Source: Porpolomopsis calyptriformis
Lineage: Eukaryota > Basidiomycota > Agaricomycetes > Agaricales > Hygrophoraceae
DNA length: 64,000 bases
Direction: 5' to 3'
Assembly: GCA_951640195.1 (NCBI GenBank)
Contig: OX621171.1
Span: 1,302,001-1,366,000 of the forward strand
A model generated the notes under the pieces. That model did no database searches. It was not told the origin of the DNA and saw nothing but the letters and a program-made list of their open reading frames with translations. Position 1 is the stretch's first letter. Every line of letters starts with the position of its first letter. Positions 1 to 64,000 of the stretch are shown piece by piece. The translations under genes and the position numbers were made by a program.

Positions 1-333
1 AAGACTATTTGCGACTATGACTTCAAGACTGGCGATCTTGTACTCATTCGGAACACGAAAATCGAGAAGTCTCTCAATCAGAAAATGCGTCCTCGATACC
101 TAGGACCCCTAGTCATGATATCTCAAAACCTAGGGAAAGCTTATATCATTGCAGAGCTCAACAGATCCATCTTACATTGCCTGATCGCGGTGTTTAGAGT
201 CATCCCATACTTCACTCGAAGATCGATCGCAATTCCTGAACGATTCCTCGACATATCAACCTCACGACTTAGAGACATGGAACGTTCGCTAGCTAGCAAA
301 CTACTTGATAGCGTTGCAATTGAGGACTTGTAA
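1..333 (+). pseudogene. Gy-G integrase C-terminal fragment (Ty3/gypsy pol)
   Basis: An open frame runs from base 1 to a TAA/TAA-like stop at 331-333, so the 5' part lies outside the window. The first residues (YDFKTGDLVLIRN) match the post-catalytic DNA-binding part of gypsy integrases, where a 'GDLVLxRN' strand is followed by 'RYLGPLVMI'. The same protein is encoded on the minus strand at 49972-50241, inside a longer degenerate gypsy copy (49590-52589), which identifies the family. In life it would be the C-terminal end of the polyprotein that binds target DNA. There is no internal stop in the part seen, but the element is truncated and probably dead. Confidence 0.75.
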
Positions 334-601
334 CCTGCTGTAACGAAACTCTACGCAATCTTTTTCATTTCAAATCTTCTTTCATTTTTCTTAGAAACAA
401 AAAATACAATTTTAGAGGAGAAGACTAGAGGCTACAAAAAAAAAACAAGTTAGATATTCGCTTCTCTCTCGCTCTCAAGTCTAGATCCTCTCTAGATCTT
501 CTAAGACTTCTTCATTCGATCTTCCGATTCTTCCGATTCCCTGATTGATCACGTTTGCGAACGATTGAAGACTCTCTTTCTACGATTATCGATTATAGGC
601 T
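334..601 (+). other. Gy-G 3' tail joined to Gy-A leader
   Basis: Bases 334-425 match, in reverse complement, the stretch at about 49600-49720, which is the tail of the other Gy-G copy. From about 430 to 650 the sequence matches the reverse complement of 46650-46885, the leader upstream of the Gy-A protease region. The switch occurs near an A-rich run followed by 'acaagttaga'. No gene is seen here. Confidence 0.6.
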
Positions 602-2317
602 GTGTCGAGACTCTTTATAGTCATCCTTGCACCTTGTTCTGTGTTCGGTTCTCATACACGAAGCAGACATATCATTGGAAAATTGGAGAAATGTTTCTTT
701 CATCAAGATACGATTGAATACCTTGGATTTATCCTTTCCCCTGGTGGAATTACCATAGACCCTGCCAAAGTTCAAATTATCCTGGATTGGCCAGAACCAC
801 AGAAAATCAAGGATGTCCAGTCATTCTTAGGTTTTGGAAATTTCTATAGGTGTTTTATTAACAACTACTTGGGATTGGTATCTCCACTTACGCGACTGAC
901 CCAGAAAAATGTTCTGTGGAATTTCAATACTCAATGCAAATTTGTGTTTGAATCTCTGAAACAGGCCTTCACTTCCACTCCAGTTCTTGTCAACTTCACT
1001 CCAGGATCCCTTCTAGTAGTAGAAACGGATGCCTCTGACTATGCCATAGTAGGCATTCTATCAACTTATGTGCATGATGAATCATTGCATCCCATTGCAT
1101 TCTACTCTTGGACTTTAACTCTGCCGGAGTTGAATTATGATATTCACAACAAGGAGCTATTAGCCATTCATGATAGTTTTCGCAACTGGCATCATTACCT
1201 TGAAGGCTCTTCTGACCCAATCGACATTGTTACTAATCACAAGAATTTGGTATACTATTCTACAACCAAACTCCTGTCATGACATCAGGCTTATTGGTCT
1301 GAATTTCTATCGGGCTTTAATCTCATCACTCGTTTTCACCCCGGAAAACTTGGAGCAAAACTGGACTTCTTAACGCATCGATATGACATCAATCCTAAAC
1401 AGGGAGATAGCGACTACGCCAGTATCAATCCTTAGAACCTCCGACTGGTTTTTACCTCAGAGCAACTGGCTTCATCCCTATGAGCTTTATCCTTGTTGGA
1501 TCCAGTGTTAAAGGCTGCCTTCATTATGGATGTAGACTCCCTCCACTTGAAAATTCAGAATTCACTTTGTGATGATCCAGTGGCTATGGAGCATCTGAAG
1601 GTTGCAGAGTCTAACTCCAATGCCAACTCTGATGCCAACTCTGATCTCCAATGGGCTATCGACACTTCTAGTTTCCTTCATCATAATAGTCGTATCTATA
1701 TGCCCAATGTAGATGACTTACAACTTCAAATTTTGCATATGAAACATGATCATCCAATTGCTGGTCATTTTGGACAAAACAAAATGCTTGAATTGATCTG
1801 ACAAGAATACACTTGGCTGGAACTCCAGACCTTTGTAAAAGATTACTGTAACTCCTGTACTATGTGCGCTAGGTCCAAAGTCCCTCACCATCGACCTTAT
1901 GGTTTGCTCAAGCAACTTCCAATTCCAGAGAAGCCTTGGAATTCCATCTCCATGGATTTCATCAAGCAACTCCCTAACTCTGATGGATTCTCTACTATTC
2001 TTGTCATTGTTGATCGATTCTCCAAATAAGCTATTTTCATACCAACCTTCAACACCATCACTGCTCCTCAACTCGCTCAACTTTTCCTTGTCCATGTATT
2101 CTCCAAACATGGAGTTCCTTCACATGTCACCTGTAACTGAGGCTTGGAATTCGTCTCCCGCTTTTTCCGGTCATTGGGTAAAGTCCTTGACATGCATCTC
2201 CATTTTACCTCCAGGTATTATCCGGAAGGTGACGGACAAACTGAACAAGTCAATCAAACCTTGGAGCAATACCTACAGATGTATTGTAACTATCAACAGG
2301 ACAACTGGTCCCATCTT
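602..2317 (+). pseudogene. Gy-A pol: RT thumb, RNase H, integrase (broken)
   Basis: The frame enters at the end of the reverse transcriptase palm ('EYLGFILSPGG', about 718-750), then the RT connection ('QSFLGFGNFYR'), RNase H ('VETDASDYA', about 1018-1045), an HHCC zinc module (H..H about 1747-1770, CNSCTMC about 1849-1868) and the integrase core. In the core, the second catalytic Asp region reads 'CN*G' (about 2130-2142) and the third motif retains Glu (YYPEGDGQTEQ). Stops near 1280, 1434, 1482, 1799, 2026 and 2139 are explained by CGA-to-TGA, CAG-to-TAG or CAA-to-TAA. The gag, protease and RT amino-terminal half are missing compared with the copy at 44050-46734. The reading resumes after the solo LTR at 2706. 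Confidence 0.85.
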
Positions 2318-2705
2318 GTTACGATGAGCCTCTTTTTTGGTTATTATTTCCTTTCTGTGTGCCAATTCTCTTCACTATCATTTTCGATGCTGCGATTGTC
2401 ACGCTGTCACAACGTGACCGTTACCTGACCGGTCGAGTCACGGTCACAAGTGTGACATTTGTCACTCCTTCTTATCTTTCTTATCTTATCTTTTACACTT
2501 AATCATTGCTTACACAATCATTCCATGGATTGATTACATAATCACATATTCGGACTCAGCTAGGGTAAATATAGGCAGCTCGGAATTGCTTGTACTTCTC
2601 TAGGTTGAACCACAACTTGGACTTGCCAACTTCCTTGTTTGCATTGGCTAAGACCCACATTGGACCTCCCAGAGTGAAGACCTGAGTCCTGCTTCGCACC
2701 TAACA
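2318..2705. repeat. Solo LTR (388 bp) in Gy-A integrase
   Basis: The unit begins TGTTA and ends TAACA. It is flanked on both sides by the 5-bp duplication catct (2313-2317 and 2706-2710). Removing it and one duplication rejoins the integrase reading '..NWSHL' with 'LLAIVEF'. It has no partner LTR or internal region, so it is the recombined remnant of an LTR retrotransposon whose family is otherwise not seen here. Confidence 0.9.
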
Positions 2706-3594
2706 CATCTCCTGGCTATTGTGGAATTCACATATAACAAAGCTCTAAATGCTACTACTGGGATATCCCCTTTTTTTGCCAACAAGGGTTATCATCCAAA
2801 TATTTCAGTACACCCTCAGTGTGATCTTACTTCTGTTTGAGCCAGAGAACTAGCTGGTGATTTGGATAAACTCCACTCTGAACTCCGAAATACCATCTCC
2901 AAAGCTCAAAAGCGTTATCAGCACTATGCTGACTTAAAGCACATTCCAGCCCCTGATTTCGAAATAGGAACTCAAGCCTTTGTAAAGGCCAAGTTTTTCT
3001 GAACTACCAGACCCTCCAAGAAACTCTCGGAGAAGAACTTAGGTCCTTTCGAGGTCATTGCCCAAGTTGGAACCCATTCCTATACTCTCCATTTGCCTAG
3101 TTCCATGAAAGCTATCCATCCTGTCTTTCATGTATCACAGTTGGAACCAGCCTCACCAAATACGATTCCAAACTGAGTACAACCTCCACCTCCTCTGGTA
3201 ATCATAGATGGAGAACTGGAGTTTGAGATCTCCAAAATCCTAGACTCAAAAATTGATAATAGGCATCACTTATGCAAATTATTGTATTTGGTTCATTGGG
3301 AAGGCTATGAAGGTACCGATGAAGAAACCTCATGGATCCTCGCTACTGAGCTAGGACCTACTTCAGAACTCGTCTCAGAGTTCTACTCCACTTATCCAGA
3401 CCTGACTATTAAATCCTTTCGCTCTTACTTATTCTTTTCTTCGATTCAAAAAAAATTGTTATCTATTCCAAAGGGACTAATTCTACATCCCTTATGGGCA
3501 TTTCCTCCAACTCCTCTGAACTTTCTCTGCTATCCTGGTAATCCCCATCTAGCAACTCCTCAGTCCTCTCTATGGACTCCCTCATTCTCTTCAT
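2706..3594 (+). pseudogene. Gy-A integrase C-terminus and chromodomain
   Basis: After the solo LTR the integrase continues with 'EFTYNKALNATTG', the 'GPFEVIAQVG' DNA-binding strands and 'HPVFHVSQL' (about 3117-3143), then a chromodomain at 3282-3420 ('YLVHWEGYEG'). Chromodomains at this place mark chromoviruses and direct integration to modified chromatin. In-frame stops occur at about 2837, 3000 and 3174, again CGA-to-TGA-like. A serine/proline-rich tail follows until Gy-1 interrupts at 3600. The remaining 3' part of this copy resumes at 17717. Confidence 0.85.
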
Positions 3595-3599
3595 CTCCA

Positions 3600-3986
3600 T
3601 GTCACGGACGTAAATTTTCACTTTCTCTCTATGTTAGTCATTGCTGCTTAGTCAGATAGGTCTTATCTCTGCTTGGGATTCCCCACAGTCTCATATCTTT
3701 TCATTTATCCTAGATAGGACACATTTCATTTCTGACAATTATGTTTCAGCTCTTCACATGCTCTGAGTCTTCTATCATGCTTATCTTTACTCGTCGCATG
3801 TATTCCTCGTGTATACAATGACTCATCTGCAGTAGTGTAGTCAGTATATAAACTCCTAGTTAGTCATACTCAGACTTTAAGTCTGATTCCTTGTTAGCAA
3901 CCCAATAACTAGGACTTGAGACATTATCATTGTCTTGGGACAGATCTTCAAAGTAAAACCATCTCATCAACAACCAGTTTATAACA
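3600..3986 (+). repeat. Gy-1 5' LTR
   Basis: The 387-bp repeat begins TGTCACGGACG and ends TTTATAACA. It matches 17323-17711 with scattered differences and a 2-bp length difference. It contains a TATA box (TATATAAA from about 3845) and the predicted RNA start at about 3879. Confidence 0.95.
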
Positions 3987-3998
3987 AGAATCAGACTT
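3845..3998 (+). promoter_or_regulatory. Gy-1 TATA box, start site and self-priming PBS
   Basis: TATATAAA starts at about 3845. The 11-mer AAGTCTGATTC lies at 3879-3889, 34 nt downstream, where transcription should begin. One base beyond the LTR end, GAATCAGACTT (3988-3998) is its exact complement. In Tf1/sushi-type retrotransposons the 5' end of the RNA folds back to prime reverse transcription; the geometry here matches. The start site sits in the near-palindrome CAGACTTTAAGTCTG. No tRNA-like TGG primer site is present. Confidence 0.75.
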
Positions 3999-4019
3999 CC
4001 TTCTTGCTCTCTCCCCTTT

Positions 4020-5555
4020 ACTTGATCCACCCTTGCTTTCACACTGGACGACGACGACGAGGACCTTTATGATCCCTCTGAGCAGAACAACCCTCTTTCT
4101 CAGTCGCTCTACTCACAAACTCGAATCTTCCCAGACCCCAACGAAGAAGCTAGCCAAGCTTCTCCTTTACCAGGAATCTCACAAGCTCTAGGAAGAACTT
4201 GAAGTGAAACAACTCGCTTACTCGCCGCCACCCAGTCACAATGTCCCATTACTCCCCCTACTGTTAGATATCAACCCTTTCCGTTCCAACAACCTACTCA
4301 ACCTTCTTCACCTTTAACAACACCTTCACCTTCACCATCACCTGATCTAATGGGTTCTCGCATTAATCCCCCTGCTCCCAACCTCAACGAGATCCTCGCA
4401 GTCATGAACGACTTGCGGAGAGAAATGGCCAACCTTCAGGCTTCGAACGCAAACCAGGCGGCAGAGATTTTAGATCTCCAACAACAACTTGCCACCCAAG
4501 CTCAGCCTTAGCCCCCACTGCAACCTCAACCCCAACCTCCTGCCGCTCCCACCATCGAGATAAAGATGGCTAAGCCAGACGAATTCACTGGTCAACAGCA
4601 GGACATCGACAAATTTATCAACAGCTGCGAATTGTATTTTATGGGAAAACCATACCGCAATGAACACAAGATCCCCTTCGCCCTTTCTTTTATGAAAGGG
4701 ACGAATGCCCAAACCTGGTCTGAGATGGAGACCAACGACATGAGAGCCATCAATTGGACCAGCCCGACTGCTACCTGGGCTGCATTTGTAACTTGATTCC
4801 GGACAACGTTCGAAGGAATCGACAGACAGTCCCGCGCTCGAAATGACATCAAGAATCTCCGCCAGGGAAGGAAGAAGATAGAAGATTATAACCTGCACTT
4901 CGGTGCTTTACAGGTTGATACTGGTTTTAACAACGCCACCCTCATTGATCTTTACCAAGCTGGACTCGATTCTGAGTTCATTGAATTTGTTTACTGACTT
5001 CCTGCTGTCCCAACCACACTTCAAGAGTGGAAGGACACCACAACACGTTATCAACATCAAAAAGACATTCTGGCCTCACAGAAACAATCCTCTATGTCCC
5101 GACCCCAATACTCCAACCCCTTTCCTGCCCAAGGATCGCACGTGGCTGCAACGGCGACCCGCTAAACGACAGCAGCCCCCACCATCAAAAGAGAAGAGTC
5201 TTCCTCTTCTGCCCTTACGATCCCATATGGAAACTGCTATTCCTGCGGCCAACCAGGGCACTTCGCGAATGCCTGCCCAAACCATGTCGCCGGTGATGCG
5301 AAGAATCTACCCGATACCTCTTCCTCACGTCAAGGAGGATACTTCCGAGGTAGAGGCAGTTACCGAGGACGAGGTCGAGGACGAGGTCGCGACGTACGTG
5401 TCATTACTGTTGAGCCCAATGTGGAGAACGTCAACTCGCCCCCTACACTGGGAACAAGCGAGATTCCGTCGGATATGGCGAAATCTGGTATACGCAATTG
5501 GTCGGATGATCGAAAGAAGAGGCTGGCAGCGGACTTGAAGTCCCAGGGTTTTTGA
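4020..5555 (+). pseudogene. Gy-1 gag (nucleocapsid, CCHC zinc knuckle), with stops
   Basis: A single frame (codons starting at positions divisible by 3) encodes an acidic start (DDDDED), a proline/glutamine-rich stretch, the capsid-like domain ('KPDEFTGQQQDIDKFI', from 4566), a zinc knuckle CYSCGQPGHFANAC (about 5235-5276) and an RG-rich tail (GGYFRGRGSYRGRGRGRG). It would form the particle shell and bind RNA. In-frame stops at 4023, about 4199, 4508, 4794, 4996 and 5163 are mostly CGA-to-TGA or CAR-to-TAR changes. I see no convincing ATG before the acidic start. The natural stop is TGA at 5553-5555, directly behind a slippery heptamer. Confidence 0.85.
5546..5555 (+). promoter_or_regulatory. 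Predicted -1 ribosomal frameshift site, gag to pol
   Basis: G GGT TTT (5546-5552) fits the X XXY YYZ slippery rule in the gag frame and is followed at once by the gag TGA. A -1 slip continues into the frame that reaches the protease Asp-Ser-Gly and the rest of pol. That frame has TGA codons at about 5627 and 5702, consistent with later decay. I did not test for a downstream pseudoknot. Confidence 0.6.
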
Positions 5556-5967
5556 AAGGTTCGGACAATTCACCTGACATTACGGACCATACCACTCAAT
5601 GTACCATTACTCCATGCAATCTATTCTGAATTCTTGGTACTATCGAAAAGGGCGACTCAGGACTTACGATGGACGTTTGGATCAAAGCTTCAGACAGTGG
5701 CTGACGTGTCCCCACCATGTGTCTTATTGATAGCGGAGCTTCTGGAAACTTTATAGACGAGAATTTCGCAACTCGTCATGAATTTACTCTTCAGGATTTG
5801 GAAACCCCAATCCCTGTATGGAATGCCCATGGGTCAGAGAACCGAGGAGGCCCGATTGTTTTTGACACAGATGTCTGGATAGAAGCTCCAGGTGGACACA
5901 CTGAAAGGATCCGTTTGGAAGTGACTGACCTTGGATCCAAGATTGATATTATCCTCGGCTACCCATG
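5552..5967 (+). pseudogene. Gy-1 pol, protease part (5' of Gy-2 insertion)
   Basis: The -1 frame leads to an aspartic protease with the catalytic triad DSG ('CLIDSGASGNFID', about 5720-5760) and the typical 'IILGYPW' end that precedes RT. Two TGA codons (about 5627 and 5702) interrupt the link to gag; from 5717 the frame is open. The frame is cut by Gy-2 at 5968 and resumes at 13276. The removed length (7308 nt including one TSD) is a multiple of three, so excision leaves the phase intact. Confidence 0.85.
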
Positions 5968-6358
5968 TGTTATGTCGGCAGTTGGTATCTCAGGTCACTT
6001 CGGATGAGGGACAACGAAGAGCTCAGCGCATAAGCTGAGGGTGACAACGTTGAAGAACAAATCTAAGGGAGATACAAGCGTTCTGTACGCTACTTATATC
6101 TACCTGGGGTCTAGGTCGTGATTGTGATAGCCATGGCGATGATCCATGGAATGGCTGACTAATGCGCAGTATTGCATAGCCTCGCGCAGCTACTGCGGAG
6201 CATGTCTTCGTTAGCCAATGGCATTATCACCTCTGATCTATGGGAAGATAAGGTAAAAGATTAGATAGGGAGAGATAAGATAAGATCGAATCGAAGACAA
6301 GATTAGATAAGATGAAAAAGGAAAGTTGGTGGGACGACAAAATGAAATGACCGTAACA
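5968..6358 (-). repeat. Gy-2 3' LTR
   Basis: The plus-strand text begins TGTTATGTCGG and ends CCGTAACA. It is 391 bp, as is its partner at 12880-13270. The two differ by eight transitions and no transversion; seven of the eight fall in CpG positions. A diverged relative is the solo LTR at 28868-29236. Confidence 0.97.
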
Positions 6359-6371
6359 TCACCCTCTCTTC

Positions 6372-9300
6372 AAATTTGCGTCCGCGCGACGTCAGAACAG
6401 GCGTTGGAGATGTCTTGAACAATCTTGTAATAACCACCGAGGCGCATAACAGGGAGAAGTTGGGAGATGGTATTGGTACCGTCGACGAATTTCCAGAGCG
6501 GACAAGGGAGAGACTAATTGGTACATTCGGAGCATTTAACCCTGACTGTCCAGCCGTAGAACAGCAGTTACAGCATTGATGGGACTAGACTTGTAGATCC
6601 ATACTCGACGAGCGGATGAGGGTAGGCGGGGGAGGAAGATGGAACCATCGAAATCGCATTCGAGCAATTGGTCTACTTCTGTGGGACAGAGTGGGATGAG
6701 GACGTCGATGTTGTTACTGACCTTAGGTGATTTATAATCTTCGCCAGTAGAGTCTGTGATCGGGTCGTAAAGTCGTTCGTCAATTCTGAAGAAGTCGTCC
6801 ATACGGATGACGCGTAATTGGAGTCGAGGAGCTGGTCGATCGGAATGGAGAGTGTGAAACTCATCAACCAATTCTTGAGCATTCTTGACATTTGACTCGG
6901 GTTCCCAGGTGTTTTCCTCACTCGTGTAGCCTTCCCAGTGCACCAAGTATTGAAGTTTTCCTTGTTGCAGACGAGAATCCAGAATTTCATCGACAACGTA
7001 TTCGGAGTCGCCTTCTAGTTGGATTGGGGGAGGAGGAGCAGGTTTTTTCTGATTTGGAAAGGAGGGAGAGCGATAGGGGGAGAGGTAGGATTCGTTAAAG
7101 ACTGGATGGAGTCCTAACCATTCATGGGGGAGATCGAGTTTGTAGGTGGAGCGGCCAACCTTTTCAATGACCTTAAAAGGACTGAAGCGTTTGTTGTCAA
7201 GTTTCTTCATTGGTCGTTTGGTCTTGATATTGGTGGCAGCCAACCATACTTTTTCTCCTGGCAAGTATTCCTGAATGGTTCGGACGTGTTTGTCATGAGC
7301 AGTCTTCATGGTTTCATTCGCTCTCCTGAGAGCAGCTTCAGTTTCTTGGTGGATATTTTTCATACGATCGGCAAATTGAGTCGCAGATTCATTTCGGACT
7401 TCTCTTGTGGTGTCGTTTCCCTTCCAGGGGTTTTGGCCATAGTTGACATAGAAGGGGGTTTGTCGTGTGGCTGCATGGACAGAGTTGTTGTATGAGAACT
7501 CAGCTAACGCAAGCCATTCCTTCCAATTATCCTGACGATGATTGATGAAAACTCGAAGGTACTGTTTGAGCGTTTGATTCATTCGTTCGGATTGGCTGTC
7601 GGTCTGGGGGTGGTAAGCTGTGGAAACATTCTGGGAGGTGCCCAGAAGGTGGAAAAGATCAGTCATAAATTTGGAAACGAATCGCGGGTCACGATCATGG
7701 ATGATGCGTCGGGGGACACCGTGATCCCGGATAACACAATCCTGAATGATTTTCGCGAATCCTTCGGAATTCAACTCGATGTGGGTGGCTTCGAATTTGA
7801 CAGCCTTTGAGAAGTGATCGACGATCGTGAGGATCGCGTTGTAGCCCTGACATTCGGGTATGGGGCCTACGAGATCAACTGTGATCGTATCCCAGGGTCA
7901 AAGAGGAGGATCGAAGGGGTGCAATGGGGTCTTCACAGGCAATCGGGATGCCTTGGTGCGTTGGCATGTTTCGCAACCACGAACATAGGTTTCAACATCT
8001 CTCCTGATAGTGGGCCACTAGTAGTCACGACACACGGCTTCGGAGGTCTTGAAGGAGCCATAGTGTCTGGAGAGAGGGTTGTCATGGTATTGAGCAATGA
8101 TTTCGCCGCGGAGTGGGGTGTCCTTTGAGACGTAAGTCCGGTCCAAGAAGGTCTTGATGCCATCATCTCGGATTTTCCAATTGGTTTTACGTTTTTCTTG
8201 AAGGAGTGTGACTTGTTTTTTGGGGTTTCGGTATGAATTCCGAATCCAAGAGTGGAAATTAATGGGTTCAATCTCGTGTTGAACCTGTCGGAGATCTACA
8301 GTAGGGTGATCCGAGGCAGGGAAGAGATTAGACGGAAGTAAAATAACATCGTCATTGTCATCCACCCCCCTCCCAAAACCTGGTCGCCTTGACAGGATAT
8401 CGGCCTTGGAGTTGGCCCTGCCGGTGACATGGTGGAGAGTGAAGTGGTAATCCTGGAGCTCCGTGAGCCACCTGGCTTGGCGCCTATTCAGCTTCTGAGG
8501 CAGCTTGAAGTATTGGAGGTTGGCGTGATCCGTCCAAACCTCAAAGATTCGCTTGGCTGACAGCAACCATTTGCGAAACTCCTGGAGCGCAGTCATGATT
8601 GCGAGTAACTTGCGGTCATAAATCTGATAATTTCGTTCTGTAGGGGTAAAGGCTTTGGAGACGTAGGCGATGGGCTTCCAAACGTTGTCTTGTTTTTGTG
8701 ATAGTATAGCGCCCAATGCGTAGTCTGAGGCATCAGTTTCCACACGGAGTAAGTCGTCATCGTTAGCGATGGAGAGAACGGGAGAGGTTGTAATGATTAT
8801 TTTCAGGGCGTCGAAAGCATCCTGACATTCAGAGGTCCAGTCGAAAGGAGTGTTTCCAGTTAACGTATTGAGGGGTCGAGCAATTCCGGTGAAGTGGTGG
8901 ATGAATCGACGGTAGAAGTTGCAGAATCCAAGAAAAGCTTGGACGTCTCGCTTGCATTCGGGGGTTGGCCAGTCAGTGATTCCTTGGACCTTGACAGGGT
9001 CCATCTTGATGTGGCCTTCTGACACGATAACACTGAGATATTCCACTTGGCGTTGATCGAAGTCACACTTCTCTGGTTTGAGGTAGAGTTTATGTTCGTG
9101 AAGTGTGGTCATAACTTCGTAAACATGTTGGTGGTGCGTCTCGAGATCCTTGTCGAAGATGAGGATGTCGTCTATGTAGACCAAGACGTGTCCTTCAACG
9201 ATTTGGATGTGGAAGATGTCGTTCATCATGTTTTGGAATGTTGCGGGTGAGTTGGTGAGACTGAAGAACATAACAAGAGGTTCGAACAAGCCGCGATTGG

Positions 9301-10804
9301 TTCGGAATGCGGCCTTGTGTTCATCTCCTTCCTTGATCCGTATGTTGTTGTATCCCCAACGAACATCTAGCTTAGTGAAATAGCGAGTGTTCTGTAGGGT
9401 GTCAATCAATTCGTTGATCAGAGGGAGGGGGTATCTGTTCTTGACAGTCATATCATTGAGTTTCCTATAGTCCTGGATGGGGTATAGTCGACCATCTTTC
9501 TTCTTGATGAAGAAGAATGGGGAGGCAATGGGGGAAATGGATTTTCGAATTCGTCTGGTGTGGAGGTTTTCTTCCAAGAACTCATCCAATTGAGCACGTT
9601 CGTCCACGGAGAGTGGGTAGACCTTGCAGTCAAGCTTCTCTTCAGTTCCGGGGAGAAGTTTGATTGCGTAGTCCCAGGGACGACTTGGGGGGAGTTCGTC
9701 GAAGTCTTCCTTGGTGAAGACGTCTTGGAATTTGTGGAGGTATTCGGGCACAATTTCCACCCATGTGCGGTCCTTCTTCTGGGCTTCCCAAGCCTTGATC
9801 GCGAGGTCCTGAGACTTTGTTCCCATCAAACGAATTTGGATAGCAGGATTGAAATCAACTATGAGTAGTTGATCGCCATCCTCGAGAGTATCTTCAAGGC
9901 TGAGTTCATTGATGTTGACGGAGTCGGGGAAGGGAGAAGGATGACAGTCAGGGGGGCATCGATCGAGAACAAGAGAGTTGGCCTTCCAGTCGATGGAGGG
10001 ATTGTGGCTCTTCAACCAATCGTGTCCGAGGAAAATCTGAGACTTGCCGAGGTTCGTGATACCAAAATTAATCCGTTCAATGTGGGCTCCAACCTTAAGC
10101 TCAAGCGTGACCATTTCAGAGATGGGTCCCTCGGAATTGGGTTGTCCATCGGCATTATGTACTGGAATGGGTTGAGCAAGTCTGGTGGTATGAAGGTCGT
10201 TTTCGCGAACGTACTTGATATCAATACATGAACCTTCGCAGCCACTGTTGACAAGAGCAGTTGCGAGGTGTTCAGCACAATTATCCAAGGTGGTGACGAC
10301 GGTTTTGAGGGTTAATTGATTCCTGGAGCCTGAGCCGCGAATGAACACATGAGGTTCCTTAAGTTCATTGAGGGCTCGGATGGTGTTCTCCGTTGAAAGG
10401 GCATTGATCTGATCGATCGTAGTTTGAGTCATCTCCAATGATCGGGCGGGGTGAGACCATCTTGAGAGAATGGGAATTGCGAAATTGGCCTGTTCTTTGA
10501 TAGCGTTAACGATTTCTAAGGGAGAGGAAAGAGAGTCGATGTCGATCGAATCGACAGAAGGGAGAGACGATGATTCGGGAATGGGGGAGTCAAGGAATTC
10601 AGGGCACTCAGTGCTCTCATCTGGCATAGACAGTGGGGGACAAATTTCATTGACGGACTTGTTGGTATCAGGTATTATACATGCCGTCGTATCAGTATAA
10701 AGAACGGAGAGGGGAGAAGGGGTAACAAAGGGGGTGTCCGATACTGTCTGTTCACAATGCCAGAGTAGGTACGATTCTGTTGAATAGAGCGAGCGCATCT
10801 CTAT
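6372..10804 (-). pseudogene. Gy-2 pol: protease, RT, RNase H, integrase, chromodomain
   Basis: Minus-strand frame from the gag stop (ATG at 10796-10798) down to TAA at 6536-6538. Domains in order: aspartic protease with the catalytic codon now AAC (NSG, 10247-10249); RT with YIDD ('VLVYIDDILIF'); RNase H ('VETDASDYALG', 'VWTDHANLQ'); HHCC and integrase core ('HDRDPRFVS', 'AYHPQTD'); chromodomain ('YLVHWEGYTSEENTW', about 6890-6960); then a C-terminal extension. Nonsense codons are TAG at 8018-8020 (from TGG) and TGA at 7898-7900 (probably from CGA). A conserved last segment ending at 6370-6372 lies in the +1 frame. Gag and pol are in -1 relation. Confidence 0.93.
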
Positions 10805-11901
10805 CGACCGTCGCCAAAATCCTGTTCGTCGTTGTCGGGGGCGGGCTCGGTGGAGTTGTGTTCCTCTGTGGAAAGGAAGTTCATCAACTTGGTGATCTCG
10901 TCGACAGTCAGTTCGTGCTGGAGGGCGCGAACGTTGACCTTCTTGAGTTCTTGCAGGCACTCTCGACGGAAATGTCCTGTTTGACCACAATTGTAGCACC
11001 TGTTGGTTTGGTGCGTTTTGCTCAGGTCCATCAGTAGACCTTGTCCTCCATGGATGGTGCCAGATGGCACTTGCTTGTCCTGGGGGAAAGGAGCGTGGAA
11101 TCTCGGAGCAGGGGGGCGGAAAGTTGGACGAGAAGGAGGGGCAGACGGATGTTGGCGGCATTCCTGATCATGGAAACGCTCTAGCAGCTGTCCAATAGCC
11201 ACAACCTTGTCGTGGTACTTGGGGTATGTGGTGGGGAGCGGGGGAGACATATATATTTGACGAATGATGCTCTGGTTAGCATTCTTTTCAAGGATTCGGA
11301 TGCATTCTTTATCCTGGCCGACGAGACCAGCTTGGCGGAACAAGAGTTCCAATTTGACGAACCAATCTACAATACCTAATCGTCCTTGCGAGAAGTGTTT
11401 GACCTCCTCACGGGCACACTGCTCCGTGGCATGGTCGGTGAAAACAACATCCAAAACATCCACGAAATCCTTCCAGGGGCCGAGGGGGAGGAGATTACTG
11501 GTAACAGGGTCCGTTCGGCCAAAGAAAGCATCCACGTACTGTTGGGCCCACTCGGCGGCGATGCCTTCCTTCATATAAGAGAGGGTGACCAGTATCATCT
11601 TCTCGGGATCGGTAACTTTGCTGCCGCGAAGGAAGATGATGACCTGGCGGAACCAATTCTTATAAAGTTTTTTATCGCCATTGAAGACATCAGGTTGGGC
11701 GAGTTTGATTGTTTTCGAGACTGAGGCCATTGGAGCCGTCGGTTGCATGGGGGGAAGTGGATTCGGGTTCGAAGGCGGTGGGGGAGACAAAGAAGGGGAA
11801 GGAGCTGGGGAGAAATGAGGGGAAGGATTCTGTTCAGGGGAGGGAGACTCCTTCGGTGGAGGAGAGTCTTTCGGTTTCCGGGGGTTTCCGGAAGTGGTCA
11901 T
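10801..11901 (-). CDS. Gy-2 gag, 366 aa, CCHC zinc knuckle
   Basis: An open minus-strand frame with a proline/serine-rich start, the gypsy capsid-like domain ('FNGDKKLYKNWFRQVIIFL') and a zinc knuckle CYNCGQTGHFRREC at residues 302-315. It forms the particle and packages RNA. The stop TAG (10801-10803) is followed five bases later by the pol ATG. In the related Gy-3 the gag TGA and pol ATG overlap (ATGA); here the matching triplet is ATA. Whether this ATG is the real gag start is unclear, because a related reading continues upstream in another frame (11902-12866). Confidence 0.85.
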   Translation of the reverse strand: MTTSGNPRKPKDSPPPKESPSPEQNPSPHFSPAPSPSLSPPPPSNPNPLPPMQPTAPMASVSKTIKLAQPDVFNGDKKLYKNWFRQVIIFLRGSKVTDPEKMILVTLSYMKEGIAAEWAQQYVDAFFGRTDPVTSNLLPLGPWKDFVDVLDVVFTDHATEQCAREEVKHFSQGRLGIVDWFVKLELLFRQAGLVGQDKECIRILEKNANQSIIRQIYMSPPLPTTYPKYHDKVVAIGQLLERFHDQECRQHPSAPPSRPTFRPPAPRFHAPFPQDKQVPSGTIHGGQGLLMDLSKTHQTNRCYNCGQTGHFRRECLQELKKVNVRALQHELTVDEITKLMNFLSTEEHNSTEPAPDNDEQDFGDGR

Positions 11902-12866
11902 TGCGGGGTGGCAGAGGTGGTCACCTTCGAGGGAGAAGGAGAAGACGACGAGCGAGATAGAGGTTGAGGTGGTGTTCGGAGAAAACGGGGACGTCCGAAC
12001 ACAAAGGGCGAGGGGGTTTCTGTGGGTCGCGGAGAAGGGGCAGGGAGAGTGGTGGGTCCGAGAATAGAGTAGACGGAGGGGGTTGAGGGATCGAGGATCT
12101 GAGATGATAAGGGTGAGAATATCTCAGCGGTGTCGACAGCGTCCTGGAACTCTAATTCGTCGTCTGTGAGCCCGAAGCTGGGTTGACGGGATCCTGCACA
12201 GGGAGGCGTGGTGATAGATTGTCTCGGATGTGGATCTCTCAGATGTGACCAGAAGATCCGCGACAGTAGAAAACGCGGATGGAAGAGGCGAGAAAGTTGG
12301 CAATGAGAACTGGGTACGATAGACTCTGACGCGAATGCGATTGAATGTACGCGGTTCGATCTCGATGAAGGAGTCGAGACCGTCCGAAGAATCCGGGGGA
12401 GACGGGGCGGTATAATACGAGTCCAAAGAGAGAGAAGAATGAGACGAGGCAGGAGAAAGGTTGGTGGAAATGGGAGGGGTGATGTCGAAAGCGAGGTGGG
12501 AGAACTCAAGCGCAAGAGCTTCGAGTTGTTCTCGTTCAATGTCTAATGCGTCGACGGCCTGTTGCTCTGAGTAGCTAATGAGCTGACTGGACGAGGCCTG
12601 GGGGGATTGATGTGGTGGGGAGTAGGACAGGGGCGGAGTGGAAGAGGAATGATCCAGGGTGGTGGTCACTCTTGATACCGTGCGGGGATGTACCGAAGTG
12701 TCTCCTGTGGTTCTCAAGGTAAGAAAGGATGGGTCGAATGAGGGGAGCCTGGTTGGGATTCCAGAGGGCAACAGCAACAGCGTTGTCTGGTAACCCAAAA
12801 CAATGCGGTTGGTGTCAGACGAATCTTGACCAGGGACTCTTGAGAGGAAAAGCGAGGTGAGTGATG
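11902..12866 (-). pseudogene. Gy-2 upstream Ser/Pro-rich gag extension (frameshifted)
   Basis: Two overlapping open readings (12972-12124 and 12539-11898) encode low-complexity Ser/Pro/Thr-rich protein. The switch is near 12215-12240, where 'STSETIYHH' in one frame and 'TDDELEFQDAVDTAEIF' in the next look like pieces of one protein, and another switch is needed to reach gag at 11901. The same region upstream of Gy-3 gag (62208-63355) encodes similar Ser/Pro/Glu-rich protein, so it probably belonged to a longer ORF1. A small unspliced intron is an alternative to frameshift mutations. Confidence 0.5.
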
Positions 12867-13015
12867 AGATTTGTTCTTCTGTTATGTTGGCAGTTGGTAT
12901 CTCAGGTCGCTTCGGATGAGGGACAACGAAGAGCTCAGCGCATAAGCTGAGGGTGACAACGTTGAAGAACAAATCTAAGGGAGATACAAGCGTTCTGTAC
13001 GCTACTTATATCTAC
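12867..13015 (-). promoter_or_regulatory. Gy-2 TATA box, start site and self-priming PBS
   Basis: In element orientation the PBS GAAGAACAAATCT (complement of 12867-12879) directly follows the 5' LTR. The same 13-mer on the plus strand lies inside the LTR at 12964-12976, so the RNA beginning AGATTTGTTCTTC can pair with the PBS over 13 nt. A TATAAG box (about 13010) is 34 nt upstream of that predicted start. This is the Tf1/sushi self-priming layout. Confidence 0.75.
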
Positions 13016-13270
13016 CTGGGGTCTAGGTCGTGATTGTGATAGCCATGGCGACGATCCATGGAATGGCTGACTAATGCGCAGTATTGCATAGCCTCGCGCA
13101 GCTACTGCGGAGCATGTCTTCGTTGGCCAATGGCGTTATCACCTCTGATCTATGGGAAGATAAGGTAAAAGATTAGATAGGGAGAGATAAGATAAGATCG
13201 AATCGAAGACAAGATTAGATAAGACGAAAAAGGAAAGTTGGTGGGATGACAAAATGAAATGACCATAACA
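12880..13270 (-). repeat. Gy-2 5' LTR
   Basis: 391 bp; plus-strand text begins TGTTATGTTGG and ends CCATAACA. It is followed by the TSD ccatg (13271-13275), after which the Gy-1 pol frame resumes ('WLRAQNPSIDW'). Confidence 0.97.
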
Positions 13271-13275
13271 CCATG

Positions 13276-16200
13276 GCTCAGAGCTCAAAACCCTAGTATT
13301 GATTGGGAGAAGTCAACACTAGCTCTTGGAGGCAAAGAGACTTCTCGTCAGTATTGTAGCAGCGAAGCAGAGACCCCTGTGGTAGAATCGGTCTTGCTGG
13401 CGATAACAAGTATTTCAAAATCGGATGAATCTCGAGCCAGCATGGTGGAAGAAGATATGCGAAAGTTTGTACCAGAGGTCTATTGGAAAGACTATGCTAG
13501 TGTCTTCGCCAAGGAGTCCTTTGATTGCCTTCCACCACATTCCGAGTTCAATCACATCATTGATCTGAAAGATAACTTCGTACCCCAAAATGACGCGACT
13601 TATGTGATATCCCCTCAAGAGATAGACTTCCTAGTGAAGTTTTTGGAAGAAAATGTGGCTACTGGATCAATATTCAAGGGATCTTCACCTCAAGCCGCCC
13701 CCTTCTTCCTGAGCAAGAAAGCTGAAGAAATTAATGCGAAAGGACAAGACGCCAGATACAGACCAATTGAAGACTACCGTTACTTAAACCACTTCACCAT
13801 TCCCGACCGATATCCTCTACCACTCCTCCATCAAATCGTTCAACAACCAAAGTTACGATCTGCTGTGCTATTCACAGTCGTAGATATCCGATGGGGATTT
13901 AACAATATTCAGATTAAAGAAGGCGATGAATGGAAAGCCGCTTTCAACACGGTCAAGGGACTCTATGTTCCAAGAGTGATGTTCTTTGGTCTGCGAAACT
14001 CTCCAGCTATGTTCCAACGGATGATCGATACGCGATTTGCTGAAGTGCTGAAATCAGGTTGTGTTTTTATCTATATTGATGACGTTCTCATCTGTGGAGA
14101 TGATCTAGAAGAACTACGTTACTGGACGTTCAAAACCCTTGATATCATGAAGAAGAACAAACTCTCCTGCAAACCCGTCAAATGCCAATTCGAGAAAGAA
14201 GAGGTGATCTATCTTGGGGTGACCTTGATGAAAGGTCATATCGGAACCAATCCCAAGAAGATCAAAGCCATAGCCGAATGGCCTGAACCTCGAACCATAA
14301 AACAACTTCAATCCTTTCTCGGAAGCGCAAATTTCTGGAGAAAATACATCAAGGACTTTTCAAAGATCGCCCAACCGCTTAACCAATTGCTCCGCAAAGA
14401 CACTGTATGGGAATGGACTCCCAAACGACAACACACCTTTGATCAATTGAAACACTCCCTCATGAATGCCCCTGTCCTCGAAGTGCCAGACCAAGACCTG
14501 CCATACTGCTTGGAGACTGACGCCTCTGGTTTTGCCTTAGGAGGAATACTGTCTCAGCTACATGGAAGCAACTGGAAACCTGTAGGCTTCCATTCAAGAT
14601 CTTTGACCCCTGCTGAAAAGAAGTATCCAACCCACGACACCGAGCTTCTAGCGATAATAGACTGTCTTAAAGCATGGCGACATCTCTTAGAAGGTTCACG
14701 ACATGACCTTCTGATCCGTACTGACAGTCTCGCCCTCAAATATTTCAGTATCACTCGTGTGTTGTTTGGACGATGTGCTCGCTGGTCAGAAATCTTGTCA
14801 AGATATGAATACAAAATCGAGTATGTCCCAGGGAGAAAGAACAAAGCTGATGGGTTATCTAGGTGCCTGGATTATTTCGATGAGGGTAAAGGCGAGGTGG
14901 AAGATGAGATTTTAATCGCGGATGAACATTGGATCAATTCGATCGTCAAACTTTCAGAACCGAACTTTTTCACAAGATTACGCTTCAAGCTACTGATACC
15001 GAACAAGATCTCACAGAAAATCGAGGATGCCTCATTGTTTTGGGACCAAGCCAATGGGTTGGTTCGCGATGTTGAAGGTCGAATTGTGGTGCCGGAGGAA
15101 GTATCTTTGCGCACAGACATAATACGACTGTCCCACACCTACCCCCATGCTGGACACCCTGGCATTGAGAAGACGAAGGAGCTGGTGCTCCGAAACTTTG
15201 TTTGGGATGGCGTCTCTCAAGACGTTATCAACTACGTATGGTCCTGTCCTGCTTGTCAGCAAAACAGGAATTACCCTTTGAAGCCGACAGGACTCCTACA
15301 ACCTATACCCCCCGCTACTGAACCATGGACTGAGATAACTGTCGATCTCATTGTTCAACTACCTGACTCGCTTGGATACGATGCTGTGATGGTAGTTGTC
15401 GATTGCTTCACAAAACGTGCCCACTTCATCCCGACGACTTCCAATCTCTCATCAGAAGGCACTGCCCGACTCTTCCGTGATCACATCTGGAAACATCATG
15501 GATGGCCAAAGAAGATCATTTCTGATCGTGGAGTTCAGTTCGCATCAAAATTCACCGAAGCCCTCAATAAACTTCTAGGAACCATTTCTAGACTGTCTAC
15601 TGCTTACCACCCTGAGACCGATGGTCAGACTGAACGTACGAATCAAGAACTTGAGGTCTACTTACGGTTCTACACCAACTTCATGCAAGATGACTGGTCC
15701 GAATGGTTGGCTTCTGCCGAATTCGCTTACAATAATCGACAACATTCTGCTACGTCACAATCACCCTTCTATTTGGAATATGGCCATCACCCTCATTTGC
15801 CGATCACAATTGAATCCCCGAGTAACATCCCCGCAGCAAACACCTTCCATGAATGTCTCACGCATGCTCAGAAGAATGCTGGTGAGTCACTATCACACGC
15901 CACAGAATCAATGAAGAAATATGCTGATCGAAAACAGAAACTCTCTCCCTCCTTCAAAATCAGAGATTTGGTTTGGTTAGATACCAAGAACATCAAGATG
16001 ACTCGACCTGCCAAGAAGTTGGATAACCGAAGAACTGGACCATTCAAGATCCTGAAACAAGTATCAGATCTTGCATATCTTATCGATATCCCCGGAACTT
16101 GGAAACTCCATCCAGTTTTTCATATATCACTCCTGAGACTGAACGTTGAAGATAAGTCGCTCCACCCTGATATCACTGATACATCTTGACCTCCCCCAGA

Positions 16201-16394
16201 TCTGATCGAGAATGAAGAAGAATATGAAGTCGAATCTATTCTTCAACACTCCGGAGCTAAACGTTGACGAAAATATTTGGTCAAATGGAAAGGTTATCCG
16301 ATTGAAGAAGCTACTTGGGAAGAACGATCGAACGTCTTACGACACGCCAAGGAAATTGTGAAGACTTACGAAGACTCAATTCAAACGGCGACTT
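13276..16394 (+). pseudogene. Gy-1 pol, main part: RT, RNase H, integrase, chromodomain
   Basis: An open frame of about 970 codons runs to TGA at 16187-16189. RT palm 'FIYIDDVLICG' (about 14068-14100) keeps both catalytic Asp; RNase H has 'LETDASGFALGG' and 'IRTDSLALKYF'; the integrase has the HHCC module ('HTYPHAGHPG', 'CPACQQN'), core D ('ITVDLIVQLPD'), 'ISDRGVQF' and 'AYHPETDGQTE', i.e. D, D and E are all present. The protein continues in frame past the TGA into a chromodomain at about 16230-16390 ('KYLVKWKGYP') with one more TGA near 16265; both fit CGA-to-TGA. With 5717-5967 it makes one 1054-codon open reading once Gy-2 is removed. Confidence 0.93.
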
Positions 16395-16556
16395 AACTCG
16401 TTTGTCATCATTCTGGCTGTCCATTATTTGAATTCTATTCTTAGATTCGAGTTGGCGCTTATAAACTCAGAGTGGTTAATATGACTCCATCCAATCTTTC
16501 CCCACTTTCGATGAACAAGATCACTTGACTAAAACGTCCTAGAATCATCATTCGAA

Positions 16557-17288
16557 ATGCCCGCCACTCGATCTCCATCCCCTCAAGTCGCCATCCAACG
16601 TGCTGGACAGATCCCTTCATCCGCCATCATCCGTTCCCCAACCCCCGGTCCCTCCACTACTGCTTCCTCCACTTGACAACTGCGTCGACAAGCTCATGCC
16701 CATGCAGAAGACTTTTTCAATGTACGAACCCCTCCCCCCGAGGATCCTGCCGTCACCATCTCCCACCTCACGGTCCATAGCAACAGCATTAGCAACTGGA
16801 ATCGTGAACTCCATCAGGAACGCGACGTCTTGCAAGCCGAGCTCAAGGCTTTGGAAAAGAGTGCCTTATATTGGAAGGACCACTGGGATAGAAGCGAGCT
16901 CAAGTACTGGGAGCTCCAGCAGGAGAAGAAGTGTATGTGGGTCAACTTTTATGATGTCACTACCCACGCCGTCATCATCAAGCTCGTGGAAGAGAGTCGT
17001 CAAGCTGAATGGCTCTCCCAAGAAGATTTTCTCCAGGCCCAATGAGACCTCGCAACGACGGAGACTCTAATCGAGTACGGGAAATCGGTCGAATACCCGA
17101 TCAACCTCGACTTGGAGTACCCGGACAACAACGACAACGTCATGACAGTCCAAGCCCCTTCCCCCATCGAAGCAGCCTCGGAAGCTACCCCCATCGCTTC
17201 CCTCTCAGTGGTCATCGAGGCCCCCGCCACTGAGGAAATCCAGACCCAGGCCTTGGAGAACAAAACGACCGACGTCACCCAGGTTTGA
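16557..17288 (+). pseudogene. Gy-1 third ORF between pol and 3' LTR
   Basis: A 244-codon reading from ATG (16557) to TGA (17286-17288), interrupted by TGA at 16674-16676 and 17043-17045, each one transition from CGA. The product would have a Ser/Pro/Thr-rich start, a central charged helix likely to form a coiled coil ('ELHQERDVLQAELKALEKSA', about 16810-16866) and an acidic, Glu/Thr-rich end. It occupies the place where env-like ORFs sit in some retroelements, but I see no signal peptide or membrane segment, so an envelope role is not supported. No family is recognised. The interval 16395-16556 has no gene. Confidence 0.6.
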
Positions 17289-17322
17289 AATTCAGGTTGA
17301 ATTTCCTGAAAAACGAGGTGTA

Positions 17323-17711
17323 TGTCACGGACGTAAATTTTCACTTTCTCTCTATGTTAGTCATTGCTGCTTAGTCGGATAGGTCTTATCTCTGCTTGGG
17401 ATTCCCCACAGTCTCGTATCTTTTCATATATCCTAGATAGGACACATTTCATTTCCGACGATTATGTTTCAGCTCTTCACATGCTCTGAGTCTTCTATCA
17501 TGCTTATCTTTACTTGTCGCATGTATTCCTCGTGTATACACTGACTCATCCGCAGTAGTGTAGTCAGTATATAAACTCCTAGTTAGTCGTACTCAGACTT
17601 TAAGTCTGATTCCTTGTTAGCAACCCAATAACTAGGACTTGAGACATTATCATCGTCTTGGGACAGAGCTCTTTGAAGTAAAACCATCTCATCGACAACC
17701 AGTTTATAACA
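17323..17711 (+). repeat. Gy-1 3' LTR
   Basis: 389-bp partner of 3600-3986. A purine-rich stretch (GAAAAACGAGGTGTA) ends at 17322 and serves as the probable polypurine tract. The TSD ctcca follows at 17712-17716. Confidence 0.95.
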
Positions 17712-17716
17712 CTCCA

Positions 17717-18345
17717 TTCTCATCTTCTTCATCTCCCCCCAAACTCCTTACAACTCCTCCCTCAAATTCACCATCTCTGCCGACTCTGCATTTCCTCATT
17801 GCCTTTTTCCTCTGTGCTCTAGTTCCTCCGTGGCACTCTGGGTGCGTTTCCTTTTTGCTGGTTCTTCCCCAACCCAGCATTTGGCCTTTACCTGTTGGCA
17901 GGTGGTGCAACTCCAGGCCTTCCCTTGTCCAGTTGGCCACATGCACTCCTCTGCACTCCCTTTCCTGATGCAAGGCTTGCATGGAGCCCTCCTAAATGAA
18001 CTCTGGTCAACTCCAGAATAAAGTGGATAAAAGAGAAAATACTTATAGCCTTCTGATCAAGGCCTCTTGCCCTGATCTCTCCTCCACCACTATCTCTGCC
18101 TGCTCCACTGTTTGAGCTGCCTTCTTCGCCCTCCTCGCCACCTCCTTTTTTGCAGCTTTGGCAGCCTTTCTAGCTGCCCGTCATTCCTCTGCCAACTGAC
18201 ACTCTTCCTCTGCCTTCCAGGCCTCCTCCACTTGTTTCTCTGCTTCCTTGCGTTCTCATCATTCTTTGTTTTCAAGCTAGACTTGCAGCTGTGCGAGTTA
18301 GGCTTGGATTTCATCGCGAGTGGGTATTGTTAATAAAGAAGAGTA
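17717..18345 (-). pseudogene. Lys/Glu-rich coiled-coil gene with Cys cluster, fragment
   Basis: The minus strand encodes an Ala/Lys/Glu/Arg-rich stretch (about 18100-18260, e.g. 'EEAWKAEEECQLAEE') and then, after a frame change, a Cys cluster of the form C-x11-C-x2-C-x5-C ('SCTTCQQVKAKC', about 17890-17950). This architecture resembles the better preserved multi-exon pseudogene at 47991-49575. It lies between the end of Gy-A pol and the Gy-A 3' end. The frame is broken several times. The Cys spacing recalls fungal zinc clusters, but I do not assign a family. Confidence 0.5.
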
Positions 18346-18479
18346 GTCCACTGGACCTTATTATATATGTTCCAATTTCAAACTCCGATGATTCTCCGAA
18401 ATCTGCCACATTCTGAAACTCCGATTTCTTGGTCATTACCAAATATGGTCAAGTCTAATATGCGGTCTCAAGGGCTCAC
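18346..18479 (+). other. Gy-A 3' end sequence
   Basis: This matches 54225-54354, the stretch directly before the Gy-A LTR in the right duplication arm ('ggtcattaccaaatatgg' near 18432). The LTR expected next is absent; GL-1 begins at 18480. The last five bases, ctcac (18475-18479), are the likely GL-1 target. Confidence 0.7.
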
Positions 18480-18690
18480 TGTCACAACTGTAGTTGCAAG
18501 TCTTTTTGTTGATCACAAGGCAAGCTTTGGAGCTTAATAAATCCAAGAGGATATAGAAGAAGGTTCTGACAGGAATGTCTTCGTAAAGGGTGATAATTCC
18601 TTCGGAATGAAGTTTGACTTCCATGAAGAAATTCTGTTGTAGGTTAAATCTGTTTCGTGCCTCTGCTGAGAGTTTAGGGAATATAGGCAT
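18480..18690 (-). CDS. GL-1 terminal ORF (partial, runs off the element end)
   Basis: ATG at 18688-18690 opens a 70-codon frame ('MPIFPKLSAEARNRFN') that has no stop before the element end. A TATA element (TTTATATAG on the complement, about 18830-18840) lies upstream in the same orientation. All four GL copies place this ATG exactly 211 nt from the end. It contains FFYILLDLLSSKACLVI, a hydrophobic segment. Function unknown; it may be the start of a gag-like protein of the parent element. Confidence 0.55.
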
Positions 18691-19196
18691 GAACAGTTGG
18701 CTTTAATGATTCTAAGTTTGTGTTTCTCTTTCCTTGTTCTGATGGAAAGGAAGTCTGATGATTCTGATTGCGTTCGTGCTACTACAAGTAATCTCATAGG
18801 AGGATGAAGTGATGATCTGCTTCGCCCTCAGGGTTTATATAGTATTTCTAAAATAGGAGTCATTATGAGTCAGCCTCCATAGTCACCCCATTTTCTATTG
18901 TTCACAGCCTCCAATTAAGGTTTGCTATTGTTCCTAGTCATACTGCATAAGGCTGTGTGCTTCTGGTGACTTGATTCTATTGGGTATAGCCTTCTGCAGC
19001 ATGGGCTGTGTTATCTCATGACCAGTTCCTATTGTTCTCCTGGTCATGAGATCACTGTTGTTTCTATCTCTTTCCCGGCATATCAGGTTTCTCTTCTTTA
19101 ACTGAGGAAGCTTCTTTTGGTCCTCCCTTTGTCTGTAGGCATATAAAAGCTGCAGGGTTGTATCCCTATCCTTCAGTTCATTCTTCATCAATCATT

Positions 19197-19995
19197 ATGA
19201 CTCCCTCCCACCAAGGCCACTATGTTTAATTCTTTAAGCAGTCTGGGGTTGTGCATGGCACTACCCCTGTCTTCCTTGACTGCGATTCATTCCATTACTA
19301 CCTTCAGCGTATCCCTTCTGACACCAACCTCTGTTGGTCTTCCTTCTCCTGCTTCACTTGCAGTGGCAAGCATAAAGTCAAGAAGTGTCTGTTCGTTTGC
19401 TGGCCAATCCAGCATGCTTGCAGTTTGATGGAGGATCTGCTTGGTAAGTCCTTTGTTTTGTCTTTATTAGTCTTTGTTTGTTGATAATGGGCTTCAGCTT
19501 GGGATGATGACGCCCCTCCCCCTACTTCCCAGCTCCCTTTGGAGGAGCAAGTTGATTGGAGTTCTGATCATTAGGGGTGCCCTCCCCCCTTTGCCGGCCC
19601 CAAGCCTGAGTACTGGGCTGCCAGTCCCTCCTTCCATCCTTGGACCCCTAGTCCAAGTCCCATTTCTAGTTATAAGCTCTAAACTCTCTCACTCTCTTTT
19701 ATGTTTGTTGACTCCTCATCTCTCAGTGGAAGATCTATTGATGTCGTTGACCAACATCAATGTCAAGATTAAGGAGGAAGAAGTTCCTCCCAGTTTGTTG
19801 TGGAGTCCTACCAATGATTGGTTGGGTGAGGAAGCAAGAAAGATTGCGATAAGTTTTGTCGAGGGGAAGGCTGCTGAGTTGCAGGCTTCTGGTGGAGATA
19901 CTAATGGGGCAATCTATTGGGGTAACAAGTTGGCCGCGTTAGATGGTCAGGTAGTCTCAAGTTTCATGGAGTTTTTGAGGGATAGCATGGTGTAG
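19197..19995 (+). pseudogene. GL-1 antisense spliced gene (decayed)
   Basis: This is the same three-exon gene as in GL-4. Exon 1 starts at ATG 19197 and has TAA at codon 11 (19227-19229); the donor GTAAGT follows at 19444 and exon 2 begins about 19498. Exon 2 is shortened and the second donor (GTAATG in other copies) is changed. The zinc-knuckle-like motif is partly altered ('CFTCSGKHKVKKC'). It ends near the TAG at 19993-19995. Confidence 0.7.
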
Positions 19996-20949
19996 GGACC
20001 TTGAGGGGGAGCAGGAGTGGTCTTGATGTTTTGAGAACCAGAAGGGACACCAGTTTGGGATTCTTGAGATATTGATAACTTAGTTGTTTGAGGAAAAGGT
20101 AATGAGGTAGAAGAGTGGAGTGATTATTGGGGAGTAGCAAAAGTTAGTAGTTGGTAGTAGTCTTTGGATTCTGTTTTAGAAAAGATGGATCATATAAATA
20201 GGTAATCCTCCAGAGTGAGAGAGTTAGGATGTGTAAGAAGGAAGTTTGATTTTTATTATATTCTATTATCAGTGGGACTTGGGGTTTTACTTTAAATACT
20301 GGCTGAGTAGGCCTGAGATAGGAGAAAGAGTTCCAATGATAGAATTGGGTGCTAACTAGGAACCAAACTTAACTATCTACTAACTATGACTAAGTGTTTA
20401 TACTACTAGGTAACTATATAAGTCAGAGATAAGAAATAATCTAAGTTAGTGGAATATAGAATGTGACTTGTGAAGAGCTAGCAGAACAATAAAGGAAATA
20501 GAAAGGAAGAGGGATGCAACTAGATAAGAAGACATGAGGTGGATAAAAGGAAAGCATGATCTAATCACAATAACTAAAGGATGAAAATGGAAAAGGTGTA
20601 AAAAATACAATCATGACACTTATATATTACAATACATCCTTATACACCATTTATTATAAGCTTTCTAAGGATGAATTTATATAAAGAATATTGGAAAATT
20701 ATATAAACTTACTAAACTTATAGTATTATATACCTATAGTACTATGAGCTAAAAATAATTCCAATATTTGGCAAGTTTGACCTAATGCTATTATATCCTT
20801 TGATATAAAATAGCTATAATTATAGGAATATTACAGAGGATAGCCCTTCATAATGGGTTTAAAACAAGCCCCCAAACATTAGGATTAGTATAGTATTTCT
20901 AGAGGTATTCTATTTTAAATCTAGTGATATTATTAAAATATTTATTTTA

Positions 20950-21290
20950 TTGAGAACTTCTACTAGTATTTAGTACGTGGTATAACCTTCCTTAGCCTTT
21001 AATACAGCTTCCCACATATCTAGGTATACTCTTCTATTTTATTCCACTCTACTTACACCCTTTCCTACAACTCTACAATTCTATTAGAGAGGATACCTTA
21101 CAGTTAGCTAACCTTCTTTTCAAGTTCCTCTAGAGATACTTAATAGGATTGAGATTGGGGGATTAGGTAGGCTATAAGAGGACTTCATATCTATAATCCT
21201 TCAACCACTTTTCAGCCTTCTTGTAGGTGTATTTAGAGTTATTATCTTGTTAGAAGTCTTCTAGCCTTATTATAGAATTGGATAGTTTCC
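20950..21290 (-). pseudogene. Tc1-type transposase C-terminal half
   Basis: The reverse strand reads 'QDNNSKYTYKKAEKWLKDY', then 'SPNLNPI', then 'RNLKRRLAN', matching the second Asp motif (QDNxPxHxS) and the Asp-Leu/Asn-Pro-Ile-Glu block of Tc1 DDE transposases. Stops fall where Trp and Gln are expected (WPTQSPN appears as stop-PT-stop-SPN), which points to G-to-A/C-to-T decay. The enzyme would cut and join at TA sites. Confidence 0.75.
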
Positions 21291-21394
21291 TATACTATTT
21301 ATCTTATTAGCTCTGGGAAGGTTAAAAATACTATGGAAGTTACTTAAATGCTTAGGAATATTACTAACTAACCTCTCTCTTCCCAAACTGTTTA

Positions 21395-21660
21395 ATAATG
21401 GCTTAGAAAGAAGTGGGGATAAAGGCTATAGTGAAGAAGAAAAGACCTTTACTCACTAAGAAGTATAAGAAGGAGAGAATAGACTTTACTTCAAGGTATT
21501 AACATTAGATTATAGAGGACTAGAAGAAGGTACTGTAGTTAGATAAAACTAAAATCAATTGCTTGGGATCAGATAGTAAGAAATAGGTATGGAAAAAAAT
21601 TAATAGACCTCTATATTAAGATGCTAGAGGAGGAACTTTAATAAATATTAGAGGTGGAAA
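21395..21660 (+). pseudogene. Tc1-type transposase N-terminal half, inverted
   Basis: The plus strand reads 'VGIKAIVKKKRPLLTKKYKK' and, about 90 bases later, 'TKINCLGSDSKK', the conserved stretch leading to the first catalytic Asp of Tc1 transposases. The first catalytic Asp block appears as 'L*LDKTKIN' and is full of stops. In the second copy (31978-32836) the same piece lies on the minus strand, collinear with the C-terminal half, so this copy carries an inversion. Confidence 0.65.
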
Positions 21661-22258
21661 GCTTTGAAGGATGTCTACTAAAAGACTTTTGAAGATCAGG
21701 GTAATATCTAGTGTATAATCTACAGATAGTAGTATAGGAAGTACTAAATTTAGGAGCTAGAATGATGTAATTGCAATTAGCAGTAGAAAGGCTTTTTATA
21801 ATAATAGTGGTCAAGTTCAACTAGTTAGTTAGGTTTATTTGTTACTATTAATATAATCTACAGCTCACTTTTGGAACCAAACATATTATAAACAGTCTTT
21901 ACCCCTAAGTTAAAGTATTATCTTTTCTAGATTTTAGTATCTTAGTAAAACAACTATTTCAATAATATTACCAGATTTAAAATAGAATATCTCTAGAAAT
22001 ACTTTACTGATTCTAATGTTTTAGGGCTTGTTTTAGACCTAAGATGAAGGGCTATCCTGTAATATTCCTATATTTATATCTATTTTATATTACAGGATAT
22101 AATAGCATTAGGTCAAACTTGGGATAGTTTTTAGCTTATAGTACTATAGGTATATAATACTATAAGTTTAGTGAGTTTATATAATTTTCCAATATTCTTT
22201 ATATAAATTCATCTTTAGAAAGCTTATAATAAATAGTGTATAAGGATGTATTGTTACA

Positions 22259-22453
22259 TATGAGGAAATTATATAGATCATATTACTAGTTAACTTGCTC
22301 TAAGTTGTTAAGGGTATAGTTATCAAGGTGTCTAAGGTTAAGCAAGTATGTTCTGCAGCTTATATAAGCAGATCTATAAGGAAATAGTCAGTTTTATATA
22401 GATACTAATATTACAACCCCTATTAGTTAAGCCTTAACCTACCTCTGCAATAG
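22259..22453. repeat. Inverted repeat IR-L bounding the PIF/Harbinger locus
   Basis: About 195 bp that recur in reverse complement at 31785-31977. The outer ends (TGAGGAAATTATATAG) abut a mariner TIR with TA at both places, so the total inverted match extends to about 0.5 kb. It may be the terminal repeat of the Harbinger element or an older repeat duplicated with it. Confidence 0.65.
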
Positions 22454-22902
22454 CCATATTGTTAGAAATCCTAACCCCAACACCCTGCGCTATCTGAACA
22501 CACTTGTTTTGTGCACCTTTGGATGATATTATATCATCTTGTGCGATCTGAGCATACTCATCCTGCACACCTTTAGATGATGTTATCTATAGGTGGGGGT
22601 AGGCATAGGTAATAAGGGGGAGTAGGTAGAGGCCAGGGAGGTCCCAAAAGGGGCTAAGGTCAAGTGAGGTGATAACCATGTCACTTGATATCAGGTGAGT
22701 TCTAGGTTCTTGAGCTATTAGGGACTGTTAGCTAATGGGTGACTTCCTGTAAGATTTTAGGGAAAAAAGCAAAGCCATAAATAATTTGAAATGTTTGGCT
22801 GTAAATTTACAGCAAATTTGCAAACCTGTAACTGCAGTTCCAATACTTCCCCACCAAACGATGTCCCTCTTTGAAGAGGATGAACTTGATAATTACATAC
22901 TG
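22454..22902. other. Left interior of Harbinger locus; peptide-repeat remnant
   Basis: The minus strand at about 22440-22575 encodes two copies of a short peptide repeat ('KGVQDEYAQIAQ' and 'KGAQNKCVQIAQ'), also found three times at 47339-47551. Bases 22580-22706 match 33083-33200, including the GTGAGTTC junction after 'gatatcag'. No complete gene is visible. LTR-N is inserted at 22903. Confidence 0.5.
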
Positions 22903-23113
22903 TGTAAGGGTTTAGGTTCTTGCCTTGCTCAAGACTAGACTGAATACAACCAATATCTATTGGGTGCAGTATCTCTGGTACAAGTGGTGGCAAAGGGTTA
23001 AAACATACTGTAAATAGTGGTAAATACAGCCTCTATACTGCTCTGAGGTGCCAAACACCTATCAACACTGATCACCTGCCTCTGTAGGCTCTGTAACAGC
23101 CATATCTGTTACA
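22903..23113 (-). repeat. LTR-N 3' LTR
   Basis: 211 bp; plus text begins TGTAAGGGTTTAGG and ends ATCTGTTACA. The purine tract (complement of 23114-23125) adjoins its right end. Confidence 0.92.
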
Positions 23114-23312
23114 TCCTCCCTCACCAGATTGACCTGTAGGGTACAATCGACAATGTCAGCCTAGAATGTAGGCTTCGACAAATATACCAGAATCAAGTTT
23201 TGATTCTGCAACTTGAGTTAGACTCAAGTATGATTCTGAAAATAAAATGCTGTTCCACATTATATTGCTCCTTCCCCTCTTAGAAGAGGTTTCGAATGCA
23301 GCACATGTGATT

Positions 23313-24185
23313 CTACATGCTTTCATACCCACCTTCCTCATCTGAAGGCTGGTCAGAGGCATAAGCCTCGTTATCATCAACAGCAGATGTATTCTCATCT
23401 GCCTCATCATTGGCTTCAGCAGACCCATATTCGTCTGCTTCATCTTCATAGCCAACAGACATGTATTCATCTGCTTCATCACTATACACAGACTGTGTCT
23501 CATCTGCATCACTAGCACATGCTGAGCTGTATTCCTTGGCACTCTGTGCATCATCACCATACTTGGTGATTTGTTCATCCGACAAGTTATTGTTGATAAC
23601 ACCATCCTCCTCATTGTCTGAGGATATTTTCACAATGAAACAGGTACCTATGGTACCCCACAGTGGTTGCGTAGAGATATACTCGTCTCTTTTAACTAAC
23701 TCAGCATCAGTGAATGAGTTTTCCTCGTTATCGCTATATGATGCCAACATGGCACATACCCTCACTGTCTCTTGTGAGTAGTGACTTACTGCCTGCTCTG
23801 GTGCAGTTGGCAGTCTAGATGCATACTGCAACGCTTCAGTTGTGGTTATAGTACAAGCCCTAATAATAGGCTCGACATATACATTAGCAGTACTGGTGTG
23901 TACTGCCTCTGTTTCCTCATCGCTGTTACCTGCAGCTGATGGGAGGAGCAACTTAATGTCAACTCCTGCCTTGTACAACTTGTACAAGTCACGTCTCCTC
24001 ATCCATTGGGAGAGTCTGTGATACATTTTCAGAATGGATTCAATTGATCCATCCATCTTGCCCATTTTCCAGGCTCGAAGCACTGCTTTGACAATCAATT
24101 CCTCCTCTGCCCAAGACAGAGATCTCTTATGAGGATGGGCATCTTTATTGCACCTTCCCCTTCTTAGAGATAATGTTGTCTCTTG
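23313..24185 (-). CDS. LTR-N unknown protein with acidic tail
   Basis: A minus-strand frame reads 'SLSWAEEELIVKAVLRAWKM' near its start (about 24100), then a helical, charged region ('SQWMRRRDLYKLYKAG') and a long acidic, Asp/Glu/Ala/Ser/Tyr-rich tail ending at 23313. The first ATG in frame is at 24098, but coding character continues upstream to about 24185, and further upstream in another frame ('NPPAAMWEEVMDMSTRLM', about 24240-24300), so the gene is probably longer and shifted or spliced. The amino-terminal helix loosely recalls Myb/SANT-like domains; I do not assign a family. Function unknown. Confidence 0.5.
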   Translation of the reverse strand, partial: QETTLSLRRGRCNKDAHPHKRSLSWAEEELIVKAVLRAWKMGKMDGSIESILKMYHRLSQWMRRRDLYKLYKAGVDIKLLLPSAAGNSDEETEAVHTSTANVYVEPIIRACTITTTEALQYASRLPTAPEQAVSHYSQETVRVCAMLASYSDNEENSFTDAELVKRDEYISTQPLWGTIGTCFIVKISSDNEEDGVINNNLSDEQITKYGDDAQSAKEYSSACASDADETQSVYSDEADEYMSVGYEDEADEYGSAEANDEADENTSAVDDNEAYASDQPSDEEGGYESM

Positions 24186-25767
24186 GTCACTGGATCTGTG
24201 ACTGCATATTCTATCGGACTAGGACCCTTCAGTCCTTCGCTGATGGTATTCATCATGAGCCTTGTGCTCATGTCCATTACTTCCTCCCACATAGCTGCGG
24301 GTGGATTGATTTGCACAAGCATGGTAACTCTCACTTGAGGTTGCGCCTGTCGTGTCTGACAGGTATTGAGGATGCTTGACATCCTCTTCAGCATTTCTAG
24401 CCTTTGCGGGCCTCAGCTGATGATTTGACAAGGGCACATCTATATGCTCCTTCCTGGCTTTAAGGGGCATGGGCTGCACTCTTTCAATACTGGAGCCCTA
24501 AGGCTCAGTTTGTGGCTGAGGCGCAAATTGCATCTCAGTTTCACTCACTCCCAAGCCTGTTGCCAGGCCAAGGGGCTGACTGCGCCATCTATACGACAGC
24601 TTCTCGTGCCTCTGCCCCAATGGGCGGAATGCACTATACCTCCCTAGTACAAAGTTAGGTGTGGGCGACCTAGTCGCCTGTGAGTCCTCTACCTCCTGGG
24701 AGGTAGGCGTTTGTCCTGACGTACAAGACGTCGGGGATGTAGACAGTGCAGGATCTGTGTCTGGATCCTGCGTGACCTGTTGTCATTCAGATGATGTACT
24801 TGGACCTTCCCAATCTCTGGGAAGGTCGTTGGGGGGATCCATGTGTGAGGTGCAGTTGTGCAAGAGCAGGGGGTGCATAAAATGCACCTTCAGTGTTGTC
24901 GTCGTCGTGTCCTCCAGAGCCATTAGGCTTGGACTTGCATCGTCAATGTCATTGGGCATTGCAGTGGTGGTCGTGGGAGCCATTGGGCTCAACCTGGGGA
25001 CAGCGGATGTGGGACGTAGCTAGGGGGGCCACTGGCGTCGTTGCTGGCATTTCCGGCACCTCCGGGGGCACCCTATGAGTTTGCTGTCTTGTCGATGGGC
25101 TCTGGGGGCTTCCTCCAGGTTGGGTGCAAGAGCCGTTGGGCTCAGATCGCGGTGCGTGGATGTAGGTGCTCGAGGTTGGGGCCACTGTTGGGCAGTGATA
25201 TAGTAGTTCGTGTGCTCATCGTTGGCCTCATTGACCTTTGTTCCATTGTGCATAAGTGTTGCGAGAATGGTGGGCAACGTTGGGACGTTGCTGGGGCCGG
25301 GCGGTGGTGGTTGGATGGAGTTGGTCAGGTGCTGGAGGTAGATGGGGGGACAGCCGACATCAATGACATGGCATCCATCTTACCTCCCACTGGCCTTGTC
25401 TTCCCTCCTTCCAGGCTTCCATGGTCTTGCTGGACCCCACTGGAGTTCTGTGGGGGTCAGGGGAATGAGTGCTCGCAAAATGTGAGTGTGGTGGTGATGG
25501 GCGTGGGTTATGATGTGGCACTTGGTGTGCCACGTTGGTGCCACTTCCAGCCCTGCTGGTCTGCAGGGCAACACCTAATAGTGGTTTGTGACTACCCTTG
25601 ATGTGTTAGCTGTCTTGCTGCATATTGGTGGTTTGGTGCGGGGGTAGCGGTGTTGGTGGTGGTTGATTTGCTAGCAGTGGCTGTGCAAAAATCAATGATG
25701 ACATTTTACAACATCGTTTGTGCTCGTTTTTGGCAACCCAACAGTCTATGTTGGATATTCAAAAAAT
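24186..25767 (-). other. LTR-N interior, degenerate
   Basis: Coding-like minus-strand pieces with Pro/Ser/Thr-rich composition are visible (for example around 24640-25280), but frames are short and change often. Nothing resembles pol. The stretch next to the right LTR (complement of 25740-25767, starting ATTTTTTGAATATCC) should hold the primer site; it lacks the usual TGG start. Confidence 0.4.
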
Positions 25768-25978
25768 TGTAAGGGTTTAGGTTCTTGCCTTGCTCAAGAC
25801 TAGACTGAATACAACCAATATCTATTGGGTGTAGTATCTCTGGTACAAGTGGTGGCAAAGGGTTAAAACATACTGTAAATAGTGGTAAATACAGCCTCTA
25901 TACTGCTCTGAGGTGCCAAACACCTATCAACACTGATCACCTGCCTCTGTAGGCTCTGTAACAGCTATATCTGTTACA
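25768..25978 (-). repeat. LTR-N 5' LTR
   Basis: 211 bp, nearly identical to 22903-23113 (for example gggtgtagt against gggtgcagt). It is followed by the TSD tactg at 25979-25983. Confidence 0.92.
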
Positions 25979-26100
25979 TACTGGTACTTGCTGCCATTCT
26001 TATCCTAGGTGCTGAAGAGGCTCGTTTACAGAATGTAGCTGTTAAGATTACCATTTCCATCCACTTCCACTCTTTTCCCTTATTAGGACTTATCTGTCTT

Positions 26101-26196
26101 ACTACGTCTTAGACCTATCTGTCTCGTAATGACTTGCCATGCCTTAGACTTATCTGTCTCATGATGACTTACTATGTCTTAGACTTATGATAGCTT
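26101..26196. repeat. 35-bp tandem repeat upstream of Harbinger transposase
   Basis: Units at 26101-26135 and 26136-26170 are closely alike (core 'cttagacttatctgtctc'), and a third at 26171-26196 is shortened by 9 bp. A TATA-like ctatataag follows at about 26283. This is the likely 5' non-coding region of the transposase gene; no gene lies between 25979 and 26340. Confidence 0.6.
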
Positions 26197-26339
26197 ACCA
26201 TGTCTTATACATGTCTCAGGACTAATCACCCTAGATATTCCAACACAGTCACATACATGTGACTACCCCTAATTATCCATTACTATATAAGACTAGTAGC
26301 TACCCCTGTATCCATAGTTTTCGACTTACTCATCTGCAT

Positions 26340-27666
26340 ACCTGAACTTGGTATTGCGACAGCTTTTGTACTCATCCATTCGTTATCCCTGTCAATGAGT
26401 TCATCCTTAATCAGGCCTTGAGACCTGAACAAGCTCAGGTCCTGATAGTAGCCTACCAAAATGCCTCCTGCCATTACCTCTGTCAGGCAGAACTGATGCC
26501 TAATCCTTGAGTGGATTCAGCCTGGCAGACTCTGTATAAGAGCCAAAGTGGCTGCACTTTCATTATGGCAATGGGTTTTGATGTTGAAACCTTCCATTTA
26601 ATACTTGATAGCGGGTTTGAACAGAGGTGGAACTCAAGGCCAATTCCACACTCTGATGTTTCACAAGTCGGATGGCCTCATTTAGGTTGTTGTTCACTAG
26701 ATGCAGCTAGTGCACTGGGACTAGTCCTGCACTACCTTAGCTCATCAATGCCCAAAGTCAACCTGCAAGAGGTTTTTGGATTGGTCCCTACTGTTACATC
26801 CCGCTATCTTAAATTTAGGCTCACAGCCTATCTTGATACTCTGAGGACTATGCCTGATGCTGCTATTACCTTTACACAGGGAGATTAGTTTTGTGAAGAC
26901 AGCACTCTTATCTGCATGCATCACCCTCACCTCACTGGGGCATTTGGGAGTGTAGACAGTCTTGGGTTACCTGGCAAGACAGCGGATGATGCAGAAGTTG
27001 AGAATGCAACTTACAATGGCTGGAAGAGCTCTCATTTCATCAATAACATATTAGCTTTCTCTCCATGAGGTGGGTAAATGTACTGCTTTTCATTTAGATG
27101 GCTAACTTATTATTTCCATAGGTGTAATTATTGCAGCTGTCCTGAATGCACTGGGTAGTTGGCATGACTCCCACATTGCCTGCCCCCTTTATGAGCAGCT
27201 ACGCACCAAGGTCCCTGATGGATTTTACTTGGTTGCCAACTCAGCATTTCCTTGTGGGATAGCAGCTGTTGCAGGAAAGATACAAGCACCTATTAAGGGT
27301 GGAACTATCCTTCCTGATGATCCCCATGAATGCCAAGAACTTCTCCTCTTCAATCATGACCTTCTTTCTTACCACCAAACTGCTGAGTGGGGAATGCAGA
27401 TGCTCCAAGGTTCATATGCATGCCTTCAGGTCCCATTGGATATTAATGATGATAATAGGCGACGAGATTTACTTGAAACCTGTGTTTGTTCAAGCAATAT
27501 ATGTTGTTGGCTTATTGGTATCAATCAAATTCTTCAAGTCTACTTGCCAACCTGGAAAGAATCAGAAGATGAGGAATTATGGAGGAATCTGGGTGCTGTT
27601 TTATTCAAGGATATTCAGAAAAATGATTGCATATCATGCTTTCACTTAAAGGTTGTTGAGGAGTAG
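26340..27666 (+). pseudogene. PIF/Harbinger-type DDE transposase
   Basis: The frame reads 'FIMAMGFDVETFHLILDSGF' (about 26556-26615), 'SLDAASALGLVLHYLSSSMP' (about 26694-26753), then the DDE domain: 'HPHLTGAFGSVDSLGLPG' (first Asp, about 26962), 'NALGSWHDSHIA' (second Asp, about 27160), and 'YHQTAEWGMQMLQGS' (Glu, about 27385). This matches the nuclease of PIF/Harbinger elements. A 52-bp intron (27070-27121, GTGGGT..CATAG) splits the domain. Stops at about 26500 (TGA), 26886 (TAG) and at the intron edge (TGA) break the frame. The stop after 'LKVVEE' at 27664-27666 is the probable natural end. It acts with the Myb-like protein on the opposite strand. Confidence 0.85.
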
Positions 27667-27731
27667 GACAGGTAATATAATTTGAATCTTTGGTGTAACT
27701 ACTGACACAAAGTATGTATAGATGCCTTTTG

Positions 27732-28462
27732 CTAGTTGTAACAGATACCAGATGCAATGGATGCCAGCATCCCGAGGCCAGTAGTCAGGTTGTGTGTTGA
27801 CAAAGCCACAGGGGATAGCATATTCACTAAGGGTGTTGAGGGAGTAGGGAGGTTGAAGCTAGGTTGCTGCACATCACTGTGGGTATTGCCTTTGTATGGC
27901 AAAAATTTGGTGTTGTAATAGACTGGGGGAAGGTGCTGGTGAGGTGAATAATGGGCATGTCGGTGTGATACTGGCCCTTGGAATTGATGACCACCAAACA
28001 TCTTGATCATGTCTAGCTGAGCCTCAGCTCGATCTGCCTGACGTGTTTCAGTATTGAGATGATCCTGGAGGATATCCATGCATGTGTGGGTCTCTCAGAG
28101 TTCAGCCTGGATGCTAGTAAGCTGCGCAATTTGCACACTCTAAGCAAATTTGTCTTCATCCTGCTGTTTGATCACTGATGGGTTTAACATGGATGTGATA
28201 GACATGAGTGCTTCAGTTGTAGCACCTGAATACAATCATTTGGGAGGTTTATCAATAAGGGGATTGAGGGTACAGTAGGCCTTTGCGACTATAGCTTTTT
28301 CCTCTGGCGGCTCATTTGTGTTGCCCTTCTCTTCTGTATTATACTCATCTGTGATTTCAATAACTTCAGCAGGTGCAGCATCCTCAAATTCTGGATTGTC
28401 GAGGGCTAGGGTTCTGGCCTTCATGCTGATTTTCTCATTGATATCCCATGCCTTCTGGATAT
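27732..28462 (-). pseudogene. Harbinger Myb-like protein, C-terminal part
   Basis: Minus-strand readings 'MKARTLALDNPEFEDAAP' (28424 down to 28236) and 'DILQDHLNTETRQADRAEAQ' (28079 down to 27732) form the carboxyl end of the protein whose amino-terminal part is at 30863-30594. The coiled-coil-like 'LNTETRQADRAEAQLDMIKM' is typical of the end of this class. GL-2 (28468-30537) interrupts the gene; 'IQKAWDINEKIS' just left of the insertion reads into 'MKARTLA'. A stop near 28230 separates the pieces. Confidence 0.65.
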
Positions 28463-28467
28463 ACTCT

Positions 28468-28678
28468 TGTCACAACTGTAGTTGCAAGTCTTCTCATTGA
28501 TCACAAGGCAGGCCTTGGAGCTTAATAAGTCTAAGAGGATATAGAAAAAGGTTCTGACAGGAACGTCTTCATAAAGGGTGATGATCCCTTCCATGTTAAG
28601 TTTGACTTCTACAAAGAAGTTCTGTTGTGGGTTAAATCCATTATGTGCCTCTGCTAAGAGTTTTGGGAAAATAGGCAT
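28468..28678 (-). CDS. GL-2 terminal ORF (partial, runs off the element end)
   Basis: ATG at 28676-28678, 70 codons open to the terminus ('MPIFPKLLAEAHNGFN' ... 'EKTCNYSCD'). It reads on into the Harbinger gene without a stop for another 15 codons, which is chance. Same 211-nt spacing from the terminus as in the other copies. Confidence 0.6.
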
Positions 28679-28867
28679 GAACAGTGGGTTTGGTAATAAT
28701 GGGTTTATGTTTCTCTTTTCTTGTTCTGGTGGAAAAGAAGTCTGATGATTCTGATTGCGTTCGTGCTACTACAAGTAATCTCACAGGAGGATGAAGTGAT
28801 GATCCGCTTTGCCCTCAGGGTTTATATAGTATTTCTAAAATAGGAGTCATTATGAGTCAGCTTCCGC

Positions 28868-29236
28868 TGTTATGTTGGCAGTCGATATCTCAGGTCACTT
28901 GGATGAGGGACAACGAAGAGGCTAGCGCATAAGCTAGCAGTGACAACGTTGAAGGACGAAAACTGGGTATGTACAAGCATTCTGTGCACTACTTATATCT
29001 ACCCAGGTCTAGGCTGTGATTGTGATAGCCATGGTGACGATCCATGGAACGGCTGACTAATGCGCAGCACTGTATAGCCCTGCGCAGCTACTGCGGAGCA
29101 CATCTTCATCAGCCAATGGCGTTATCACCTCCAGTCTATGAAGAGATAAGATGAAAGATTAGATAAGGAGAAAGATAAGATTAGATAAGACCAAAAAGGA
29201 AAGTTGGTGGGACAACAAAATGAAGTGGCCGTAACA
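28868..29236 (-). repeat. Solo LTR (369 bp), diverged Gy-2 family, in GL-2
   Basis: Begins TGTTATGTTGG and ends GCCGTAACA, with TSD tccgc at 28863-28867 and 29237-29241. It aligns with the Gy-2 LTR throughout, including the ctacttatatctacc TATA region, but is clearly diverged. Orientation is as in Gy-2 (element sense on the minus strand). Confidence 0.92.
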
Positions 29237-29560
29237 TCCGCAGTCACCCCATTTTCTATTGTTCACAGCCTCCGATTTAAGGTTTGCCATTGTTCCTAGT
29301 CATACTGCAGAAGGCTGTGTACTTCTGATGACTCAACTCTATTGAGCATAGCCTTTCCGCAGTATGAGATTGTGTTGTCCCATGACTGGTTCCTATTGTT
29401 CTTCTAGTCATGAGATCGCCATTGTTTCTATCTCTTGCCTGGCGTATCGGGTTTCTCTTCTTTAACTGAGGAACCCCTTTTTGGTCCTCCCCTTGTTCAT
29501 GGGCATATAAAAGGTGTGGAGTTGTATCCCTATACTTCAGTTCAATCCTTGTTAATCATC

Positions 29561-30405
29561 ATGACTTCCTCCCACCAAGGCCACTATGTTCGATTCTTCA
29601 AGCAGTCTGGGGTGGTGCACCGCACTGCTCCTGTCTTCCTTGATTGCGATTCTTTCCACTACTACCTTCAGCGCACCCCTTCTGATGCTGACCTCTGTTG
29701 GTCCTCCTTCTCTTGTTTTGCTTGCGGTGGCCAGCACAAAGTTAGGAAGTGTCCGTATGTTTGCTGGCCGATCCAGCATGTTTGTGGCTTGATGGAGGAT
29801 CCACTTGGTATGTATCTTGTTTTGTCTTTATTAGTCTGTGTTTGTTGATAATAGGCTTTCCCTTTCTTAGCTTGGGATGATGACGCCCCTCCCCCTACTT
29901 CCCAGCTCCCTTTGGAGGAGCAGTTTAATTGGGGGTCTGACAAGTGGGCTGACTCTCTTCCTTCTATCAGGAGGGAGGCAGTTGACTGGGCTGCCAGTCC
30001 CCCCTTCTGTCCTTGGACCCCTAGTCCATTAAGTCCTTTATCTAGTGGTAATGCTCTCAACTCTCTCGCTCTCTTCGTAACTGCTGATCCCTTATCTTTT
30101 TAGTTGAAGATTTGTCCTTGTCATCGACCAATGTTAATGTCAAGATTGAGGAAGAAGAAGTTCCTCCTAGTTTGTTGTGGAGTCCTACCAACAATTGGCT
30201 AGGTGAAGAGGCAAGGAAGATAGCGATGGGTTTTGTCGAAGGGAAGGCTGCCGAGTTGCAAGCCTCTGGTGGTGACACTAATGGGGCAATCTATTGGGGT
30301 AATAAGTTGGCCACTTTAGATGGTCAAGTAGTTTCTAGTTTCGTAGAGTTCTTGAGGGACAGATGGTGTAGGAGATTGCCAAGACAGACTAGTTTAGGTA
30401 TTTAG
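29561..30405 (+). pseudogene. GL-2 antisense spliced gene (frame lost near the end)
   Basis: Exon 1 29561-29807, intron 29808-29870 (GTATGT..TTAG), exon 2 29871-30047, intron 30048-30103 (GTAATG..TTAG), exon 3 from 30104. The zinc-knuckle-like motif CFACGGQHKVRKC is present in exon 1. The reading is open through two introns but an indel near 30360 changes the last residues. A TATA box (CATATAAAAG, about 29503) lies some 50 nt before the ATG. Confidence 0.7.
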
Positions 30406-30537
30406 TCGGACATGGACCCCCTCCTTGTGCAAATAGCCTCTGCTGCCAATAAAGACAGCCCCCTTCCAAAGAGAACAGTTATAGAAAAGAAAGGAAAAGA
30501 AAGGAATTTTAAGAGAGTGAACACCAATTTCATGACA

Positions 30538-30863
30538 ACTCTGGAACTTGTACATTACTAGTTGGTTTGGGTGTATTCACAAGCTAAGTTGCATCAGTGT
30601 GTGTTAGGTAGGTAGTATAGATCAGGATGTACCACATCAAACTTTGTATGGAGGGCCTTAGCATTGCAGTCAGAGTTATACTCGTACTTCTTGGCCCACA
30701 TGTTATATGATTGCTCAACTAAATCCCAGCCATGCTGTCCAATTGGTAAGTTCCTTTCAATAAAATGGAGTAGTGCATTAATTTCTTCTTGACTATAACC
30801 TGAAGCACCTGCCTTGTGACCAGGATGCTTCAACCCCTTGGCATTCGATTTACCTTTTGTCAC
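30538..30863 (-). pseudogene. Harbinger Myb-like protein, N-terminal part
   Basis: ATG at 30861-30863, basic start, then 'GYSQEEINALLHFIERNLPI' and 'WDLVEQSYNMWAKKY', the Myb/SANT-like helix arrangement found in the second ORF of Harbinger elements, where it binds DNA and helps bring the transposase to the ends. It ends 'FDVVHPDLYYLPN', after which an intron or frameshift intervenes. The rest of the gene lies beyond GL-2 at 28462 and below. Confidence 0.75.
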
Positions 30864-31784
30864 AGGTACCTTTGGGTTAGCTAACTTTCCTGCAGCTCAC
30901 TTTTTTATAGGTTTCTCAATTTCATCATCTCTCTCTTGTTTAATTCCTTTTGTCATATCACCAAGGGTGTCACCATGATCAGAAGTGGACCAGGATGAAG
31001 GGGTAGTGGGTCTAAGAACAGGGAGGTGGGGCAGGTAGTATGAGCTGGCAGTTTGATGTGATGTTGAGAATGGTGGTTGACTAAATTGGTTTCTATCAAC
31101 ATCTGGGATTCTTGGCTATGAAAAATAGTTAGGTGTGTAGTTAAAATTATTCATCCAAACATACAAGCTGATTTTCTTATGCCATTAGAGGTTCAACAGC
31201 AAAAGTAAACTGGCTCATTGATTATTGTAATGAACATGCACAAGTTTGAAGATGAAAGGATTGGTGGTATCAACCAGTGATGAGTGGATAAGAGTTGGGG
31301 GCAGTAAAGATGATTTAAAAAATAAGTTATTGAAGCGCCTTATAATAATTCACGCTTAGCAGTACCAAACAAGATTCTTTTGTCTATACACATGGTTAGT
31401 AAATACAAGAGTTGCTAACATGAGTTTTACAGTGAGGGAGGGCATGTTTTGCATCAAGGGAGGGCATGTTTTGTAGTGAAGGAGGGCATATTGATATAAC
31501 TTCCAAAATTAGCAACTGATAGCCAAAAAAGGTGTTACAGCAATTTGTGAAGGGGGTCAGACCCCTCTACAGATTTTAGGATTTACAATGCCTTATTCAT
31601 GTCAGCTGAGTTCAAATCTCATCAATCTGGCCTCAGCATCTTGGCAGGTGGATACATTTGGATGTATTTACAGAAATCTCATCTGCAAATCCTTACAGGA
31701 AGTTATCCAATAGCTCAGTCCAGCTCAGTCCTACATTGGTCTAGGTTGACAGCTAAGCTATAGCCAGACTAAGCCATTACAATA
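30864..31784. other. Right interior of Harbinger locus, no gene seen
   Basis: AT-rich non-coding sequence upstream of the Myb-like gene. At 31433-31492 there is a 22-23-bp direct repeat in two and a half copies with the core 'ggagggcatgttttg'. I see no further coding. Confidence 0.5.
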
Positions 31785-31977
31785 CTATTGCAGAGGTAGG
31801 TTAAGGCTTAACTAATAGGGGTTGTAATATTAGTATCTATATGAAACTTACTATTTCTTTGTAGATCTGCTTATATAAGCTGCAGAACATACTTGCTTAA
31901 CTTTAGACACCTTTATAACTATACCCTTAATAACTTAACAAGTTAACTAGTAATATAATCTATATAATTTCCTCATA
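31785..31977. repeat. Inverted repeat IR-R bounding the PIF/Harbinger locus
   Basis: Reverse complement of 22259-22453. Its right end (CTATATAATTTCCTCA then TA) abuts the left TIR of the second mariner copy. Confidence 0.65.
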
Positions 31978-32836
31978 TGTTACAATACATTCTTATACAC
32001 TATTTATTATAAGCTTTCTAATGATGAATTTATATAAAGAATATCGGAAAATTACATAAACTTACTAAACTTATAGTATTATATACCTATAGTACAGTAG
32101 GCTAAAAAACTATTCCAATATTTAATAAGTTTGAACTAATACTATTATATCCTATAATATAAAATAGATATAATCATGCAAATATTACAGAGGATAGCCC
32201 TTTATGTTGGGTTTAAAACAAGCCTCTGAACATTATAATTAGTATAGTATTTCTAGAGATATTCTATTTTGAATCTAGTAATATTATTAAAATAGTTATT
32301 TTATTGAGAGCTTCTACTAGTATTTAGTACTTGGTATAACCTTCCTTAGCCTTCAATATAGCTTCCCACATATCTAGGTATACTCTTCTATTTTATCCCA
32401 CTCTACTTACACCCTTTCCTACAACTCTACAATTCTATTAGAGGATATGTTATAGTTAGCTAACCTTGTTTTCAAGTTCCTCTAGAGATACTCAATAGGA
32501 TTGAGATCAGAGGATTGGGTAGGCTATAAGAGGACTTCATATCTATAATCCTTCAACCACTTTTAAGCCTTCTTGTAGGTATATTTAGAGTTATTATCTT
32601 GTTAGAAGATGAGTCTTCTAGCCTTATTATAGAATTGGATAAGTTATTGAAGTTCCTTCTCTAGCATCTTAATATAGAGGTCTCCATCTATTCTTCTATT
32701 AAGTTTTTTCCATACCTATTTCCTACTATCTGATCCCAAGCAATTGATTTTAGTTTCACCTAACTACACTATCTTCTTCTAGTCCTCTATAATCTAATCT
32801 TAATACCTTGAAGCCAAGTCTATTCTCTCCTTCTTA
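31978..32836 (-). mobile_element. Tc1/mariner-like element, copy 2 (truncated)
   Basis: Starts TGTTACAATACATTC after TA and matches copy 1 through its left TIR and transposase C-terminal half. It breaks off at about 32836, within the transposase amino-terminal region, where the inverted-duplication arm begins. Right TIR absent. Confidence 0.75.
32290..32836 (-). pseudogene. Tc1-type transposase, collinear but truncated
   Basis: The minus strand reads 'GETKINCLGSDSRK' and 'KWVWKKLNRR' (with a stop at a Trp), 'RIDGDLYIKMLEKELQ', 'ARRLIF', 'QDNNSKYTYKKA' and the SPNLNPI block. This is the normal order of a Tc1 DDE transposase and shows which copy is rearranged. Many stops, mostly at former Trp and Gln codons; the first catalytic Asp now reads Gly ('LGETKIN'). 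Confidence 0.7.
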
Positions 32837-32877
32837 CCAGGGGGATGTGGAGGTGTAGGTGGCAGTTTTGGTGGAGG

Positions 32878-33397
32878 AGCTGGAGGAATGGCAGGGTTGG
32901 TGTCAAGGTATCAGGGAGCTGCTGGTGAGTCTCTGAAAAAAATTTCTTTTTGTTTTCTTTTCACTGACCTTTTTTTTTTGTAGGAATGGGAGGAAGAGAG
33001 AAGGTAGAGGGAGCACAAGGAGGGTAAACACAAGGCAGAGGCCTAGAAGAAGGCTAAGGGGGTTGAGTGGGGGAGTGTGGAATTATAGGTGGGGGTGGGC
33101 ATAGGTAGAGGCTAGGGAGGTCTCAAAAGGGGCTAAGGTCAAGTGGGGTGATAACCATGTCACTTGATATCAGGTGAGTTCTTGGTTCTTTTTTTTTTTT
33201 TGAGTTTTCTGCATGCTGATAATTTGTTCTGCAGGGGAGGATTGTTTACTGGTGTTATAAACTGGTTGTTCAAAACACATTTTACTTCAGGCGTTCTGTC
33301 CCAAAAGTTAAGGTATGGTTCCAAGTCCTTGTTATTGGGTAGCTAATGAGGAATCAGACTTAAGGTCTGATACATACAAGAGGTCCCCTTTATATAC
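32878..33397. repeat. Inverted duplication, left arm, outer part
   Basis: Reverse complement of 54710-54974 plus 63746-64000; positions pair with constant sums (88107 and 96878), so no net length change. It contains GT..AG intron-like blocks (GTGAGTCTCTG..TTTGTAG, about 32924-32983; GTGAGTTC..CTGCAG, about 33175-33231) around a Glu/Lys-rich, stop-containing exon on the plus strand, and from 33253 the end of a Gy-A LTR. The arm may extend left of 32878, since the pairing runs to the window end. Confidence 0.85.
33253..33397 (-). repeat. Gy-A LTR, first part (split by Helitron)
   Basis: Complement of 54710-54854. The LTR begins (in plus text) TGTTATAAACC at 33253, runs to the Helitron at 33398, and continues at 43054-43410. 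Confidence 0.85.
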
Positions 33398-33406
33398 GAG
33401 AAAAGC

Positions 33407-33439
33407 GCCGACTAACGTCGGCCTAAACCTTGCTTGCAA
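33407..33439 (+). other. Helitron 5' subterminal hairpin and CCTTGC motif
   Basis: GCCGAC-TAAC-GTCGGC (33407-33422) is a perfect 6-bp stem. It is followed by AAACCTTGCTTGCAA (33425-33439), which resembles AAACCTTGCAAGCAA at the 3' end (43035-43049). Confidence 0.6.
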
Positions 33440-33520
33440 ATATTTTCATTGAATAGGATTAGAGCAAGTTATATACAAAACATTATATGGTAATAATCTA
33501 CTCAAGAGATCACAAATTGC

Positions 33521-34773
33521 TTAATATTTCAATCTACTTTCACGCACGAAATTGGGTACCTCGAAACAGCGTTTTTTGGAAGGAGATTTCGAAGGGGTGG
33601 CGGATAATGAGACTTTGGGAGGCTTCAGAACATTGATAGATTTGACGTCGGCATGGAATAAAAGTCCTTTCGCAAAAGTGTCAGTCGTCAAGATTACTCG
33701 GACTAACACAGTAGCCCCAGCAAGTCGTTTTTCATACTCGGAAGGGACGATAGGTTTTCCATTAACCAACGTCGCTGGTAGAGGGCTGACATCGTAGATT
33801 CCTGCTTCTTTGATTCTTTCTAGGGCATCTGTCACTTTATCGAATTTACAAGGCCAATTTTCTATCGAAAATTCAGGCTCGAGGTCAGAATCTTCGCTTT
33901 CATGCATCAGTGTCAGAAGCGTGAAATATTGCAACGACGTACTAGTGTGACTCTTTAAAGTTGCGTCGTCATCACTATCTCCATTATCTGGAGTTTCGGA
34001 CTGTTCCTTTAGCTAAGAATAATAGAAAGAAGTCAGTAATTTATGTAGATCAAATTTGAGATGGATATGCGTACCTCAAAGATGGCATGTCGGATTTTTA
34101 TCTCGTCATTTTGTATGAGGCTGAGTGCCGTTTTTGAATTGTGTCTTTTTGCCGAATCCATCAAACTATTCAAATTCTCGACGCACGCTTTCCAATCGGC
34201 AGCGAATATCGTATCGGTTGGGCAGCGGATGTTTGCCCTGGCTTTTGCGGATTCAAAAGGTGACAGCTTCTCCCAGTCACCATGTGGACCTCGTTCGCCA
34301 TTCCACCCACCACAAGCATATAACCAAAAGTTATTTGGATTGATCTCACCCACCCACTCAAGCACAGCAGGGACGCGAATATTATCGTTATCTTCTTCAC
34401 GCTTCAAGACAAGTTTTAATTGCCGACCGAATTCCACCCACTCAATGTATTTTGATAAGTTTGGGTTTCCAACGAACAGATCACTTTGAAGTAAGAATGA
34501 TCTGATTCGTTCTAGGTCGAAATTGCCTTGATTCAATGAAGTTAATTGGTTTTGTGAGGCTTCAGTAGATGAATTGGAGGATAGTGCAGATGACGCTTGG
34601 GAAGATTGGGAAGATTGTGGCGATAAGTTGGATGTGGTTATGGGAGACGAGGGACTCGTTTCAGATTGGGTTATCAAAGATTTTAAGGTTGTTTCAGTTG
34701 AAAGACCTGAATTTCGATATGATGATGTAGAAGCCTTCGACGAAGGTGAGGCGGGAGGATGAGTTTTTGTCAT
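33521..34773 (-). CDS. Helitron-borne accessory gene, 396 aa, intact
   Basis: Exon 1 (34773-34075, 233 codons) starts ATG with a Ser/Thr-rich, probably disordered region, followed by a folded-looking part ('KYIEWVEFGRQLKLVLKREE', 'NNFWLYACGGWNGERGPHGD'). A 62-bp intron (34074-34013, GTACGC..TTAG) joins in frame to exon 2 (34012-33521, 163 codons), with an acidic stretch and a basic end (KSPSKKRCFEVPNF). There are no stops or shifts, unlike the neighbouring Rep-helicase. It is transcribed away from Rep across a 390-bp gap. I recognise no family; it may be a captured host gene or a Helitron-specific regulator. Confidence 0.75.
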
Positions 34774-35163
34774 GGAAGTTTTGAATACTTATCTGGGCAT
34801 TCCATTCACGAATGTGAGGTTTTTATACTGATACATTCGTCATGATGTCTTGAGAACATCCTGGAAACATTTATAAGGAACGTTGAAGGATTTATAAGGA
34901 TTATTGAAGGATTTGTAACAATTGTTATAAATGCTATGCAGCGCAAACGAGTCAATGAAAAGCTATTTATTTTGAAGCTGGTGTGATAAATACCGTATGT
35001 TCCAGAGTATGTTCGAATAGCCAGTATATCACAAAGCAGAAGTTCCGGGGCTGAGTAATCTGATTGGTAACAGATATTTCGAAAGTAAGAGAATATTCTG
35101 GTATAGACGACTTATCTTCTTTTCACCAAATGAGTTTGATGTTGTGCCAAAACTACCTCTTCC
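34774..35163. promoter_or_regulatory. Divergent promoter interval of the Helitron
   Basis: 390 bp between the accessory gene ATG (34773) and the Rep ATG (35164). It is AT-rich. A TTTATA element lies near 34820 on the plus text, and repeated 'ggatttataaggat'-like words occur at about 34870-34915. No coding is seen. Confidence 0.45.
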
Positions 35164-38100
35164 ATGTTGACAGAAAATCTATTGACACTCACACTGAAAG
35201 AAATATGAAGTGAAGCACGACGCTTCATTAAAGTTTCCGATCTCATTGCGAATCGCAAAGATGACCTATTAGATTTCATTGAGAAGTCTGGTAATGAATC
35301 ACTACTATTGTCGTTACAGAAACTGGCTTCTGAAAAAAAAAAGGCTCAACAAGATAAGTTGAGCGATTCCACGAGAAAGAGAAAACGAGAGCTTGTCGAG
35401 AGGCAAAGCGAATGAAGGGTTTTGCGGAAAGTTAATGAAACAAATGACAGTGTGGTGGAACTGGATACGGATCAGTATCTGGAATTGCCGAGTTACGAGG
35501 AAGTTGCACAATGTTATCGTGGGTTTTTCGAAGCCTCTGGAACAGAGGCTATCGCGGCTGTCATTTGTGGTGTGTGCGCGAGAGAGGTGAATAAAAGGGA
35601 CGATAAAGTTGTTCTTTGTCTGTTAAAAGACATACCAAATTCACATCGTCTGGTTCCAATACATAGCCATCCTGCACACGAACTCTTCGGCGATATCTTG
35701 CTAGAACCTCAAGGTGTAGACGGCGATTTCGTTAACATTTGTGGCGAATGTATAAAAGACCTTCGAAAGGATGCAATTTCGCCTCCGCGATTGTCTCTTG
35801 CAAATAATCTTTGGGTTGGCAAAGTTCCATGGGAGCTTGAACAGCTTACGGTGCCTGAGCAATTATTGATTGCTCATTTATATCCGCGAGTATATGTGTT
35901 CAAGCTTTATCCCAAAACTTTCGATCGTCGGGTAGATGGATCCAGTCTCCAGCGAGGTCTACATGGAAATGTTAGTACTTATAAACTCGACATGGAAGGA
36001 ATCGCTTCGATGATCCAAGGGAATTTGATGCCTCGACCACCCTCCATACTCACCTCCGTTATTTCTGTTACGTTTATTGGTGTAGGTTCTTTACCCCCTC
36101 ATAGTTTGCGCAGCATTTTTCGCATTTGCCGAAATGCTGTATGGCAAGCATTGTTGTGGTTGAAAGCGAATAATTCGAAGTACTACGGCAACATTCAGAT
36201 CGATATGAAACAGCTAAACAAATTACTGGATGATGACGTACCATCCGAGATCCTTGCAATCACATGCCAATTGACTGAAATGACTGTATTAGATCAAGAA
36301 AGTGCTGGGTACGTACCAATTGATGATGAGATACATAGTAACAATTTTCTTCATTGACGTTGGATCTGCTGATGAACAAAACCTAATCAGACAGTGGAAA
36401 TGAGGTTTCGCAAGATGCACTTGACTTTGAAGAAACAAATGATGAAGAGAAACGTATGTTAAATTGTTGAATTTTTCGACGATGATTGTTAATTTGATCA
36501 TGACACCAGTCGAACCCAATGTCATTCCCTTACAGATATCTGGTGTCGTAGACACGGATTTAACGCAACTGACGGCCAATGAAATGATGGCATGGGGTAT
36601 GGCCAATTTATCGATAGAACACCATGAAAGTCAATATCTTGTTCGACATGGTCGATATCCTGTTAATGATTTCCGCCATCCTCGGTATCAGCTTAATGAC
36701 ATCGTTGAAACTGAAACGCAACATAACCTTTTCGAAAAAGCCTTCCCTAGTCTGTATCCATATGGCATGGGAGGGATCGAAGGAAATCAACATGTCAAAA
36801 TTGATTTCCGAGTTCATATTCGGTGGAGTCTTCAATATTGGGATCATCGATTTCAGAAACATGAAACGTTTGCGTTCTTAGCCTTTGGGATTTTGCAAAG
36901 ATGACAAGCATTGGGTTCAGCTCGGATTCAGATGCGTCGGAGAAATTTCGAAAGGGATGCTCGTGTCATGGCATCGATAACAGTTGACAAGTTGATGAAA
37001 GCGTGGCAAGAAGAGGCGAAAGGTCTACAGATATCGGATCCTGCTGTTCGATTGTTGAAGAAACATGCATTATCTGGAGTTGGATGTGTTATGGGCTGAG
37101 ATCAGTCTCGTTATCAGCTTCGTAGTCAAATATGGTCGACAACAATAATCAAAGGCCCACCTTCACTCTGGATAACAATCAATCCAAGTGATATTCATGA
37201 TCCGATTGCTCAAGTTTTCGCTGGAGAAAACATCGACCTCGATTCGTTCATCTCTACAACCGGTCCCGACAAAGATCAACGGGCCAAGAACATTGCAGCT
37301 GATCCATATGCAGCTGCAAAGTTCTTCCATTTCATGATACGTACTATTCTCGAAACCCTTTTCCAAGTCAAGATCAAAGGGAATAAAGTAAGCAGTGGGA
37401 AAGGTATCTTAGGAAAGGTTTCAGCGTATTTTGGAATGGTGGAATCACAAGGACGTGGGACGCTGCACTTACATATCCTAGTGTGGCTTTCGTATACACC
37501 AAGTCCAGATGAACTGATAAATCTTTTGAAAACTGAGCAATTTCGGGCGCGGATTCTGGCATACATTCACCATAATCTGCGTGCATATTTGCCAGGCCTA
37601 GATTCAGCAGAAATGATAAAAGAGATTCCCAGAGATAATGAAATCGCATATAGTCGACCCCCTAACCCTGATTCTTCAAATTATCAAGACGAACTTGATG
37701 AATTCGAACTTCGGCTTGCTCGTACAGAACAGGTACATACCTGTAAGTTGCGTCGTTGTCTATTTCCAGACAAAGATGGTGTTTTCAAGTGTAAAAGAAG
37801 AGCACCATTCAAGTGCGCGCCTGAGGATTTCGTAACTGAAACAGGGGAGTGGGGTCCAAAACGTTTATATCCCTATATCAATGGATGGATACCAGGTATA
37901 CTTGTAAACGCAAGATGCAATGATGACGGTAAACTTCTCACCAATGGTGCCGATACCAAAAACATTACATTCTATGTAACATCATACGCCGCTAAAAAGC
38001 AGGGCAAAATTTATAACCTCTCGGCGATCCTTGCGCAAGCATATGCATACCACCTAGACCATATCAACTCGAATGTAATTGGAGACCTTCGTGAAGAGCA

Positions 38101-39300
38101 AAGGCTCCTCATTTTTCGACTCATAAATGCAATTAATCGAGAGCAAGAACTAGCAGCACCAATGGTCATATCGTACCTTATGGGATGGGGAGATGTTTAT
38201 CGTTCGCACCATTATACATCCATCTTTTGGTCATCGTTCATTGGAAAACTCTTGGAAGTTTTCCCTTCATTGAAGCAGGTATCTTGGTATGTTACATTCT
38301 CTTAATCGCAGGAAATCCTTTGCTGAAACAAACATTCTATAGTGGAAAACCATTCGACGTCGGTGATAAGGATACAAATATGCAAAGAAATATCACGTAC
38401 GTTTCATTACTTTGTCATATCAAAGCTTTGATTATTGATGATATATATCAGTTTTGAATTGTCTTCATCAATTGATGAAAGGCGTCTGAATCAAGCAGAG
38501 TCATTTGACATCGAAGTATATAAAACCATGTTCATTTCTGAATGATGACTAACAGTTGATATGGTAGAATGGTAACTACATTATGAATTTGGATGTCAAC
38601 CCAGATGGGAGATTGATAGCGAAATCTCAAGTAACCGACTACATATTTCGAGGCAATGAACTATTAGAATATAACGTTCTGGATTTCTTTATCGATACTT
38701 ATGAAGAGGCCATACCTGAATACGAGCGTCATCCACAAATAACAGAAGTCTCTAATGATGATGTATCTTCTGAACGATTGACGTTACGTGGTCAACCTAG
38801 AAACGATCATATACTCTATCACCCAGACCATCCTAGGCATCGTCTTGTTCGAAGGATTATCAGGTCGCTTGGACATAACAATCTGCCAAATATCATAGGG
38901 CAGTATTTTCCACGGTGAGATGAACAGGAGTCTTACGCATTGTATTGTGCGAGTATGCTTTTACTTCTGAAACCCTGGCGTAATCTCGAAATCGATATTA
39001 AATTGCCCTGGCAATCATGGGAGTCAGCTTTCAATGAATTTATGGCTGTCGCCCCTTGAAAATATCATAACATACTATCCGGCATCTAATACTTCTATGA
39101 TTGTCAATCCACCACTAAAGAGGACGTCGGAGGAGATAATCTAATAGAAGTTAATGACTGCGGGAAAACACTCGATACAGATGATGAAGATTTCGAGCTC
39201 CCCGAGAATTTTGTGGAAGATAAAGAATTTCTTTCAGAAGAAGGGCTCGCGGACCTCGTAGCAAAGAATTTTCCGCCGAGAGAAACTCTACATGGGAAAT
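35164..39300 (+). pseudogene. Helitron Rep (HUH nuclease) part of Rep-helicase
   Basis: From ATG 35164 the frame shows a basic region ('STRKRKREL'), the conserved Helitron-like N-terminal region ('ICGVCAREV', 'EQLLIAHLYPRVYVFKLYPK'), 'PSLYPYGMGGIE' (about 36750), the first Rep motif ('SLWITINPSD', about 37170-37200), the HUH motif LHLHIL with His codons at 37466-37468 and 37472-37474, and the two-Tyr motif YVTSY (Tyr at 37973-37975 and 37985-37987). These nick and rejoin single-stranded DNA in rolling-circle transposition. Stops near 35201, 35410, 36355, 36902, 37098, 38917, 39056 and 39321, mostly TGA from CGA, inactivate it. One or two small introns (about 36454-36530 and 38279-38311) are likely. 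Confidence 0.85.
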
Positions 39301-40350
39301 TCGCAGTGGAGATTGCAAAATGAGCACATGTATTTCCTGAAGATCTATCTCATTGGGACGTCGACCCCATAAAAGTTACAAATGCAACGGGAGATGATTT
39401 GCGACGATTACTTGCCTGGAAATCGCAAATGCAAAGAGAGGTTTCAGAACAAAACAAATCGATTTATGCGCTCAAAGTTGACGACGAAGCTAGCGTGATG
39501 AGAATGATGCCCACTAATCTTGACGCGGCAGTATGCCATGTCCCAATGAATGACGAACCAGTCGAAGATCCTAATTCAGAGGTTGCCTTACCTCCCATCG
39601 ACGTTTCACAACTTAACCCTGATCAATTGAGAGCTTACCACATTATACGTTGGCATCTTGAGGAAACTCTCGCTGGAAAAGCACCACCTCCCCTTCGCAT
39701 GATAATGTACGGTGAAGGAGGCACTGGAAAATCGAGAGTTATCCAAACTGTTACCAAAACGTTTCGTCAAAAAGGAGTATCTTACATGCTCATAAAAGCT
39801 GCCTATATGGGTATTGCAGCATCATTAGTGAACAGAAAAACAACACATTCTATAGGACAATTCTCACTCCGTTCTATGACAACGATCAGTGAAGAAACGA
39901 AAGCCAAATTACAAGTTTTTTGGCGTAATAAATCGTACCTGATAATCAATGAATATTCCATGTTATTGAAAACGTTTCTGGCTCATCTATCCCAGAATAT
40001 CGCAATCGGCACAACGCAATCTGATCATCAAAATGATAATTCATTTGGCGGAATCAACATAGTCTTATGCGGAGACTTACATCAATTCCCTCCCGTTGCT
40101 TTATCTATTCGAGAAGCACTATTCCAACCTATAGATCCCTTTGACTCCGTGAATTCGCAATTGGGTCATGCCATTTATAGAGAATTCCGTACTGTGGTCA
40201 TTCTAAAGGAACAACATCGCGTAACTGATCCTATCTGGAAGGATTTTTTACATCATCTCAGATACGGGAACATACAAGAAAATCACTTACGTATGTTAAA
40301 GAAACAAGTCATAGGGAATCCTGAATCAACTCCAATTGATTTTAACTCGC
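39301..40350 (+). pseudogene. Helitron Pif1-type helicase, N-terminal part
   Basis: Open reading with 'NPDQLRAYHIIRWHLEET', Walker A GEGGTGKSR (about 39712-39738), a Walker B block that reads LIINEYSM with Asn (39948-39950) where Asp is expected, and 'LCGDLHQFPPV' (about 40070-40100), then 'ILKEQHRV'. It would unwind the displaced strand. GL-3 interrupts after 'PIDFNSL'. The Asp-to-Asn change alone should abolish ATP hydrolysis. Confidence 0.88.
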
Positions 40351-40508
40351 TGTCATGAAATTGGCATTCACTCTCTTAAAAATTCCTCTCTTTTCTTCGT
40401 TCTTTTCTTTTCTTTGCCTGTTCTCTTTGGAAAGGGGGCTGTCTTTATTGGCAGCGGAAACTATTTATACAAAGGAAGGGGGAGTCCATGTCCGACTAAC
40501 TATCTAAA

Positions 40509-41345
40509 CTAGTCCGTCTTGGCAATCTCTTGCACCATACTGTCCCTCAAGAACTCTACGAAACTTGAGACTACTTGACCATCTAATGCGGCCAACTTAT
40601 TACCCCAGTAAATTGCCCCATTGGTGTCACCACCGGAGGCCTGCAACTCGGCAGCCTTCCCTTCGACGAAACCCATCGCTATCTTTCTCGCTTCCTCACC
40701 CAACCAATCGTTGGTGGGACTCCACAACAAACTGGGAGGAACTTCTTCCTCCTTGATCTTGACGTTGACGTTAGTCAACGACAATGACAAATCTTCGACT
40801 AAAAAAGGCAAGGAAATCAGCAACTACGAAGAGAGCGAGAGTGTTGAGAGCATTACCACTAGACAAAACACTCAATGGACCAGGGGTCCAAGGACGGAAA
40901 GGGGGACTGGCAGCCCAGTCAACTGCCTCCTTCTTGATGGAAGGAAGAGAGTCAGCCCACTTGTCGGACCCCCAATTGACCTGCTCCTCCAAAGGGAGCT
41001 GGGAAGTAGGGGGAGGGGCGTCGTCATCCCAAGCTAAAAAAGAAGGAAAGCCTATTATCAACAAACATAGACTAATAAAGACAAAACAAGACACATACCA
41101 AGCGGATCCTCCATCAAGTCACAAACATGCTGGATTGGCTAGCGAACATACGGACACTTTCTGACCTTATGCTTGCCACCGCAAGCAAAACAAGAGAAAG
41201 AGGACCAGCAGAGGTCGGCGTCGGAGGGGGTACGCTGAAGGTAGTAGTGGAAAGAATCACAATCGAGAAAGACAGGAGCGGTGTGGTGCACCACTCCAGA
41301 CTGCTTGAAGAATCGGACGTAGTGGCCTTGGTGGGAAGGAGTCAT
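40509..41345 (-). pseudogene. GL-3 antisense spliced gene (one nonsense codon)
   Basis: Exon 1 41345-41099, intron 41098-41034, exon 2 41033-40857, intron 40856-40799, exon 3 40798-40509; exon lengths 247, 177 and 290 are the same as in GL-4. A TAG replaces Trp shortly after the zinc-knuckle-like motif (about 41139-41141, TGG-to-TAG); otherwise it is open to the natural stop. Confidence 0.8.
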
Positions 41346-41851
41346 GATGATTGACAAGGATTGAACTGAAGCGTAGGGATACAACCCCACACCTTTTATA
41401 TGCTCAGACACAAAGGGAAGACCAAAAGGAGGTTCCTCAGTCAAAGAAGAGAAACCTGATACGCCGGGCAAGAGATAGAAACAACGGCGATCTCATGACC
41501 AGAAGAACAATAGAAATCAGTCATGAGATAACACAGCCTCATTCTGCGGAAGGCTATGCCCAATAGAATTGAGTCATCAGAAGCACACAGCCTTTTGCAG
41601 AATGACTAGGAACAATGGCAAACCTTAATTGAAGGCTGTGAACAATAGAAAATGGGGTGACTGCGGAGGCTGACTCATAATGACTCCTATTTTAGAAATA
41701 CTATATAAACCCTGAGGGCGAAGCGGATCATCACTTCATCCTCCTGTGAGATTACTTGTAGTAGCACGAACGCAATCAGAATCATCAGACTTCTTTTCCA
41801 TCAGAACAAGAAAAGAGAAACATAAACCCATAACTACCGAGCCAATCGTTC

Positions 41852-42062
41852 ATGCCCATATTCCCTAAACTCTCAGCAGAGGCACACAACAGATTCAACT
41901 CGCAGAACAACTTCTTTGTAGAAGTAAAACTCAAATCAGAAGGAATCATCACCCTTTACGAGGACGTCCCCGTCAGAACTTTCTTCTACATCCTACTAGA
42001 CTTATTAAGCTCCAAGGCCTGCCTTGTGATTGATGAAAAGACTTGCAACTACAGTTGTGACA
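41852..42062 (+). CDS. GL-3 terminal ORF (partial, runs off the element end)
   Basis: ATG 41852, 70 codons to the terminus ('MPIFPKLSAEAHNRFN' ... 'TCNYSCD'). It has its own TATA box about 150 nt upstream. It is closely similar to the other three copies and has no internal stop. Confidence 0.6.
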
Positions 42063-42067
42063 CTCGC

Positions 42068-42900
42068 CTCCTTGGAACGACGCAGCGTTAGTGACCCCAC
42101 AACATGCAGTTAAGGCGGAATGGAATGCCATCACTCTCAGAAAATGGTGTCTAATTTCCAAACAAAGTTTATACATCTGCCAAGCGGAAGACACCTTCAA
42201 AGGTCGTCCTTTGTCACTAGCTGAAAAATATGCAGTTGCCTTTCGAGCAAAACAGGAGGGAGGAAGAAAAAGAAGGGATTTACTGTCAAAACTTGAAATC
42301 GCGATAGGCATGAAAGTCATGGTAACAAGCAATATAGAAACCGATCTTGATATCACGAACAGTGTGCGTGGAGAAATTGTCGATATTATTTTGCATCCAG
42401 ATGAACCTCCGATCAAAGATGGATCTGTCGTTGAATTATCTCACTTACCTTCATACATCCTTGTGAAGTTGACGCGCACTCAAGCAACAAAATTAGAGGG
42501 ACTTGATGAGGCCGTCATCCCTGTCGAACCAGCCTCAAACAAGTTTCAAATTAAAGTCAAAGGACCCAAGAACAAAATAATCACACGTACAGTTTGTCGA
42601 AAACAATTCCCCATGACTGCAGCGTACGCCTTCACAGATTATTGATCCCAGGGACAGACGATTCCATATGTCATTATAGACATCGCGAAACCGCCAACTG
42701 GGACTCTCACTTTATTCAACTTGTACGTTGCATTATCGCATAGCGCTGGTCGGTCCACAATTCGTCTCCTCTGTGATTTTGACAAAAACAGCTTCAAAAA
42801 ATCTCATTCACCTACCCTCTATTCGGAAGATGATAGATTGGAAGAATTGAATAGACTCACAAAAATTTGGTGGGAGAAAATGTCACAGGAGAGCCCATAG
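42068..42900 (+). pseudogene. Helitron Pif1-type helicase, C-terminal part
   Basis: After GL-3 the helicase resumes ('DAALVTPQHAVKAEWN', 'GMKVMVTSNIETDLDITNSV'), then 'TDY' followed by TGA (42642-42644, from CGA of the motif Y-R-x-Q-G-Q-T) and continues 'SQGQTIPYVIIDI' and 'NLYVALSHSAGRSTIRLL' (motif VI) to TAG at 42898-42900. These are the last two helicase motifs. The interval 42901-43037 is 3' non-coding. Confidence 0.87.
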
Positions 42901-43037
42901 GATATAGCACAGATAGCACAGATAGCAACGTTAGATATCAAATATAATTCTCACATCTTAAAATATAACTCCTCACATGACTTCAGGAACCATCAATAAA
43001 CGGGTCAGGAACTGCTTTCATTTCGCCACTGGAGAAA

Positions 43038-43055
43038 CCTTGCAAGCAAGGTAAC
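43038..43055 (+). other. Helitron 3' terminal hairpin and border
   Basis: CCTTGCAAGCAAGG (43038-43051) is a perfect 6-bp stem with a 2-base loop, followed by TA and then the ambiguous AC (43054-43055). The arm sequence continues with TAACTACTTATTGG. Confidence 0.7.
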
Positions 43056-43410
43056 TAACTACTTATTGGTATGAGTCAGTGCAACATAATATGAGTTAGA
43101 GATAAGAGTGAGTCATCATGATTGATGACAAATCATAAGGTGATGAAACATAGATGGAAATGAAATGAGTCCATATATGGATAAGGTAATGGGGAATCCC
43201 AAGAAAAGGTAATGGGGAATCCCAAGATGAGATAAGGAAGGTAATGGGGAATCCCAAGATAAGATAAAGGTTTACATGGAGATAAGAGAAGAGAAGATGA
43301 AAAATTATGACTGTGACATATCTGAGACATGATAACAATAGAGTGCATTATAAGTAAGAGACATGTGAAAAGTCCAGAGTGTTCGGAGTTGTTGGAACTG
43401 GGATGTAACA
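43054..43410 (-). repeat. Gy-A LTR, second part
   Basis: Completes the LTR begun at 33253. The plus-text end is GGGATGTAACA (to 43410), the complement of the LTR start at 54355. Confidence 0.85.
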
Positions 43411-43542
43411 GTATCTCCCTCGAGACCACATACTGGACTTGACCATATTTGGTAATGACTAAGAAACTGGAGTTTAGGAATGTAGCAGAATCTCAGAGAA
43501 TCATTGGAGTTTGAAATCAGAATATATATAATGGGGTCCAGC

Positions 43543-43754
43543 TGTAAGAGTTCTTGATCTTGCAGTGCTTACAACCAGCTGGATATAACCAATATCTATT
43601 GGATATGTGTAAACCTGGTGTAAGCAGTGGCAAGATATAAAAAGAACTACCTAAATAAGGGTAAATACTACCTATATACTGCTCTCTAGTACAAACACCA
43701 ATACAGAAGGACTACATCCCTAATGTACACACTGTAACAGTAATATCTGTTACA
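43543..43754 (-). repeat. LTR-N-type LTR in the left arm
   Basis: 212 bp, plus text TGTAAGAG..CTGTTACA, related to the LTR-N repeats and exact partner of 54011-54222 in the other arm. The purine tract complement (tcctccctcacc) follows. About 320 bp of adjoining interior is kept to about 44077, ending with 'gtgattctacatg', a motif also near 23310. No second LTR: a truncated copy fused into Gy-A. Confidence 0.8.
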
Positions 43755-44077
43755 TCCTCCCTCACCAGATTAACCCAAGGGGTTCAATCAATCAAGAAGA
43801 GCCTGAAATAAAGGCTTTGAAAACATACATCAGAATCAAGACATGATCCTGAACAATATATACATTCTGAAAAATATATATATTTCTCATAACACTACTC
43901 TGCATCATGTACATTTATTAGTTGTATAGCTCAGCTCTGCTTCGCTATACTACCAGTATTCCCCTACCGAATTAAATCACAGGGGTTAAACCTTCCCCTC
44001 CAAAAAATATTATTCTCAGAGGGCACACATGTGATTCTACATGGTGCCAATCTTCTCTAGAATTGGGAGTTGCTTGA

Positions 44078-46734
44078 GTAAACTATAAGGTTGATGGTGA
44101 GGGACTTTGGACCTAGTGCACATAGTACAGGAATTACAGTAATCCTTTATGAATGTCCAGAGTTCAGGCCAAGTGTATTCCCATCAAATCAATTCAAGCA
44201 TTTTGTTTTGACTAAAATGACCAGCAATTAGATGATCATGTTTTATATGCAGAATTTGAAGTTGTAAGTCATCTACATTGGGCATGTAGATATGACAATC
44301 ACAATGAAGGAAGCCAGAAGTGTTGATAGTCCATTAGAGATTAGAGTTGGGATTGGAGTTGGATTCCACAACCTTTAGATGCTCAATAGCCACTGGATCA
44401 TCACAGAGTGAACTATAAATTCCTGAATGAAGGGAGTCAACATCCATAACAAATGCAGCTTTTAAGACTGGATCTAATAAGGATAAAGCCCATAGGGATG
44501 AAGCCAGTTGCTCTGAGGTAAAAACTGGTTGGAGATTTTGAGGATTAATACTGGCATAGTTACTATCTCCCTCTTTAGGGTTGACATCATATCGACATAT
44601 TACAAAGTCCGGTTTTGCTCCGAGTTTTCTAGGATGAAAACGAATAATGAGATTAAAGCCTAACAAAAATTCAGACCAACAAGCTTGACGTCATAACAAG
44701 AGTTTGGTTATAGAAAAGTATACCAAATTCTTGTGATCAGTAACAACATCAATTGGGTCAGAAGAGCCTTCAAGGTAATGTCACCAGTTATGAAAACTAT
44801 CATGAATAGCTAATAGTTCCTTGTTATGGACATCATAATTCAACTCCTGTGGAGTTAAAGTCCAAGAATAAAATGCAATAGGATGTAATGATTCATCATT
44901 GGCATAAGTTGACAGAATGTCTACTATGGCATAGTTGGAGGCATCCATTTCTACTATCAGATGTGATCCCAGAGTGAAGTTGACAAGAACAGGAGCAGAA
45001 GTGAAGGCCTGTTTCAAGGATTCAAATGCAAATTTGCATTGAGTATTGAAATTCCATGGAACATTTTTCCAGGTCAGTCGCGTAAGTGGAGCTACCAATC
45101 CTGAGTAATTGTTGATAAAATGCCTATAGAAATTTCCAAAACCTAGGAACAACTGGACATCTTTGATTTTCCATGGTTCTAGCCAATCTAGGATAACTTG
45201 AACTTTGGCAGGATCTATGGTAATTCCATCAGGAGAAAGGATAAATCCAAGGTATTCAACCGTATCTTGATGAAAGAAACATTTCTCCAATTTTCCAAAA
45301 GACTATTAAGTTAGAGTCTTTGGAGGACTTCGCGGACATGTTTCTGGTGATCTTCAATATTGTCCAAGTAGATGAGAATATCATCAAGATATACTACAAC
45401 AGAGATATCGGAGAGGTTAGAGAAAATTCTGTTCATGAATCATTGAAATGTAGAGGGGGCATTGCATAGACCTAAGGGCATAACCAGGAATTTGAAAGCA
45501 CCATATCTGGTATAAAAAGTAGTTTTCCATTCATCTCCATCCGCGATCTGTACATTGAAGTATCCAATTCATAGATCGATTTTAGTATAGATATGACCTT
45601 TGCTGGTGCAGTCTAGGAGATTGGAAATGAGCAGAAGTGGATAATGATCCTTCTTGGTGATTTTGTTAATGCCTCAATAGTCTATGCATAATTGTAAAGA
45701 ACCATCTTTCTTGTGGATGAAAACAATCAGAGCTCCACCTGGAGATCCGGAGGAACATATCCAACCTTTTCTAAGGTGCTTATCCAAGAATATATAGAGA
45801 GCTTCTTGTTCTATACAGCAAGAGAATAGATGCATCCCAGTGGAGGTGTCATACCTTCCTGTAGATCAATATGGTGATTGCTATAATGATGAGGAGGAAG
45901 ACATTTAGATTTTCCTTCACTGAAAACATCAGCATAATCATGATATTCTGGAGGGACTTTAGAGTAAAATGCAGAGTCCAGAGGAACATTGGAGATCTCA
46001 ACAGAACAAGCTTTTGCAATATCAGCAGCTTGAAGAACAAATGATTGTAATCCTTCTTGCTTGTTAGCATGTACAAATGCTACTGCAGAAATAATTGATA
46101 TGGGAGGAAGAGGGGTTGGAGTCAGAGCTAGAGGGTCAAGCAGAATTGCCTTGGAAGGCATAGGTGTTAACAACAAAGACAAACACATTGGTTTTGGTGT
46201 TCTAAATAAAATACTGCTTGTATCCTAGTCAATCAATGGATTGTAGCAGGTAAGCCAGTTGAATCCAAGAACAGCAGAACAAGATGCATCTAATGGAGTA
46301 ACCAAAAACTTAATATCTAGAGTTTCTCCAGACAGAAATCAAACAGGGAGAGTAATTCCCATATCAATGGTTCTCCCTTGAGAGCCATCAAATAATCGGA
46401 GTTGCTTCAGAGGAAGTGGAGATGTCTTGAGTTTGTTTTGATGAATGAAGTCAAAGTCTAAGAAACAATGTGTGGATCCTGAGTTGATAAGAGTCAGAAT
46501 AGATAACGAATCAATAAATAGAGTGATTAAAAAAGAATCAAAGCAAGGAATGGAAGTGTTGAGCTTTATAATAGTAGATGCAGGAATGGTTTCAACACAC
46601 TCCACATTCCATGTCTCACGTGGACTGCCTCTTATTTTTTCAGAGCAGTAATACATCTGCTTCATGTATGAGAACCAAACACAGAACAAGGTGCAAGGAT
46701 GACTATAAAGAGTTACAACACAGTCTATGCTCAA
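44078..46734 (-). pseudogene. Gy-A pol: protease, RT, RNase H, part of integrase
   Basis: Reading leftwards from 46734: protease with Asn in place of the catalytic Asp ('LINSGSTHCFLD', codon 46483-46485), linker, 'VPPEYHDYADVFSEGKS' (RT entry, about 45930-45980), RT with YLDDILIY (about 45365-45390), thumb and connection ('SPDGITIDPAKVQ'), RNase H ('VEMDASNYAIV', Asp retained), and the HHCC start. Stops occur about every 100-200 bp, most at Arg, Gln or Trp codons. It is truncated at about 44078 by the LTR-N-type fragment. This is the most complete Gy-A pol in the window. Confidence 0.87.
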
Positions 46735-47290
46735 TGATCATGGAAAGGGAGTCTTTGATCATTCGCAAACATGATCGATCAGGGGATTAGAAGAGTCGGA
46801 GAATCAAAAGAGGAAGTTGAAAAGAAGTCTTAGAGGAGATCTAGACTTGAGAGTGAGAGGGGAACAAATGTCTAACTTGTTGGATCACTAGCTACAACAT
46901 ACAGTATATATATCTTCTAGTACAAGGATCCCTTTGAGTGTATATGATAAAGGGGGAGCCTCTCTAATGATTTAAGGGGGATGTTGTCAGGACAGAGGTT
47001 CCAAGGGGGTTCTCTGGGCCTAGCACGACACAATATAGGGCTTACAAGTGTTCCAAAGTGACTGTTGGATTCAGGATGGAACCACAGTATGTAGACAAGT
47101 AAGCCAAAACTAGGGAGTTTACTATGAAAAAGTGTATCTTTATATATGAAGCAATAAAAGGGAAATCTATGAAGGACTATAAGGGACGAGTGTTTGAAGG
47201 TCAGAGGGACCTGATATGTAAGGGATAATGGTCTGTAATATAGTCTTTAAAGGGGGTTCAATAAGAGTACAGAATGAAGTAAAACAAAAG
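46735..47290. other. Gy-A leader and unassigned spacer
   Basis: 46650-46885 is the leader shared with 430-650. From 46886 to about 47290 I see no gene and no repeat with another part of the window. Confidence 0.45.
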
Positions 47291-47306
47291 GGTAAAAGGG
47301 ACCGTC

Positions 47307-47636
47307 ATGGATGATCCGAGTGGCACAGTGGCTCAGAGTGCGCGAAACAAGTGTGCTCGTTTGGCGCAGCTTTCAAGGAGTCCGATGAACCAAGTTTGGA
47401 GTCAATCCAATCACTGGTTCTTGAGTTATGGTCTCTTTAGTGATTTTGGTATAAATGCTATAAAAGGTGCGCAAAATGAGTATGCTCATTTGGTGCAAGG
47501 TGTCACAACATCACCTGAGAGTGTGCAAAATGAGTGTGCTCATTTGGCGCAGATATTTCTGACAGATGTAGTGAATGGGAATGAAGAAGTTGAATCAAAA
47601 GGGAGAAATAGAAGAGAAATATTGCCTTTTGAATAG
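47307..47636 (+). CDS. Short ORF with three peptide repeats
   Basis: A 109-residue reading containing 'ARNKCARLAQL', 'AQNEYAHLVQG' and 'VQNECAHLAQI'. Each is encoded by a 30-nt imperfect palindrome (47339-47368, 47468-47497, 47522-47551; core ATGAG-TATG-CTCAT). Two related repeats lie on the minus strand at 22486-22515 and 22540-22569 and give the same peptide pattern. Either a fragment of a repeat protein or a palindromic DNA module that happens to be open. Not recognised. Confidence 0.35.
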   Translation: MDDPSGTVAQSARNKCARLAQLSRSPMNQVWSQSNHWFLSYGLFSDFGINAIKGAQNEYAHLVQGVTTSPESVQNECAHLAQIFLTDVVNGNEEVESKGRNRREILPFE

Positions 47637-47990
47637 TGTCTTCCCTTTGATATACAGACTTTCATTTGTGTTCAGAGAGTTCAATGTTTCTCAAACACAT
47701 TTGGGATGTTCAGGAGCTATCAAGAGTGTTCGAAGGGTTCATGTTTGTGTTCAAAGGACTTGGTAGGCATCTAGTATTCATATAGTTGAATATATGGTGC
47801 TCAGGGGATGGAGGGGTTGTATTATCTCCTCCTCACTGAGATATTCACTGTCCTCAGTCAATCACGTGATTTACTGGTAGTTGCCCAGGTGCATTTATAA
47901 GTGTGACTAGTGTGTCACATTCTTCTCTAGACATGACCATCTTCAAACTGCATACTACGACATCAAGAAAACTGTGTCAAGTCGCTCAAA

Positions 47991-49575
47991 ATGTTGAAGA
48001 ACGTTATCGCCATTGTGAAGCAGAAGATTTGCAACCAGATCAGGTCACTCCCAGATGGAGTTGCCAAAACCGAAGACTATAAAGTCTGGGGGCAACAATT
48101 TTGTAAATTGCTGGTAAGTTTTGTTTTTCTAATTGTTTTCTTTTGCTAATCTATCTCTTAGATTGTGTATAATCAGGTTGTGAAGGCCCTGAAAGAAACA
48201 TCAATGGATGATGAGGTCGTCACGTGGCAAAAGGAGGCCCACAAGACCTTTGATGCTTTCGAAGAATGAGGGTGGTTGGATTGGGCAGGGGAGATCTTGA
48301 TGCCAAGACTGGCAGAGGTGGTGTGTCGGGAGGTAGAACAGAAAGCGGAGGCAGAGAGGGTTGAGCGAGAGTGAAAGGAGGAAGAGGATTGTGAGGTGAG
48401 GGAGAGGGTGGAGATGTCTGCATGGGAGGAGTGAGAGAGGGTTGAACGCAAGGAGCGAGAAGAATGAGAGTGGGTGGAGCAAGAAGACTGAGAGCAAGCG
48501 GAGTGAGAAGAACAAGAGAAACAAGAGGAGTGTGAGCAGGTCAAGAGGGTGGAATGAGAGGTGCGAGAGAAGCAGGAGCGAGAGGAACAGGAGTGGGAGT
48601 TACAGGATGTGGAGGACTAGAAGCAGGTGGAGGAAGCCTACAAGAGGCTCCTCCAGTTGCTTCTGTATGGAAAGATTGACAAGGAAGAGTTCCATCAAGA
48701 GACAGAAAAGGTGGTGGGGGAAGGTGGAACAAAGGCAGCAGAGGTGTCGGCAGACACAGCAGACACGATGGGGGTGACAACGGAGACAACAGAGGGGGGG
48801 TACGAGCCCCCAATCAATGAAGGGGAATTGGCAGTAGCAGCGCAATTGCTGACTGCCGAGGAAATTGTGGAAAGGTCGAAGGTAGCCTATCAGGAGAGGA
48901 TGGCAGAGAAGGGTTAGTCCCTTCTAGTGATAATGATGTGGGAGTACTACAAGGGAAAAGCGATGGAGGACACCTTGCACCTGGTTAAGGGCAAGGTAAG
49001 TCTTTTTCTTTCTTCTCTTATTTTTGTTTTTCTAATGGACTCTTTTATTTTGCAGTATGATTTTTGCAAGTGAGTTAGCACCAAATGTGAGATTTACCCT
49101 GCCAATCTGTCATGCGTCAAGTGCATGACAGATAAATGCAGATGCTATTAGAAGGGGGAAACCTGGCTAGGCAAGAAGTTCAAGCTGCAGCCCAAGCCAG
49201 TACTGAAGGGTGCGAACAAGTTGGCGATGGTGGGGGAATCATTGAAGGGGGTTCAAAGTCAGCAAGGGCCATGTCTCATAAGTAATTCCTTTTGTTTTTA
49301 TTGTTTTTCTTTTCTAATCTCTTCTTTCTATAGGTCTAGTAGTCTATATTGATGAGACACCACCTTTCAAGGAGGAGATGGTGGGTGAAAGCTTGAAGGG
49401 GATGACTTGGCCAATCGCAGGTTGGAAAGGAAAGGCAGAGGCAGCAGCTGCCAATAAAGAGAAGTTATGGGAGGTTTTGGTAGTGATCACAGAGGAGAAA
49501 GCATGCATAAAGGTGTGAATCATCATTCTCGAAGAGATGTTAAGGGGTTTAAAAGAGAAGGAAGAGGAAATGGTC
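47991..49575 (+). pseudogene. Multi-exon coiled-coil gene with Cys cluster
   Basis: Exon 1 47991-48113, intron 48114-48161 (GTAAGT..TTAG), exon 2 48162-48995, intron 48996-49055 (GTAAGT..GCAG), exon 3 from 49056, a further intron about 49281-49333, and a last exon to about 49590. Exon 2 is extremely Glu/Arg-rich with a long predicted coiled coil ('EQKAEAERVERE'), broken by repeated TGA where the pattern calls for Arg (CGA). Exon 3 holds a Cys cluster 'CVKCMTDKCRC'. Exon 4 contains 'WPIAGWKGKAEAAAANKEK'. The gene resembles the fragment at 17717-18345. Role unknown; the Cys cluster suggests nucleic-acid binding. Confidence 0.6.
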
Positions 49576-49589
49576 TTGGACCAATTGTA

Positions 49590-52589
49590 GATTTTACTTG
49601 TCTTGTATAATTTTGTAGCCTTTAGTCTTTTCTTCTTTAAAAATTGTATTTCTGTCTCTAGAAAAATGAAAGGACTTGAAATGAAAAAAAAATATTGCAT
49701 AGAGGTGCATTATGGCAGGTTACAAGTCCTCGATCACAATGCTATCAAGTGGTTTGCTAGTTAGCAAACATTCTATGTCTCTAAGTTATGAAGTCGATAT
49801 GTCGAGGAATTATTTGGGAATTGCAATCAATCTTTGAGTGAAGTATGGGATGACTCTAAATGCAGTGATTGGATGGTGTAAGGTGGATCTGTCAAGCTCT
49901 GTGATGATATAAGCTTTTCCTAGGTTTCAAGATATCATGACTAGGGGTCCTAGGTATTGAGGATGCATCTTTCAATTGAGAGACTTCTTGATTTTCGTGT
50001 TCCGAATGAGTATGAGATTGCCAGTTTTGAAGTTGTAGTTGCGAATGGTTTTCTCGTGTCTCTTCTTGAATTGAATGGCAGATTGTAGGTGAGCAGTGAG
50101 AACCTTCAATTGAAGTTGCTCTAAGTCAGAATCTCGTTTCTGTAGAGCAATCGCGTGTTGCAATATTAGATTAGTCATTGAGAGAACCGAATCTGGAGTG
50201 GGAAGGAGATATGTTGCTTTGGAAATATCTAAAGGTAGCAATGGCTGAGATCCAGTGACAGCGAAGTAGGGTGAGCAGCCCAGTCGCTTTCAGGTAGTGA
50301 CATGCTCAGCCTAGAATACAGAGTAGGCTCTGATAGACTATTGCTTCTGATCACCATCGATGGCTTTGAATAGTGATTGTCATATGTCAAAGTGAGATTG
50401 TTCAACTATGTTACATCCCAGTTCCGACAACTCTGACAACTCCGAACACTCCAGACTTTTCACATGTTTCCTACTTATGATGTCCTCTATTGTCACTATG
50501 TCTCAGATATAATTATCTAGCAGGTATATAAGTACTGCATTTTTTCCTGTATCTGTAGACAGAATATTGACTAAGTCCCAATGTTTATCCAACTCTGATC
50601 TCTGAATTCAGCTCTGAAACTTCAGACCTAACAGACTATTCCATTTGTTCGAGAGTTGTATCCGCTGATGTGAATGTGGTTGATTTGATAGTGCTTAGTA
50701 AGGTGATATACAGCTCCTAAGAAGGCTATTCCATTGTCCATCCTGATTTCTCAAAGAGAGCCCCAGCGACAGATTATATCCTTGAAGATCCATTCACCAA
50801 TTGATTTCGCTGTTTCCAATCAAAGCATTCGAAATTCGGGATAGTAGGTGAGGGAGCATTGTCCTTGAACTATATATTGAAATGGACCAGATCAGGGCAT
50901 GTGCATAGTGTCAATGTAGATTTTGGCAAATAGGGGAGCTGGCATGGAGATGGTTAGAGGGACAAGGGCTTGCATAGTTTGGCAGACCTGACAGGTATAA
51001 CACATCCAAATGAACCAGACTATGTTGGGGGCCATATGGGGCCACCAGAAGTGTTCGGAAATGATTGATCGAGTAGTGAAAATAGCCTTGTAGCCTGTTC
51101 AATCATAAAGTTCCATCATGATTGCTAATCAGCAATCCAGATTGATGACTAATTTGTGGGCGCCTTGTCTATCCTTTTGCCATAGTCAATCATTATCGAT
51201 AAAGAACTCTTTGCAGTATTGTATAAAACTCGCATAGTTATTATCGGACATGTTGCTTGGTTGTTCGAGATCTAAGAGCCACTTTCAAATGAGGATAAGT
51301 TGTTGATCATCTTGTTGAGCTGTTTCTGATTGTGGAATGATGTTGTAGGAATCTGTATGTGGATGGATAGGGTCCTCCTCCTCCTCACTGAAATGTTTAC
51401 TCTGCGAGTAAACTGAGGTGGGTGATTGGAGGGTTTTTGTTCAGGGCACAGGTGAATTATTGATATGGTGCATTAATCTGTAGATGCGATCAATCCAATC
51501 ATTGAAGTCTTTATCAATCAGCTCCTTGTTGATTTGGTTATCAGGCTGTTAGGGGCATCGAGAGAGACTGTCAGGACCATAGTTCGATCCAGCGACATGT
51601 ACCAAAGTAAAATGGAATGTGAGGATCGCTACAATCCATCTGTTATTACTAGCTTGGGGTGCACTGTCTGGGTTCACTAGCATTCCTTTGATATAGCAAG
51701 TGTCGACTTCTATAATGAGGTTTTAAACACCGATGAGGTATAGTCGAAGTGATCATAAGGCTCAATAGAGACTGTAGATTTTGAGTTTTGGTTGAGAGAA
51801 CCTTCTTTCTCGATCATTCAATGTGATCAAACCAAAATGATTATAGTACCTTTTCTTCAGGTTATCAGAATCGCATTGGTACAGGTGAAAGCTAACAGCA
51901 ATATAGGAGTTGTCAATGGTGAGTATTACAGGGGCATCAGAAGTATAATCAAGGACTCGTAGAGTGGGCAATTCTAGATGGGCTTGTTTTAGGTCCTCTT
52001 AAGCAGCAAGCCAATTGGGACCGAATTTGAAGGGCATATCTTTCCTAGTGAGCTTAACTAGGTGGTGTGCTTGATGTGTGAAGTTGCAAATGAAAATTCG
52101 AATGATGCCGATAGTGCCAAGGAAGGCTCAAACTTCAGAGAGGTCTTTACAGGGACCCCAGTTTTGGATTGCAGATACGCGTGATTCATTGGGTAGTTGT
52201 CCTAAGTGAGTACATTGATGTCTAAGAATAGTGGTTTCTTCTGCACATAAGAACAATTTATAGCCTGACATAGTTCTGCTACAATATTTCATTCGCTGGA
52301 CTATTCAATTGAGATTCCCAAAGTGTTCCCACAGGAATCGTTAAATTCCATCATTCTCTGGAATCATTTCATAGGATCCATCAGGTAATACATATTGAGT
52401 TACAGGACCCTTTACAGGGATATCATCGATATAGGGGATCATAAACTCAGGAATCTCCAGTTGGAGGATATAGGTGACATTGTCATGAAAAACTGGCACA
52501 GAATTTGTCCATCCCATAGGTAGAGTAACTAGTCAATAAGCTCCATAGGGTGTTTGGAATGTGGTTAGATCACGAGATAAAGGCGCAAT
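49590..52589 (-). pseudogene. Gy-G pol: RT, RNase H, integrase (broken)
   Basis: Reading leftwards from 52589: RT ('APLSRDLTTFQTPYGAY', 'LPMGWTNSVPVFHDN', active-site region 'MIPYIDDIPVKGP', about 52420-52450), connection ('FLGTIGIIRIFICNFTHQAH'), RNase H ('APVILTIDNSYIAVSF', 'NDRERRFSQPKLKIY'), integrase, and the C-terminal piece also found at 1-333. The 'YIDDIPVKGP' type is a distinct gypsy lineage common in Agaricomycetes. Dozens of stops. The RT amino-terminal part is missing: at 52590 the sequence switches to the right duplication arm. A solo LTR is inserted at 50409. Confidence 0.82.
50409..50633. repeat. Solo LTR (225 bp) in Gy-G
   Basis: TGTTACATCCCAG..ACCTAACA. Flanks aacta (50404-50408) and gacta (50634-50638) differ by one transition. 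The first 50 bp resemble the Gy-A LTR start, so it is a short relative of that family. A TATA-like gtatataag is at about 50524. Confidence 0.85.
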
Positions 52590-52591
52590 CA

Positions 52592-53709
52592 TGGAAAATC
52601 AAAGATGTCCAGTTGTTCCTAGGTTTTGGAAATTTCTATAGGCATTTTATCAACAATTACTCAGGATTGGTAGCTCCACTTACGCGACTAACCTGGAAAA
52701 ATGTTCCATGGAATTTCAATACTCAATGCAAATTTGCATTTGAATCCTTGAAACAGGCCTTCACTTCTGCTCCTGTTCTTGTCAACTTCACTCTGGGATC
52801 ACATCTGATAGTAGAAATGGATGCCTCCAACTATGCCATAGTAGACATTCTGTCAACTTATGCCAATGATGAATCATTACATCCTATTGCATTTTATTCT
52901 TGGACTTTAACTCCACAGGAGTTGAATTATGATGTCCATAACAAGGAACTATTAGCTATTCATGATAGTTTTCATAACTGGTGACATTACCTTGAAGGCT
53001 CTTCTGACCCAATTGATGTTGTTACTGATCACAAGAATTTGGTATACTTTTCTATAACCAAACTCTTGTTATGACGTCAAGCTTGTTGGTCTGAATTTTT
53101 GTTAGGCTTTAATCTCATTATTCGTTTTCATCCTGGAAAACTCAGAGCAAAACTGGACTTTGTAATACGTCGATATGATGTCAACCCTAAAGAGGGAGAT
53201 AGTAACTATGCCAGTATTAATCCTCAAAATCTCCAACCAGTTTTTACCTCAGAGCAACTGGCTTCATCCCTATGGGCTTTATCCTTATTAGATCTAGTCT
53301 TAAAAGCTGCATTTGTTATGGATGTTGACTCCCTTCATTCAGGAATTTATAGTTCACTCTGTGATGATCCAGTGGCTATTGAGCATCTAAAGGTTGTGGA
53401 ATCCAACTCCAATCCCAACTCTAATCTCTAATGGACTATCAACACTTCTGGCTTCCTTCATTGTGATTGTCATATCTACATGCCCAATGTAGATGACTTA
53501 CAACTTCAAATTCTGCATATAAAACATGATCATCTAATTGCTGGTCATTTTAGTCAAAACAAAATGCTTGAATTGATTTGATGGGAATACACTTGGCCTG
53601 AACTCTGGACATTCATAAAGGATTACTGTAATTCCTGTACTATGTGCACTAGGTCCAAAGTCCCTCACCATCAACCTTATAGTTTACTCAAGCAACTCCC
53701 AATTCTAGA
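52592..53709 (+). pseudogene. Gy-A pol piece: RT end, RNase H, HHCC
   Basis: Same protein as 44078-45175 read on the plus strand ('KDVQLFLGFGNFYRHFINNY', 'VEMDASNYAIV', 'PNVDDLQLQILH', 'CNSCTMC'). Stops at 52982, 53072, 53429, 53579 and elsewhere. It ends at about 53709, fused to the LTR-N-type fragment. Confidence 0.85.
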
Positions 53710-54010
53710 GAAGATTGGCACCATGTAGAATCACATGTGTGCCCTCTGAGAATAATATTTTTTGGAGGGGAAGGTTTAACCCCTGTGATTTAATTCGGTA
53801 GGGGAATACTGGTAGTATAGCGAAGCAGAGCTGAGCTATACAACTAATAAATGTACATGATGCAGAGTAGTGTTATGAGAAATATATATATTTTTCAGAA
53901 TGTATATATTGTTCAGGATCATGTCTTGATTCTGATGTACGTTTTCAAAGCCTTTATTTCAGGCTCTTCTTGATTGATTGAACCCCTTGGGTTAATCTGG
54001 TGAGGGAGGA

Positions 54011-54222
54011 TGTAACAGATATTACTGTTACTGTGTGTACATTAGGGATGTAGTCCTTCTGTATTGGTGTTTGTACCAGAGAGCAGTATATAGGCAGTAT
54101 TTACCCTTATTTAGGTAGTTCTTTTTATATCTTGCCACTGCTTACACCAGGTTTACACATATCCAATAGATATTAGTTATATCCAGCTGGTTGTGAGCAC
54201 TGCAAGATCAAGAACTCTTACA
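54011..54222 (+). repeat. LTR-N-type LTR in the right arm
   Basis: 212 bp, TGTAACAG..CTCTTACA, preceded by the purine tract GGTGAGGGAGGA and about 300 bp of interior (from about 53710). Partner of 43543-43754. Confidence 0.8.
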
Positions 54223-54354
54223 GCTGGACCCCATTATATATATTCTGATTTTAAACTCTAATGATTCTCTGAGATTCCGCTACATTCCTAAACTCCAGTT
54301 TCTTAGTCATTACCAAATATGGTCAAGTCCAGTATGTCGTCTCAAGGGAGATAC

Positions 54355-54854
54355 TGTTACATCCCAGTTCCAACAACTCCGAACACTCTGGACTTTTCAC
54401 ATGTCTCTTACTTATGATGCACTCTATTGTTATCATGTCTCAGATATGTCACAGTCATAATTTTTCATCTTCTCTTCTCTTATCTCCATGTAAACCTTTA
54501 TCTTATCTTGGGATTCCCCATTACCTTCCTTATCTCATCTTGGGATTCCCCATTACCTTTTCTTGGGATTCCCCATTACCTTATCCATATATGGACTCAT
54601 TTCATTCCCATCTATGTTTCATCACCTTATGATTTGTCATCAATCATGATGACTCACCCTTATCTCTAACTCATATTATGTTGCACTGACTCATACCAAT
54701 AAGTAGTTAGTATATAAAGGGGACCTCTTGTATGTATCAGACCTTAAGTCTGATTCCTCATTAGCTACCCAATAACAAGGACTTGGAACCATACTTTAAC
54801 TTTTGGGACAGAACACCTGAAGTAAAATGTGTTTTGAACAACTGGTTTATAACA
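54355..54854 (+). repeat. Gy-A 3' LTR (500 bp)
   Basis: TGTTACATCCCAG..GTTTATAACA. A TATA box (TATATAAAG, 54711) is 35 nt before AAGTCTGATTCC (54746), the same predicted start 11-mer as in Gy-1. It contains a triplicated 'cttgggattccccattacc' block at about 54508-54580. It directly follows the Gy-A 3' sequence, so this is the 3' LTR; the left-arm copy is split by the Helitron. Confidence 0.88.
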
Positions 54855-54974
54855 CCAGTAAATAATCCTCCCCTGCAGAACAAATTATCAGTATGCAGAA
54901 AACTCAAAAACAAAAAAAGAACCAAGAACTCACCTGATATCAAGTGACATGGTTATCACCCCACTTGACCTTAG

Positions 54975-55358
54975 TGTTAAGGTGCAGTGGTCTCCCAGTC
55001 AGCTTAGGGGTAGTCAATGGAAAGAGTAGAGACTCCAACCAAAGGTTAGAGGGAGGTGTCTTTGTTGAGATCGAAACTAAGGAATACAAACTCTAGCTAC
55101 ACTACTTATCTACTCTGAGTTTGAATTCTACGACTCAACGATGATCCATGGAATGGCTGACTCAGCTGCTGCGCAACTGCGGATAGTGTCATTGCCGACC
55201 AGTAGCGGAAGTCCCTCATGTGTGACAGTCACAGGTCACAAGTGACAAGGAAGGAAATGATAAGGGAAGGAACAAGGTAAGGGAGGTGGTGGGTGGGTAA
55301 GATACGATTAGATGGGTCGCAATAGGGTAAAACGAAAAAGAATGGACGCATCGTAACA
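54975..55358 (-). repeat. Gy-3 3' LTR
   Basis: Plus text TGTTAAGGTGC..CGTAACA, 384 bp. It is 12 bp longer than its partner, because of an indel in the ggaaggaacaaggtaaggg area near 55270. Confidence 0.95.
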
Positions 55359-55369
55359 TCACTCTCCCT

Positions 55370-58300
55370 TCAGGATCGCGTCCGCGTGGGGTTAGTATAG
55401 ATGTTGGGGGTGTCTTGAACAATCTCGTAGGGGCCAGCGGGGAGTGTAACAAGGGATGACAGGGAGGTAATAACTGTATCATTGTTGGATATCCAAGGCC
55501 GAAAGGGGGAGCGTGAGTTGGTATGTGTGAAGCACTTGGCCACGATCATCCAATCGTACAATGAGAGTGACCACATTGACTGGGCCTTCCTCATAAATCC
55601 AGACACGACGTACAAAGGAGGGGAGATGAGGGAAGAGAATGGAAGCATTGAAGTCAGAATCCAGAGCACGATCAACTTCAATAGGTGTGAGCGGGACAAT
55701 GACATCGATGTTGTCAGACATTGTTGGCGGTTTGTAGCCTTCACCGTATGAATCAGTGACTGGATCATAGAGATGGTCATCGATGCTGAAGAAATCGTCC
55801 ATACGGATGACACGGATCTGAAGTCTCAGGGCTGGTCATTTCGGGTTCAGAACATGGAACTCATCGACTAGTTCTTGGGCATGTGCAACATCGGATGCGG
55901 ATTGCCAAGTATTCTCTTTGTTAGTGTAGCCCTCCCAATGCACTAAGTATTGGAGCTGCTTTTGATGGATTCGGGAATCCAAGATTTTCTCAATGACGTA
56001 TTTGGTTTCACTGTCCAACTGGAGAGGAGGGGGAGGAGGGGGAGCTTTTTGGTTTGGGAAGGAGGAATGATGGTAGGGGGACAAGTAAGATTTGTTGAAG
56101 ACTGGATGCAAGCCCATCCATTCATGGGGGAGTTCGAGTCAGTAAGCTGAACGACCAATTTTCTTAATGACCTTGAAGGGTCCAAAGTGTTTATTGTCAA
56201 GTTTCTTCATTGTGCAATTGGTCTTGATGTTCGTAGCGGCAAGCCAGACTTTGTCTCCAGGGGAATACTCATGAACAGGTCGGGATCGTTTATCATGGCT
56301 AGTCTTCATCTTCTCATTGGCTTGTCCAAGGGCAGATTCAGTCTCTTGATGGACATGTTTCATTCGCTCAGTGAACTGGGTAGCGGACTCATTCTGGACT
56401 TCTCTTTGGGTGTCGTTTCCGGACCAGGGATGTTGACCATAATTGACATAGAAAGGAGTTTGAGCGGTAGCGGCATAGATGGAATTATTGTACGAGAATT
56501 TGGCCAACGCCAACCATTCTTTCCAGTTATCCTGACAGTCATTGATGAAAACCCGTAAGTATTGTTCGAGGGTTTGATTCATTCGTTCGGATTGGCCATC
56601 AGTCTGTGGATGATAGGCAGTGGAAACGTTTTGGGTGGTGCCTAAGAGGCGGAAGAGATCAGTCATGTACTTGGATACAAATCACGGATCGCGATCATGA
56701 ATGATTCATCGAGGGACTCCATGATCCCAGATAATGCGATCTCGAATAATCTTGGCGAAGCCTTCCAAGTTGAGCTCAATATGTGTGGGCTCGAACTTGA
56801 CAGCCTTCGAGAATGTGTCAACAATGGTCAGGACAGCATTGTAGCCCTGGCATTCGGGGATTGGTCCCATGAGGTCAACAGTAATTGTGTCCCAAGGGTG
56901 AGCTGGGGGATCGAAAGGATGGAGTGGGGTCTTCACGGGCAAGCAAGATGCCTTGGTTCACTGACAGGTCTCACAACCAGAGATGTACTGTTTCACATCT
57001 CGATGGATGGTAGGCCACCAGTAATCATGACAGAGGATTTCGGTAGTCCTAAAGGGGCCATAATGCCCTGACAGGGGGTTGTCGTGATACTGAGAGATGA
57101 TTTCTCTATGAAGGGGCTTGTCAATGGAGACATAAATCCAATCGTTGAATGTGAGGATACCGTCGTTTTGGGTCTTCCAATCGTTTTCTGGTTTTCTACG
57201 AGAGAGTGTAATGGAATCTTCTTTGTTCTGGTAGGAATCCTTGATGCGTAAATGAAAGTGGTTGGGTTCAACATCGAGTCGGACTAGTCGGACGTCTATG
57301 ATGGGGTGAGAAGAAACAGAAAAAAGAGAGTTGGGCAAAAGAATCATGTCGTCATTGTCATCCACCCCCCTTTCAAATCCTGGTCGCCTCGACAGGATGT
57401 CAGCCTTCGAGTTGGCCTTACCAGTGACATGATGAAGGGTGAAATGAAAGTCTTGCAACTCTGTGAGCCAATGAGCTTGACACCTATTGAGCTTCTGTGG
57501 CTTCTTGAAGTACTGCAGGTTGGCGTGGTCAGTCCAAACCTCAAAGACTTGCTTGGTAGACAACAAATGCTTGCGAAACTCTTGCAGAGCGGTCATTATC
57601 GCGAGGAGTTCGCGATCATAAATTTGATAATTTCGTTCTGCAGGACTGAATGATTTCGAGAGGAATCCAATGGGCTTCCAGATGTTTTCTTGTTTTTGTG
57701 AGAGTATAGTACCCAGAGCGTATTCAGAGGCATCAGTCTCGATGCGAAGTAAGTCGTGATCATTAGTAATAGAGAGAACAGGAGCAGAAGTAATGATTGT
57801 CTTGAGAACGTCGAAGGTGTCCTGGCATTGATCAGTCCATTCGAAAGGAGTGTTCCCAGTTAAGATGTTAAGGGGGCGTGCGATACCAGCAAAGTGGTGA
57901 ATGAAGCAATGGTAAAAGTTGCAAAATCCAAGGAAGGACTGAATGTCACGTTGCAGGTCGGGGTTGGCCAATCGGTGATACCTTGGACCTTGATCGGATC
58001 CATCTTGACTTGGCCTTCGGAGACAACGACTCCAAGATACTCCACTTGTTCTTGGTCGAATTCACATTTATCAGGCTTGAGGTAAAGTTTGTGTTCGCAA
58101 AGTAGGGACATAACTTCATAGACATGCCAATGATGCATCTTGAGATCCTTGTTAAAGATCAGTATATTGTCGATGTAAATCAATACATGGCCTTGGTGGG
58201 TCTGAATGTGGAAGATATCATTCATCATTGTTTGGAAGGTTGCAGGTGAGTTCGTGAGTCCGAAAAACATAACCAAGGGTTCGAACAAGCCACGGTTGGT

Positions 58301-59751
58301 TCTGAATGCAGCCTTGTGTTTGTCACCTTCCCTGATGCGAACATTGTTGTAACCCCAATGGATGTCCAACTTGGTGAAATAGTGGGCATTCTGCAGGGTG
58401 TTGATGAGTTTGGTGATCAAAGGGAGGGGATAGCGGTTCTTAATGGTCATGTCGTTCAGCTTTCAGTAATCCTGGATCGGGCGTAATCGACCATCTTTCT
58501 TCTTGATGAAAAAGACGGGGAAGTGATGGGGGAGATGGAAGGGTGAATTTGTCCAGTTCGGAGATTCTCTTCAAGGAATTCATCAAGTTGCGAATGTTCA
58601 TCCACACTGAGGGGATAGATCTTGCAATTGAGTTTCTCTTCGGTTCCGGGGAGTAATTCGATTGCATGATCCCAAGGGCAAGGTGGTGGTAGTTCGTTGA
58701 AGTCTTTCTTGGTGAAGACGTCTTAGAATTCGTGAAGATAATTGGGGACAATGTCTTTCCAATCGCGGTCCTTCCTCTGGGCCTCAGCAGCTTTGATTGC
58801 AAGTTCCTGCGACTTAGTAGTCATCAACCGGATCTGGATAGCAGGAGCGAGATCGATCATAAGGAGATGATCCTCATCCTCCTGAGTGAGGTTGTTGATG
58901 TTGAAGGAATCGACAGAGGGATGACAGTCTGGGGGGTATCGATTGAAGTCGAGAGTACCAGCCTTCCAGTCCACGGAGGGATTGTGGGTCTTGAGCCAGT
59001 CATGTCCGAGGAAAACTTGTCCCTGGCCAAGATTGGTTATACTGAAATTGATCCTTTCCACATGAGTTCCGACTTGTAGCTCAAGAGTGACCATTTCTGT
59101 GATGGGGCCTTCAGTGTTGGGTTGACCATTAGCATTATGCACAGGGATTGGTCGAGCTAGAGGGGTTGTGTGGAGATCGTGATCTTGGACGTACTTGACA
59201 TCAATGCAGGAGCCTTCACATCCGCTATCAATGAGAGTGGTGGCAGTATGCTCTGCACGATTGTCCAAAGTGACAAGATGAGCTTTGAGGGTGAGTTGAT
59301 TTCCTTTGGAGCCACGAACAAAGACGTGAGGTTGTTTGAGTTCGTTCAGGGCTCGAATGGCATTCTCCAGGGTGAGGGCAGTGATTTCATTGATGGTGGA
59401 TTGTACCATCTCGCGTGAGCATGCTGGATGTGACCAGTGTTGAAGAATAGAAATTGCAAAATTAGCATTGCCCTTAATAGCATTAACAATGTCTAGAGGT
59501 GTTGAAAGAGAGTTGACGTTGATCGATTTGACAGAAAGAGACAGTGGTTTGGGAGCAGGGATTTTGGGGTGTTCAACATGTTCATTCGGCAGATTAGTCT
59601 TCAGAGTTTGTGGGGAAATGACGGGGGTATTGAATTCGGGTGTATCATGTACTGTACATGCCATCGTAGTAGATAAAGGAGAAATGTCCAATACTAAAAT
59701 GTTCTGCCAAAGCAAACAGCTGCCAGTCGAGTGAAGGGAATGCATCTTCAT
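55370..59751 (-). pseudogene. Gy-3 pol: protease, RT, RNase H, integrase, chromodomain
   Basis: ATG 59749-59751 overlaps the gag TGA. Protease DSG is intact ('TLIDSGCEGSCID', about 59215). RT has YIDN in place of YIDD (Asn codon 58166-58168). RNase H 'IETDASEYALG', integrase 'AYHPQTDGQSE', chromodomain 'YLVHWEGYTNKENTW' (about 55900-55950) and a C-terminal extension follow. The frame changes near 58500-58720 and near 57960, and stops occur near 58722, 56660, 56140 and 55834. The last conserved segment (ending 55370) lies in the +1 frame, as in Gy-2. Confidence 0.9.
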
Positions 59752-60626
59752 CGACTGTCGACAAAATCTGATTTGTCATCGAGAGTGGGGGTTTCATTCA
59801 CCGAGCTGTGCTCCTCTGTGGAAAGGAGGTTCTTCAGCTCATCCAACTCCAACGTGGTCATATCGTAGAAAAGGGTGCGGACGTTCACGGCAGCCTTCTC
59901 TTTGGGACAATCTCATTGGAAATGCCCAATCTCTCCACAGTTGAAGCATCGGTGGACCTGGCATGTCTTGTCGACATCCATAGGCTTTCCTTGGCCACCA
60001 TGGATAATCCCAGTGGGGACACGACGATCTTCAGCAGGTTGGGCCTGGGGACGAGAAGAGAAGGTCCGGGGCATGAACCATGAGGGAGGGGCAACTGGAC
60101 AACGAACTTGTTCCTGTTGACGGAACCGTTCATGGAGCTGTCCAATAGCCAGAGCCTTCTCGATGTAATCGGACCAAGTTGTGGGGAGAGGAGGGTTGAG
60201 GTACATTTGATGAACGATGTTGCGATGAATGTTCTTCTCGAAGATTCAGATCTTTTCTTTATCCTGGCAGCCGAGGCCAGCGAGTTTTGCCTTCATTTCA
60301 TACTTGACGAGGTATTCCATGATGGGGGATGATCCTTGCGTCATGGTCTCAATCTCTTCCCGTGCATGTTGCTCTGAAGCGGTATCCTTGAAGCTCCTAT
60401 CAAGACCGAGCTTGAAGTTTGCCCAGGAAGGGAAGGGGATGGCATTGCCTTGAGCGTCAGTTTGGTCGAGGAAATTGTCGACAAATTGTTGAGCCCAGAT
60501 GGCAGCGGTTCCTTCCTTCATATAGGAGAGGGTGATGAGGGCGCATTCCATAGCATCGGTGATGCCTCGACTGGCCAAGAATATGATAACCTGGTGGTAC
60601 CAATCTCGGTAGGCCTTGGGGTCACC
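59748..60626 (-). pseudogene. Gy-3 gag, C-terminal part
   Basis: Reads 'GDPKAYRDWYHQVIIFLAS' at the GL-4 junction, the capsid-like domain, and the zinc knuckle 'CFNCGEIGHFQ' followed by a TGA at a probable Arg position (about 59912). It ends at TGA 59748-59750, which overlaps the pol ATG (ATGA). Another stop lies near 60245. The amino-terminal part continues beyond GL-4 at 62208. Confidence 0.85.
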
Positions 60627-60837
60627 TATCACAACTGTAGTTGCAGGTCTTCTCATTGATCACAAGGCAGGCCTTGGAACTTAATAAGTCTAAGAGGATA
60701 TAGAAAAAGGTTCTGACAGGAACATCTTCATAAAGGGTAATGATTCCTTCTGTGTTAAGTCTGACTTCTACAAAGAAGTTCTGTTGTGGGTTAAATCCAT
60801 TATGTGCCTCTGCTGAGAGTTTATGGAATATAGGCAT
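60627..60837 (-). CDS. GL-4 terminal ORF (partial, runs off the element end)
   Basis: ATG 60835-60837, 70 codons ('MPIFHKLSAEAHNGFN' ... 'NYSCD'), stop only in flanking DNA. Upstream TATA on the complement of about 60868-60875. Same layout as the other copies. Confidence 0.6.
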
Positions 60838-61230
60838 GAACAGTGATGATCCGCTTTGCCCTCAGGGTTTATATAGTATTTCTAAAATAGGAGTCATTAT
60901 GAGTCAGCCTCCACAGTCACCTCATTTTCTATTGTTCACAGCCTCTAGTTAAGGTTTGCCATTGTTCCTAGTCATACTGCAGTAGGCTGTGTGCTTCTGA
61001 TGACTCAGTTCTATTGGGCATAGCCTTCCACAGTATGGGGCTGTGTTGTCTCATGACTGGTTTCTATTGTTCTTCTAGTCATGAGATTGCTATTGTTTCT
61101 ATCTCTTGTCCGGCATATTGGGTTTCTCTTCTTTGCCTAAGGAACCTCCTTTTGGTCCTCCCTTTGTGTCTGGGCATATAAAAGGTGTGGGTTATATCCC
61201 TATGCTTCAGTTCAATCCTTGTCAATCATC

Positions 61231-62062
61231 ATGACTCCCTCCCACCAAGGCTACTACGTCCAATTCTTCAAGCAGTCTGGAGTGGTGCACCGCACTGCTC
61301 CTGTCTTTCTCGATTGCGATTCGTTTCATTACTACCTCCAGCGCATCCCCTCCGACGCTGACCTCTGTTGGTCTTCCTTCTCCTGCTTTGCTTGCGGTGG
61401 CAAGCACAAAGTCAAGAAGTGTCCGTTCGTTCACTGGCCAATTCAGCATGCTTGCAGCTTGATGGAGGATCCGCTTGGTGAGTACTTTGTTTTGTTTTTA
61501 TTAGTCTGTGTTTGTTGATAATGGGCTTTCCCTTTCTTAGCTTGGGATGATGATGCCCCTCCCCCTACTTCCCAGCTCCCTTTGGAGGAGCAGGTTAATT
61601 GGGGGTCCGACAAGTGGGCTGACTCTCTTCCTTCCGTCAGGAAGGAGACAGTTGACTGGGCTGCCAGTCCCCCCTTCCGTCCTTGGACCCCTGGTCCATT
61701 AAGTCCTTTATCTAGTGGTAATGCTCTCAACTATCTTGCCCTCTTTGTAACCACTGATCCCTTATCTTTTAGTTGAAGATTTGTCCTTGTCGTCGACCAA
61801 TGTTAATGTCAAGATTGAGGAAGAGGAAGTTCCTCCTAGTTTGTTGTGGAGTCCTACCAACGATTGGTTAGGTGAGGAAGCGAGAAAGATAGTGATGGGT
61901 TTCGTTAGAGGGAAGGCTGCTGAGTTGCAGGCCTCAAGTGGTGACACTAACGGGGCAATCTACTGGGGCAACAAGTTAGCCGCATTAGATGGTCAAGTAG
62001 TTTCGAGTTTCATAGAGTTCTTGAGGGATAGTATGGTGCAGGAGATTGCCAAGACGGACTAG
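61231..62062 (+). CDS. GL-4 three-exon gene, 237 aa, intact
   Basis: Exons 61231-61477, 61541-61717 and 61773-62062; introns 61478-61540 (GTGAGT..TTAG) and 61718-61772 (GTAATG..TTAG). The spliced length 714 nt is 238 codons with TAG at 62060-62062. Residues about 46-64 hold a Cys/His cluster ending CFACGGKHKVKKC (C-x2-C-x3-H-x4-C, one residue shorter than a retroviral zinc knuckle). Exon 2 is acidic and Pro/Trp-rich; exon 3 has 'NDWLGEEARKIVMGFVRGK' and 'TNGAIYWGNKLAALDGQ'. A TATA box (TATAAAAG, 61177) precedes the ATG by 54 nt. Not recognised; nucleic-acid binding is the only inference. Confidence 0.75.
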
Positions 62063-62207
62063 TTTAAATAGTTAGTCGGACATGGACCTCCCCTTCTTGT
62101 ATAAATAGTCTGCTGCCAACAAAGATAGTCACCTTTGAAAGAGAACAGGCATAGAAAAGAAGGGAAAACAACAGAATTTCAAGAGAGTGAATGCCAATTT
62201 CATGACA

Positions 62208-63355
62208 TCGCCATTAAAAGTGCCAGGTTCAGCAAGCTTGATTTTGCTTGCAACGGGAGTAGTCATGGGTGGAGCAGGTAGGGGGTTGTTTGGAGACAGA
62301 GGAGACGGTGTCGGGGGATTCAGATCGGGGTTTGGGTTTACGTCAGGGAGGGGAGTGGGTGGCTCTCGAGGAGAAGGACTTGGTTTTCTTGAGGAAAGAG
62401 AAGAAGGGGCAGAAGGAGGCGGGTCTGAAGGTTCGGGCTTGGGTTCAAATTCTATGGAAGCAATCCATTGCTTTGCTGGAGGAGGAGGAGTTCGTCGGGG
62501 TCTGAGACCCAGAAAAGAGAACGAGATGGGAGTCCAGGGTACGAAGGTGGAAGGCTCAGATTCGAGTGAAGAGATGGAGGGTAGAAGAGGGGGAAGAAGT
62601 TGCGATGAGAAGGGTAAGTGGATCTCGTGATCTTCAGGTGCATCTTCATACTCGAGATCCTCTTCGGGTTCCGAGGCACTGTAAGAGGGCCTTCACGACA
62701 GACGAGATGTGGTGTTCAATGATCGAGTATGAGATGGACTTCTCATACATCTTGAGTTTCACGTCATCGAAAGATGAAAATGACGGGGACAGTGACTCGT
62801 TCTGTGAGATGATGGGGGTGGTGAACGTGAATGCGAACTTGGAGGTGGATGACCAGCTCTACTTCAAGGAGTGTTGCTGGGTCGGACGGGTCTTCAATTG
62901 GAGAGGACGGGGCAGTATCAAAGGATTCCTCAGATGAGGACGACAAAGGGGACAGAGGTGGAGAAGGGGCGAGGTCGGGTTCAAAGAATTCATCGGCCAA
63001 TGGGTTGAGCTGTTCCGTTAGAGAATCAAGCTCGAGTGGCAACAAGTCTAGTGTGGCAGCGGCAGTCAAACATGCGTTGCTAATGAGCTCGGACGTCGAG
63101 GCCTGATGGGGTTCGGGGTTTGTGAGGGAGTAGGGCAGAGGCGGCGATGGAGAGCATGAGGCCAGGGTGGTGGTCGAATCAGATACCGTGTAGGGATGTC
63201 AGAGTCACCCATAGTTTTCTAAATGAGAGAGGTTGGCTTTGCAGAGGGAGCCTGGGTTGGGATTCCAAGGCAACAACAACGGTCTTAAGAAAGATGGGTG
63301 ATGTCAGACGAATCTTGTCCAGAGGCTTTTGCGAAAAGAAGCAGAGGGGGAGGAG
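62208..63355 (-). pseudogene. Gy-3 gag N-terminal and upstream Ser/Pro-rich region
   Basis: Minus strand starts of the capsid domain ('GTFNGD' at 62208-62225) and Pro/Ser/Glu-rich frames (for example 63069-62764, 'LAPSPPLSPLSSSSEESFD'). The frame shifts more than once. It parallels 11902-12866 of Gy-2, so both elements had a long low-complexity amino-terminal extension. Confidence 0.55.
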
Positions 63356-63368
63356 AGTTTCGATCTTC

Positions 63369-63740
63369 TGTTAAGGCGCAGTGGTTTCCCGGTCAGCTTA
63401 GGGGTAGTCAACAGAAAGAGCAGAGACTCCAACCAAAGGTTAGAGGGAGGTGTCTTTGTTGAGATCGAAACTAAGGAATACAAACTCTAGCTACACTACT
63501 TATCTACTCTGAGTTTGAATTCTACGACTCAACGACGATCCATGGAATGGCTGACTCAGCTGCTGCACAACTGCGGATGATGTCATTGCCGACCAGTAGC
63601 GGAAGTCCCTCATGTGTGACAGTCACAGGTCACAAGTGACAAGGAAGAAAATGATAAGGGAAGGAAGGTGGTGGGTGGATAAGATAAGATTAGATAGGTC
63701 GCAATAGGGTAAAACGAAAAAGAATGGACGCATCATAACA
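63369..63740 (-). repeat. Gy-3 5' LTR
   Basis: 372 bp, plus text TGTTAAGGCGC..CATAACA, followed by TSD cttag. Contains the self-priming 11-mer AGATCGAAACT (63472-63482); on the complement a GATAAGTAG box lies about 31 nt upstream of the predicted start. Confidence 0.95.
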
Positions 63741-63745
63741 CTTAG

Positions 63746-64000
63746 CCCCTTTTGAGACCTCCCTAGCCTCTACCTATACCCACCCCCACCTATAATTCCA
63801 CACTCCCCCACTCAACCCCCTTAGCCTTCTTCTAGGCCTCTGCCTTGTGTTTACCCTCCTTGTGCTCCCTCTACCTTCTCTCTTCCTCCCATTCCTACAA
63901 AAAAAAAAGGTCAGTGAAAAGAAAACAAAAAGAAATTTTTTTCAGAGACTCACCAGCAGCTCCCTGACACCTTGACACCAACCCTGCCATTCCTCCAGCT
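63746..64000. repeat. Inverted duplication, right arm, outer part
   Basis: Reverse complement of 32878-33132. Pairing is still intact at the window edge, so the duplication continues beyond base 64000. The minus strand carries the same GT..AG intron-like block (about 63895-63955) and the Glu/Lys-rich exon remnant. Confidence 0.9.

Follow-up and report, generated by a model that had tools for sequence, protein, structure and literature searches.

A Ty3/gypsy chromodomain retrotransposon of Porpolomopsis calyptriformis with a 1.7-kb LTR and a predicted spliced antisense gene in U3

LTR-associated genes and the GL copies of the window

Long terminal repeats (LTRs) are usually viewed as promoters and processing signals, and solo LTRs, the product of LTR-LTR recombination, as scars without genes. 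The start of Ty1 TYA is located in the LTR. MMTV Sag is sense-oriented and belongs to a retrovirus, while most of the HBZ coding sequence of HTLV-1 lies outside the LTR. A passage of PMC9412291 describes MMTV Sag/Naf as an accessory protein encoded in U3. Parts of PMC11963269 and PMC7264820 present HBZ as an accessory gene in antisense orientation, driven by an antisense promoter that lies in the 3' LTR, and sections of the same two papers report antisense additional open reading frames (ORFs) between pol and the 3' LTR in Grande (gene23), RIRE2 and Retand (TRP28). Ty1 p22 figures in part of PMC7175516 as a restriction protein involved in copy-number control; that part also describes an 11-nt complement between the RNA 5' end and the primer binding site (PBS) of Tf1, and a portion of PMC4600332 proposes an 11-nt complement of the same kind for Tj1. 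A literature search covering few subscription papers found MMTV Sag and no fungal gene inside an LTR.

In the 64-kb window from P. calyptriformis (the whole stretch of DNA analysed, numbered from its first letter), the repeat GL is present solely as solo or truncated LTRs. An earlier note had described four copies without internal region or second LTR, which is correct, and had given all four TGTCA..TGACA ends and 5-bp duplications, which is true of GL-2 and GL-3. GL-3 (40351..42062, + strand) is a complete solo LTR of 1712 bp, its sense orientation being that of the window + strand. It sits within a Helitron ORF for a PIF1-type helicase, between perfect copies of the target site duplication (TSD) CTCGC (left copy 40346..40350, right copy 42063..42067). 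GL-2 (28468..30537, - strand) is a solo LTR with the perfect TSD ACTCT, and its length of 2.07 kb is due to another repeat of about 371 bp nested at 28868-29238, which was also found at 5968-6360 and 12880-13270. The solo LTR GL-4 (60627..62207, - strand) has one end decayed to TATCA and a duplication, TCACC/TCGCC, that matches at 4 of 5 positions. For GL-1 the description failed: the other copies align to only 1-1517 of its 2139 bases, and the last 622 bases gave GL matches no better than chance. GL-1 is a truncated LTR (18480..19996, - strand) and its continuation to 20618 is non-GL. GL sequence stops at 19996, so both the supposed TGACA end at 20618 and the CTCAC/CTTAT duplication are due to chance. 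An Rfam scan of the window gave nothing at gathering scores.

GL as the LTR of a Ty3/gypsy chromodomain retrotransposon

The earlier note had proposed a search for direct GL pairs 4-10 kb apart around gag-pol. Such pairs were found elsewhere in the same genome, about 7 kb apart, enclosing gag-PR-RT-RNaseH-IN-chromodomain that reads in the + direction of GL-3. Pfam matches inside the pairs were gag (PF03732), protease, RT, RNaseH, H2C2/rve integrase, SH3_Tf2-1 and Chromo, and the order PR-RT-RNaseH-IN plus chromodomain, after gag, comes from matches in separate ORFs of two elements (L010 and L011). Nine near-complete GL-flanked internal regions were identified, plus further fragments. Among the nine elements examined, the 5-bp target duplications match in all seven with both LTRs complete; the remaining two have one truncated LTR and TSDs without match. 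Paired direct LTRs, TG..CA ends and 5-bp TSDs are all present in GL elements. A polypurine tract (GGGAGGGGGTAA or similar) lies immediately 5' of the TGTCA that starts the 3' LTR, and the K2P distance within LTR pairs is 0.005-0.030. Perfect TSDs also flank 40 of 46 solo-like GL copies with complete ends. The genome contains at least 38 more copies of full length (90-98% identity), a minimum that comes from scoring 40 of the 294 first-look candidates; all GL copies analysed derive from this one genome and the main alignment contains 64. Of nine related gypsy stretches sampled in the genome, eight have much shorter direct terminal repeats (367-480 bp) and the ninth has none. The GL repeat is an LTR, 1.7 kb long, and the element it belongs to is a chromodomain retrotransposon of the Ty3/gypsy type.

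The sense TATA box of GL-3 (41702..41708, +) is identical in all 64 aligned copies. Thirty nt from its start lies CACTTC(G/A)TCCT (41732..41742, +), the putative RNA 5' end and self-primer, and from the positions of both signals U3 would extend over 40351..41731 (+), up to the presumed transcript start. These 11 nt are complementary to a site 2 nt past the LTR. When the 5330 internal 11-mers of one element were compared with the LTR, four had a complement anywhere in it, and the sole one with a complement 20-75 nt past the sense TATA was that located 2 nt after the LTR. The complement is exact in 33/64 LTR copies; 23 of the 31 inexact copies differ by one CpG-type change. GL-3 carries such a change in its primer, and for this reason a first test on GL-3 alone was negative and a second gave only a 6-mer elsewhere, while the test on all copies found the primer. 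The complement of about 11 nt between RNA 5' end and PBS that characterizes Tf1/sushi self-priming was therefore found, with an inferred RNA start, and priming looks Tf1-like. In pol, the SH3_Tf2-1 Pfam match may point to the Tf1/sushi group. The element whose LTR is GL is Tf1-like and probably self-priming.

A sense ORF also begins in the LTR (41852..42061, +, 70 codons). In full elements its frame extends beyond the LTR by about 97 codons, and this internal part is broken at 8 of 12 LTR-internal junctions. Each unit had been said to hold two divergent TATA-driven genes. The two TATA boxes are indeed conserved and both reading frames are under purifying selection, but what was taken for a second 'gene' is the 5' portion of an ORF that runs from the LTR into the element, and not a unit-contained gene.

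A predicted antisense gene in U3

The other gene, on the - strand of GL-3, was predicted from sequence as a TATA box, three exons, two GT-AG introns, a stop and AATAAA. The TATA box (41394..41400) is identical in 64/64 copies. Exon 1 (41099..41345, 247 nt) starts with ATG and is followed by intron 1 (41034..41098, 65 nt), exon 2 (40857..41033, 177 nt), intron 2 (40799..40856, 58 nt) and exon 3 (40509..40798, 290 nt including the stop), which is the most constrained (omega 0.20). Both introns have GT-AG borders in all 64 copies, and AATAAA 3' of the stop (40444..40449) is present in 55. The transcript and its splicing are likewise predicted. The spliced frame, of about 237 aa, is fully open in 39 of the 64 copies. 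Exon 1 of GL-3 itself holds one nonsense codon, and the gene of GL-4 reads open (exons about 61231-61477, 61541-61717 and 61773-62062, window +).

For variants present in at least three copies, the antisense coding sequence (CDS) gave N 85, S 124, omega 0.33 and z 8.2, while the wrong frames gave omega 1.52 and 2.13. A comparison of three elements gave omega 0.25 for this CDS versus 0.19 for IN-chromo. Recurrent indels are nearly all in introns and non-coding parts: among the 28 listed that are common to at least three copies, one is in coding sequence and measures 3 nt. This codon-level selection ruled out chance ORFs. On the sense strand, the frame facing these exons also gave scores of up to z 4.5 in a scan; this is read as a shadow, since stops occur in most scan windows of that frame and the scores of the antisense frame are higher. 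A subgroup at 83-86% identity (subgroup B) retains the exon frame with different intron lengths; in the current gene model none of its seven sequences is fully open, and the intron 2 donor is AT instead of GT in three. As modelled, the antisense gene lies wholly within U3 and its 237-aa protein is under purifying selection. With gag-pol enclosed by direct GL pairs, this supports one of the two models put forward earlier, an LTR with a spliced antisense gene in its U3. Element anatomy and coding selection, both read from sequence, are together very probable.

The antisense protein is Cys/His-rich, including the part encoded by exon 1. Residues H20, C29, H33, C52, C55, C64, H73 and C75 are invariant in the 37 open 237-aa proteins, and C46 and H59 are kept in 36. 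The motif is CX2CX3HX4C, while that of the retroviral CCHC zinc knuckle is CX2CX4HX4C. No Pfam family matched at E<=1, zinc knuckles including zf-CCHC and the Retand TRP28 domain (PF04195) among them; with its different spacing the protein does not fit the retroviral CCHC class. The best hit of a PDB sequence search (E 0.04) was taken as chance. A protein-database search with the spliced protein gave no match at E<=0.001 among 362 candidates, and one with an exon-3 profile gave none at E<=0.1 among 7994 scored; both negatives are weak evidence of absence, since spliced genes would be missed or broken up by a prokaryote-style gene caller. AlphaFold models were poor (mean pLDDT 48.5 for exon 3 and 44.7 for exon 1).

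Possible roles and comparison with known systems

Because the gene is antisense to the genomic RNA, its introns would not be introns of that RNA and would survive reverse transcription. Because it is located in U3, it would be duplicated into both LTRs and persist in solo LTRs. Its Cys/His-rich product could bind nucleic acids and, acting in trans, serve the element as an accessory protein that regulates either LTR transcription or the RNA/Gag particle. Such a trans-acting regulator, similar to the accessory proteins of complex retroviruses, is the role we tentatively favour, although at less than even odds; it is the least certain part of the explanation (Tf1-like chromodomain LTR, U3 antisense gene and trans regulator), in which our overall confidence is roughly 0.85. 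It is unlikely that the LTR is a portable regulatory gene, with a complete and expressed antisense gene kept by insertions, among them solo LTRs that outlast the element, and with a zinc-binding product that would control the family in trans. If this were true, solo LTRs would serve the retrotransposon as a dosage sensor or a form of genomic memory.

The protein could instead restrain its own element, in an amount that would grow with every LTR, solo ones included, as Ty1 p22 does (in the part of PMC7175516 concerned) but from a separate gene. The antisense gene can be complete in solo LTRs, and LTRs seem far more numerous than full internal regions (294 first-look candidates versus 9 near-complete, neither being a full count). 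A self-limiter is harder to maintain by selection within the element lineage, and such copy-number control appears unlikely. Use by the host, with solo LTRs as domesticated copies of a coding gene, is improbable. Private variants in the CDS do show omega 0.43 (z 3.9), but private nonsense changes are about as expected (5 versus 4.3) and shared ones depleted (4 versus 9.6), in line with mainly neutral decay of inserted copies, and 25 of the 64 copies are not fully open. Antisense transcription itself might matter, through dsRNA or interference, with the frame incidental, and non-coding antisense LTR promoters and transcripts are reported for other elements in part of PMC7264820; strong codon-level constraint in one antisense frame and the near confinement of recurrent indels to introns and non-coding parts largely refute this very improbable reading. 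The self-contained mobile gene cassette offered by the earlier note, independent of any LTR element, agrees with the absence of an internal region from every window copy but is refuted, since GL sequence also makes up the LTR pairs of gag-pol elements whose 5-bp duplications match.

A 1.7-kb LTR housing a complete gene that is under selection and predicted to be spliced departs from the usual view of LTRs and solo LTRs; leftover single repeats across a genome can still carry a whole gene. Antisense placement suggests a route by which an intron-bearing gene may ride a retroelement, and the idea that solo LTRs act back on their own family becomes testable. Repeated 'orphan genes' annotated in such genomes can be LTR genes.

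The GL element resembles Tf1/Tf2, the Tf1/sushi group and Tj1 in its domain order with SH3_Tf2-1 and chromodomain and, as in Tf1 and Tj1, in having 11 nt at the inferred RNA 5' end that are complementary to the PBS. Unlike the Tf1/Tf2 group, it has an LTR of 1.7 kb that contains an antisense gene predicted to be spliced, and its sense ORF begins in the LTR ahead of gag. It also differs in having the complement 2 nt from the LTR, and several ORFs in place of one long frame, possibly in part through decay. A sense ORF beginning in the LTR is shared with Ty1 TYA, while Ty1 p22 is a truncated Gag and the GL protein comes from a separate antisense gene. Like the plant Ty3/gypsy elements Grande, RIRE2 and Retand, GL has a conserved accessory gene that runs antisense to gag-pol; in Grande, as presumably in GL, this gene has a promoter of its own. 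In the plant elements the antisense ORF is located between pol and the 3' LTR, whereas that of GL has two introns and occupies U3, so that both LTRs as well as solo LTRs carry it. GL also shares an antisense accessory gene with HTLV-1 HBZ, but has it entirely within the LTR. Like MMTV Sag/Naf, the GL accessory protein is encoded in U3; unlike Sag, its gene is antisense, is spliced within the LTR and belongs to a fungal retrotransposon.

GL as the LTR of a gag-pol element

The earlier note had read GL, a repeated unit with TGTCA..TGACA ends, either as a very long solo LTR with a spliced antisense gene or as a self-contained gene cassette. When the genome (33.5 Mb, 17 contigs) was searched with GL-3 (1712 bp, window 40351-42062, plus strand), at least 39 full-length matches were obtained, the window's own copy counted; this is a lower bound, since 40 of the 294 first-look candidates were scored. 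Some copies formed direct pairs about 7.05 kb apart, within the 4-10 kb expected of an LTR, which enclosed gag, protease, RT, RNaseH, H2C2 and rve integrase, a Tf2-1-type SH3 domain and a chromodomain, the plus strand of GL-3 being the sense strand. With one internal region as query, nine near-complete internals plus fragments of others were detected in the genome, and target duplications were examined at the LTR flanks of these nine. The outer 5 bp were identical in 7/7 elements with both LTRs complete, while the other two had a truncated 5' LTR and no outer 5-bp match. The LTR pairs of the nine diverged by 0.5-3.0% (K2P). Outside the window, 47 solo-like copies were found, 46 with complete ends and 40 of these 46 flanked by 5-bp duplications without mismatch; a pair among them (L008 and L031) have flanks in common and look like a single insertion that was duplicated. 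Since paired GLs enclose gag-pol and carry matching 5-bp duplications, GL is an LTR, as the first of the two models held, and its copies in the window represent solo or truncated LTRs. The GL element belongs to an ordinary class and has an unusual LTR.

Three of the four window copies have the borders first described: GL-2 (28468-30537), GL-3 and GL-4 (60627-62207) bear the TGTCA..TGACA ends, one base being decayed in GL-4, and the adjoining 5-bp duplications are perfect in GL-2 and GL-3 and match at 4/5 positions in GL-4. GL-2 owes its great length to another repeat of about 371 bp inside it. The fourth copy, GL-1 (18480-19996), is truncated and does not extend to 20618, as the rest of that stretch showed no match to GL beyond chance.

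Other elements lie nearby. An element whose inverted ends measure about 146 bp (93%) occupies 20619-22264, beginning where GL-1 had been thought to end, and related stretches occur at 31785-32836. GL-3 interrupts a Helitron-type element (37334-42645) with Helitron_like_N (37334-38302) and PIF1 helicase (39399-40355) domains, and joining its flanks gives an open helicase-like frame; an ORF with DUF6570 (35422-36354, E 5.7e-39) is perhaps part of this region. Two related gypsy stretches (6536-13270 and 55518-59751) are about 74% identical over 3.8 kb, and the direct repeats of about 391 bp in the first (5968-6358 and 12880-13270) are probably ordinary short LTRs. An inverted pair of 2.1 kb (43054-45178 and 52587-54711; 99% identity, 7.4 kb apart) carries an ORF with RNaseH-type domains in its first arm.

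The antisense gene

From 69 matched LTRs, 64 (GL-3 and 63 others) were aligned, five (W1, W2, W4, L016 and L023) being dropped for truncation or length; the sample is skewed to copies close to GL-3 and not all are independent, because some elements contribute both of their LTRs. When each frame was scanned in turn (210 windows), the strongest constraint lay in two blocks of one antisense frame and, at the LTR end, in a single sense frame. Opposite the antisense blocks, the sense frame reached at most z 4.5, versus 5.9 for the antisense frame, and is read as its shadow. The blocks fit a gene model on the antisense strand with a TATA box identical in 64/64 LTRs, an ATG at GL-3 position 995, three exons (247, 177 and 290 nt) separated by introns of 65 and 58 nt, a stop at 159 and AATAAA at 94-99 (present in 55/64). 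The spliced gene proposed earlier for U3 is supported by GT-AG at both introns in 64/64 LTRs, a fully open frame in 39/64 (exactly 237 aa in 37 of these) and codon-level constraint. GL-3 itself has one nonsense codon, and GL-4 is open. In a distant subgroup (six fetched copies and GL-1), the exon frame is kept with other intron lengths, which supports the intron calls, although it counts against them that 0/7 are fully open and 3/7 have AT at the intron 2 donor.

Variants in at least three copies gave N 85, S 124, omega 0.33 and z 8.2 in the coding sequence, versus omega 1.52 and 2.13 when the remaining two frames were read, and nonsense changes were depleted (4 versus 9.6 expected). Constraint was weaker or mixed in doubletons (omega 0.65; nonsense 5 versus 2.6 expected) and private changes (0.43; 5 versus 4.3), consistent with decay that is largely neutral once a copy has inserted. 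Only one (3 nt) of the 28 indels listed for at least three copies is coding; 10 fall within the introns, and the other 17 lie outside both. In 15 LTRs of full elements omega was 0.38, versus 1.38 and 2.0 in wrong frames. Among three elements (L009, L010, L011), the antisense gene had omega 0.25 (z 8.1), IN-chromodomain 0.19, and RT-RNaseH, gag and protease 0.58, 0.5 and 0.83, the last three resting on few changes. The same elements showed 119 silent changes in IN-chromodomain versus 19 in RT-RNaseH, 8 in gag and 5 in protease, an excess that suggests recombination between element lineages. Across the 64 aligned LTRs, differences from GL-3 were mostly transitions, and 1214 of about 8080 were CpG-site C-to-T or G-to-A changes, as methylation-linked decay would give.

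The 237-aa protein had no match at E<=1 in Pfam and no convincing one in PDB; neither the spliced protein nor an exon-3 profile matched a large protein collection, and the structure models were of too low quality to be of use. Exon 1 is Cys/His-rich, with eight such residues invariant in 37/37 open 237-aa proteins, two more in 36/37, and the less conserved H5 and H8 in 35/37 and 33/37. The conserved residues include a CX2CX3HX4C pattern and may bind metal.

Sense frame and priming

The sense ORF opens with an ATG at GL-3 position 1502, and its first 70 codons reach as far as the LTR end (N 18, S 32, omega 0.28, z 4.6; open in 62/64). Of the two divergent genes first described for each unit, the antisense one lies wholly within the LTR, whereas in full elements the sense ORF continues about 97 codons past the LTR, overlapping the gag start in a different frame. 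It reaches the common stop without internal stop or frameshift at 4/12 junctions (L009, L011, L073 and the diverged L081) and not at the other eight, and the part beyond the LTR shows weak selection (omega 0.50, z 2.0).

Visual inspection of the LTR/internal junction revealed no tRNA-like PBS. Located 2 nt past the 5' LTR, AGGACGAAGTG is exactly complementary to CACTTCGTCCT, a sequence present 30 nt downstream of the sense TATA start in 33/64 LTRs; 23/64 carry the CpG-type changed form CACTTCATCCT and 8/64 neither. Twelve of 14 junctions were located by exact string, and the first 15 nt after the LTR were identical in 11 of these. Of 5330 internal 11-mers of one element, the LTR contains complements to four, and only that of AGGACGAAGTG falls 20-75 nt past the TATA. 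Tf1 RNA begins with 11 bases that can pair with its own PBS (PMC7175516), and self-priming is proposed for Tj1 (PMC4600332). From this complement and these precedents, we infer that the GL element probably uses Tf1-like self-priming, with its RNA starting near GL-3 position 1382 and U3 spanning about 1381 bp.

Relatives, possible role and known counterparts

The best RT matches among those listed were 61-65% identical. Eleven of the 120 relatives listed had an organism name, and eight of these (Moniliophthora twice, Psilocybe, Phlebia, Lyophyllum, Ganoderma, Pleurotus, Trametes; 50-57% identity) are Agaricomycetes, the other three being one fish, one plant and one bacterial bin. Nine related gypsy stretches were sampled in the genome; eight were bounded by direct repeats of 367-480 bp, and none was found in the ninth. 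Across these nine and the window, the antisense protein had no match at E<=1 other than the four GL copies and one stretch, at the edge of L090, where the GL sense ORF is also present further on.

Given this anatomy and known LTR replication, a gene in U3 would be copied into both LTRs every cycle and would remain after LTR recombination; because this one is antisense, the genomic RNA would not carry its introns as introns. At less than even odds, we propose that its product is a trans-acting regulator. The gene has a conserved promoter box to itself, about 300 bp away from the sense box, selection on it is similar to that on integrase, and its product is Cys/His-rich; the step to a regulator is made by analogy with similarly placed accessory proteins that can act in this way, such as Naf in the MMTV U3 (PMC9412291) and the antisense HBZ (PMC11963269). 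A literature search that covered few subscription papers listed no fungal LTR with a gene inside. The plant elements Retand and Grande have their antisense ORFs in the internal region, in the interval from pol to the 3' LTR (PMC11963269, PMC7264820), whereas that of GL lies inside U3. The likeness to Tf1 would be the 11-nt complement between RNA 5' end and PBS, the RNA start of the GL element being deduced from sequence. Sag of MMTV is sense-oriented, whereas the GL gene is antisense. In location the two agree, Sag also sitting in U3 (PMC9412291).
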